From Protula sp. h YS-2021 (taxonomy: Eukaryota; Annelida; Polychaeta; Sabellida; Serpulidae), in NCBI GenBank assembly GCA_949752745.1, contig OX457031.1, forward strand, positions 2,825,324-2,889,323: a DNA stretch of 64,000 nt, in the 5' to 3' direction. A model generated the notes under the pieces. It was not told where the DNA came from and ran no database searches. It saw only the letters and a program-made list of their open reading frames with translations. Positions within the stretch are counted from its first letter, which is position 1; every line of letters starts with the position of its first letter. This document shows positions 1-64,000 of the stretch, in pieces. Both the position numbers and the translations under genes were made by a program.

Positions 1-352
1 AGTACGTAATAAATAGGCTATAAAGTTAAAGTAATCTTGTATCAAATTTAACCCTTACATCTTTAAAATAAATTCTCAAATAGAATAGACCCGGCCCATC
101 GGAGCTTTATATATTTTTAGAAATTCTCAAATATAATAGACCCGGCCCATCCGAGCTTTTTATATTTTTAGAGCTTTATTCTATCCACTTTTTCCCACAA
201 GAAACGGTCAAAGTTTGATATAGTCACTTACACATTCAATAGGTAATTATTAAAATTTTGTTTTTTAAGCATTTGAGGTGTTAGTTTTAAGCACCCTCGC
301 AATCCCCCCACCCGCACCCCACTAAGCATTATTTCTGAATCCGCTGCTGACG
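1..352. other. AT-rich sequence, no gene seen
   Basis: No coding signal is visible. A short tandem duplication of about 55 bp (roughly 65-118 and 121-173, core gacccggcccatc) is the only structure. Confidence 0.5.
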
Positions 353-893
353 TATCTTTATATTAAACCATACTTGCCCCTTCTGCTCAATAAAGTGTGC
401 CAAGGTTGACAGAGGAAAACACTGACCTTTTTCCAGTGCTATCTGTGTTCAAAGCGATTTTTGACTAGAATGCAGCTAATAATGGGGACACAAGAGTAAT
501 ATATTATATATTTTATATCTCAATCATTGAAGCTGAAAGTTTATTAACAGTATAATTTTAATTGGATGAAAATTAAAACAGCACGTTTTTAAGATAATAT
601 CAGTAGCTTTTATCTTTATATTAAACCATACGTGTGTCCTCTGCTGAATAAAGTGTGTCAAAGTTGACAAAGGAAAGCACTGACATTTTATCAGTGCTGT
701 ATGATGCATTGGCTTATCTGTGTTTTGCAAAACGATTTTTGACTAGAATGTGGCTTATAATCGAGACACAAGAAGGAATATCTTATGTATTTTATATCTC
801 AATCATTGAGCTTGAAAGTTTATTATCAGTACAGTAACTTAAATTGGATGAAAAATTAAAACAGTAAGTTCTAAAGATAATATCAGCAAGTCT
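353..893. repeat. Two-copy tandem duplication (about 260 and 280 bp)
   Basis: Copy 1 (353-610) and copy 2 (611 to about 893) start with the same tatctttatattaaaccata and stay alignable to the end, with small indels. Copy 2 has an extra stretch of about 20 bp near 700. Divergence is moderate, so the duplication is not very recent. Short reading frames inside it look like chance. Confidence 0.8.
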
Positions 894-1167
894 TGTTCAC
901 CACTATTTTAGTACATTTTAGAACATTTCTCTGAATAAAAAGGGACATATTCTACAAGTTAAAAACAAAGACGTAAGTTTGCTTTGGATTAATTGTGTTT
1001 ATTTAAGCAGTAAAGAAAATCTAAGTATTAAAGGATATGTGATGTTATTTATGTCGAGTAGGATAATTATGCATACCTGATGCCTGATACCTTATGCCTT
1101 ATGCAAAAATTCCATGGGTATATGAGTGCATTTATTGAAAGATATGTAAGACTATGAAACTATTTGA

Positions 1168-1567
1168 GGGTTGTGGGTGATACGATTATGGGCGGCAGCA
1201 CTTCAATGGGTTGTGGGTGACACGGATATTGACAGCAGCAATTCAGTGGGTGGTGGGTAATACGGCACTGGGCGGCAGCATTTAAAGGGGTGGTGGGTGA
1301 TACGGCTATTGGCGGCAGCACTTCACGGGGTGGTGGGTGATATGGGTACGGGTGTCAGCACTCCATGGGGTCGTGGGTGATACGGCTATTGGCGGCAGCA
1401 CTTCCAGGGGTGGTGGGTGATACGGCTATGAGCAGCAGCACTTCAAGGGGTGGTGGGTGATATGGCTACGGGTGTCAGCACTCCATGGGGTGGTGGGTGA
1501 TACGGCTATTGGCGGCAGCACTTCAAGGGGTTTTGGGGCATGCGGCTACTGTGGCAGCAATTACAGG
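1168..1567. repeat. 40-bp minisatellite, about 10 copies
   Basis: Unit close to gggtggtgggtgatacggct followed by attggcggcagcacttcaag. Units 4, 6 and 9 resemble each other, as do units 5 and 8, which suggests a higher-order repeat of about three units. The last unit grades into unique sequence. Confidence 0.9.
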
Positions 1568-1659
1568 GATGGCAAGTGATAAGGCTGTTGTTGAAGCTGC
1601 ACTTCCGGCAAGAGGATGACACGGCTGCTTGGGCAGAACTTCCAGGCATGGGAGTGACA

Positions 1660-2050
1660 GGGAGAAATGCATGGAGGGATGGAGGGATGCATGGACGGAG
1701 GGAGGGATTATGGGAGGGACGGAGGGATTGTTGGAGGGAGGGATTGAGGGAGGGAGGAAGAGAGGGAGGGAGGAAGAGAGGGAGGGGGCGGGAGGGAGGG
1801 AGGGATGAATAGAATAAGGATTGAAGAAACGGACAGAGTGATGACATGGGGAGGAAGGTAGGCTGGTAGGAAGGGATGGTTGGAGGGGGGGAGGGAGGCA
1901 GGGACGAAGGGAGGAAGGAAAGGTGGCAGGGAATTAGGGAGGGTGGGAGGGAGGTAGATGGGAGAGAGGGAGGGTGGGCGGGATTGAGATAGTGATTGGG
2001 AGGGAAGAGGAAGTGATGTTGGGATGGATTTAGGAAGTGACGGATGGAGG
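1660..2050. repeat. GGGA/GGAGGGA purine-rich simple repeat
   Basis: Long degenerate G/A stretch with GGGA and GGAGGGA words on the + strand. The long frames here (serine/proline-rich on -, glycine/arginine-rich on +) are artefacts of the repeat. It has G-quadruplex or triplex potential. Confidence 0.85.
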
Positions 2051-2151
2051 GACTGAAGGGAATTGTTTATGCAACTCTTCAAAGAACTTTATCAACTTTA
2101 CTTTGTTCCAATAGGTTTTCACATATACTGTCAAATTAGATAATTGCCCTA

Positions 2152-2660
2152 CGCAAGGACGTAGCATTAAGCGGGGAAGGGAGGAGACCCCCCTCAACCC
2201 CCTCAAACTCTTCAAAATGAATGTCCCTAAACAAGGATGTAGCATTTGCAGGGGACGGGGAGGAATCCTCACCCCACAGAACCATTCAAATGAGTGTCCC
2301 TAGACAAGGACGTGGCATAAGGCGGCGAAGGGGAGGAACCCTCACCCCACAGAACCATTCAAATGAGTGTCCCTAAACAAGGACGTGGCATAAGGCGGCG
2401 AAGGGGAGGAACCCTCACCCCACAGAACCATTCAAATGAGTGTCCCTAGACAAGGACGTGGCATAAGTCAGCGAAGGGGAGGAACCCTCACCCCACAGAA
2501 ACGTTCGAAATGAATGTCTTTCCACAAGCATGTAGCAATAACAGAGGAAGAGCAGTAACGCCCATCCCCACAAAACTATTCAAAGTGAATGTCCCTACAC
2601 AAGAACGCAGCATTAAGAGGTTAAGGGCAGGAACCCCCTCCTCCAACAGAACCATTCATG
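2152..2660. repeat. 73-76-bp minisatellite, about 7 copies
   Basis: Each unit begins acaaggacgt(a/g)gcat, passes through a purine tract and a C-rich block, and ends with attcaaatgagtgtcccta. Copies 2-4 are nearly identical. The outer ones are diverged, as in array growth from the centre. It lies just upstream of the first recognisable acetyltransferase exon. Confidence 0.9.
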
Positions 2661-2884
2661 AACTTGTACATATATATTTACATCTATAGCAGAACCACAC
2701 GTTTTGTCAGAGAAACCTCTGCGGAACATTCACAAATCCACAAAATGAATTCTGTCATTGCATCTGGGGAATGCTTCTATCCACCACATTGCGTATTTAC
2801 ATTGATAATTCTGCCTCAAAATCTATATTTAGAGAAACAATGAGATGTTAATGCGCTAATTTTATAACTATTATTCACAGAACA

Positions 2885-6611
<3,727 letters not shown>

Positions 6612-8915
6612 AATTAGTTAGCAAAGCGTGTGAGGCCCTCCCGGGTTTCGGAAGCACGCGTGGACCTGTTGTACGTCGGTTTGGTGTTGAATATCGCAGA
6701 GATACTGTACATGCAAAATTATAGGTGGGTTTATAAGTATTTAGATAGTTGAAAAATCTACCATTTTCAGTGGAAGCGTCCCTCTTGTTTACAGTATCGT
6801 GCGAAGATTAATTCACCTGATAGGCTAGTAGCACCTTTATTCAAAGTGAAGTTCACGTAAGTGTATTATCATGCACAACGTGCCTGTTTTTGAAATATCG
6901 TACTGAGAGCAACATATAGTACAGCTCGTTCAATGTACACATACCAGGTTCAAGGTCAGTAATTTATTTTTCACTTTATAACTATGGCACAACAGTGAAT
7001 GAGCTCGTGCATAAAGGTATAAACGCCTGAGGCACATCAGTGTATAAGTCTGTTACACATAAATATGTAAGAAACAAGAGTATAGAAGCCTGTGGCATGA
7101 TTATAAAAGCATGCGACATCAGAGAGTAAGCGTGTGGCAACTAATAATGTAAGCCTGTTATACAAAAGTATATCAGCGTGTGACTCAGAGAACGTTAGCC
7201 TTAGACACTTAAGTACATAATCCTATGACATTTGAGAATATTTAAACTTGTAATACATAAGCATGTAAGATTGACACAAAAATGTTTATGTGTGGAATGC
7301 CGTTTTAACATTTAATGCATATTTTTAATATCAAAAAATAATTAAAGATATCAATAAATCATAGTAAATCTCTTGAATTTATATTTTGCTGTCAATAATA
7401 CACATAATTACAAACATACATACAACCACACACATACAAACGTACTTACATGCATATATATATACATACATACATATCAAACGCATTGAAACTAGATGTA
7501 TAAAATGTTCGACGTAAATAACACATCTGACTACTTTTAACGTCATATACACCATTTATCTGTAGCAGTGATTTGAATCTTTTATGTCTTGCTTGATATT
7601 TCATATTGGAGCAGTTTCGTGATTATGAATTTAAGTAAGAGTAAATTGCGTAGAGAAAACTGAAGAGAAGAGAAGAATACTGACAAGAGATGAGTGTGTG
7701 AGAGTACTTACGTGATACCGTAAGTATCTTCCTTAACAGACACATAGAGTGTGGCCTCAGTAATGTGTCTTACAGCCTGTTAGACGGAAATTTTCGCTAG
7801 ATCATTAATAGTCGAGAGGAAATTAGCGTCGACCTGGGTCTGGGTGATGAGTGTTTGAGTATCACTTTCGGTACTGCTGATGACGTAAACAATCGATCCA
7901 TATAACGTGCCATTTTTCCCATGCTCATTCAATTACCGCAGTAATGGGCCAATCAAAACAGTGGCTACGATTCAAAATCATTTTGCCCTTGAAACGCCTG
8001 CTTGTGACGTCACAGGAGTAAAGACTCAAATCAGATAAACTAAAGATTGCCAAATTGTAACTATGCAACAACAAATAATCACCTGTGGCCAATTGAAAGA
8101 ACATGATAACTTTTTTTCTTACTTATTAAGAAATCATTAAAAGAATACTATTTTGTGCATAGAGGAAGACAGAGGAGAGGATAGGTGGAGTGAGGATTGA
8201 TTGGAACCTGGTGTAGGACTGGAAAGGAGAAGAGGGCAGGATGAGTAGCATGAGAGGGCGAGGGGGATAGGCGGAGAGCTGGATCCAACGATTCCTCTGG
8301 TAGAGGTTGAGTCTCAAATCTGATAACAAGCTAAGTTTAACAGTCTACCCTTTTCGGCAGAAAAGCATATTTTGATAGTTTTACCTTTCAGACTTATATA
8401 GGCAGGAAATGTCACCCGGTATCACTTTTTATTGGTGGTACGAGGGAAGTGTTGCTTAATCTTTGGCCTTAATGGGGGGGGGGCAACTGTTCGCAATCGA
8501 CACAAGTATATAGTTTTATTAATTTACTGATTGGCTTATTTACAAATATGTAAAATACTCTCAGAGTGAATAATATTTTTTTAATCCACTGATTTTAACT
8601 ATATTTCCTGATTACCAGAAAGAGCACAGCGGAAACGCCTTGGAAACATGAACATGAACAGCCTGAACAGTGCACAAGATTTACATAGGTTTTTCAGAAT
8701 TTTTGGTACAAGTTTTTTATAATATATTTATTTTTTGCATCCGTCCGCGATATTTTCTGTGACATTATTCAGTTCCTGTGAAGATGTTAAATGTACATAT
8801 GGCGATGGCGACATTTAGTACATATATCAAGTAAACACTTTCACTAGTTCGTAGCCTGACGTTTTCGATACTAAAATAGTGATGAGTAAGGCTGTGTGCA
8901 TGTAACTTATACACG
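6612..8915. other. Intergenic, no gene seen
   Basis: No conserved frame was recognised. Between about 6990 and 7280 there is a weak repeat of 35-40 bp with words such as aagcctgt, gtataag and cacatcag. The rest looks like ordinary AT-rich spacer. Confidence 0.5.
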
Positions 8916-8917
8916 TA

Positions 8918-9250
8918 GCTCCTGATTACCGCCTGTTCCAAGCCTGTCACTAAGTTCCGTAGCTCTTCATTACCGTCTGTTCCATGCCTGCGGCGAAGTC
9001 CTGTAGCTCCTGATTACCGTCTGTTCCAGGCCTGCGGCCAGAATACTTAGCTCCTGATTATCGTCTGTTTCAAGGCTGCGGCCAAGCTCCGTAGCATCTG
9101 ATTACCGTCTGTTCCAAGCCTACGACCAAGTTCCGTAGCTCCTGATTACCGTTTGTTCCAAGCCTGCGACCAAGTTCCGTAGCTCCTGATTATCGTCTGC
9201 TCCAAGCCTGTAACCCCTCATTACTAATCATTCCAGGCATGCAGCCAACC
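8918..9250. repeat. 44-bp minisatellite, about 7.5 copies
   Basis: Unit cgtagctcctgattaccgtc followed by tgttccaagcctgcggccaagttc. The last copy breaks down near 9220. Confidence 0.9.
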
Positions 9251-9484
9251 CCACTGTCTCTACCCAATTCAATTAAGGAGCCAGGGGGAGGGGGAGGTTA
9301 AAGATGAACCCGGCCCAGCCTCATGCTGATAAAAATCTGTATTCACGTGTCGGGCAAAATGGATGTTTAAAGAAGCACATATCGTTGCCATTGTATGCTT
9401 TAAAGTGCTTAATATTTCACAGGGTATTTAAAAGTGCTTAATGTCAGCTGCAAAGTGAAATCTGCAATCTCGTCGGTGTCAACT

Positions 9485-9705
9485 GATCAAACGACAGATC
9501 AAGAGATAGATCAAGCGGCATATCAAGGGAGGGATCAAAAGACAAATCATAGGACAACTCAAACGACAGTGTGATTTACTGTGTGATTTAAAGTGTGAAA
9601 TTTGGTGTGAGTTACTGAGTGAGTTACAGTGTATTAAAGTGTGAGTTACAGCGTGAGTTACAGTGCCATTTACAGTGTCATTTAAAGTGAGTTACAGTGT
9701 GTAGC
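9485..9705. repeat. Two adjoining short-period repeats
   Basis: A decamer-like gacagatcaa/gatcaa repeat (about 9485-9570) changes directly into a gtgagttaca/gtgatttac repeat (about 9570-9705). Neither is coding. Confidence 0.75.
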
Positions 9706-9879
9706 TCGGACATTCAGTTGCCTTCAAAGTTACTCCTATATTATAGTTTTAATACTGGGTGTCTGGAAATATATTTGCCGGATTCCATAGCCTCTGCAAT
9801 ATCACCTTGAGTATAGAACGGTCGTATATCAGGAGGGCAGTGGAGTGTAGGGGTGTGGTCGGAGCGGGACATAGCGCCA

Positions 9880-10870
9880 CCCCTCCTCCCACGCCCCCAC
9901 ACCCCTCCACTCGATGCCCTCTTTAGGTCGTCCACCCCATTGCTATCTACCCCTTCCTTCCACATCTCTCCCCTCCCCTCCTACATCCCTTTACTCCACC
10001 CCCTCCTAATCCGCGACCCTATCGCCACCCCTCAGCCGCACCCTACCCCTCCCCAACATACCTCCACTCCACCCCTGTCCTGATCCGCGACGCCATCACC
10101 ATAAACTCTCTCCTACACTCCTTAACCTCCCCTCCCCGGCACCCCACCACTCAACTCCCTCCTGATCCGTAACCCTACCGTCATCTGCCCGCTCCTTCCA
10201 CACCCCTCCCCTTCCCCACACCCCTCCACTCCACCCCTCCTGATCCGCTATCCAATCGCTTTCCACTCCCTCCTTCGAAACCTCCTCCCCCTCACCTCCC
10301 CGACACCCCTCCATTCCGCTCTCTCCTGATCCGCGACCCCATCACTATCCACCCCCTCATTCCACACCCCTCCAATAGTCCCACACTCCTCCACTCAATC
10401 CCCTCCTGATCCGCGACCCCACCGCCATCAACTACCTCCTTCGAAACCCCCTCCCCCTCACCACCCTTACATCCCTCCACTCCAAGCCCCTCCTGGTCGT
10501 CGATCCCATCGCCATCCACCCCCTCCTTCCACACATCATCCTTCTCCTCCCCACACCCATCAACTCCAACCACTCCTGATCCGCGACCCCGTCGCCATCC
10601 AACCCTCTTTCCACACCCCGTCCCCTCCCCTCCTCCCCTCCCTTCCCCGCACCCCTCCACTCTACCCCCATCCTGATCCGCGACTACATCGCCATCAACC
10701 CCCTTCCACACCTTCCTTCCGTCCCTTCCCTCAACACGCCTCCACTCCATCCCGTTCTGATCCGAGACCTTATCGCCATCCACCCCTGCCCAGACCTTTC
10801 CACTCCATCTCCCTCATGATCCGCAACCCCATCCCCAACCACCCCATCCTTCTACACCCCTCCTCAGCCG
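9880..10870. repeat. C-rich minisatellite of about 85 bp, about 11 copies
   Basis: Each unit carries cctgatccgcgaccccatcg followed by CCT/CAC-rich sequence with words such as ccttccacacccctcc. Proline-rich (+) and glycine-rich (-) frames across this block are products of the repeat. Confidence 0.88.
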
Positions 10871-11162
10871 CACCCACCTTGATCATAATCAGGCTCCGCC
10901 ATAGCGGAAAATAGCATTTTTCCAATAATGTCTGTTTCTATAACATTTTTATCAGAATCAATAAAGAACAATCATAATAAGCGTCACCATTGGTAGCAAT
11001 CGATGACGATATAGTTTACTTAAGTAAAGGTGTTCTTATATATTCTCGACAAACGCTTCTCGAGCATCAATTCAAATAAATTCCTGAAAATGAATAAGAT
11101 AAAATACAGCACTATTAAAACAAGTACATATTGAATTTTTGTGCATGAATTTATAAGAAATT

Positions 11163-14100
11163 ATGTTGAACTGTTTGAATTCAAAATTGAAATTTAAAAG
11201 ATTCAAACGTTTGCTCATGATATTAGCATTAGCAACAATATGCATCTGGATTCTGACGCATCCGGAAAGTGACGCTAAAAATAGTATGCCACCAGTGTCA
11301 CAAAGAAACACGGCAAATGTGACGTCGTATTCGTGTGAGCCATTTTATTTTTCTTCTTAGTTTTTCTTTTAACGCAATTCGCAAATTTTCAGAAGTAGCT
11401 CAACCTTTCTAAATAGTAAAATACAGTAATTTTCTAATATTATATCGCACTTTATGATATTATAAAGTAAGATAAGCACAGAAGTGATAAAATAAGAAAA
11501 CCTGATGTTTTAGCTAAGTACGTCAAGGTTGGGCTCTTTCCGCCCCCGTTCTGGAAGAAAAGCTACTGATACAAAAGTAGTTTTCCCTTTTATTTTACTT
11601 ATGATGGCTAACACATTAAGAGATGTTGCTAGTACTCATAACAGAAGCATGATAATGAAGCGCTTTCAACACTTTTTGGCCTTTTTGCACCGAACTGGAA
11701 CTTGAGGGTCCCAGAGGGGGTCTTTGAGTTTGGGCGTTGTCCATCTGTCCGTCGGTTCGTCTGACGCGATGTTAGTCGATCGCTGGATGCTAGTTCCACC
11801 CTGTTAATCCGTTTTCAAAGACATATGGTATATAGATGACTTATGGGTAGATGAACGTTGTTTTTGTTTTGAGCTTCATACAATTTCAAGGTCACTATGG
11901 CCACATTCTTTGATTTTAAAGTCAGCTTGGAGTTGTTATCTCTTCGATGGCTTTTTAATTAAACGTTTTATGCCGCCCAACTAATGACATAAAAATATGC
12001 ATAATGTTTGTCCGTCTACCCGGCGGTAAGGGTTAGGATTAAGAATGAACGATTGTAGTCTCTCCATGCATTTTTCACTCAACATTATTTCGCCAACGAA
12101 TGGGAACAAATCTTGAAACCATGAAGGTTCGGTTAGATGACTTATCAGGATTTGATTAGAACCTAAAATAGGCTTTCAAGGACATCGCTGGAGTTGGAAT
12201 TTTATTTTATGTTGTCTCTTTAGCAACACCGTCTCTATAATGTTTGACTTGTTGCGTTGGGACGTTTCCAACACATGGATAAGGGTTACGATACAATATT
12301 TTTTAAAGGAAAGCCTCAGTTTTCAATTTTGATAGTCCCAGCAGAGTTTTCATTGGGTGAGTTTCGTCTGATATACTTTCCCCGCACCTCATTGGTTGTG
12401 TAATTTTAATACACTGTTTGTGATTGTATCCGCATTAACGGTTTCCTGGCAACGCAGGACACCGTATTCAGTAGAAACATGAGTAGAAACTTGAAAACAA
12501 GAATTATCAAGAGCCTTTTGGGCTGCTGTGAGTGAATGTGGAATATGTTGTTTTGTTTCGCTGGAATTCACGCTTCTGCGCTTTGTTAGTTCACGGTCTG
12601 AAAACAAAACTCTTGACTCTTTCCACATATCACACTCACATATGCTTCAACGCATAGTTGATCCGAAGAGCATCTCCGGCCTTGGAATTAGAAAACCAGA
12701 CTCCATTTGACATGGATGAATTGCATAAATTCATATTTAGCCCCTCTTGCAGTGCTCTTTAGCTGGACACACATTTTGTGTTGACCTACTTTTTGAAAGG
12801 ACTTTTGTGCTAATTTTATGCTAATTTATTGAACTTATATCATCCAGGTACTTTTCGTCAAAAGAAAACTACTACTAAATCGTCAGTACCAAAGGGATGC
12901 TCTACTTATTGGAAGGAAACTAAGTACAACTATACAGTTCTTAATGACGTCACGGGTTTCCACGTTTCGGATGTCCCCAATAGGAATGACATTACTCTGT
13001 ATTCTACTTTAAATGTAGATCGCTTTGCAATGCTGGATGGCATCGTAAAGGCCTGGAAAGGTAAAAAAATTAACAATAATTTATTTTCCTTGTTCAGGTC
13101 ATTTTTTAGAAAAAACAGACTTTCAAGTTTTTACTTATCAAAGTAATTACATGAAAGAGGTCGGATGATTTAATGTACAAGTGCAGTTAAATTGACACAA
13201 GATAAACTACATGCAGAGTGAAAGTGGAGGGAGGGAGCCTAGATGTGCAACTATATGTGTGAAAAAAGTGGAGAAACACAGTTAATTTTGGGCACGGAGA
13301 TATTCCGCGAGGAATTCCAAGTGGGAAAAGTAGTTCTTCAGTACTCTGCGTTTCCTGAAAAATGGGTTTGTTTTGTAACTGTTATATTTGCGCCTGCTCT
13401 CGTAAATATATAGTTTCTAAATATATACTCTAGATATACTATAAGTACTCTAGATCAACTGGTTTACTTTGTATAGGAAAAAGCGTCCACATTGAATCAC
13501 TGTAAATGAAACGCGTAAATAAGAAATAGATAATAAAGGCTTATGGACAGTATTTCTTATTTCTGACAAGATCAAATAGCTATACGCAAAATATTTCCCA
13601 GTCTATCAATATTGACCTTACTGGAAATTTTGACTTCGCTTACATTATATTTTGATTTCGCTTAAACTATATCTTGATTTCGCTTACACTAGATTTTGAT
13701 TTCGCTTACATCATATTTTGATCTCTCTCACACCATATTTTGATTTCTCTTACACCATATTTTGACTTCGCTTGCATCATATTTTAATTTCGCTTACACC
13801 ATACTTTGATTTCGCTTCAACAATATTTTGATTTCTCTAGCATCCTATTTTGCATGTCATTCCCTTTAAGTTTCCAAACTACGTGAGCAAAACACGCCTC
13901 TTATTATGTTTGTGACAAATTTATATTGCTTGTTCGATACTGGGTACTGGGTACTGGGTTCGATATTGGGTACTGACACGGAAATCAGCTCCGTGGAGTA
14001 TATTCTACAGTATCGAATCCAGGGCATCTAAAGTATCTATCGTGTAATCACTGTATTCTTTATTTATGGCAATCTCAGTGATTAACAAAGCAAAGGGAGA

Positions 14101-17100
14101 TATGCCCAAAAAATTTAAATGCAATTTGTGTTTGAGAAAAAAAATAAATAAAAACGAAATAAAAACCAATTTAAACCAAATTGTGCAATGTCCAAGAGTG
14201 CTTAAAAGTTAATGCAGAATGATATCAAATTTGGGGAATTGATAATTGACAATGACCGAAACCCTACTAAACTAAATTCGAAGGTTTACGTTCATATAAC
14301 AACAATTTTAGGCTATTTCAGAAAATGTTACAACTCGAATATCTAATATCTATGACATATGCCTTACATACAAGCAATGTATAGATATGTCATGTGCATC
14401 GTTTAGTCTGTGAGAAATCGAAACGCGGCCGCAGTTTAGTTGATGCAAACTGTTGCTTTCGGGAGTCTAGGACAGAACACCCCCCACCCCCGGGACTAAA
14501 ATCCCCGGAACCAAAGCCCCCAGGACCAAACCCCCACACAAATCCCCCGCGCGCATAACCAACCCCCGGGAGTAAACTCCCCGTGACCAAAGCCCCCACG
14601 ACCAAACCCCCGGAACCAAATCCCCCGCGCCCATAACCACCCCCGGGACTAAACTCCCCGCGACCAAAGCCCCAGGACCAAACCCCCGGAACCAAATCCC
14701 CCGCTCGCCTAACCACCCCCCGGGATTAAACTCCCCGTGACCAAACTCCCAGGACCAAACCCCCAGAACCAAATCCCCCGCGCGCATAACCACCCCCACC
14801 CCGGGACTAAACTCTCCGTGACCAAAGCCCCCAGGACCAAACCCCCGGAACCAAATCCCCCGCGCGCATAACCACCTCCTCCCCCGGCCAAAACGCCGAG
14901 ATCGGGCAAAGCCCTCTCTTAACCTAATCAAAATGCCAATATGTCAAATTTAAACACACGTTTATTGCATCATGAGTTTTTGATAGTCGCATGCCTTAAC
15001 GTACTGATTGGCCTCTGCAGTAATATCGTCTACTTCGGACAAAATTAATTGCAGTTGGCTGTGTAATTGTAATCCAGCACAGGATTTGGACTCCTGCGAT
15101 TTATAAATAACAGGAATTCGTACTTCAGATGTTTTGATTGCAATCGACATACAGACCAGATGACAAGGGTGTAAATTGCTCTTCAGATCCTGTGATTGTA
15201 AGATGACAGAACAGGACACGACAGAAGCTCTGATTGCATTTGAGATCAAAGTTCGTCAGATAATACCACTGCAATTATGTACCTTTTATACCTTTATAAT
15301 CAGTAACCATAAAGTAACGATTACAGAATATCGGAGGCTGCGTAAAAGTTCAAATATAATCGTTGGAGTGGGGTTATTTTTCTCTCCATAGGGGGGGGGG
15401 TGGTATGGGGGTTATGCGTGCCGGGGGTTCAGTCCCGGGGGAGGGGGTTCTGTCCGGAACCCGCTTTCGGACACCTGAGCTATGGAAAGATCTATTCCTT
15501 ACATACAAACATAAGATAGATGGAGTTTCTGTTGGAAATCCCAGTGTACCTGCGAAATAAAACAAACATAAAAGACATACAACAGATCGAACAGTTGTAG
15601 AGGTTGCCTATTCAACAACAACCGAATACACTTTTAAACAGCAGTTCAAAAACCACAGTGGCTCTGCAGAACAAAAAGAGCAAATATACAACTGAATGAA
15701 TACTGGAGTAGAGGCGTAGAGGTTGGCTATTGAAAAGCAACCTGACATATTCTTCAAAAATGTAATTCCATTCTTTTACTATGGGCACTATTTTTGGCGG
15801 AATCTTTTATTATGGGCACTATTTTTGGCGGAATCTTCAGTGGCTCTTCGGAGCAAAAAGAATAAAATAATACAATGGGATAGAACGGTCGTAGAGGTTG
15901 GCTGTGGAACAACAACGTGATGCATTTACGTGCTTTTTTAAGGACCAATGTCAATAGCAGTGTATTCCTCCGCCGAAGATTTAGCTTGTGTAAAACAACA
16001 TCTTCTCTTACGTCACCGACCAAATATCCGATTTCACATAGTCGTAAAGAAAGGCGTAAGTATTTTCTCCGTCTTCTCTTATTCACAAACGTCATTTAGC
16101 AGCAATGTAACTAGAATATCATATGATTTGACACATAACTTAACACATATAAACAGCTTTTATCAGCCAAAGGACTGCAAGAAATTAATATGTAACTGAT
16201 GTGGACAAAGTGTGTGGTGCTGTTATGGTTGCATTACAATTGTTTTGTTTCACTATAAATTACCCCTGTTTAATTTCAGTCTCAAATTAATTGTGTTTGA
16301 TCTTGCAGGTATATTTTCCAGTCAACGTCTTACGTAACGTTGCACTGAACTTTTGCATAACAAAATACGTCATGACGTTGGATATTGATTTTCTACCTAG
16401 TCAACATCTCTATGAAGTACTGAATGTCTACGTGAGAGGCGGTACTCCTTCAAAGGTACATTAACAAGATAGGTAGGAAGGTAGCGCTTTGTGCAGTACT
16501 TCGACGCGCACATACAATGATTCATACGTATATGATTTAACTGCAACAAAAGACATCTTGTGGGTAACAGACGTCGATACGACGTCGGGACGATAGAATG
16601 ATGTCGTCGCAACGGCAGAAACCTACCAATTTATGTCATCTTTCGGAATTAATTTACGTATACATACAAATAAAACATATTATTTGCACTCATCTAGTTC
16701 AATCTCAAAGCGTTATACACCGACACATACAGAGAATATTTTAGAAAGTACTCCATTATAGTTACAACAACCCTGTACAATGCTCCCATACAGAATATTT
16801 CGCAAAAGCTTTCAACTAACGTGCAATATTTGTGACAATAACGCATTCAATTATTCCGTATACACGTGGACCCCTGAAACCAGTTATCTTTTCTATCTTT
16901 CATGTCACCGCAACATACCTCCTTTGATGTTACAGTAACCAGTGATCAATAATCAACGTCCAAAAAACAAATGTCCAAACAAAAACTCTTCATTGTTGTT
17001 ACAGAAAAGCGCTGCTGTTGTGCCAGCTTTTGGATTCTTAGATGCAAAGAAGAAAATACCCCAGAATAAAGCTGAATTACTTGAATCGTGGAGCCAGAAA

Positions 17101-17583
17101 TCAGCCGAGATTTTTCAGTATTATATATACGTTACATAACTATAACTTTATCAAGTTATTGTTACTGTCACAATTGTTTTAAATTGAATTTTGGCTAATA
17201 GATTTTCAACTGAATTTGATATGTTAGATATGACAAATATATTTTGTTATGACTGGTACCTTGCTAAATGCCATGGTACTAAATGCTATGGCACAACTTG
17301 ACTTTTGAGTCTGCCTGACGGAGGTGTAGTTTCGACTGCAAATTTACTGGGTTAAATCGTAAATGATCATAAATGTACACAAGCTGGTTTCATCGTCAAT
17401 TAAATTTATTAATGACACATTTCAAAATTGTTACATTTGTAGACTGGGAGTTGTTTTGTTTGTTGTATTTAAATAATTACTTAAACGCTTTGATCGGTTT
17501 TTTATTGTAGCATACAGAGATTTTTTCGAGCGCATAAACCAACAAATTATGACAAGTGGAAAACAGCAAAAGTACCATATGAG
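11163..17583 (+). CDS. GT49 glycosyltransferase, LARGE C-terminal-domain-like, 3' end missing
   Basis: Type II Golgi enzyme in six exons: 11163-11334, 12848-13060, 15943-16055, 16309-16455, 17005-17117, 17511-17583; phases agree at every junction. Exon 1 gives a short basic tail and a signal anchor (RLLMILALATICIWIL). Exon 2 carries DITLYSTLNVDRFAMLDGIV, exon 3 GPMSIAVYSS, exon 4 FPVNVLRNVA and the DxD metal/nucleotide-sugar motif in TLDIDFLP, exon 5 VVPAFGF and IPQNKAELL, exon 6 AHKPTNYDKW. These follow the second catalytic domain of LARGE (GT49 glucuronyltransferase) and B4GAT1. Exon 1 runs from the anchor straight to GT49 sequence, so no GT8 domain is present. The last 100 or so residues (the GWNK and HLPHAPS-type region) are not found before the gap. 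Confidence 0.87.
11335..12847 (+). other. Intron 1 of the GT49 gene
   Basis: Starts gtgagc and ends in a pyrimidine tract plus catccag. No repeat or conserved frame was recognised. A short frame at 12389-12628 (-) matches nothing known to me. Confidence 0.7.
13629..13855. repeat. 27-bp minisatellite, about 9 copies
   Basis: Unit ttttgatttcgcttacacca plus tat, in the second intron of the GT49 gene. Copies differ by a few substitutions each. Confidence 0.88.
14460..14886. repeat. 78-bp C-rich minisatellite, about 5 copies
   Basis: Units contain cccccgggactaaactcccc, gtgaccaaagcccccagg and ccaaatcccccgcgcgcata. The minus strand reads as glycine-rich frames in all three phases (14390-14931), which marks a repeat and not a collagen-like gene. 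A single related unit lies inverted at about 15394-15470. Confidence 0.9.
14887..15393. other. Segment between inverted C-rich repeats
   Basis: A unique stretch between the 14.5-kb array and its inverted relative. The minus strand holds a 95-codon frame (14962-15249) ending QLQLILSEVDDITAEANQYV, not recognised as any family. The whole 14.46-15.47 kb block may be a foldback element inside the GT49 intron. Confidence 0.4.
15590..15942 (+). repeat. About 3 degenerate copies leading into the GT49 exon 3 acceptor
   Basis: gtagaggttg(g/c)ct(a/g)tt occurs near 15597, 15718 and 15891, each followed by aacaac- or aagcaac-type sequence and a T-rich tract. The last copy runs into the acceptor ttttttaag before exon 3 at 15943. 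A smaller duplication (ggcactatttttggcggaat) lies at about 15785-15835. Confidence 0.7.
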
Positions 17584-17960
17584 GTATATTGCAATTACGT
17601 GTTTGATTTGACTACTGCCGCTGTCGACCATTATACTTTTAACAAATTTGCAGCGTTGTCTATAATTGTATAGATATCATGGTACTAAGAGGTATGTATT
17701 GTCTTCTGGTTCCAAGAAAATCGATGAAGCCAGGCTATTTCTATATATTGTGCATTTTTTGACATTTGAAAATAATTAAAACTGCAGCATCAAAGTTCAT
17801 CCAAAAATATTTACCAACCCTAGCCTTGACAATGATTGATTCTTTAATGAAGCCAATCCATAAAATATCACACTCGAGTTGAAAGCGAGTTGCTAATGCA
17901 AAAGGACTAAGCCTAACATGCCAATCAACGTTTATAAAGGCATGCCACAGTTTTTCAGAT
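17584..17960. other. Sequence after the last visible GT49 exon
   Basis: The expected last GT49 exon was not found here. The frame stays open for about 30 codons past 17583 without family similarity, so a donor at gtatat is preferred. An 80-codon minus frame (17741-17983) resembles nothing I recognise. Confidence 0.4.
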
Positions 17961-18090
17961 ATTGCAATATATCGGTGCGTCATTTTTGCGTCAACCTTTG
18001 TGAGTAGACTTTATATCGGTGCGTCATTATTGCGTCAATCTTTGTGAGTAGGCTTTACATTGATCCTTCATTTTGTGTCAATTTTTGTGA
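17961..18090. repeat. 46-bp minisatellite running into the assembly gap
   Basis: Two and a half units of atatcggtgcgtcatt...gcgtcaa(c/t)ctttgtgag stand directly before the N run. The array probably continues into the gap. Confidence 0.85.
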
Positions 18091-18290
18091 NNNNNNNNNN
18101 NNNNNNNNNNNNNNNNNNNNNNNNNNNNNNNNNNNNNNNNNNNNNNNNNNNNNNNNNNNNNNNNNNNNNNNNNNNNNNNNNNNNNNNNNNNNNNNNNNNN
18201 NNNNNNNNNNNNNNNNNNNNNNNNNNNNNNNNNNNNNNNNNNNNNNNNNNNNNNNNNNNNNNNNNNNNNNNNNNNNNNNNNNNNNNNNNN
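18091..18290. other. Assembly gap (200 N)
   Basis: Exactly 200 unknown bases, so the size is probably nominal. The convergent 3' ends of the GT49 gene and NOG1 should both lie here or just beside it. Confidence 0.98.
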
Positions 18291-21200
18291 TGCTCGCCTC
18301 CATGTCCTTGGCGCTCATTTTGCGCGCTTTGCGCGGCAGCTGCGGGCCCTGGTGCGCTTGTTCTCCCGATGTTCCATCACGATCAATTTCCGTTTCTCTC
18401 GAATTCTTAAAAAAAAAAAAAAAAAAACATGTTGGTTTTTTGTCTATGAAAAAAAAAAACAGGCAACGGTTTTGACCAAGACCTCCTACAGATTTTTTTC
18501 TTTAATTTTTTTTTTTTTGGTACCTTGTTAAGAGTCGAGAAACGAAGACAAAAATATAAACTTCAAATAGATAAAAAGTTTATTTACTTTCTTCATGAAA
18601 AAATCCACTTTTTCTCTTTGTTTCAGACACAAAAGCAAACTACAGCAGAGGCAGGTATCCTGATCCCGCCCTCCCCTCCCCTGACTCCTCAACTCCCTCC
18701 CCCCCCCCCTACCTCAAGCCCCGCCCTCCACCTGCCCCCTCACCCCCTCAACCCAGCCCCACCTTTCACCTACCTCCAGTATTGCAAAATTCCCAATCAT
18801 ATTTTTCTACACTGCCATCCCTCCCTCCCCCCCCCCCTGTAGGCGATCCTGCGCGTTTCTATGGCCTCCCCCTCACCCCCTTCCCCGCCCCCCACTCATC
18901 TGTCGTGCCCGCCTTCTCCCCCTCACTCCCCCCACATTCCCCCCGCTCCCCCCCCCCCCCACCTCTCACCTGTCGGCGATCTTGTGTGTCTCTATGACCT
19001 CCCCCTCACCCCCCTTCTCCCGCTCCGCCCCACTCACCTGTCGGCGATCCTGCGTGTTGCTATGGGCCTCCCCCTCACCCCCCCTTCTCCGCTCCGCCCC
19101 CCCTCACCTGTCGGCGATCCTGCGTGTTGCTATGGCCTCCCCCTCACCCCTTCCCCCCTCACCTGTCGGCGATCTTGCGTGTTGCTATGGCCTCCTCGTC
19201 GTCCGACGTGTCCGAGTCGTACACGCCCGCCTTCTCCCGTCTCTCCTCCTCTTGCTCCAGGGCCTCAAGTTTCTGTTAAACGTGTCAATCACTCCCAGGT
19301 ATCAATCAGTCCAAGTTGTTAATTACTACCAAGTGTCAATCACTCCCACGTGTCATTCACTCCCAGGTGTCAATCATCCAAGCTGTTATTCACTCCCAAG
19401 TATCAATCACTCCCAGGTTGAGGGTCTCTTGTATGCGACAGTAAGTCAGTGGAGGGGGGAGGATGACAGATGGCATGGGGGGTCAGGGTTAACGAAGGGC
19501 GGTAGGGGGAGAGGCAGAGCACCTGCACGGTATGGGTGGCGGGTTGGAAGATTGGGTGGGGGAGGGGCGGAGGGCAGGACAGAGGACAGGATGACAGGGG
19601 GGGGGGGGGGCCGTACCTGCATGATATCCGATCGATGTACTCGGTTTTATTGTGACGTCGGGTTGGGGGAGGGGGGAAGCGGGTTGGAGGGGTGGGGGCG
19701 GAGATTGGAGGGGGCGGGGTTAGGAGGGGGCGGGGTTGGGGCAGGGGGGTCCGTACCTGCATGATATCCGGATCGATGTAGTCGGCGATGTTGTGGCCCT
19801 GCCAAATTTCCGGTACGATGTCGTACTTCTGGTCGTCGTTCTTCAATAAGTAATGCTCTGCAAAAGGACAGACAAAACTTCCACAACAACAACAAGACCA
19901 CACGAGCCCGTGGACAAACACGAAAAATACCCCCCCACCCACTCCCATCCCTGAACAACATTTGGGTGAAAATTATTATACCCGAATACTTGAGAATTTA
20001 GGACCATGGCTGTGCCTCCAACTCTTCCCACCCCCCTCCACATCAAATTATTGTTCAGATCCAGGTAGTAATATTCAACTTTTTTTTCTCTAGCTCCAGG
20101 CCTCACCCTTTTTTTCTCCCAGCCTACCCCTTTTTTTCTCCCAGGCCTCACCCTTTTTTCTCTCAGGCCTCACCCTTTTTTCTCTCAGGCCTCACCCTTT
20201 TTTCTCCCAGGCCTCACCCTTTTTCTCCCAGGGCCTCACCCTTTTTCTCCCAGGCCTCACCCTTTTTCTCCCAGGCCTCACCCTTTTTCTCCCAGGCCTC
20301 ACCCTTTTTTCTCCCAGGCCTCACCCTTTTTTCTCTCAGGCCTCACCCTTTTTCTCCCAGGCCTCACCCTTTTTTCTCTCAGGCCTCACCCTTTTTCTCC
20401 CAGGCCTCACCCTTTTTCTCCCAGGCCTCACCCTTTTTTCTCTCAGACCTCACCCTTTTCCTCCCAGGCCTCACCCTTTTTCTCCCAGGCCCCACCCTTT
20501 TTCTCCCAGGCCTCACCCTTTTTTCTCCCAGGCCTCACCCTTTTTTCTCCCGGGCCTCACCCTTTTTTCTCTCAGGCCTCACCCTTTTACTCCCAGGCCT
20601 CACCCTTTTTCTCCCAGGCCTCACCCTTTTTTCTCTCAGGCCTCACCCTTTTTCTCCCAGACCTCACCCTTTTTCTCCCAGGCCCTCACCCTTTTTTCTC
20701 TCAGGCCTCACCCTTTTTCTCCCACGCCTCACCCTTTTTCTCCCAGGCCTCACCCTTTTTTCTCCCAGGCCTCACCCTTTTTTCTCTCAGGCCTCACCCC
20801 TTTTTTTCTCCCAGGCCTCACCCTTTTTCTCCCAGGCCTCACCCTTTTTTCTCTCAGGCCTCACCCTTTTTCTCCCAGGCCTCATCCCGCCCCAACCTTC
20901 ACCCCACTCACTCTTCAAATCCAAGAAGTAATCCTCTCCCTGCTCCAGCTCCAGATCGCGCTCCGTCTTCCGCTTCTCGCCCGGCTCCATCTTCGCGCGC
21001 TTCTGTCGCACGCTCTCCGGAATGAACGCCGGTCTCTCCTACCATGAGGGAAAAAAAAAAAGAAAAATGTCCAAGGACACTGTAAACAGCCGCGCCCTAG
21101 TCCATGGGACGGAAGTCTCTCCTCCCTTGAGGGAAAAAAAGAAAATAAAAATGTCCAAGGACACTGTAACCAGCCGCGCCCTAGTCCATAGAACGGGCGT

Positions 21201-23148
21201 CTTTCCTAGCATGAGGAGCAAAAAAAGAAAACAAGAACGCCCAAGTACACTGCGATCAGCTGCGCCCAGACCAGAAAAAGGGGGTCTCTCCTACCACGAA
21301 AGGGGGAAGGGGGGGGGAAGAAAATAAGAATGTCCAGGGATACTGCGACCAGCCGCGCCCTAGTTCATAAAACGATGATCTCTTCAACCATGAGGGGGAA
21401 AAAAGAAAACAAGAATGTCCAGGGACACTGCGACCAGCCGCGTTCCAGTAGATAGAACATGGATATCTAACAATAATACACAAATATTCCTATCCAAGTA
21501 AAACCGGCGCCATATAATTTTAGGTAAAGCAAAAGCTTGTTAAGGTGTAGGATCAGCTATTTGAATTATTTTTTTAATGCATTTTTTAAATCAAAAATTT
21601 ATATATAATATTATATTTTGTTTAGTTTGTGTGCCTAAATGCATCTCCTAGAAATGCCACTAGTGTCCTGATGACGTCACACATGCACAGCATCGTCACG
21701 GCTGCCTGGCACTGCAATATGTACTCGGTTCCCCTAGAGACGCCACTAGTGCCCTTATGACGTCACAAACGCACTATAGCGTCACGGCTGGCTGGCTCTG
21801 CAATGCATACTCGGTTCCCCTAGAGACGCCACTAGTGCCCTTATGACGTCACAAACGCACTATAGCGTCACGGCTGGCTGGCTCTGCAATGCATACTCGG
21901 TTCCCCTAGAGACGCCACTAGTGACGTCACAAACGCACTATATGGTCACGGCTGGCTGGCACTTCAATGCGCACTGAATACTCTTTATGACGTCACACAC
22001 TCACCTTGTCGTCACGCTTGGCCGGCAGGGCGACGTGTAGTCGGTTGAGGACGTCATTCACCTTGCGACCCCTCAACTTGGTCTCCACCCGCTGGGCCAG
22101 CAATCTGTCACACGCCTGAGTGAGAAGTCAACATCACTGTGTCACCATTTACACGTCAACAACAGGGTCAACATGACTGTGTCACCATCCACACGTCAAC
22201 ACCATACCAACATCACTCTGGCACCGCACACACGTCAACAACATGGCCAATATCACTGAGTCACCATCCACACGTCAACAACATGGCCAACAGTACTGTG
22301 TCACCATCCACACGTCAACAACATGCCAACATCAGTATGTCAAAATCCAAATATGGACAACACCTCCCACCCCACTGATCTGGGATTTTCACAAACAGGT
22401 TGGAGTAGGTGTGGATCCCAAAAGGAAAGGCCCTCTCCGCCACCACCCCCCCCCCCACCCAACTCCCCCCAAAAAATAACATATTTTCTTGTCATTTCCT
22501 AAATTTAACCATAAGGTTTGGTAGCTGCAGGTTTGCTCATCCCCTCCCTTGGTACCAGCGATGCGTTCTTACACACCACTCCCCCCATCCCCTCCCCCCA
22601 CCCCTCCGTCTGCCATTGCACTACTTTCAATTTTACCCACTGCCCACTCTACCGCCCCCCCCCCCCCTCTCGTGACTCACAGGTGATTTCACATTTGCAG
22701 TCCCCCTTAGCAATGGTTTACTGTGCACCCCCCACCCCCCCCCCCCACCCCCATACCCACGTGCGTTTTTACGTTGGCTATCCCCTCCTCCGCCAGACTG
22801 GACATCTCATACACCGGTTATTGTACAACCCCCCTCCGCCTCTCCCCGCCCCCCGTATGCCCCTCCCCCCTCTCACCCCCCCCGCTTGCCTCCGCCCCCA
22901 CCCCCATACCCACGTGCGTTTTGACGTTGGCTATCCCCTCCTCCGTCAGACTGGACATAACATACACGGGTTATTGTACAACCCCCCCCTCCGCCCCCCC
23001 CGTATGCCCCTCCCCCCTCTCACCCCCCGCTTGCCTCCGCCCCCACCCCCATACCCACGTGCGTTTTGACGTTGGCTATCCCCTCCTCCGTCAGACTGGA
23101 CATCTCATACACGGGTATTTCTTCCTCCTCAAACCTTTTAAACAAAGC
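18291..23148 (-). CDS. GTPBP4: NOG1 exons 9-14: C-terminal region
   Basis: Exon 9 (23059-23148) [14 protein letters not shown]; exon 10 (22005-22115) [13 protein letters not shown] and [12 protein letters not shown]; exon 11 (20912-21038) [10 protein letters not shown] and [12 protein letters not shown]; exon 12 (19757-19857) [18 protein letters not shown]; exon 13 (19163-19272) an acidic [11 protein letters not shown] stretch; exon 14 (18405 into the gap) [11 protein letters not shown], then in another frame [15 protein letters not shown]. The frame slips near 18355-18362, next to the gap, most simply by a one-base assembly error. Base composition is CpG-rich, unlike exons 1-3. Confidence 0.92.
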
Positions 23149-26100
23149 CTGCAACAGAAGATAGTTTCCTCTTCACCGAGAAACACACAGACCCTGTTTA
23201 TTTTTCCTTTCTAATACCGGCAACTATATTTTAATAGTTAATGTATTTTAAAATTACATTTGTGTTGCAGCGAAAGTGTCGTAGGTGACAAAAGTATCAT
23301 TTCTTAATCACAATAAATAATTTTACTCACTCACTCAATTCACTCACTTTCGCCACTCACTTATCTTCCCCACACACTTTGTTTTCCTCACACTCATTTC
23401 ACTCATTCACCTAGTTTCCCCCATTCACCTTGTTTTCCTCACTCGCTCATTTCACTCACTTTCCTCACCCTATCTTCGTCACTCACTCATTTCACACACC
23501 TTGTTTTCCTCACTCACTCATTTCACTCATTTTCTTCACCCTGTCTTCATCACTCACTCACTTTTCCTCACTCCCTCATTTCACTCACCTTGTTTTCCCG
23601 ACTCACTCATTTCACTCATTTTTCCTCACCCTGTCTTCATCACTCACTCACTTTTCCTCACTCCCTCATTTCGCTCACCTTGTTTTCCTCACTCACTCAT
23701 TTTCTTCACCCTGTCTTCATCACTCACTCACTTTTCCTCACACCCTCATTTCACTCACCTTGTTTTCCCGACTCACTCATTTCACTCATTTTTCCTCACC
23801 CTGTCTTCATCACTCACTCACTTTTCCTCACACCCTCATTTCACTCACCTTCTTTTCCCGACTCACTCATTTCACTCATTTTTCCTCACCCTGTCTTCAT
23901 AACTCACTCACTTTTCCTCACTCCCTCATTTCACTCACCTTGTTTTCCCCACTCACTCATTTCACTCATTTTCCTCACCCTGTCTTCATCACTCACTCAC
24001 TTTTCCTCACTCCCTCATTTCACTCACCTTGTTTTCCTCACTCAGCTCCTCCAGCTTGCGCACGTCCACTTTATTGGCCACCACGACGAGCGGCTTGTGC
24101 GCAAACAGCGGCTTGATGTTGTCAAACAGCTCCATCTGGTGACAGAAAACGTCATCTTACCGTCATTACAAGCGTAGAAACAAACAAGTAGGACAGCGAA
24201 ACTGTCCCCAACACCGGCGTACAATCCCAGTAAAATATTTTGACAATCGATCAAGAAATGTAGGCTTGAGTGTCAGTGTGTTAACTAAAATGTGTCGACA
24301 GCCAGACAGACGAACGGACAGACCGGAAAACTAGTCCCCCAAGCCGCGGTACGCGACAGCAGCGGACTAAAAATAGATCTGAAAACTAGTGATGTGACGG
24401 TTTACCGTTTAGGACGGTTAACCGTGAAGGTGGCGGTTCGGTTAAACCGAACCGTGCTCTGTGGAAAACCGCGGTTCATTTTCGGTTTTTAATTAACATT
24501 ATTTTTGTTTTTCTCAGGACCATTTTTAACTACTATGAATGTTTCAGCTCACTATTTTAGCGCAGCATTATTTTACACTTCCAGACGAGTTCCTTTTTTA
24601 GTTAAGCGCAGTGTTTATTTATCACGTTCTAGAATAAAAACAAAAAATTAATTGGGATATCTTTAATTTATATATATATATGCATAGTCTGAAAAAATCG
24701 AAACTGAACCGAAAAAAAAAAACCGCGGAGTTTTCTTGAAAAACCGAAACCGAACCGAAAGAAAAACCGCGGATTTTTCTTGAAAAACCGAAACCGAACC
24801 GGACCCATCAGTGACGGATCACACCAGTACTGAATACTACCGCGTTTTTAACGCTTAGTTCGACCACCATTTTGGTAAGAGGGGCCAAAACCATGGCTAT
24901 GTTAGTGAAGTACAGCCCGGAGGTGGGCCAGTGCCGCTACCGCCTGTGTATAAGCGGGGCAGGGCGTGTGTCGCAGGGGGGGGGGAGAAAAAGGGGTGTG
25001 GCGCAAGTAGCCACACTGCTCCGACAGCTCGAAGTACAGCACGGAGGTGGCCACAGCCGTCACCGCTTGCGTAGAGGGGGGGGGGGGGGCTTGTGTACAG
25101 GGGGGAGGGGGCGTGTGTCGAGGGAGGAGAGGCGTGTGCGGTGTCATGTGCTGTGCCAGCGTGTAGCCGCACTGCTGCAGAAGGTCAGGACCGCCAATGC
25201 CTGTGTAAATTGGGGAGAAGGTGTGGGGGTGGGGGGGGGGGGGGTGGGACGGCAGAGCTTGTGTGGGAGGGGTACAGGAGTGTGGGGCGTCACCTGCTGT
25301 GCCAGCGTGTAGCCGCACCGCTTGTGTACAGAGGGGGGATGCGTGTGTCGGAGGGGGAGGGGGATGTCACCTGCTGTGCCAGCGTGTAGCCGCACTGCTC
25401 CGAGAGGTCCGTGAAGTAGAGCACCGCTGCCCGGAGGTGGGCCAGGGCCGTCACCGCCTGCATCTCAATCGTGTTCCTCTCCTCCAGGCTATGGTCCAGG
25501 ATTCCTGGCGTATCTATCACCTAGAAAAAAAAAAATAACCACGACCTTCAAAACACGGTAGATTAGTACAATCTCTGGTCTCTTTTTGTATTCATTTCAT
25601 TTGTAGAGGAGGTGGAGGGGGGGGGGGGTAGACCAGGATAAAGAGATGGGAGACGGGATCAGTAGGAAGCAAATTGACAACTATTCTAGCGATTTTTTTT
25701 CACCTAACATATTTTATTTTTCTCTCATTTTCTCTCTTCTCTCTCTCTCTTTTTGTGGGGATTTGTATTTGTACCTGTGTTTTGAAGAATAATATTTACG
25801 CAATGCATTCAGTGAGTCACGTGTTAGAACAGCGAGAATAATAAATTGGTCCTGAGTGTTAGAATAGCAATAGATCCCGCCGTACCTGCCAGCGGAGGTA
25901 TCTGTAGTCCATATGGCCCACGAACAGAGATTTGGTCGTGAACGCGTACGGCTGAACGTCCACATCGGCCCTCGTTATCTGGCAACACATCAAGATGTTA
26001 CTTAGCAACGCATCAAAATGTTACCTAGTAACACAAGACGCTGCCTAGCAACGCATCAAGATGTTACCTAGAAACGCATAAAGGTGTTACCTAGCAACAC

Positions 26101-29100
26101 ATCAACATGTCACCCAGCAACACATCAAGATGTTACCTAGTAAAACAAAATGCTACCTGACAACGCATCAACATGTTACCTAGCAACTGATCAATATGTT
26201 ACCAAGCAACATGTCAAGATGTTGTCGAGCAACACATCAAGATGTCACCTAGCAACACATCAACATGTCACCTAGCAACACATCCAGATGTTACCTAGCA
26301 ATGAGGTTACCTTCAAATTCATAATATTCACTCATTTACTCTAATAATAACCGAGGAAGGTTCCGCTACTTGAAATAAACTGAAGTACATTCAACTATCA
26401 AAATGCCTGTTTAGTCATGCATTTATTTTCATTTCATTTAACACATTTTATACCAAGTTTATATTCAACCACTTACTGAAAAAGCGAAAATGAATCTGAC
26501 ATTGCCCCGCCACCCCCCCCCCCCCCCCCCACCCATCACAAACACAAAATAATAAAAAAAACCCATATTCTTTGACGAAAATATTCCCAATGTCCATACC
26601 AACCTTATTCATAAAGCTGGATTTGCCCACGTTTGGAAATCCGCATATAATGAGGGTTCGTGTGTTGGGGTCGATTGACGGAAGACGGGACAGGTGCTGG
26701 CGGACTTGCTCCAGGTACGACAAGCTCTCGCCCTGCCTCTTCATTATCGTGCACATTCTGTCAATCAATCAACCAACCAACCAACCAATCAATCAATCAA
26801 AGGAATTAATCAATGCACAATTTTGACGTGCAAGACAGCCCCCACCCAAGCCAGATAAAACGTGTCCAGCTCTCTTTGTTTTTTCTTATGTACAACTGCT
26901 GATAACAAGATTGTGGTGTGTACAATAGTTTACGTGGCTCCGAACGCATTACAGATTCAGAAAGTTTTAAATCACATGATCGTAATCAGCAACTTGATTG
27001 GAGTATCTGCAAACACATTGGCAAGAATTCTCTACACACAGCGACATATTGACACAGTATTGGAAAGTCTTGCATAAACTGTAGCAAAAATAACAAACTA
27101 AACAATATAGTCTGAAAAAAAAAAACATGTCGGATCTCATATTTTATAGATATTGAGGAGGACGATGTAAAAAAAAAAAAAAAAAAAGAGAGACGGATAC
27201 GAATTGCGCCCTACTTTTTTTTTTAATATTGGCTGAGAAAAAATTACTTTGAAGCTCCGCCTCCCCTCCAACCCCCCCCCCCCTCCCCAACATCTGACAA
27301 AGGTTCTCACCTGCCCAGAGCGGCTCTTTTTAACTGCTTGCATCTGTAGAGCGAGTCTCCATATTTCATAAGCCGGCAATAGTCCTTAGCAACGCTGCAA
27401 GTAGCCATGATTATACATAAAGAACAGCAATAAATTAGTTTATATGGAAATAGCCGCCTCCGACAGTTACTGCATTATTATATTATACATTATTCACCAA
27501 TTGGTACATTCATTCTTGGCTCGACTTCTCATGAGTTTGCGATTTGCTGTGCGTAAAAAAAATGTTCAAGCGATAACAGGGTTCGCGTTGGCGGGGTTTC
27601 TGTCCACTTTTTGGGCATTTTTTACGAAATGACTCACTTTTTCAGAACATCCACCGAGTTTTCTGGACCCTACTGAGTGACACTTTCCTTTTTTGACTCA
27701 CTTTCCTGAGAACCTAGCGCGAACCCTGGATAAGATATATATATTTTTTTCAATTTTAAAATCCAGTTATTCTATTTCTGTTACTCTTTCAAAGGGAAAC
27801 AAGTAAGTATTTGTGAAACACCAGCAGGCCCCAACCGCTCCCAAATTCCTAGGGGTATAAAGCGATGACGGACAGACGGACGGACAGCCCAAACCTATAG
27901 GCCCCAATCCGAAGGGCTGGGGCCTAATTAAAAGGCTAACTTACTTGTCCACCAGGTGGCGGGCTGTGTTGATTTGCCCAAGCGCTAATTTGAAATGATC
28001 CTTGTCGTAAAGTACGTTCATTAAGTCAGCGTAAAACGGGTGTACATCCTGAAATCGTAAAGAAAAATTAAAAACGAATACACATCCCAAAACCGTAATA
28101 TAAACAGTGCCGACGCAAACACATCCCTTCAAATATTACCAGGTATCATTGTGTTTGCTATTAGTTCATCCTGCACACATCTTCTACGAGGCAGAGGACA
28201 TTCAAATTGAACAGCACATCGTAATTGGTTAAATTATAAATTGGCCTGTTAGCTGCAGAAAATTATCATGAATTATAATAAGAATCTCATTGCGAACCGC
28301 GTGGCTTCTAGTTTGTAAATAAGTCTGGAATAGCGGTGAAAATAGTGTTTTCACATTAACAGGTCATATTTTCAGTTTTTGCCAATTACGATGTGCTGTT
28401 CAATTTTATGTTTCCTTCCTTGTAGTGTAATGCTACTACAGTCAAATAGTTTTAAATTTTATTACTTTTCCAAGTTCCAGTTGTTTTCTCTGCGAAGAAC
28501 TTTGGAAAATCATTTCAGAATCATCCTTTTTTAACAACCTGCTATGCAAGTTGACTCAAATTTTACTAAATAAGTAGGGATGCGTGCTCACCTCGAGTTT
28601 CGGAAAGTCTGACAAAATGAGAGTCAATTTGTCGTGAAAGGTCTGTTGTGCAAACTTGATTTTTCGCATATAGAACTGTCGTATCCGGCCGATGGCATAT
28701 TGTTTATGAATCACTGTTGGCGTTTTCCTTTGTGTCTTTGACAAGACGATGTCCACAAAATCCTTTCAAAAAGGTCAAAGAATTTTTCACAACCATGAAA
28801 AACATACAAAATATACATTTAAATACCATCGTTTTACGGAGGTACTAAAACAACGAACTACTTAAATATGCTTGAAGTCCTCGTGCGCTCATTTTTCTGA
28901 TCCAGCAATAAAAATATATATCACGAGAGCCACCCTTCCCCCCCCCAGCTATTTTATTCTTAAGCATTTGTACATACTGTAATAGCTGTTTTTTAACATC
29001 TGTATAGTATTATAATTGCCCCTGACGTCATCTTTACAATCACGCACCTTTCTCAGTGGAGCCTTTTATTACCGGGCCCCGAACTGGTGCATGGTTATCA

Positions 29101-29819
29101 TATTTTTAAGGGAAGTACTAAAACAGCACTAGTCCTAGATGACTCTTGCGGTCTTCCTATGACAGCAAGAGTCATAGTTCCTACAATAGGAAATGTCATT
29201 GATGCCAATTTTCAAATCTCGGCGCACGACTGGGGCCAACGGCGTTATTTTGGAAAGGGTGCATCACATAAATGGCCCAATTATAAATTATGGCGCACAA
29301 GTTTTATGGTCAGATAACATTTATTTACTGAGAAAAATGTGTGTTTTCTTGAGATCAGGATATCGAATCCCTCATTATCGCCCACAACAACAGTGCATCC
29401 ACAGTTGCAAAACCCCGCTTTACTCTAGTTTCGGAGTTTCGCTGAGGTCGAAAATAATGCGCCAGGGTACTTCTCACTGTGCTTTTAAAAAAAAAAGGTC
29501 TGCCAGTTCGAGCCTGGGTGTCCTTGAACGTGCGCCGGAAGATCCAGAGCCTCGAAAATTGAGATCAATGGTCATTTCTATTGAAGGAATTGTGACCCTT
29601 TCTGTCCTAGGAAGATAGAAAGGGTCCGCTGGGACTAAAACAGCACCTATTATTATATTATCGCCCTATGTTTGCAATACTTTCGATCATAAAACTAACC
29701 CTTTCACCCACTGTCCAAACAACACTATCTCACCATATGTTTTTTTTATAAGATCTACTATATTTTTGTACCTTTGCTGTTGGGACAACTGTTATTTTCT
29801 TAAAATTGTAATGAGCCAT
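18291..29819 (-). CDS. GTPBP4: NOG1 / GTP-binding protein 4, ribosome biogenesis GTPase
   Basis: Nucleolar OBG/NOG-family GTPase of 60S pre-ribosome assembly. Exons in order: 29819-29772, 28762-28592, 28048-27945, 27394-27311, 26757-26604, 25978-25886, 25520-25371, 24135-24028, 23148-23059, 22115-22005, 21038-20912, 19857-19757, 19272-19163, and 18405 into the gap. All junctions are in phase with GT-AG borders. The protein starts [16 protein letters not shown], as in human GTPBP4, and stays highly similar throughout ([28 protein letters not shown]). About 520 residues are visible and the family has about 630, so the basic C-terminal tail is missing in the gap. Introns 1-5 are ordinary and AT-rich. 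Introns 6-13 are GC-rich and made largely of tandem copies of exon edges. Confidence 0.95.
18830..19196 (-). repeat. Five copies of the NOG1 exon 13 3' edge with donor
   Basis: On the + strand cacctgtcggcgatc(c/t)tgcg...ctatggcctcc occurs in exon 13 itself (19161-19196) and again at about 19106-19140, 19036-19071, 18965-19001 and 18835-18869 (the last reads ctgtaggcg). Each copy spans about 33 exonic bases and, except in the last, the donor GTGAG, separated by C-rich spacer. Confidence 0.9.
19609..19640 (-). repeat. Second copy of the NOG1 exon 12 3' edge with donor
   Basis: ccgtacctgcatgatatccgatcgatgtactcgg repeats the end of exon 12 (19751-19785) with one deletion and one substitution. 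The GTACGG donor is kept. The spacing is about 142 bp, with G-rich sequence on the + strand between the copies. Confidence 0.88.
20085..20890. repeat. 22-23-bp minisatellite of about 35 units, NOG1 intron 11
   Basis: Unit ctcccaggcctcacccttttt with variants ctctcagg and ctcccagg. The sense (-) strand reads cctgggagaaaaagggtgagg, so every unit carries a donor-like GGTGAGG. It fills most of the intron between exons 11 and 12. Confidence 0.95.
21034..21465 (-). repeat. About 5 copies of the NOG1 exon 11 acceptor edge
   Basis: Units of 80-90 bp each begin (g/a)gtctctcctaccatgaggg-like on +, the border of exon 11 (sense: ccctcatggtag|GAGAGACC), followed by an A-rich tract and aatgtccaaggacactg...cagccgcgcc. 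Most copies keep an AG at the corresponding place. Confidence 0.87.
21640..21990 (-). repeat. About 4 copies of a unit of about 90 bp derived from the NOG1 exon 10 edge
   Basis: The unit (gacgtcacaaacgcactata, gcgtcacggctggctgg, ctcggttcccctagagacgc) aligns with the exon 10 3' end (gacgtcacacactcaccttg, tcgtcacgcttggccgg, gtcggttgagg). The central copies are almost identical to each other and clearly diverged from the exon. Confidence 0.75.
22130..22345. repeat. 45-bp minisatellite, about 5 copies
   Basis: tgtcaccatccacacgtcaacaacatggccaac(a)-type unit just upstream (sense) of exon 10, in NOG1 intron 9. Confidence 0.88.
22758..23115 (-). repeat. Three copies of the NOG1 exon 9 3' half with donor
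   Basis: cacgtgcgttttgacgttgg through cagactggacat(c/a) occurs in exon 9 (23057-23112) and at about 22911-22967 and 22758-22817. Copies of about 55 bp are spaced about 150 bp apart with near-identical C-rich spacers. The donor GTGGGT is kept in every copy. Confidence 0.93.
23320..24030 (-). repeat. Array carrying the NOG1 exon 8 3' edge, about 7 copies
   Basis: Units of about 80-120 bp made of CACTCA/TTTCACTCA words contain ctcaccttgttttcc, the reverse complement of the exon 8 end GGAAAACAAG|GTGAG (true border at 24028). Further copies lie near 23940, 23850 (cttc variant), 23760, 23680, 23590, 23505 and 23430. Histidine/phenylalanine-rich frames here are artefacts. Confidence 0.85.
24028..26757 (-). 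CDS. GTPBP4: NOG1 exons 5-8: GTPase domain
   Basis: Exon 5 (26604-26757) carries MCTIMKRQ and the G1/P-loop [10 protein letters not shown]; exon 6 (25886-25978) [20 protein letters not shown] with the switch I/G2 Thr residues; exon 7 (25371-25520) [10 protein letters not shown] (G3, DTPG) through [11 protein letters not shown]; exon 8 (24028-24135) [15 protein letters not shown] (G4, NKVD where human has NKCD). All nucleotide-binding motifs are intact, so the protein should be an active GTPase. Exon 7 is followed by several diverged copies of its own 3' part, and exon 8 by a long array containing its last bases and donor. Confidence 0.95.
24386..24815. mobile_element. Inverted-repeat element rich in ACCGCGG/AACCG words
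   Basis: The left part (gtgatgtgacggtttaccg, ggttcggttaaaccgaaccg) and the right part (two copies of aaaaaccgaaaccgaaccg, then cccatcagtgacgg) are imperfect inverted repeats around an AT-rich centre. The ends (tagtgatg / catcagtga) resemble hAT-type non-autonomous elements. In NOG1 intron 7. Confidence 0.55.
24900..25440 (-). repeat. Staggered partial copies of NOG1 exon 7
   Basis: Pieces of exon 7 (25371-25520) recur downstream. cacctgctgtgccagcgtgt is at 25288, and tgctgtgccagcgtgtagcc at 25149 without the canonical donor. gaagtacagc(a)c...ggaggtgggcca is at 24906-24950 and 25027-25070. The separators are G-runs. Different sub-segments are copied, unlike the single-edge copies of exons 9 and 13. 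Confidence 0.85.
25980..26305. repeat. 22-23-bp minisatellite, about 14 copies, at the NOG1 exon 6 acceptor
   Basis: aacacatcaagatgttacctagc-type unit starting immediately at the exon 6 acceptor (sense gttgccag|ATAACG). It fills the 3' part of intron 5. A related stretch appears at about 32400-32490. Confidence 0.93.
27311..29819 (-). CDS. GTPBP4: NOG1 exons 1-4: N-terminal helical domain
   Basis: Exon 1 (29772-29819, 16 codons) [16 protein letters not shown]; exon 2 (28592-28762) [17 protein letters not shown] to SDFPKLE; exon 3 (27945-28048) [19 protein letters not shown]; exon 4 (27311-27394) [18 protein letters not shown]. Together they form the family's N-terminal helical bundle that docks on the pre-60S particle. 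The start codon is chosen by near-identity with the human N-terminus. Two MITEs lie in introns 2 and 3. Confidence 0.95.
27577..27728. mobile_element. 152-bp MITE, CAGGGTTCGCG ends, GATAA target duplication
   Basis: Ends CAGGGTTCGCGTT and, reverse-complemented, CAGGGTTCGCGCT. Both sides are flanked by GATAA (27572-27576 and 27729-27733). The interior has direct tgactcactttt repeats. It lies in NOG1 intron 3. Confidence 0.8.
28204..28406. mobile_element. 203-bp MITE with perfect 25-bp inverted repeats
   Basis: 28204-28228 and 28382-28406 are exact reverse complements (aaattgaacagcacatcgta...). A weaker second pair follows inside (cctgttagctg near 28240, aacagg near 28360). No coding capacity. 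In NOG1 intron 2. Confidence 0.88.
29040..29640. other. Block bounded by two hairpins, unknown
   Basis: Near 29139-29171 gactcttgc...gcaagagtc, and near 29598-29627 gaccctttct...agaaagggtc, form stem-loops. actaaaacagcac lies beside each hairpin (about 29117 and 29634). The sense NOG1 intron 1 crosses it. It is probably a repeat element of unknown type; no protein similarity was recognised in its open frames. Confidence 0.4.
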
Positions 29820-31607
29820 GTTGCAAAACCTTTCCAAAACAAACGTGCTTCCTGTTTTTCTGCCATTCGCATTTTGTAAGAAAAACTGTCGCTGTATTCA
29901 TTACAGACTGGCAGGCCTAGTAAACTCGAGAAGTTGAGGGCACCGATTTATGCTTATTACAACGAACTTCTTTAACGAATCAAGTTAGAACTCACTCATC
30001 TGGTAAAGTTTTGATTTTCTTATTAACAGCTGAGGCTAGTTAATTCATTTTGCCGTTTTCTGATATTTTTACTTACACAATTAGTTAAAAACAATCCCTA
30101 AAACTTGTTGGTTGCGAAAAGCGTATCTTCTTCTGTGTTTCTTCTGTGAGAATCGGTTTCAGATTTTTCCGTTTTAAAAAAACTATTTAAAGCTTATTTA
30201 AACTATTAATTTAACATTAAATGGATCCGAAAAACTCAACATATTGCATGCCATATAATCTTCATATCAGATACTTTGAAACACATTGTTGGAAGAAGCA
30301 GTTTATTTAATGTAAAGTGTAAGTAAATTTCACCTTTTTTACTTCTCTGATCAACCAGAAAGAGTGTGTATTGTTAATTTTTATTATTTCTCACGTAGAT
30401 AACTCTTTCGGTATTCAAAATATCATGCTATGAAACACTTTAATTATATGAACTAAATCGCCAAACAAGATATTAAAGCAAGTTGGAGTACTAAAACTAT
30501 CTAATTTATAAGAAATTATACTGTAGAAATTGCGCGAAAGGAAATAAATCCGACTCATGCGTTGTTACTAGTCCGAAAAGCTCTCTCAGCGTTGCACACA
30601 GTGCGGTTTACCCATCGTGCTTCCAGGCTTACAGGCTGCGGGAGGTTCATTAGCAAACCAACATATGATTTTATAATAATGCCGAAGGGCTTTGTTTCAT
30701 TGAATAAGGTAGGATGTAATACAGAAAAAGAAAAAATAACCCTTAACATCACTTGAAAAGTGAGTATGCATGACTTGTAGTCAGAAATTTATGTTATATG
30801 TTTTATCAATGACATATATAAAAATAGCGTAGATATGTATTAAGATCAATTCGATGTAACCGTCAAACAGATGAATATATTTTTATGGTTTAGAATACCG
30901 AGCTTCTTTCTGATATACCGACATTACTGATTCCATGTAAAAGGCAGTGTTGATAATATGTTTTTGGAATTAAAAGAATTAATGTAGTTAAAACAAAACT
31001 AACACCATTATGGCAATAAGTAACATGGTACTAAATATTTTCAGATGTACATGTTGAGTTAGATATGCCTTGCAGCTATTGCTAATGTGAAGAACTGTCA
31101 ACTTACTAAAACGCACTTTTTTCAAAATAGAACAAATGCAATTAAAGGTTTTACTCGTTTTTATAAAATAGCTGACCTCTAGAGAGATCTATCTGTGATG
31201 TAAAATCACAGCGTGGATGGATAATTTAACAAATAGTTCCTCTTTTTTGTGAGTATTATATCACGGGATACCTAGTATTTGACGCAGTTGTTGAGTTAAT
31301 GGTCTAAAAGAAGCACAAAGTAGCAAAGATTTTTACCAATAAGACATTACAATTGATAATCAAATATTTTGCAATTTACTATGGAAAAAGCAAATTACAC
31401 ATTAACAATCGAATGCATATCTGTGAAGTGATATGATGACGTTTATCAAATAAAGTGTTTTTATAAATAAGATATTAGCATATATATTAAAGTTTGTATC
31501 AAAGTTACAATGCTGGAAAAAGAAATAGACTCGTTGAAGATTGGAAGTAATTAAGAGATTTAATGTTCTCTTATGACACATGTTAGGCAATGTTTCCGGT
31601 TTACATT
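29820..31607. other. Spacer between NOG1 and the mucin-like gene
   Basis: AT-rich. It holds the NOG1 upstream region and the 3' side of the large minus-strand gene. No clear promoter element, polyadenylation signal or further gene could be named. Confidence 0.5.
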
Positions 31608-33177
31608 TTACATAGGTTTTTCAATTTCCGAAAGGGTGGTGTAGGATGGTGTGTTGTTATATTCTGGCTCTGATATTGGCCTGTTGTCATCCAGTTCCAT
31701 ATACAAGTCTCTATCTGTGATATCATCATAGACACCCATGTCGGGAAGGTTGCGATACGGACCCTCGGTGTTGTCAGTGAAATGTAGTTTGTCAGCTTGA
31801 CTTTCTTCTCGGCTTGGTATGTCATTACGGGTACGTCTTCTTACTCTCCTGGAATAAATGCTTTGACACATGTCTATAGGTTCTAACATACTGTATCTTG
31901 GCATGTTTACTCGATAAATAATGAGAAGTGCATATTTAAAAACGTTTGTACCAATTTTGGAATCTGAATTTTACAAGGAGTAAAAGTGTATTGCCAAGTC
32001 GGGATGTTGGGTAAGACTGTTGTAAAAGTAAACAATTGTAAAAGAAAGAAAGAAGGAAAGAAAGAGAACAATTATATCCTTTAAATATTAAATTTATCAT
32101 TAAATCGTTATATTTAAAAATAGATTAAATATAAAATTTGCTTAAATGTGTAAAATTTTGCGCAAGTGTTTCAATAAATAAACAAAAAGAAATGGAATGA
32201 TGCCAATAATTAAAAAAAGCAGTGGCATTAAACACACAGAACCAAATCTTTCATATCTCACGCCCTTAGCTCTGTTATAACAACCTATGTAATGAGTTAT
32301 TAATAATTCAATGTTTAAGACCACATTAAATACCAACAGGTAACTATAATAATATTTTATCTTTTGTTTTAATTCAATTGAAATAATGATCACAATCAAG
32401 CTGAACGGCCACATCGGCGTTGTTTACCTAGCAACTTTAAGTCGCTAGCTCGCAATGCTTTAAGATGGTTACCTAGTAACACATTTAGATCACAATCAAA
32501 TTGTCCAACAGACAATAGTTTTTTTGGTGTTTTGTTATAAATAAAACAATTTTAACCTTAGAACAACAAACACGACCATAATGATGAGAACAAACAATGC
32601 TCCTGCTGCTCCAGCTACAACAAGCCTCCACACCTCGGACGATGCTGGAATGATTGAAAAATGACTGAAAACAATTGTGGAGATTGGAGGTGATATGTAC
32701 AAATATTTTCTAATGGAGAATTTGTTTAAATGAAGTATATTTTATTCGGTAATTACGCTGCAAACTTTGGCACCTTCCCTCCGCATCGTCGAAGGGCACA
32801 CCGTACCAGCATATTAGGCAACATGATACCCGTATATTAAGTAACATGGTATTAGTGTATTGGGCAACATGGTACCAATATAATATACAATATGTTAAAT
32901 CAGATACAAAGTCAAAGCTACAGGTTTATTACTCAATAAATTGTAAAATATGCACTGAATTTCGCTACAATCAAGCAATTTATACATACTTTTAAAAGAA
33001 AGTAATGGCTCAGCGATGTTTGATTGTACAAATTTTAATTCCTAAGCGTTAATTATATTAAAGTTTTATCGAAACTTCACGAGAAGAAAAACAGAAAATT
33101 ATTTTAAAATCTTAGAATCACAAAAGGACTTTATTTCTTACCAGTTGGTTCACCAGGCTTGCCCGTTATTGTTGGTA
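31608..33177 (-). CDS. Juxtamembrane linker, transmembrane helix and cytoplasmic tail
   Basis: 33142-33177 [11 protein letters not shown] linker; 32557-32644 SSEVWR, then about 22 hydrophobic residues ([19 protein letters not shown] core), then basic RRVRRRTRN as stop-transfer; 31608-31848 a tail of about 79 residues to a stop at 31608. The tail contains YDDI, YMEL, EYNNT and YTTL. YxxI/L motifs fit AP-2 sorting signals, and pYxN (YNN) fits a Grb2-type SH2 site. Phases 1/1 and 2 join exactly. Confidence 0.9.
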
Positions 33178-36100
33178 CTTAAAGAAAGAAAGAAACTGAA
33201 CGTGTTTATAATGTTTGAAAACATAAGTTTATGCAAGTGATATATGAAAAGTGAAAGCAAATTTTAGCTTTTTTGATAAAAAAGTTGTAGGTATTATTTG
33301 CACTGAACAGAATTTAAAAAGTACATTTAGGATCTTGTAGTTCTATAGCCTAATATCAGATATAGATAACAAACTGTTACAGATTTCAGTTTTGTTATTA
33401 CTGACAGCACCACTTTTGTTGCTTTACATTAAAAATATATCCAGATACTTCCAACATTTACATGTGTAAGAGTATGCTATAAATACTAAAACTATGCTAA
33501 AACATAAGAATTACAACGATAGTAAAATGTTGAAGAAAAATAGAATATTTTAACTTTTCTATCATTATCGAAGGCTGCATTTGTATTGTTTTCTGGTAAA
33601 AATCTAATCAGGCTTAAATATATGGATGTAAAAATATCAGATAATCACATTGAGAAATACCACTTAGAACTGAGCATACCTGTAACGGTTGTAGTCTTAC
33701 AGAAGCTTCCTTGCAGGGGAGACGTACACGTACAAGTAAACGCGTTGTTTAGGTTATGGCATGTACCATTGTTGAGGCACGGCATACTTTCACACTCGTT
33801 TACATCTGAAACAAAATATTTTATTTCAAACTTTATAACACAGCACTCTGCACAAACATGGATTAGGTAATATATCGATTTAATCCTGTAAAAACCATTT
33901 TTAAATTGTCGTTTCTATCGAAACATGCGCATAGATTATAGAGTGAAATGAGGTTCACAGATCATATGTCTGGACTTTTAAATAAAAGAACTCTCTGGGT
34001 GTGCATACTCATTAAATTTAAGATAGGTATAGTAGCATGTTTATTAAATGATTTTAATAATTAAGATATATATGTGAAAATTGCTTTGTCTTGTAATTTT
34101 TGCAATTTAAACAGAGAAATTAGTTTACCTCTTTCGCAGTTTGTTCCCTGAAAGCCTGCAACACAGCTGCAGCTGTATCTGTTCACTTCATTGTTACAGC
34201 TGGCGCCATTCCAGCAGGGACTTGACTCACATTCATCAATATCTAAAACACAAGCACAAACATAAACAACAGTATTAGACTTTTCATTAAAATTATGACG
34301 TGATCAAAATTAACATTTCAAGATCTTTAACATCAATTTCTACCTATTTCTTGAAATAATAATAAAACATATATATAATAAAGTTAACTAAAAAGCAGAG
34401 TTTGGGGTTTCAACAACATTAAAACTGCTATAAGTTTCATACACAAGCACACACATATATATATTTACACATACACACATATATGTGTATTAAATACTTT
34501 AAAGGTTTAGCTAATGCCAGTTTTGTCCAGGGATGAACATTTGTCTCGAGAGTATTATTTTTAACTTAAAATTTATATATCTGATTGCAATTTCATATTT
34601 TAAAAATATTTAATGGAAAATTTAGTGCACATTTACATTTAATTTGTATCATGTACTACTCACAGTTGGACTACAAAAGGTAAATTATGATCTAATTTTG
34701 TGATGCAATGTTCACAATGAGTAGCTCTATAATGAAATCATGCCAATATATATATATATATATACCAACAACATTTATTTTTGATATAAAGAAATTGTCC
34801 TTTCAGTTTTTTGTTCAACCAAAACTTACTTTTATTCTAGAAAAGTTGGAAATAATGAACATCACTAAATGAGATCATATATCACATTACAGCACAAGTT
34901 ACTAACCTTGACATGTTGTTTGATTGTTATATTTGTAGCCATCTGCACAAATGCATTGAAAAGAACCAGGTAGGTTCTCACAGCCTGCTGTGTGAGCTCC
35001 GCATGGGCTTCCGGCAGTGCATTCATCGATCTCCTGATCACAGTTTCCGCTCACTGAGTATAACAATAATACTTTAGGTAAAAATAAATTGAGATTTATA
35101 TTACAATGCTACCATTTGAAACTAGAATTATTGCAAACACATGCTTTGCACATGTATAAAGAAATAGATTATTTTAAAATATCTTAACATGTTTCAGAAA
35201 ACAATTACTGGGGATAATTCAGAAATGAAATTGATTGAATCAGGGAATATTTTTTGGTGATGTTCAGGTAATGAATTGTATGCTTAAAAGCATATTATTT
35301 CCTTGATAGATGTCAGTGCAATGGAAGCGCTAACCCTCAAATCCATCAGGGCAAGCTGTGCATCCTATAACTGTGTTGCAAGGTGTTGACAAATCTCTAC
35401 ATAGGCATGTTTCAGTGCAGTTCTCACCCCAATGGCCCGACTCACATGCTGAACAGAAAACAAAATTGTCAAATGACTTTGGTAAATCCAGCAATCTGAT
35501 TGGTGGTTTCTGAATCAATGTTTCAATATTGTCCAAAACTGGTCAATAACATTCCATATTGACTACAAATAAATCAATATCCGATAAATATCGAAATAAG
35601 TTAATATCTGCGAATTTATTCAGCTTCATTTCATGACAAATATTCGCATGTGATTAACTATTACAATCGTTGGTTATGATGAATTTTTACGAAGGGTGAT
35701 GAGTTTCGCACACAATGTACTGATGCTAGTGGATTTTTTAAAGATGGCGAAATTTTTTAGTGAGCAGCTTTTTAAATTATGCGATAGTTTATCTAGCCTA
35801 GTGGATTGATTTTTCTAGGACAGTTTCAGCGAAGTTTAATTTCTTGCTTGGCATCCATTATTGATTCGAAAATACGTGACACAGGAATAATATACTAACA
35901 ATCTTACCAACTGAGCTAACCGCCAGTTACCAATAAGAGTTTTTGCACACTGTACTCTGCATAATTTTTGGCACCCAGTGCTAATGCTCATGCGTTCTCT
36001 GCTGAATGGCGATACCTCATATGAGTTTATTCTATTTGCGTAATTCATTGCCATTGAACAATTAAGCTTTGAAATCATAATAATTAACAAAATAGACCGA

Positions 36101-38467
36101 AAATAGAAAATAGACCACCGAAAATACCTCTGACCAAGAAAATGTTTGCTATAAAACTAGTGTAGTATTACGTAAGCATGTTCTGAGGTTATCAGCAAGC
36201 TTAAATCCTGTGTTACAAGTGCAGTCATAACTTCCTTCGCTGTCTGTACATACGCTGTGTTCATCACAACTATCTTGTTCAAGATCACATTCGTCGATAT
36301 CTGTTTGAATGTCAACAAACTAAAGAAATGCTTCAATGAAATGTAATGATGAAACATCCTTGTGCCTTTAATATGAAACTTTTACTATTAGTATTGAACT
36401 AACACAATATTGTCAGATGATAAAACGCACACACAGAGTACAGCATTGACTTATAATGTGTGTTATGTTTTAATTCAGAAATTGTGTGTGTCTCACTGGG
36501 TATGTTACAATGTTTGTGTCTCTACTGTGTAAAGTGCAGAATATCATTGTGTCCTTTCTATTGTTTCACTGTCAAATATAGACTAAAGGTCACTTACTTT
36601 CAGAGATTTTTCCGTCTTGAGAGAGCTGGTAGCCTTCTCTGCAATAACATAGTATCAAGGAGCTATCACTTTCGTCAAGGCGACAGAATTGTGAGCATTG
36701 ATTGTCATCAGGGCATCTATTTGCATCTACATATAGAAGTAATTAAAACTGCACCAGTTTTACCATTGCTAAAAGATTAATGGTAAATATCACACTTTTG
36801 ATTGATGCTTTGTTTTTTACCTCTCTTATTCATTACGCACGATATTTTATTGAAATATAATTTCTTTTTAAAATCTTATCATTCACACTTGTCAAAGGTA
36901 ACTGCAACTCAAAAAAGAAGACTTAATATCAAGATTTATTCAGTATACAGTAACCATACATAGATAATAACTGGAGAAATAGTCAAATAAGAACTATTAA
37001 AGGATAAAACCGTTGTTGGCAAACACATTTAAACATCACATAACCCTAACTAAGATGACTATTGCACTTTATTTCTTATAACATAAACGCTACTTAAGTA
37101 ACATTAAACGATGGATAGGCATTTATTGCTTACCAGCGGCACACAGAGACATAAATGCTACGTAAACTCATATATGCGGTACTTCAGCAACATAAAACAA
37201 TGGATGCACATTTACTGCTTGCCAGTTTTACAAATAAGCTTTACGTTAGCAAACATAAGTGCTACTTCAATATGCACAGGCTATACGTCAGCAAGATAAA
37301 ACGGTGGTTGCACATTTATTGCTTACTAGTGGCCACCGTCAACAACTATTTATTGCTTACCATTATTAGTATCATTATTATGTTGAATCCATATAGAGCT
37401 GCTGCTTAATTTTAAAATAGGCAAAAATAGTACAACTTAACACAAAAATTAACAATAGACCCCTAGAAGCAATAAATTTTTATTTTGCTCTTTAAAAACA
37501 ACGACTGTGGGTGCAAGCCTAAGAAAAATGAGAAGTCTGTATCAGTACTTGGTATTAGTTCTATTTTCCACCAGTAAACATTTATCTGATGATCAGAGAC
37601 GTCGACCAGGGTCGTAATTGACAAGAATATTTAATATGCAGCCAGTACTAGAATTAGTAAGTGCCTTAAACGTATTTATTGAAATTTTATAATGAATTCT
37701 TTTCTCCCCGGAAGCCAATGTAGTTCTTCAAGAACTACAGAAATGCGGGCAAATTCTTGTAATCTGTAAACTAATTCTAGCAGCCATATTCTGCAAACGT
37801 TGAAGTCTGTGTATTTTATACTTCGGTACTCCAATGAGTAATCTATTACAATTGTCTAACCGGGACCTAGAAAATGTGGCAATGAGAGACTCCGCTGGCT
37901 AATGAGAACTTTCGAATTTTCGCTTACTTCATTATACATTTATTGCTTACCAGTGCCACTTTCTATACAAGATCTGTTGTTCGCCTGGAGTGTGTAACCT
38001 TGGTAGCAACCACACGTAAAGAAAGGAACTTCATCGGCACATAGCTGCTCGCAACCGCTGGTCTGTTGAGCACACTCATCAATATCTATTAAAAATAAAT
38101 TACATGTGTTTTACTGGTAAATGCTTATTCATTTTTTTCAACCGTAATGCAACAAAATTGCAGTAGAAACGTGGGCCTAATTAGAAATTCACCATCAGTG
38201 CAAGCTGATTGACCGCAAATAGTTGGCCTTCTTTGCATAATTCTAATTCGACAACTAGGTTTAAGCTTACTGGTACAGCCGAGAGAGCTATCAGATACAA
38301 GGTAACCCCCTGGACAGGTGCACGTAAATGATCCCACAGTGTTCACACATATCGCCGGAGCTATGCAGTCACCCTGGCCGCCGTTTGTAAGGCATTCGTT
38401 ATCATCTGAAATAACAGAGATAAAATCAGGGTTTGAAAAGAGGAAAGAGAGGAAAAAGAGAGAGAGA

Positions 38468-38530
<63 letters not shown>

Positions 38531-41500
38531 GGAGAGAGAGGGGAGAGAGAGTGGAAAGTTATCGAGACACTTAGCATTATAAAGATTCATAGTGATATGA
38601 AGAAACCTGCACAATTGCTGAGGGTATCCGAGGCGTTGACCTTCTTGTAGCCTGTTTCGCATGGCCCGCACGCAAACCCTCGCATTTGAGCTGCTTCTTC
38701 TGCAGGACCAAGGTCAGTACACACGGAGTAATCACAAGGGTTGTCTACGCATGCATCATATTGCAGTGAACAGTCGATACCTGAATTGCGCCAAGTACGC
38801 AAGAAGTACTTATTTTAAATGAACATTCATCGGTTTATGTTTACAAATACTCAAATTAATTATTAAGGATAACGAAACACATATATACTAATTTAACGTT
38901 TAATCTTTTGCTAATTTTAACATATAACAACAACCAACATTAATAGTATGCAGTCGTATTATATTCACATTGCCCTTAGCATATGCACTTTAATTAAACA
39001 ACACATAATAATAAATATTAGGAGAGAATAGCCCATTTCAAATAATCATTTTCACGCCTTTCTAGTAACACAGTTTTACACTAATATGTTCCGAAGAGCG
39101 GTTTTCTTTCTTTTGGCACTTGCATAAGCAAAAATTACGTATGAACTCAAAATAGCATAAAGTTAAAATTTAAGCTCGACGGCTAGATTTTGGAGGTTTT
39201 GAACTCTATTTTACTTTTGTCGTTGCATTACTGATTACCGGACCATCCGATGTCACAGTCGCATTGTAGGAGTAGAAAATCATCCTCAATATTGTAGCCA
39301 GCCTGTGTTTTGGTGTCGTCTGAACAAGAGCCGCCGTTGAGACAGTTACAATAACGGATTTTGACGGTCACAGCAGCAGCAACACCTCCTTGGCTATCTT
39401 GTGCATTTAATCTTAAAACATTATAAAATTAAAACTAAGTGAATCTTCTGAATGACAAGTGCGGACAGAATGATACCTCAACGCAAGGTTTTCCTGATCA
39501 GTCCAAACGCGAGTGTTTTCCCATAATACTTGATGGAAATCTATAAATATTTTTGCACTTCTCTGCAAGGCTTTACCGCGTGGAGTTATATTGCTGTGTC
39601 TATGTAGAGTACATAAATTCAGTAACTCATATTGTGACGTTTACGACACTGAAATATTGGAGAACACAGCTGAGTGCATTTATCCATCAATACAAAAACT
39701 ACTCCTTCCTTTGTGCTAGTAATGGCAATCATAAAATAAATTCACTTTATTAGCGTTTTGTTTTAATGTTATCAAACTAAATGCTTGTGTGATGTAAAAT
39801 CCAGGACAAGGAGGGGGCGGGTGGGGTATTCTCTTAGCAACTGGTTGTAATGTGTGTTAATGACTTTTTAGAAGCACCACTAAATGTTCTAGTGCAAATG
39901 CGCGATGAACTTCCAAAAAAGAATACCCTCCTTTTTATATGAAATTAAACTCTCTCCTGTTTTTAAACGAAATTGGCATTCCGAGCGGACAGCTTCGTAC
40001 CTCAAAATTAACCTCTTCTCTCCGTTTTTGGACACACAAGGTAACACTTGTGATACCAATTAACCTTCTTCACCCCACGCCCCCTTCCCTGGGTATACAG
40101 TTGAAACCATAAACATTCATTCAGTTATTAATAACAAAGCATAATGGTGAAGTGCAATCGTAATATCTTCTATGCTTTTCATTTGTTTAAAGATATTTAT
40201 ACGTGATTCTGCTACTACGCAACATATCGTAATTTTTTATTTTAAAATATCAAATATTTAATCAAAGCAAATATATAAATGATACTTCGTTTTCAATTAG
40301 TTGTTCTAATCAACAAACACTTTCTTCTATTATACTATTATATTACTTCCGTAAGCGAAAATTTTCTGAATAAATAGATTTTAATTAATTTCGACAATTT
40401 ATTAATTAATTACGTGATATTGGGCGCCTTCTCGCTATTTGGTACATAATTAGGAGTCCATATCAATGTCTCTACATTGTCATAAGACCACGGACCAAAG
40501 CCGTCCAAACCAACGACCGTCACTGTCACTGTGTCATCTGAGAAACATAAACACATTAAATCCAAGCAAATAAAACATATCCTGTTTAATGTTTCAATTA
40601 GTTTATTTATTCATAGTTTTATTAAATGCAGCCGTGTTTTGTGGTCACCTAAATAGGTAAGTAAAATCCAAATTCTTGCACGAAAAAGTTACGTAAGAAA
40701 CAAACCATAAAAAATCAGATTTTAAGTTACATTAAAATTAATATCGGTATAATTTTTACATGGCGATATAACATAATAAGTGTCAGCAGTCTTATTTGAC
40801 ATGAGCATTCCTGTGTCGTCTGCCTTGTAATAGGTGAGTAACATGATATGTTAAAATTTTCTAAAAACTTAAAAAAAGTCAGCAATGTCTTTATAGGTTT
40901 TAGATGGAGCTATTTCTGTTGTATATTTCTGTTGTCGTCTGCCTTGTAACAGATAGGCAAAATATTATGATAAATCAATACCCAACAGGTTAGTAAAATA
41001 ATGCATCAAGTAGAGTGAGAAGTTTTTTACTCTAGAAAGATATATAAGAAAAACCGTAACAAAACATTTTAATTCCTCTGTCGTTAATAGGCAAGTAAAA
41101 TAATATGCTAAAACCAGTATGCAGTTTTTTAAGATGGCGAAACAATATAGTAGGTGTCAGTAGTGTTTTACTCGACTTCAGCATACTTATATCACTGTCC
41201 TGTGCAGTCACGTTTATAGCCACTGGTCTGTTATGGAAGGCTACGACGTAAAGTGGCGCTGTGATATTTGGTCTTGTATTATCTGTTAACACAAAATGTA
41301 CACATTTATAGTTATTACTTACCAATAAGTGTAAATATCAGTAAAAAATTTATTAATATTACCCCAAATCATGGAAAGTAAGACTGAAATATATATGTGA
41401 AAAGTATCAAAGCTGTTTGCATTATACAAAACATAATAATATCGCCTCGTACTCTATGTAGACGCGAAACAAAGCAGGTAATAGCATCCTGCAAAGATGA

Positions 41501-44500
41501 TGGTATCAGTTATCTGGTTCTTGTTATTAATAAATTTATAAACGTATGTTAAATACAAAACATCACCCAAATCTCTGCTGATGTCAGTGGATTCGTTGAC
41601 AGCTGACGCGGATAGAGATGCTGCTTCAAGATTCCCTACGTAAATATATGAAAATATGTACAAATAGATGCAATCATATGCAAATATGATAATTTAAGGC
41701 TCTGTTGAAAGAAAATGGTTATGTGTATATTGTCATGCACAAAATACATCAGGCTTCATGTGACTAAACTGAGCGAGAACGAGTCTTGTTTATCTAATAT
41801 CATACCAATACAAAAAGTACGTCCATGCTAAAGTCAACAAAATATATAATATGTCAGTTCAAAAAAGCCGTTTCATAGTCAACCTACGTAGAGCATATGA
41901 AATATGTCGAGGCTACGTTGGTGGTGCTTTAGGAAATATATGTCACACAATTCAATAGACCAAAACATGAGTATGTATAAGACCCATCATTCTTCATAAA
42001 TAAACCCAAAAACGTTGGGTTGGCTTTCACTTTTAGTAAAAGAATCCAACGTAATCAGTTCAAGTCATTAGTTTGCATTAAGCTTAAGGTTAAGATCTTC
42101 GAACACATGTACATACGAGTTAAGAGCCAATCAAACAGACATTCGTTGTTTCCGTTACAGGCTATTTTTGTGGCCTGCAGTGCTGCAGCTCGATCGGCGT
42201 CATCGACAGCGAGCCTTTCCTCAGTCTCTAAAAGATCCTTAAAATATGCCGGCCGGTAATCTGTGTTGCCGTTAAATGTTTCGTAATTCTCGTTTGTAGT
42301 GTAGAATAACGTAAATAGGTTTTCTGCATTGTCTCTGAGTCTCCCTGTGTATAGATAAAAAATACATTTACTTCATGCCTTGTGAATAATGTGTCAGTGT
42401 TGAACGAGTCCTGAAAATCTGTCGATGTTGCTCAAATAACAACACATATCTTGACTTGAAAATCAATATTTCCTTACTGGTCAATAATATTTCATGGTGA
42501 CTCCAAATATATGCTAATTGAAATATTTGTATATAAAAACCGAATAGGTTCTAAAACTGTCACATTGGAATGAAACAAAATGCATAGTATTTTTGAGTGA
42601 AAATCTTTTATTGTCTTAATATAAAGGATATGTTTTTCTTAAAAGGCTTTAGGAAACAATAGTAAATGAACAAAGAACAACTTTACAGGTTTCGCCGAAG
42701 TTTGTGTAGATGTGTTCATCTGACGAATCGGGTGAAAGAGATTGGTTTGTGCCGCGAGGGGTTAATTCGTCATTTGCATTTCCGTTAAAGTTTCCTTCCG
42801 AAACAATAAAAATTACATGCTTAAAAATGGTCTTTTTTGCTAAAAACACACACGTGCGAATTGATACAAAGATTAAATCTCGATATCAAAGTGATTAATT
42901 TTAGTGTAGCACACAACCTATTGAGTATAATTGCTCTTGATTTAACATTAAAAACTCGATATTAAAAGTTTTAGCTCTGAAGAAATAAGTACCAATTATT
43001 TAAATAAAATACCCATTGTAAGATTATCTTAATGTTTAAAATATCTTTTCTCACATAACCGTTTACATTCTAAATACTTCATTAATCTTAATTGAATTGA
43101 CTCAGTTTTTATCAGTTTACTTTGTTTTTAGATTTTGTTGTGATATATATTTGCATACCAAGATATCAAAAGTTTTAGCTGTGAAGAAATAAGTACTACT
43201 TATTTAAATAAAATACCCATTGCAAGATTATCTTAATGCTTAAAATATCTTACCTCACATAACCGTTTACATTCTAAATACTTCATTAATCTTAAATGAA
43301 TTGACTTAGCTTTTATCAGTTTACTTTGTTTTTAGATTTTTTGGGAAACAAATTTGCATACCAAGATATCAAAAGTTTTAGCTGTGAAGAAATAAGTACT
43401 ACTTATTTAAATAAAATACCCATTGTAAGATTATCTTAATGTTTAAAATATCTTACCTTACATAACCGTTTACATTCTAAATACTTCATTAATCTTAGTT
43501 GAAATGACTAAGCTTTTATCAGTTTACTTTGTTTTTAGATTTTTTATGATATATATTTGCATACCAAGAAGTCCAAACGTTTTTGTCTCATAGCGACCGG
43601 GTTCCATGGAAACCTTATGGCTCAATTGTCGCTGATTAATGGCAACTTCAAATGTTAAAGCTATAAAAGGAAAAAAATACCAGGAATAAATGTAATTAAT
43701 TGCAAATACAGTTAGAATGTTGGGTATTTGGTACTACAAGGGTTACGATTTCGAAGCCAAATAGGAGCGGTAAACAGAGAATTTACTTACGCTGTGACTG
43801 TACTACCTAGACTAATGTAGTGGTAAACAGGGACTGACGCGCACCGACTGCCTTAGCTAGACTAATGCAGTGGGTAAGATCAACTGTCACGTAATTAATA
43901 ATTATTGTTATGACCTACTGAGTCTTCAAATCCTCACTTGCTGAGCTTGTGTTAGTCCTTTATGTACTAATAAGAGGAACTTTAGAACCGTGGAATTTCT
44001 TATTACCGCCAGGGCGGGCACTCAGGTGCAAATTAGTTACCATCCATATCCATGATATTTTAATACAACCCAAAACCCAGTATGAAATTGTACACCGGAT
44101 GCAATTCCGAAACAACCTCTCTTTTTGTTGAAAAAGCACTGCATGAAAATAACTACTTTTTGTAATGTGACAGCGTCTGGTCTTAAAATTACCTTTCTCT
44201 GCGTTTTGTTGGATACATATGGTAGCACATATGGTACCCTCCCTCCCATCCAACCCTGATCTACGCCTGAACCATATCAGCTCTTCATCAATACCATGAA
44301 GATAACAGTACCATAATAACAGCAGCTGGATTCACTTCAACACTTTAATCTTCTGTTGTTAAAAATTAACAGCCTCATGCTGAATGCTGTCAATTTGAAA
44401 CTTATCATAGCACAAGTTCTCAAGGCACAACTATCTTGATCATAAATGTAAAAATGCTATGGCTTACCTTCATCATAAAACAATATAAATCTGATTTACT

Positions 44501-47500
44501 TTACCCTGATCCTCGATAAATGAAAACTATTGAACTTGTCTTTAAAAAAGTAATGCTCTTTTATTTACTTTGACTGTACTTACATAGCAGAACTAGACCG
44601 AAATTCGCACCGCGAATTAGATCCCACTTGGAATGATAAGTAATTTCAGAACTGTATAAAAAGATGACTGTTCTTTCTGCAATTTTAACCATCAAAAAGA
44701 GAAAAAAATGATAATTTGTTCTCGTACTCCCTTTTACATACAAGTGGACGTCCTTACCATTTTCGAGATATAGGGCAACTTCCGGATTTGGGCTCGAAAG
44801 TGACGTTGTGGTCAAGGCCACCGAAAGTCATACCGGAAGTAACTTCGGAGAGGGGACGGAGGTAAAAACTGAGGTCAAAATCTCACTATTTTCGAGGTAA
44901 AGGGAAATTTCCGGCTTTGGACTCGAAAGTGGCACCGAAAGTTATACCGTAAGTAACGTCGCCTATTGGTGGAGGTCGAAAATGGGGTCAAAATTGCTGT
45001 ATCTCTTACCGTTTTCGAGATAAAGTGCAACTTCCGGTTTTGGGCTCAAAAGTTACGTTAAAGTCAAGGTCACCAAAAGTCATACCGGAAGTTATGTCGT
45101 AGAGGTCAAAATCTCACTATTTTTGAGATAAAGGGCAACTTCCGGCTTTGGGCTCGAAAGTGGCATTGAGATCAAGGTAAAAGAAAGTTATACCGTAAGT
45201 AACGTCGCATAGGGGTGGAGGTTGAAAATGGGGTCAAAATTGCTGTATATCTTACCGTTTTCGAGATGAAGTGCAACTTCCGGTTTTGGGCTCGAAAGTG
45301 ACGTTAAGGTCAAGGTCACCAAAAGTCATACCGGAAGTTATGTCGTAGAGGTCAAAATCTAACTATTTTCGAGATAAAGGGCAACTTCCGGCTTTAAGCT
45401 CGAAAGTGGCATTGAGCTCAAGGTCACCGGAAGTTGTACGATAAGTAACGTCGCATAGGGGTGGAGGTCAAAAATGAGGTGAAATTCTCACTATTTTCGA
45501 GATAAAGGGCAACTTCCGGCTTTGGGCTCGAAAGTTGCATTGAGATCAAGGTCACCGGAAGTTATACCGTAAGTAACGTCGTATAGGGGTGGAGGTCGAA
45601 AATGGGGTCAAAATTGCTGTATCTCTTACCGTTTTCGAGATAAAGTGCAACTTCTGGTTTTGGGCTCGAAAGTGACGTTGAGGTCAAGGTCATCAAAAGT
45701 CATACCGGAAGTTATGTCGTAGAGGAGGTGGGGGGTCGAAAATAAGGTCAAAATTACTCTATTTCTTACCGTTTTTGAGGTATAGAGCAACTTCTGGTTA
45801 TGGGTTCGAAAGTGACGTTGAGATCAAGGTTACAAAAAGTCATACCGGAAGTTATGTCGCAGAGAGGTGGGGATCGAAAATGAGGTCAAAATGGCTCTAT
45901 TTCCTACCGTTTTCGAGATACAGAGTAACGTTCGGTTTATGATTCGAAAGTGGCCTTGAGAACAAGGTCACCAAAAGTTATACTTTACGTAACGTCGTAT
46001 TTTGTTGGAGGTCGAAAATGAGCTCAGAATTCCTCTATCTCACATATTTTTGAGAAAAGTCAGTTTTTAAATAATGTTTTTACGAGATTTGACCTTGACC
46101 AGTAATATAAAAGATATCTGGATACCGATTGACCTTATTTCGCGATTGGCCTTGACCAATAAGGCCAAGGTCATTAATTGTTATCAGGTTCAGCACTTCA
46201 CATGACCCTTCATATATATGCTCTATGTGTTCTTCTCAACATTCTTGGAGGAGATATCTGGAAACCTATTCGGTGGAAGAAAAAAAATAAAAGCGGTTTA
46301 AAAAAGGCGTAGATGCAATCCATTCCCATTTGGAAAATGTCAATTGACGTTTCCAAGTGGGAATAATCTAATGCTATGGAACTATGCCTTTATCATGGAA
46401 CAATGTAATGCTGTGGAACGACCTTATTCCTAGAAAAGGCACCGCGATAGGACTTTACTTTGCTCGTAGAAAAATAAGAAATGCTGTTGGATTTTACTTG
46501 CATCGTAGAAACATTTAATGCTTGTGGACTTCACCTTGATCGTAGAACAATGTAACGCTGTTGGGTGAGCTTTTTGTAACAACCACACCTGCTATTGTAC
46601 CATCATTAGATAGGCTATCCATAACGGACGCGGTTTCAAACCAGTGGCTGTAGTTAAAATTTGCACCAGCAACTCTGATTTCTAATTCTGTACGGAAATA
46701 GAAAGCCTTACAATAGAAAAGTATATTGTCGATTATGAACAAAAAGTAGAATATAAACATTCATTAGTAATACAAGCGCCATTAAACCCAAAAGTTATAG
46801 ATAGATTATATTCAAATAAAATATTGTAAGAAATTACTTGGTTTATTTTCCAAAGAATTCCATGTGGAAGGATAGTTTAGCTATTTGTAAGTGGTTAAAA
46901 CTGTACTTTAAACACATACACAGATCTCAAAAACACAAAAGAGGGCATGGGGGGAAGTGGTCATTTGATGCTTGCATGTATTACACTAAAACATCACCCA
47001 ACAGAGATTACACAATAAACCAAACCACACTTTTAAAATCCAGTGAGGTTAGTTTGGTAAACCCCGAAACACACTTTCATTAGAATTGTCAAATCTTTTC
47101 CAAAATACCGCCCAAATGTATTTATTATCAATTTAAACCAAACCACACTTTTAAAATCCAGTGAGGTTAGTTCGGTAAACCCCGAAACACACTTTCATTA
47201 GAATTGTCAAATCTTTTCCAAAATACCGCCCAAATGCATTTATTATCAATTTTGTTTTGTTATGTGACTGTGTCTTGCCCATGAATGTTGGACGTGGACC
47301 TAGATTATTGACTTACTTTTTAATCTGGCCGATTTTAACCGGTACTCTGACTGATTGACATCAACGTGATTAGGCTTAAAAGGCAAAGAATAAATATTGG
47401 AATAAACATACAATCCATGTTCCTTTATCACAAGCAAAGCATTACACGACTCACCAGTATGTTGCTTATTCATGCCGATGTAGACAATAAGCGAATCCGT

Positions 47501-50500
47501 GACGTGTATAGCATAAGCCCCAAATATGGTACCACGCTGGGGCTCTCCATCAGTGTTTTCCACTTGGAGATGCCTCACATTAATGGTAATCTTCTTTGTA
47601 TCATTGGGATTTCTTAAACTACCTTCAGCTACAGTGGTTTCCTCTATATCTGTACCCATTAGGATATATTCTCCTACATGCAAATACCAAATGAAACTAT
47701 ATTTGCTGAACAAACATACTTAGCGATTGTAAAAACGATGATATCATACTAGCATGTGCCGCGGATTCGGGTTTTTAGGTCTCACGCATTTCAAGATCAA
47801 ATTTGTCTTTGTGAAAACGCGAAGTTTACCAGTTCGATTTTGTTACTTTTTTCAAATTTGGAGCAATAGAAAACACAGAAATTCTGCTAGAACACATGTC
47901 ACAGATTCCATTATTGCTTAAGTTTTTATAACCGGGGTTTGTCTTGAAAAGCAACGCAATCATTACATGGCAGTTTCATTTCTATTTACACAAATAACAA
48001 AAATCGAGAAATGCGTATTACTCGTCACTCGTAAAATATAAATTGCTATGCACTAAATTATTTCTATAGAGTTGACGCTAACGAAGTCTAACCGAGTCCG
48101 TTGAACGTATACTGAAAGCCATCCATTGTTAGAAAGTGACAATCACCGAAGCCCCAGACTGAAAATTAGAGTCAAATAAAATAAACACAAAGATGTACCT
48201 CCAGTAATGCTCATTTGAAAAACTGTCGTATACTGAAATACTGGACATGCTAATGAGTACTTTTTCTAAGGAAATGCTGTTGTGTACTGCAATGCTGTGT
48301 TACCGCATAGGCTAAACAAGACTGGAGCCTTAGGGCAGCACGGTCTGGGGGAGAGGGTTAGAGGCTTCGGAGGCTTCAGAGGCTTCAGACATCAATATTG
48401 TATAGTAGATATAAGTTAGACTTTTGAATGTACTAGTAGAAATAAGTGTAACACTATTGATGACATGAACAACTTTTGTGGGGTTGAGCGGAATTCGCCG
48501 TCTAGGGTCTCACAATGTCCTAATCCGGCACTGGTGTACAGTTTGAACGCCTATTTTATTTCTCATTAGTGATTATAAACATTCAAACATCAAATTCACT
48601 GTTAAACTTGGTAAAAGTATAACATAAAGGAATTTTTTGTTTTAGTCAGTTTTTTAATTAAGTATAAATCTTTTTTTGACTTACAAAACCATGGCCTACT
48701 AAAAACGCAGCGGGTTTCAATAGGCCGAAGCTCTGTGTACAGGTTACACTTTGTGGAGTCTGTTGCACCGCAACAAAAATCGTACGGTTCCTTGTCATAT
48801 GTTGTGTAAATATCTGTAAAATATCACATATGGCAAAACAATCGCTTATACTTATAATTTATATCTGTAAAAGTACAAACAATATATGTTGTATACACTT
48901 CCTGCAGTACTATAACTTATACTATGTATATGATACAGATTTATTCAGTCACATTGCTTATACAGAGTATGTTGCTTATGCTTAGTTCAATAACATGCTG
49001 TTACGTGCATTACCAGAAGTTACGCAGTATAATAACGTTACAACGTTTTCTATACTGACTTAAACTAGCCCTGGATTGCCAATCAAGAAGCTATTTTTTG
49101 TCAAAAAGTATGTCATGATATAATGTGCAAGAAATGATATGTTATGAGGTTTCTGCCAAAACATCACCATAGTTAGAGCGAAATATTCAATCAACTTTCA
49201 CTGGCAACTAAATTGTTTCGGGTTAGGAATGCATTTTCACTCTTTACTTGCAGTTCAGAAGGTTTAACACCAAAATACTTTTGCTCAGATAATTGACCAG
49301 GTTTCCCTTCTTGAATTTACTGTCCGTACTCACGGTGACCGTATTGCCGTGAAATGTGTCCGTACTCACCGTGATCGTATTGCGGATGATACACTACGAG
49401 GTTTCCTGCATGTTGACTGTTTAGAATGAGAGCGTTGGTGATTGGATTGTAGCAACATATCTGTGGCACATAAGTATTAACATAAATATTAACATTTATA
49501 TTTACAGCAAAACCTGACATCCTACTGCAAAGGTTTCATAACATTGATACTGAAAAAAACAACTGTTTTTCCTGAGGGGGAGCAACAAATTCCAAAACCG
49601 TACGCTACGGCTTAGATGTGCATAATGTCTCTAAGTAACAATTGTTAAAATGGATTAGTCACATATAATTCATTTATCAAAATTATAAATCTTAAGGGCC
49701 TGTATTTTTTTATTTTTGCTCCTAACTAACCTTTGTGCCGAAAGTAGAAGCTTTGCTGATGTAACACAGTCGAACTCCTGCAATGTGTAGTTCGGGCCAA
49801 TGAATCTACCTCGATTCGACCACTGGCTTTAAAAGAAAAACTTGCAAAATGCTTTAAGTTCTTTTATAGGGCATCAAAGATTAGATTGTGAGTTTCTGCA
49901 ATGGTTATGGGGCGGCAATACAAATATTAAACATATTATGCAATACCTCCTTATCCGAAAATATCAGATTCAATTTATATATTGCATATAACTATATGAC
50001 TATTTATAATAATAAAAAGCAATAGTGTACACACAATGCAGAGAATGTGCAATCCAAAGACATCTTATGAATTGCTATTATCGGATGATGCTTATGCGAA
50101 ATATTTTATGTTGGGCGATTTTACCAGATTATGCTTATGCGGATTATTTTCTGTTGTTTGATATTGCAGGTTGATGCTTCTTGTGGATTATTTTCAGTGG
50201 GGCGGTATTGACGGATTACTTACCCACCACATTGAAACCAAATCACACGGGCAGGGTGAGAAAGCTCCATATTGGAAATATTGCACTGGACCAGCCACGG
50301 TCAACCCCAGTAATTGCAGTATATAGGTCCATATAGTACTCGGCGCTCTCCACCTGACAAATAGCATGCAGACTTCTTCTAATTTTGAATTATTTTAAAT
50401 TATTTTTATAGTAGATGCTATGCGGCATTTCTCATAATGATGCTTAATTTACAAATTTAAATAAATTACAATACATTTTTAAAATTTGAAATTTAACGAA

Positions 50501-53500
50501 ATGGTTAAACAATTAAATAATCCAATCAATATAAGAGGAAGTAGATCTTGCTTCATTGTCGATTAAATTTTTGATAACTTTATGAAGTAAAATTACAGAG
50601 ATGCTTTTGTTTAGTTTTACATGAGATATTTATTTAAGCAAAGGGACACAAGCCTTTGCACTACCAAGCAAAGGACCGAAACACCATGCACTAAGTACCA
50701 AGCAATGAGAAAGCAATGAGCCGAAACAATCTACACTAAGTACCAAGCAATGGACCGAAACACTATGCACTAAGTACAAAGCAATGAGCCCAAATATCAC
50801 CTTTCTTCTGAATACCAGGCCTCACATAGGAGATCATTAGTAACAGTTGCAATTATTTCAATCTCCTGCGAAAAGATTCCAACAGCTGCCTGTATTTCTA
50901 AAAATATATAAAATTGATCTAATCACTTTGTAATACAAAAAATTGTACGCTTTACATCAGCTTAAAGAATTTTACAATTTCTAACAACCTCTTAGTCCTT
51001 AAAATGTTAAACCTCTAGATCTTTTTCTTTAAGAAAGAAGCTTCAAATTTAGGGAAGAATATCGGTTATATATTTTCAAAACTAGAGCCTTCATATTTAA
51101 CGCAAAGTTGGTCAATTTCTTCCTGCAAGAAAAGATTTCAAATTTCAGGAAAAATATCGGGCCAAATTTTTTACTACTAGATCCTGCAATCGAAGGAAGA
51201 ATGTCAGTCAAATTTCTCATGACTAGATCTCTGAGATTTCGGGCTGATTGACAATCTAAATTCTCACCACTAGAGCCTCGATATAGAGTAAGTTCGTCGA
51301 GATTGAAGGCCTCTGATCGCGTCTGATTGATGTAGGCAAAGCTACAGTATGAATGTTCATACTGGCGAGTGATTGGCGCAGTTTTGTAGTAATAACCTAA
51401 AAATAAAGAAAGTTTAATACGGGGTTATAGGTTATTGGGCTTAAAATGAAGTTAAAATGCCTTTATTTTATAATTAACCAGATTGCTTCAATATTCGGGA
51501 AAACTTCCCTTCAAGTTATAAATGAAATGAAAAAGGCCTTACCTCTATTACCTCTTTTCCTATATCTAGTACTACCACCACTATTATTACTATATAATGA
51601 TAATAATAATAATTATAAAAATATAAGAATAATAATAAGAATAAAATAAAATAATATAATAAAATAACTAATTGCTGAAGGCATTAAAATTCAGATCTAA
51701 TCGTGGCTGTTTACTTGCTCGCGACTGCATTGCTCACGAGAAGTTGAAAGCGCGTACTGATGACGGTGATGATATTTACCAATTAAAGCATCTCTTATAA
51801 AACCACTGTGCCTCCAGCCGACGCTCTCGTATATGTACAATACAGATGTCCTCCTGTTTTCTGGATCTGCTAACAGCACAAACTGGAAAGTGTTTGGCTA
51901 AAACAAATAAAGAAATATTATAAAATTAAAACTGTGTACACAAACTTTACTTTCTTTTTTATTCTTACGGATATGTGTTTTTATCGGTATCTTACTGGTT
52001 AAAATTATAAACGTAGTCTATTATGAGCTTTGAAAACATATGTTTCAGATATTACTGTGTTAAGTATTTATCTACACCCACCTTTTAAAATTAACATCCT
52101 GAAAAACTTTCCAGGATGCCCTCTTTATAGCTTCAAGCTGAGTGCACCTCAAACGCGACTTAGATATTTACACTGTTTTATTGATATACTTTAAGTTTTA
52201 CTCAAAACTAGTCATAGTCTAATGCTTCCATGTTTTCGAAGTGACATACCAACACTCACACTATCAAGGCTGCTGTCATACTGTTCCTGGGGTACCATGT
52301 TTTGCCACGTAACCACTAGCAACAGTACTGGGTCAAAACCTGAGCTGCCACTCTCTTCTAGCTTTTCTCTTGCCAAGTTAAGTATTCTCTGCGTTCTGGC
52401 ATGCGCAACACATAAAGTGACTCAGTTTTTAAATGTTGTTTATGTAGGCGTTTTATACTGTTTAATTGCGGTTTGTGGTATTATAACAGTACTACTGCTT
52501 ACCCAAGAACACAATGGATAAAATAAGTAAGTATAAATGACAATGCTTGTTGATTGCTTTTGCATTTGCTACGCTATAGCTGATGTATAACTGGGTTATC
52601 AAATCAATGCTTATATATGTCCAGTGATGCTAGTTAATAAATATTTTGTACTTAAATAATTTGTAGTTAGCCAATTTATCACTTTATCATCATGTGCAGA
52701 GATTATAATAACCAGACATACATGCATTATGCACAGATATATGTGTAAACATTGCATACACACCCTGTGCATCAAGGCGACCAAACATTGCATAAACTCT
52801 GTGCAACCAGGATTGCAAATATTACCTACATTTTCTATACAGACAGGAGTGTAAATACTACGTACGCAGTCTATAAAAGCAGGTGTGTAAACATAACATA
52901 CACACTCTATACAGCTAGGTGACCAAACATTACCTATACAATCCACAGCCAGGCGTGCAAACATTGCCTACATACTCTGAACAGCAATGCATGCAAACAT
53001 ACCATACAGAGTGTTAGACCCTTGATTTGTTTGTTTACGATAAATGTTTTAAACTCGGTCGCTATATTCTAGAGTACGGGTAATGGGCACAAATGGGAAA
53101 ACTCAATGTCCGCCATAGATTTTGGAAGTTATTTCCATGTTTCGGTATACCCGATGCTTGCGGCGGTGACGCGGTACAAAAAATAGTGCATTATCGTTTC
53201 TGTTTCATTATATTGTGTGCGAATTTTGTAATGCAATTATAGATAATGAATATGTAAATATTATACATAAAATTGGAAATAAAAGTGATGTTGATGGACA
53301 ACTTTAAAAAAAATTAATGAATAAGATATTTCTACACCGCTGTACTTTCGTCAGTATGACGTCACGACAGTATATATAAGTGACTACACACAGCATTGCT
53401 TCAGTGTATAATCTAGGTAGTTTATAAACTAACACTTAAAATTCTCCTCTGAGAGCCCTCTGAGTAACAGCCTTAGCTGAACTAAACCTGGGAGAACAAG

Positions 53501-56500
53501 AGGCACACTTAAGAATATCCTGTAAGACAGATAAGTGTAACGTCTCAGTTTATTCTCCCAGTTTATTCTCGATAACGGCTTGCATCTTACCAGTCCGTTG
53601 GCCCTCGTGGGAATAACCAAAGATCTTTTACCCGTCTTTTACTTATCTAAACGTTGACGTTAACGGATGCGGTAGAGTAGGGAGCTAGGGGAACTAGCTA
53701 ATAACTAAGTTCTTTTCACTGGACTTATTCACAGAATTTGGAATAGTTGCGTCTGATGAAGTTCGGGGTACTTTTTGGCGTGCTTTTTACGGTTATCTTC
53801 AAGGTAGAACTCACATTGCTTGTGATATTGTATGTACAACTTGTAATTAAATAAAACTACAAATTGAGAAGCCTGTTGTCTATTTTTTTTTAATTTTTAA
53901 GAAATAAGTTTTGAGTGCAATCTAAATTTACACTCCCCCATTCCTATCCTTTGTGTGGCGATAATTTAAATCCCCGGTCGAAGGATAGAACAACACTCTG
54001 TACGGCTAGGTGAACAAACGTCACATATGTGCTCTTTCTGGGTAGGCAATCGTGCACTATATAAATATCCGGTATAGGCAGGTGAGCAAACATTATGTAC
54101 CCAAATGAGCCAGATGGCAAAACGTTACCTAAATACTCTGTATGTGAAGGTGGCCAGACATTACAGATATGCCTTGTATCAATAAACAAGAAAATATTAT
54201 GTGCATACTCTGTGTAGGTCGGTGAGTTAACGCTCTGCTTTTCATATATGTGATACCATATAGTGGTGATGGATTGATCATAGCGGCAATTTGTCCAATG
54301 GGGAGCGAATATTGCGAAATCTTGCGCTCTAGAAGCTCCAATAACATTAATCCAAAGGCCAGGGGACTGGCGATAGAAAAGCTCACCGAATCCTACATAA
54401 CCGTTTGCTGATATCTGCAATTTCAAGATATAAAATCTATAACAATAAGTGTGTCCAAATAACAATACAGAGCTTTTTGGGGGTACACTTATTAGCATAA
54501 GTATGACGACGCTACCCAAGAAAAGTTAGAAAAGGATAACATTCTGAGGCCAGTCGCATTTTCGTTTCAAAAAAGTTATTTTGTTCAACGTTTCCCAATT
54601 CTCTTGAAATCGGTTATCTTTAGAAACCGCACTTAACAAACTTGGGAGCCCCAAAATCATACAACCACAAATATAACGTAACGTTAGACTATGAATACAC
54701 ATTAGAAGCTGGGATGAGAAAGAAAATGTGGTACCAAGTACGTTTTATCAGCCTGGCTCAATGTAATAGAAGAGTTCTTGTTCTCAAAAGTAGAGCAAAA
54801 ATAAAGCTATATTCCATTGAGTAAGCGTTTAAGCTCTACTCTTGGAGATATTAGTGGAAAGTACCGAATCTGTTCGAGGGGAATTCGTGTTTTCACGATC
54901 AATAACTACACTCCTAAAGCGAACGACATCCCACACTAATATAGCTGTTTTTATTTTATTCATCTATACTTATGTAAAAAGTATCAAAGGAACCTGACGA
55001 CATCTGAAATTGTCGAATAGAGATAGTTTCAGTGGTGTAAGTATTCTTCGTACTACTTGAAGATAGCAGCCGGGGCGTAATGTCATGAATAGATTCCCCA
55101 AACGGCATAGTGCGCATCTCTGAAAATGCGATAGAAAGTGCATTTAAAGCGGTTGGAAGCTGCTTGGTATAATATGTGTCCAACAAATTTCTGCCAATTG
55201 GTCGGTGTAGAGTATCAGTTTCATTTTCAAGGGGATTAGTTTTATTTAGTATTCCTTTTATCCATGAAATGTACTCAGTGTTTGGTTTGAAAAGGGGCAT
55301 TATTTAGAACTTAGTGCTCCATGTTTCGAGGTTGTTTAAAAAAGTCAGAGCAGAGTAATGAATTTGTACGTGAGTGGGGCCTTCGAGTGAAATGAGCGCA
55401 TTTATTTGCGTGCGTTGGATTTAAATATAAAAAACTAATGCGTCACTTCCTTCCAATTCCTGGTTATTGGTTAGTTTTGCTTATTATTAACACAGGTTAA
55501 TCTAATAAGGTAAAATACGCTATCAACATCCGTTGCGGTCGGCTGGAATATACAACGAAATATTTTGCAAGTGTACACCACTTTGTACACTTATCAGAAC
55601 TTTCGCAAAAGCATTTAAGGCATTTATTATTTATAAATTATGTTTGCTGTCACTTGGCCATGAACGCTGAATATCATTGACTTTTCCTGTGCAAAGTCAC
55701 CGATACTGACCTAGATCATGTTCTTAAATATGGAAAATCCCTAACCTGACCCAGGTTTAATCATGCTTTGATTGTTTTACATCGTCGACGTTGGGAAAAA
55801 GTAGGGTAGTGTGATGGTGGCTTATCTTTATAGATATTTATAGCACTATAACAACACATTTGACATTGGCAATACAACATTTCAATACCGCTTTTATTCC
55901 TACACTTGCACACTCAAGGCAGAGGCAAAACAAGAGAGAGCTCGATGACTACGCAACACTAATGTCATTTTAATTACAATGCAATGATATCATGGGATTA
56001 AAACTTAAAAAGAGACAAACGAGTATTTAGTTACGCGATTCACAATAACAATACATACATCGCTGTTGGAATGTACGAATGCATATGCGAATAAAGACAA
56101 ATAATGTACGCTGTTATCTGAGAAAAACCTGAGTGATTTTGATGATTTTCGCAAGTAACTCCCAAGCATATTTATCACAAAATTGTGAATCGGCTTATTC
56201 TACACTGTTCTCTAAAAGAACCGTGAGTATACTTCTATAAGTCACACGAATGAATGTATAGAAAGATATGACGTCACAAAAATAGTCCTTCTTGTACGTT
56301 CGCACGTTCTCCGTATTCACGCCCTGATTTTGATTAATATAATATGGTTTGGTAGATGAGACCAGTTTTCTATAAAGTTTGTTTGTACAAGCAAATCCAA
56401 TAATGAAGTTCTGTCCAATCTAATTGTAAAAATCAGCTAAGAAATCTTATATTCACATTATACCTCTCATTTCTGTGGTGCGGTCCCAGTTTTTTGTGCT

Positions 56501-59500
56501 TCAATGTATGAGCACATAGTCTGCTGATAATATAATAACAATGCACTCACTTATCTCACAGTCGCTGCCCTCGTAACCAAGTTCACATTCACACCTGTAG
56601 CCAGTTTGCATCTCTGTGCAAGTGCCGTCATTTTGACATGGGTTGGAATCACAGTAATCGATATCTAAAAAGATATTCAAAAGATTCTCTTCATAGGTAT
56701 TGCATTAATATTTTACATAACATTTCTGGTCCAATATTCGCATTATTTGTTCCAGTAACATAATCAACAAACATGTCCAGATAGAACAGTCACAGAATAC
56801 ATATTGGCCAAACATAGGTAATGTTCTTCATTCATAGTTCTCATTAGTCTCAATATACTTAAGCCATAAACAGTATTATTAACTTTCCAACGTAAAAGTA
56901 GAAATTTTGGCAATGCTAACAGAAATGTCCAACTGAAATTGTCTCATCTATATTCGGCATGGGAATTTTAAACGAAATGGTAGAGGGAAGAGGGATATGG
57001 AGGTCTGTGGCAGGTAGTGCCACTTCTGGAGTATTTAATACTAGCAGTTTAAGAGTTATATTTTGTCCATATAGTCTTCCATTTTCCCAGTTACTATGGC
57101 TTATTGTTCTCCTAAACCGTTTTTTAATATTATGTTAGTAACAAATCTTCTACAGCAGGTAGTAACTACAACTGCAGAATTAATAGTCTGTGTTCAGAGA
57201 TTTCTGACCACAGTAATGTTAATAAATATCCAAATGAAATTTAAAGGACATTTTGCATTAAATAGAGTGAACTAAAACGATGTAGCAGGTGGTTATGCCT
57301 TCTTGGGGCAGGGTGCATTTTAAATAGTGAGCAGCTATTAGTTGATTGAGATTTTGAATATTTTCCTGGGACAGTATGTTGGCCTGGTTATGTTGATAAC
57401 TACTGGATTTGTGTTTAAAACACCAATAATTTTTCCCTTATATGCACGTTTTATATATAGCTTAAGAAATTAGTTAAGACTGCTATGATTCTAATATGAC
57501 AAAATTGGTATTACAGTCGTTATTATTTTGAGATGAAGTTACATTAACTATACAGTTTGATATGATTTTTGCTTTGTGATTTTTAAATAGACGGATTAAC
57601 GTCTGACATGTTTCACATTGCACTCCGCTAAGTCCAACAACACACACATGTGTACGAAAATGTCTCCTCTACACAAGTTCCTCCATTTTGGCATGGGTAT
57701 GAATTACAGTAATCTATATCTAAAGATAAAAAGTTTGAATACACCAACAAAATCAACAGAATAATCGGCTAATCGATTAATCAACTGCACAAATTTTTAA
57801 TATTGTTGTTAGGTCATTTCACAAGACCAGGGTAAGGACAGCGTCTGAACTTATTTGGAATAAGCCAAAAATATCCAACCGAAATAGTAATTAATAGTGT
57901 TAGACTCTAGACTAATACTATGAGTCTTGATCCAGTGAAATAATAAATTGCACATTAAGTGATGTTCTCCTATGCCATCCGTCATTGCCATTGCAAATAG
58001 TATCGAAGTGTGCCTCAAGTACACTTCCTAGCCATAAGCTATAGCGAATTTTCTGCACTTATTTATCTTCCAGAGACTTAAGAAATATGTGAAAACTACA
58101 TTAGGTCGATGATATCTTATTTTAAGATAACATACACAACATACAAAATCGCAATAACTAAGCAGCTTTTTTGTATTTTTTAATTAGATGAATCAAAGCC
58201 TGACCTGTTTCGCATTGCTCTCCACTAAATCCATCAGTACACAAACATGTGTACGAAAGCGTCTCCTCTACACACGTACCGCCATTTTGACATGAGTCAG
58301 ATGTACAGTAATCTAAAGCTAGAGATAAAACTTTTATTTTGCCAATAAAATCAACAGAATAATCGGCTAATCGATTAACCAACTACACAAATTTTAAAAA
58401 TTATTGTATGGTTCATTTCATACGCTCAGTACAAGGACAGCGTCTAATCTTGTTCGAAATAATCAAGACATATCCATCCGTTGGGACCGGCATTCACATT
58501 GTCCCGAATGTGAAATACAGTGTTAGTCCTGGTGCAATGAAGTAACAAGTTGTCCTTTAAGTAACTGCCTACTATTATACCATCTGCTTTTTCCCATTTC
58601 AGATATTATCAAAGTGTGCCGAAAGTTCACTTCCTAGCTAGAATCTACAGCGATCTTTCTGCATTAATTCACATTCCAGAGACTTAAGAAATATGTGAAA
58701 ACTACATTAGGCAGATATTAATTGATTTTAAGCTAACATACACAACAGACAAACGTTCCAGTGGTTTTTATATTGAGATAAAGTTACATTGACTATACAG
58801 TTACTAAGTTTTTCTGCATTTTCTAATTAGATGAATTAACGGCTGACCTGTTTCGCATTGTTCTCCGCTAAATCCGTCAATGCACAAACATGTGTACGAA
58901 AGCGTCTCCTCTACACACGTACCGCCATTTTGGCATGGATCAGAAGTACAGTAATCTATATCTAGAAAAAAATTAATTCGGCAACAAAATCAAAAGCATT
59001 CTCGATTAATCGATTATTTATCTACACAAATTTTTAAAATTATGGTTTGGTTCATTTCATAAGCCCAGGACGATCAGAGCATCTTATATTATACGAAATA
59101 ATCAAGAAATATCCATCCGTAATGTCCAGCATTCACATTGTCAAGAATATGAAATACAGTGTCAGTCCTGACACCATGAAGTAACAAGTTGCCCTTTAAG
59201 TAACTATTCTGTTATGCCATCTCCCATTGCTCCATACAGATATTGTTGAAGTGTTCCGAACGTTCACTTCCTAGCTAGAAGTTGCAGCAATTTTTCTGCA
59301 CTAATTTACATTCCTAAGACTGCATAAATATGTAAAAACTACATTAGGCAGATATTAATTTATTTTGAGGTAACATACACAGCATATAAAGATTCCAGCG
59401 GTTTTTATTCTGAGATAAAATTACATTAACTACGCAGTTACTAAGTTTTTCTGTATTTTTCAATCATATGAATCAACGTCTCACCAATCTCGCATTGCTC

Positions 59501-62500
59501 TCCGCTAAACTCATCAATACACAAACACGAGTACGAAAACGTCTCCTCTACACACGTACCGCCATTTTGACATGGGTCAGAAGTACAGTAATCTATATCT
59601 AGAAGTAAAGATTTTTATTCGCCAACAAAATCAACAGAATGGCCGGCTAATTGATTAACCAACTACACAAATAGCAACAAGTAGGGTTTGGTTTATTTTA
59701 TAAGTTCAGTACAAGGCCAGCATCTACTCTTATTCGGTATAATCAAGAAATATCCACCCGTAATGTCCCGCATCAACATGGGCCCGCATGAGAGATGCAG
59801 TATTAGTTTTTATTCTATGAACTATCAAGTTACCCTTTAAGTTAATACTTTGTTATGCCTCTGACATTACACATTGCAAATAGTATCGAAGTGTGCTGAA
59901 AGGCCGAAAGGTAAATTCCTAGTTAGAAGCTATAGCTATTCTGCTACATTAATTTACAATCCAGAGACATAACAAATGTGTGAAAACTACATTAGACAAA
60001 TATTAATTGATTTTAAGCTAACATACATAACAGACAAATGTCCCAGTGGTTTTTATATTGAGATAAAGTTACATTGACTATACAGTTACTAAGTTTTTCT
60101 GCATTTTCTAATTAGATGAATCAACGTCTGACCTGTTTCGCATTGTTCTCCGCTAAATCCATCAATACACAAGCATGTGTACGAAAGCGTCTCCTCTACA
60201 CACGTACCGCCATTTTGGCATGGGTCAGAAGTACAGTAATCTATATCTAGAAAAAATTAATTCGGCAACAAATCAAAAGCATTATCAATTAATCGATTAT
60301 TCATCTACACAAACTCTTCAAATTATGGTTTGGTTCATTTCATAAGCCCAGGACGATCAGAGCATCTTATATTATACGAAATAATCAAGAAATATCCATC
60401 CGTAATGTCCAGCATTCACATTGTCAAGAATATAAAATACAGTGTCAGTCCTGACACCATGAAGTAACAAGTTGCCCTTTAAGTAACTATTCTGTTATGC
60501 CATCTCCCATTGCTCCATACAGATACTGTTGAAGTGTTCCGAACGTTCACTTCCTAGCTAGAAGTTGCAGCAATTTTTCTGCACTAATTTACATTCCTAA
60601 GACTGCATAAATATGTAAAAACTACATTAGGCAGATATTAATTTATTTTGAGGTAACATACACAGCATACAAAGATTCCAGCGGTTTTTATTCTGAGATA
60701 AAGTTACATTAACTACGCAGTTACTAAGTTTTATTGTATTTTTCAATCATATGAATCAACGTCTCACCAATCTCGCATTGCTCTCCGCTAAACTCATCAA
60801 TACACAAACACGAGTACGAAAACGTCTCCTCTACACACGTACCGCCATTTTGACATGGGTCAGAAGTGCAGTAATCTATATCTAGAAGCAAAGAAATTTT
60901 TTCGCCAACATAATCAACAGAATGACCGGCTAATCGATTAACAAACTACACCAATTGCAACAATTAGGGTTTGGTTTATTTTATAAGTTCAGTACAAGGA
61001 CAACATCTACTCTTATTCGGTATAATCAAGAAATATCCACACGTATTGTCCCGCATCCATATGGGCCCGCATGGGAGATGCAGTATTAGTTTTTATTCTA
61101 TGAAGTAACAAGTTGCCCCTTTAAGTTAATATTCTGTTATGCCAACTTACATTACACATTGCAAATAGTATCGAAGTGTGCTGAAAGGCCGAAAGTTAAC
61201 TTTCTAGTTAGAAGCTATAGCTATTCTGCTACATTAATTTTTTTACAATCCAGAGACTTAATAAATATGTGAAAACTACATTAGGCAGATATTAATTTAC
61301 CTTAAGCTAATATGCACAATACAAAAATATTTCAGTGGTTTATATTTTGAGGTAAAGTTACATTAACTACGCAGTTACTAAGTTTTTTTGTACTTGTTAA
61401 TTAGATGAATTAACATCTGACCTGTTTCGCATTGCTCTCCGCTAAATCCATCACTGCACAAACATGTGTACGAAGACGGCTCCTCTACACACGTACCGCC
61501 ATTCTGGCATGCGTCAAAATTACAGTAGTCTATATCTAGAGATAAAAGGCTTTGATTCGCCAACAAAATCAATAGAATAACCGTCTGAACGATTAGTCAA
61601 CTGCACAAATTAAAAATATATTGTTTGGTTCATTTTCTAAGCTCAGGGCATGGACAGCATCGATTTCTTATATGAAATAATCAACAAATATTCGCCCGTA
61701 TTGTCCCGCGTCCACAATGTCCCGCATGTGAGACACAGTAGTAGATTTGATACAATGTCATTGCTCATTTCAAATATTGCGCAAGTATGCTGGAGGTTCC
61801 GAGCCGAGGTACCGTAACAATTTTCCAGCATTAATTTACCATCCACAGAATTAATAAATAAGCGACAATTACATTTAGCAGATATTAAATTATTTTAAAT
61901 TGACATGAAGTATTATTTACCTTTCTGGTCAAGAATAACTGGTCAATAATATCCTTATAATCAAAATAAGTCAACATGTGCTTTGTTACATGACTTAATT
62001 TCCTTTTTCATAGAAATGACTGTTATGTCTTTTTTTTTTTAAATTTCTAATCAGCAATGAAAACTTATTGACTTGGGAATCTACCAATTGTATTTACTTA
62101 TGTTATGCAGTGATTCTAAATAATGCTAATTCACAATATAAATAAAACATTATGCATGCTTTGATAATATTTATTAAGTCTTTATAAGTTTTTAAAGTTT
62201 AAATTTTCAAATCTGTTATGATAGAAATCTTCAAATTTTAAACATTTAAACATGCCTTGTAAGTTAAACGTGATTAACTACATGGATGATAAGGTTTTAT
62301 TGACATCTCACCTGTCTCGCAGAGCTAAGGATTTATATACATTGAATTGACATCTCACCTGTCTCACAGAGCAGCCCCGTAAAGCCGTCAGCACAAGAGC
62401 ACGCGAATACCATTGTGCCTTGGTTGCATGTGCCGCCATTTTGGCATGGATAAGAATTGCAGTCATCTATAACTAGAGATTAGAAAATTAGATTCGCCAA

Positions 62501-64000
62501 TAAAAACAACAGAATAATCGGTTTGTCGATTAATGAACTGTACTATAATCTATACCTTGTGCAATAAATTAATCAAACAAGCATATTTCTTAAGTATCAT
62601 TTAAAAAAGAAACGAGAAAGGTATTGTCTCCAAAATATTTGTATGCCAATGTCATTTTGTTTACTTTTGTGATATAACAGTGACAGACGGTAGGGGAGGG
62701 GGAGTGATCCCTATAGTGTTGTGGGGGCACTTCTGTTAGCATATGTGTTACCGTGGGGTGAGGGGTGATCCCCAAAGCGGGATGGGAGCACTTTTGTTAG
62801 CATATGTTTTAACATGCCTGTCCGAAAAATTGGAGAGAAGGGGGAAATGTGCTTCCAAAAAGGGTAAATTTCTGTCGATATGCCTTGTTTCCCACAGTAT
62901 TCTTACAGTGAGTTCTTTCAGAACTGTACTCCTAGACACAAAACGAAGAAAAGGATTAGGGAAGCGCAAAAATGTACTCTGACACTTCTCAGTACACATT
63001 TTATATTACTAAATTTTAAACAAAGCGTTTAAACTGCAAAAAGTCAAATGGCTGATTAAAACAGGAGGAATTGTAGAAGGAATGGGTATGGTTCTAAGTC
63101 TGCGCGTAAGTTTATTTGATATCTGAACCAAAGATCTATCCAAAAAACATAACAACTACGAACACAATGAACTGGAATTTATGATCACGTTTAAGAGCGT
63201 ATAATGACGTGTAATGACGTATAATGATGTAGTTATTACCTGTAGTACTTCGGTTTTCATCAAACTGTTCAGGAGTGAATTCCGCAACTAGGTAAATAGA
63301 AGTATGACAAAATATAGCACTGAATTAAAACTGTGCAAAATTACCCCCATTGTCTTTACTTCCCTCCTTGAGCGCTGAGAATTCAAAAGAACACAAAAAA
63401 CTGTAATTGTAATATAAATAAGATATGACATATTGGAAAAACAAATTTAGGACAGAATACCTCCAGAGTGCTTTTTGTCATGATCTATCCCAGCAGTAAA
63501 ACAACATATATATTAACCACTTGTAATGACTTATGATGACGTACTTATTTTATGTTATGTACAATTACGAGTAATGTCATATTATGACATAGCTATTACC
63601 TGTAGTTTCTTCATACACTGTTTGCGGAACAAACGTTTCAGCCGCTGTAGCCAGGAAAGTAGAAAAATAATTGGACATAATATAACACTAAATTTGCTAG
63701 TTTAAAAGTAGTGGCAGTACCTGCCACAAACATCTTTGTTCCTCTTTCCCTGTACCGGGAAGGGGGGAGGAGCAGGCGGGGTTAAAAAATACAAAATCTA
63801 TTACTTTACTATCAGATTTATTATCAGAAGCCTTAAAGAGGAGAAAGCGGACGTAGCGCTACATATGAAAGAGATAGCAAAAGATCACATTGACACCATT
63901 TGGCAACATCCCGTGCTATTTCAATGATTAAATCATCCTTTCGGGATGCGCCTCCTCCTCCATTGTGCTTTTCTCATGAACAATCCAAATTGCAAAGCAA
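31608..64000 (-). CDS. Large mucin-like membrane protein: EGF-NIDO-AMOP-VWD-EGF-TM
   Basis: At least 36 exons, mostly in matching phase, join into one type I membrane protein that begins beyond the window. Domain order: short acidic linker exons, eight intact EGF repeats (plus one broken), NIDO, AMOP, VWD, a cadherin-like segment, ten EGF-like domains, one transmembrane helix and a tail of about 79 residues. This is the architecture of the NIDO-AMOP-VWD family (mucin-4/SUSD2/Mesh relatives and invertebrate mucin-like proteins), large adhesive surface or epithelial proteins. Unresolved parts are the 5' end, the exon(s) joining the last N-terminal EGF to NIDO, and 30-40 residues in the middle of VWD. 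Introns are repeat-rich, many starting with copies of the preceding exon edge. Confidence 0.85.
32400..32490. repeat. Stray copy of the NOG1 exon 6 acceptor edge plus its array
   Basis: gctgaacggccacatcggc, then gtttacctagcaac and gttacctagtaacac, matches 25951-26035 (gctgaacgtccacatcggcc, then the aacacatcaagatgttacctagc array). It lies in the intron before the cytoplasmic-tail exon of the mucin-like gene. Confidence 0.6.
33680..38780 (-). CDS. Membrane-proximal EGF-like domains (nine further exons)
   Basis: 38607-38780 [20 protein letters not shown]; 38271-38405 [13 protein letters not shown]; 37951-38085 [15 protein letters not shown]; 36598-36726 [12 protein letters not shown]; 36173-36300 [11 protein letters not shown]; 35335-35448 laminin/Tie-like [16 protein letters not shown]; 34907-35053 [13 protein letters not shown]; 34129-34242 [15 protein letters not shown]; 33680-33805 [15 protein letters not shown]. 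Several are calcium-binding type (D-I-D-E-C with a later aromatic). All are phase 1-1, so domains can be duplicated or skipped without frameshift. Confidence 0.92.
37100..37375 (-). repeat. Copies of the donor edge of exon 37951-38085
   Basis: The exon border on + is acatttattgcttaccagtgccac (37937-37960). ggcatttattgcttaccagcggcaca (37117), cacatttactgcttgccagt (37207), cacatttattgcttactagtgg (37310) and atttattgcttacca (37349) lie in the same downstream intron, with related spacers. Confidence 0.8.
38448..38530. repeat. (AG)n/(AAAG)n purine microsatellite
   Basis: GA-rich run in the intron just upstream (sense) of exon 38271-38405, leaving a pyrimidine-rich sense strand near its acceptor. 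Confidence 0.95.
39239..41282 (-). CDS. Cadherin-like segment and following EGF
   Basis: 41187-41282 [18 protein letters not shown] and VTAQDSDI; 40414-40537 [20 protein letters not shown]; 39239-39411 [18 protein letters not shown], then an EGF-like [11 protein letters not shown]...CDCDIGWSG. The TAQDSD...DTVT...NAQDSQGG rhythm is that of cadherin-like/Ig-like beta repeats placed after VWD in invertebrate mucin-like proteins. The first exon has two in-phase donors (GTATGC at 41186 and GTAAAA at 41171). Confidence 0.8.
40780..41190 (-). repeat. Degenerate copies of the exon 41187-41282 3' part
   Basis: gtgtcagcagtcttatttgacatgagcattc (from 40780) matches gtgtcagtagtgttttactcgacttcagcat (from 41154) around the exon end. 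Further weak units with gtcgtctgccttgtaa(t/c)ag and aggcaa...aaaatAttatg occur near 40820, 40935 and 41080. Confidence 0.65.
41567..48158 (-). CDS. von Willebrand type D (VWD) domain and C-terminal extension
   Basis: 48093-48158 [20 protein letters not shown] (the usual GDPH is GDCH here); 47455-47673 [11 protein letters not shown] to [12 protein letters not shown]; 46535-46687 [18 protein letters not shown]; 43565-43660 [11 protein letters not shown] to TKTFGLLG; 42687-42794 [11 protein letters not shown] and IYTNFGET; 42117-42344 [16 protein letters not shown] and [13 protein letters not shown]; 41567-41635 [13 protein letters not shown]. The junction GLLG|NFNGN is diagnostic. Between 46535 and 43660 about 30-40 family residues are absent although phases fit, so an exon there may be unrecognised. 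Confidence 0.87.
42940..43580 (-). repeat. Three tandem units of about 204 bp ending at a VWD exon border
   Basis: Unit: gttttagctgtgaagaaataag ... ataaccgtttacattctaaa ... tttgcataccaag. In the last unit tttgcataccaagaagtcc is the real border of exon 43565-43660 (sense CTTCTTG|GTATGC). The copies at about 43150 and 43353 keep the donor and a few exonic bases. Units are more than 90% alike by eye. Confidence 0.93.
44280..44600 (-). repeat. 48-bp repeat, part 1, related to the exon 46535 edge
   Basis: Units with taccttcatcataaaacaat, tcttgatcataaatgtaaaa and accctgatcctcgataaatg resemble tcaccttgatcgtagaacaatgtaac at the exon 46535-46687 border. They continue the array at 46360-46535 on the far side of the nested 120-130-bp array. 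Confidence 0.6.
44750..46060. repeat. 120-130-bp satellite-like array, about 11 units
   Basis: Each unit has taccgttttcgagataaagtgcaacttccgg, ggctcgaaagtgac, tcaaggtcacc, gtcataccggaagttatgtcg and ggtcaaaat. Two alternating subtypes (ttacCG and tcacTA at the start) suggest a two-unit higher-order repeat. Inside the VWD region of the mucin-like gene. Confidence 0.92.
46360..46545 (-). repeat. 48-bp repeat, part 2: copies of the exon 46535 donor edge
   Basis: Real border: tcaccttgatcgtagaacaatgtaacgctgttgg. Copies: tacttgcatcgtagaaacatttaatgct, actttgctcgtagaaaaataagaaatgctg and tatcatggaacaatgtaatgctgtgg. Confidence 0.85.
47018..47251. repeat. 117-bp tandem duplication
   Basis: aaaccaaaccacacttttaa to caaatg(t/c)atttattatcaat occurs twice, almost identical (about 47018-47134 and 47135-47251), in the intron after exon 47455-47673. 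Confidence 0.92.
48685..50897 (-). CDS. AMOP domain exons
   Basis: 50801-50897 ends [10 protein letters not shown]; 50224-50353 has [18 protein letters not shown]; 49731-49822 [10 protein letters not shown] and [10 protein letters not shown]; 49370-49524 [16 protein letters not shown]; 48685-48813 [20 protein letters not shown] then the RC before the VWD start. Paired cysteines CPC, QxCCY and FCC in this order are the AMOP signature of MUC4/SUSD2-type proteins. Acceptors at 49822 and 49524 were chosen because only they keep phase. Confidence 0.88.
49318..49375 (-). repeat. Second copy of the AMOP exon 49370-49524 donor edge
   Basis: gtccgtactcaccgtgatcgtattgcgg at the exon border is preceded by gtccgtactcacggtgaccgtattgccg 36 bp lower. 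Confidence 0.85.
50640..50800. repeat. About 4 units of about 36-45 bp next to the exon 50801 donor
   Basis: Units caatggaccgaaacactatgcactaagtaccaag. The array abuts the donor of exon 50801-50897, whose flank gagcccaaatatcacc resembles gagccgaaacaatctaca. Confidence 0.75.
51000..51265 (-). repeat. About 3 copies of the NIDO exon 51268 donor edge
   Basis: Border: aaattctcaccactagagcctcgatat. Related: tttctcatgactagatctctgagat (51210), ttttttactactagatcctgcaat (51165) and attttcaaaactagagccttcatat (51073), spaced roughly 50-90 bp with similar gaagaatatcgg(tt/gcc)a(a) spacers. Confidence 0.75.
51268..54414 (-). CDS. NIDO domain exons
   Basis: 54232-54414 [16 protein letters not shown] and [15 protein letters not shown]; 52260-52388 [14 protein letters not shown] then [14 protein letters not shown]; 51780-51897 [19 protein letters not shown] then GWRHSGFI; 51268-51396 [17 protein letters not shown]. 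The order NGY-x-FG, APHW, TW, NTFQ follows the nidogen-type extracellular NIDO domain. The first exon may extend to about 54515 ([17 protein letters not shown] reads open into it). Exon 52260-52388 has two nearby in-phase donors (GTGAGT and GTTGGT). Confidence 0.88.
52690..54230. repeat. 38-40-bp minisatellite split by an insertion
   Basis: Units like tatacagctaggtgaccaaacattacct run over 52690-53006 and again over 54001-54230, where they reach the NIDO exon donor (ggtgagttaacgctctgc). The 994 bp between are a separate element. Confidence 0.8.
53007..54000. mobile_element. 994-bp TIR element inserted at TA in the array
   Basis: Ends CAGAGTGTT and AACACTCTG are perfect inverted repeats flanked by TA on both sides. 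Removing the element restores an array unit (...ccaTAcggctaggtg). The interior has TATATAAG (about 53373) and AATAAA (about 53850) but no transposase frame. Confidence 0.7.
54956..55300 (-). CDS. Uncharacterised 114-codon ORF inside an intron
   Basis: Single-exon frame from ATG at 55300 to a stop at 54956-54958; the stop overlaps a sense AATAAA. It reads [18 protein letters not shown]... with a Ser/Thr-rich middle and matches no family I know. It sits between the last N-terminal EGF and NIDO. It could be a nested gene, a transposon remnant or chance; no splice joins tie it to the surrounding protein. Confidence 0.3.
   Translation of the reverse strand: MPLFKPNTEYISWIKGILNKTNPLENETDTLHRPIGRNLLDTYYTKQLPTALNALSIAFSEMRTMPFGESIHDITPRLLSSSSTKNTYTTETISIRQFQMSSGSFDTFYISIDE
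56551..62472 (-). CDS. N-terminal EGF repeats, eight intact exons
   Basis: Each exon is 114 bp, phase 1-1, one EGF: 62359-62472, 61422-61535, 60768-60881, 60133-60246, 59485-59598, 58848-58961, 58205-58318, 56551-56664. Typical reading: [19 protein letters not shown], then [15 protein letters not shown]. All six cysteines are present. Most carry C-x-S-x-P-C (O-glucose) and C-Q-N-G-G-T-C (O-fucose) motifs as in Notch EGFs. The middle units recur every 635-655 bp with homologous introns. 58848-59598 and 60133-60881 are near-identical pairs. Confidence 0.92.
57608..57719 (-). pseudogene. Frameshifted EGF exon
   Basis: 112 bp against 114 bp in its neighbours. It reads [20 protein letters not shown] and YTCVC normally, then loses frame. 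In the shifted frame [10 protein letters not shown] restores the EGF end. The donor edge is ACAT|GTCAGA where the neighbours have ACAG|GTCAG. Its phase symmetry means it could be skipped without harm. Confidence 0.8.
58740..61300 (-). repeat. 1.28-kb tandem duplication holding two EGF exons
   Basis: 58848-59598 plus flanks and 60133-60881 plus flanks are almost identical, introns included (for example gcccaggacgatcagagcatc at both about 59065 and 60347). The offset is 1283-1285 bp. It is superimposed on an older unit of about 640 bp with one EGF exon each. Confidence 0.93.
62303..62380 (-). repeat. Second copy of the EGF exon 62359 donor edge
   Basis: gacatctcacctgtctcgcagagc (from 62302) repeats gacatctcacctgtctcacagagc (from 62349) at the exon border, one substitution apart, 47 bp away, in the downstream intron. 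The donor GTGAGA is kept. Confidence 0.88.
63240..63644 (-). CDS. Two paralogous mini-exons (acidic linker)
   Basis: 63600-63644 reads [14 protein letters not shown] and 63240-63287 reads [15 protein letters not shown]. Both are phase 1-1, end ACTACAG|GTAATA and sit in duplicated surroundings, so one arose from the other by a tandem duplication of about 360 bp. They would form a short acidic, Thr-rich linker before the first EGF domain. A signal peptide must lie further upstream, beyond 64000. Confidence 0.65.

What the first reader, a model, noticed from the sequence alone, without database searches (positions are those of the whole stretch)
18830..63645. Exon edges with their splice sites are tandemly copied into introns across two genes
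In NOG1 the 3' ends of exons 7, 8, 9, 10, 12 and 13, and in the mucin-like gene the ends of exons at 62359, 51268, 49370, 46535, 43565, 41187 and 37951, are repeated inside the next intron. The copied piece is usually 15-55 exonic bases plus the GT donor plus some intron. Copy numbers run from 2 to about 7, and unit lengths from 36 to about 200 bp. NOG1 exon 11 and GT49 exon 3 show acceptor-side versions. Random minisatellites would not stop at splice borders this often. I infer a recurrent process that starts tandem duplication at exon-intron junctions (for example R-loop- or splicing-linked breaks), or selection that tolerates only such duplications. I know of no described system that matches it.
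Basis: partly seen in the sequence, partly recalled or inferred. Interest (0 to 1): 0.88.

Follow-up and report, generated by a model that had tools for sequence, protein, structure and literature searches.

The report
Exon ends copied into neighbouring introns
In two genes of a marine invertebrate, short pieces that straddle the end of an exon have been copied in tandem into the next intron; this kind of repeat was already described in amphioxus, but here it appears in a very different animal and more often at exon ends than random placement predicts.

Summary
I modelled NOG1 (first 13 exons, in frame) and the mucin-like EGF/NIDO gene (43 exons, one join open). NOG1 exon 11 is a true acceptor-side case; GT49 exon 3 was not confirmed.

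Against chance: 12 donors in 53 introns carry a copy, against 2.9 expected if arrays started at random points and 7.2 from overall repeat cover (T44). Acceptors are not enriched. The excess holds for copies at least 90% identical (7 donors; 0.9 and 3.3 expected), so it is not only conserved exons keeping old copies visible. It is strongest in NOG1; in the mucin-like gene it fades at high score. Two genes only, in a window picked for being striking.

"No described system" is wrong: these match "mirages", tandem duplications of exon-intron boundaries known in amphioxus. New are the animal (lophotrochozoan near a siboglinid annelid), the density and the donor bias. Most likely ordinary tandem duplications, tolerated because the first donor is used. 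Why donors are favoured stays open.

The parts
24934..25425 (-). NOG1 exon 7 3' end (exon ends 25371) and copies of the junction at 25294, 25148 and 24993
23326..24048 (-). NOG1 exon 8 junction array (exon ends 24028), unit about 90, donor AAGGTGAGT exact in four of the eight copies scored
22728..23116 (-). NOG1 exon 9 junction array (exon ends 23059), unit about 145, 58 exonic bases copied
21647..22047 (-). NOG1 exon 10 junction (exon ends 22005) and diverged 86-bp array carrying up to 42 exonic bases
21032..21442 (-). NOG1 exon 11 acceptor-side array, unit 84; overlaps the first 7 bases of the exon (starts 21038)
19472..19796 (-). NOG1 exon 12 junction (exon ends 19757) and copies at 19617 and 19523
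18741..19201 (-). NOG1 exon 13 junction (exon ends 19163) and copies at 19108, 19038, 18970, 18837 and (weak) 18763
62299..62373 (-). mucin-like exon 4 junction (exon ends 62359) and one 27-base copy at 62312
51025..51299 (-). mucin-like exon 15 junction (exon ends 51268) and weak copies at 51175 and 51080
49321..49384 (-). mucin-like exon 19 junction (exon ends 49370) and one copy 36 bases away
46360..46576 (-). mucin-like exon 23 junction (exon ends 46535) and degenerate copies at 46459 and 46388
42958..43584 (-). mucin-like exon 25 junction (exon ends 43565), three 203-bp units
40750..41234 (-). mucin-like exon 29 junction (exon ends 41187) and old copy at 40811 (73 of 100 identical)
37119..37980 (-). 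mucin-like exon 34 junction (exon ends 37951) and short dispersed copies at 37327 and 37134

Best explanation
These are mirage-type minisatellites: local tandem duplications whose first unit straddles an exon-intron boundary, later expanded or decayed in the intron. Shown: exon tail, donor and intron head recur downstream, the reading frame stays open, and donor junctions hold more such copies than random intron points. Inferred: the duplication arises by ordinary slippage or break repair; the spliceosome keeps using the first donor, so every copy leaves with the intron and the duplication is nearly neutral; unequal exchange then changes copy number. Acceptor-side copies are rarer, plausibly because a duplicated upstream acceptor would be chosen first and would add intron sequence to the mRNA. 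The donor excess over intron interiors is not explained by tolerance alone.
For: Junction-spanning copies at all 13 listed donors, 0 of 100 shuffles each. The NOG1 model made with the first donors aligns with the solved NOG1/GTPBP4 chain over residues 1-482 with no insertion, across the junctions of exons 7, 8, 9, 10 and 12; the junction of exon 13 is at its end and not covered. 35 of 41 aligned copies at these donors keep GT (exon 8 capped at 12, a few copies weak). Of 28 of those 35 GT-bearing copies, 14 have a donor score equal to or above the true one and 25 would shift the frame or add a stop if used, so first-donor use is likely. Donors 12 of 53 introns against 2 or 3 acceptors (Fisher P = 0.023 for 12/54 and 3/53). 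The same structures are described in amphioxus, where the authors report undisturbed splicing (passages).
Against: No RNA evidence for which donor is used. The young-copy excess at donors (7 against 0.9 or 3.3) is more than equal tolerance of intron and junction duplications predicts. Two of the 13 are only just above their shuffles.
Confidence: 0.72

Rival explanations
1. A process aimed at 5' splice junctions starts the duplications, for example breaks linked to transcription, R-loops or splicing.
For: Donor excess over both nulls at T44, also among copies at least 90% identical; acceptors not enriched.
Against: No shared GC skew. NOG1 donors 1 to 6 reach no score of 36, and 33 of 42 mucin-like donors do not. 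In the mucin-like gene alone there is no excess at T60 or T70 (2 and 1 donors, P 0.19 and 0.52 against first copies). TRF arrays spanning donors 4 against 2.0 expected, P = 0.13.
Confidence: 0.2
2. Chance only: the introns are so full of minisatellites that some must reach the exon edges.
For: Pooled over 1614 intron points, donors (13 of 55) are hit about as often as points with any downstream copy (18%), P = 0.19 at T44, 0.44 at T60, 0.68 at T70 (mucin intron 10 included). In NOG1 alone 6 donors against 4.1, P = 0.14 at T44.
Against: One point per intron gives 7.2 expected against 12, P = 0.012 at T44 (0.046 at T40, 0.044 at T50, 0.087 at T60); asking for the first copy of an array gives 2.9, 0 of 20000 draws. 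Arrays across or within 20 bp of donors: 9 of 31 against 3.1 expected, P = 0.002.
Confidence: 0.15
3. The introns arose by tandem duplication of AGGT-bearing exon pieces (Rogers model), and the copies are relics of intron gain.
For: Copies carry exon tail plus GT; the amphioxus globin paper builds an intron-gain model on mirages.
Against: Copies carry intron sequence as well as exon, so an intron existed before the duplication in the clear cases. Intron age was not tested.
Confidence: 0.05
4. Redundant donors are kept by selection, as spare or regulated splice sites.
For: Exact donor copies at NOG1 exons 8, 9 and 13.
Against: 25 of 28 copies would break the frame or add a stop; at NOG1 exon 10 and mucin-like exon 23 the copied donors score far below the true one.
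Confidence: 0.05
5. Assembly artefact.
For: A run of N lies at 18091-18291 next to a 44-bp array; collapsed or inflated arrays are possible.
Against: Copies differ from each other by substitutions and have varied units and ages.
Confidence: 0.04

Closest known systems
[quoted passage not shown] PMC3087553 and PMC3902484, passages seen)
   Same: Tandem units of 10 to 160 bp across an exon-intron boundary, on either side; many but not all copies keep AG or GT; authors report undisturbed splicing.
   Different: A different animal group; six donors in one gene; donor side dominates here; splicing, polymorphism and somatic instability not tested here.
Minisatellite with multiple splice donors in the human interferon-induced gene 6-16 / IFI6 (Nucleic Acids Res 1995; title seen in a reference list; the rest recalled)
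   Same: A tandem repeat that multiplies a 5' splice site.
   Different: From recall, one gene, a very short unit and copies used as alternative donors; here use is unknown and would mostly break the frame.
[quoted passage not shown] ATP2A1; potato RdRp, PMC4974935, passages seen)
   Same: Local tandem duplication that involves splice signals.
   Different: That process makes a new intron; here the duplicated piece contains existing intron and no new intron is seen.

Membership tests
mirage minisatellite | tandem repeat unit spans an exon-intron boundary | tested here: met
   13 of 13 listed donors, 0 of 100 shuffles each; NOG1 exon 11 acceptor
mirage minisatellite | splice signal present in many but not all copies | tested here: met
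   GT in 35 of 41 aligned copies at the 13 donors
mirage minisatellite | coding sequence and frame unaffected | tested here: met
   NOG1 open over its first 13 exons and aligned without insertion; mucin-like gene 43 exons in frame, start phase assumed and the join of exons 11 and 12 left open
mirage minisatellite | regular mRNA splicing despite the copies | not testable with these tools
   no RNA data; first-donor use inferred
mirage minisatellite | length instability between haplotypes or cells | not testable with these tools
   one assembly only
intron gain by tandem duplication of an AGGT exon segment | the duplicated segment is exonic and its copy forms a new intron | tested here: not met
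   copied units contain exon and existing intron sequence
IFI6-type donor minisatellite | copied donors used as alternative splice sites | not testable with these tools
   no RNA data; 3 of 28 copies would give an in-frame, stop-free extension

The most novel reading that the evidence does not exclude
In this lineage tandem duplications start preferentially at 5' splice junctions, a donor-directed mutational process that repeatedly re-seeds arrays from exon ends across the genome; each array then holds several equal donors in a row, a natural test of how the spliceosome picks the first.
Probability: 0.22. Interest if true: 0.75.

Novelty: new member of a known kind. Interest (0 to 1): 0.5.

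Why it matters
It carries mirages from amphioxus to a lophotrochozoan, so they are not a cephalochordate oddity, and sets them against random placement: donor junctions are favoured, acceptors are not. Arrays with identical donors in a row (NOG1 exons 8, 9, 13) are natural tests of splice-site choice: a rule that prefers the donor nearest the acceptor would take the last one, whereas the intact protein implies the first. A count over any annotated annelid genome would show whether duplications really start at splice junctions.

Tried and rejected
R-loop signature: coding-strand GC skew in 150 bp after the donor has no consistent sign at 12 hit donors. TRF-only test: weaker, reported beside the sensitive test. 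Detection bias from conserved exons: restricting to copies at least 90% identical did not remove the excess, except that at T60 the any-copy comparison is not significant (5 against 3.2, P = 0.16). GT49 exon 3 acceptor: repeat found but it ends before the acceptor. The shuffles were laxer than the real search (two alignments, long query only); one search repeats them on equal terms. Dropped before counts: mucin intron 10 (copy of a whole EGF exon) and the per-gene part of 54; mucin intron 2 (57 bases) had no background points; intron points within 45 bases of an edge were not sampled; the intron after NOG1 exon 13 is partial. In one search I scored 28 of the 35 GT-bearing copies. Earlier ungapped runs gave 12 of 55 donors and were replaced by gapped ones. 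Papers: mirage, minisatellite and amphioxus gave two papers. Other searches showed no title or abstract about such copies in annelids in the rows listed (20 of 58, 15 of 165); open-licence library only. Odds: the chance rival was raised from 0.12 to 0.15 after the per-gene results.

Full report
What the window is. It is animal DNA. NOG1 (GTPBP4) lies on the minus strand from 29819; its first 13 exons give an open frame of 483 residues, and residues 1-482 align with the solved NOG1/GTPBP4 chain, with two one-residue gaps and no insertion; the 3' exons lie near a run of N and were not modelled. Among the 120 listed of 7991 scored proteins none exceeds 81% identity; the best named one is Ridgeia piscesae, a siboglinid annelid. 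A tree of 45 rows puts the window in a supported group of nine with Ridgeia and unnamed proteins (97/95); two other annelids (Owenia, Dimorphilus) fall elsewhere, the window's branch is long, and no amphioxus row was included. So: a lophotrochozoan, probably an annelid; the species is not known. Branchiostoma proteins should be in that collection (my knowledge), so an amphioxus origin is very unlikely. Seven of the eight proteins matched by the mucin-like gene are from Ridgeia or Lamellibrachia, at 28-29% identity. That gene runs 63644 to 31608 on the minus strand: 43 exons, EGF, NIDO and further EGF domains; a membrane segment and tail are seen by eye. Its 5' end lies outside the window, the start phase is assumed, and the join of exons 11 and 12 is left open.

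Check of the observation. Gapped local alignment of up to 60 exonic plus 60 or 22 intronic bases around each donor against the rest of its intron found junction-spanning copies for all 13 listed exon ends. With the same protocol on 100 shuffles of each intron, none reached the real score for any of the 13; of the other 41 donors tested only mucin exons 10 (an exon duplication) and 35 (30 against a shuffle maximum of 30) had 5 or fewer shuffles at or above. Side-by-side sequences for NOG1 exons 8, 9, 13 and mucin exons 4, 19, 25 show exon tail, GT and intron head together. Exon 9 repeats 58 exonic bases nearly unchanged. 62359 and 49370 are 27-base copies with a spacer. 51268 and 37951 are just above their shuffles.

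Is it more than chance? The introns hold many minisatellites, so donors were compared with intron points treated alike. Pooled over 1614 points at T44, 18.3% have a downstream copy and 5.6% lie in the first copy of an array; donors 13 of 55, P = 0.19 and 8e-6. With one point per intron and without mucin intron 10, 12 donors in 53 introns stand against means of 7.2 (P = 0.012) and 2.9 (0 of 20000 draws). The first-copy null is the stricter match, because a junction can lie only in the first unit; the any-copy null is the more cautious. Acceptors: 2 hits against 3.7 at T44. Copies at least 90% identical: 7 donors against 0.86 (0 of 20000) and 3.3 (P = 0.009) at T44; at T60, 5 against 0.87 (P = 0.0002) and 3.2 (P = 0.16). 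By gene at T44: NOG1 6 donors in 13 introns against 0.9 and 4.1 (P = 0.14 for the latter); mucin-like 6 in 40 against 2.1 (P = 0.006) and 3.2 (P = 0.046), but 2 against 0.8 (P = 0.19) at T60. TRF arrays alone: 31 in these introns, 4 spanning donors (2.0 expected, P = 0.13), 9 spanning or within 20 bp (3.1 expected, P = 0.002); acceptors 2 (2.0 expected) and 5 (P = 0.19). So there is a donor-side excess whose size depends on the null, in two genes, in a window picked because it looked striking.

How it most likely works. A tandem duplication across a donor leaves the exon intact if the first donor is used. Of 28 GT-bearing copies scored with a simple matrix made from the window's own donors, 14 equal or exceed the true donor, and 25 would shift the frame or add a stop; with the intact protein this implies first-donor use, which no RNA here shows. 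Duplications across acceptors put a full acceptor upstream of the true one, which should be worse; this may explain 12 against 3 (P = 0.023). Tolerance explains why copies persist, not why young copies are more frequent at donors than inside introns. Candidates are a directed process, or re-seeding from the conserved exon copy; identity falls with distance from the exon in NOG1 exon 13 but not in exon 8 or mucin exon 25, so this is undecided.

Comparison. Amphioxus mirages (PMC3087553 and PMC3902484, passages) are the same structure: units of 10 to 160 bp across exon-intron boundaries, splice signals in many copies, undisturbed splicing by the authors' account, length instability. The first amphioxus report (Nucleic Acids Res 2002, seen only in a reference list) is not held. 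The human 6-16 minisatellite with multiple donors is known to me from a title and recall. The finding is a new member of a known kind in another animal group, with a new quantitative point about donors.

Noticed in passing
57608-61535: Tandem array of EGF exons in units of about 640 bp; exons 6 and 8, and exons 7 and 9, encode identical peptides, as if a two-exon unit was duplicated. A further EGF exon copy at about 57608-57720 looks frame-broken by eye.
   Followed up: partly
63240-63644: Mucin-like exons 1 and 3 look like duplicates of each other by eye, donor flank included.
   Followed up: no
3947-4967: Broken Tc1-like transposase fragments on the minus strand, named by eye from ORFs.
   Followed up: no
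42958-43360: Each 203-bp unit after mucin exon 25 holds an AG-to-GT stretch of about 20 bases that by eye resembles the two ends of exon 25 joined.
   Followed up: no
52638-54230: The end of mucin exon 12 (54209) and a degenerate 36-bp array more than 1 kb downstream seem to share a unit; scores did not exceed the shuffles.
   Followed up: partly
   Followed up: no
25974-26301: A 23-bp array overlaps the first bases of NOG1 exon 6 from the acceptor side.
   Followed up: partly
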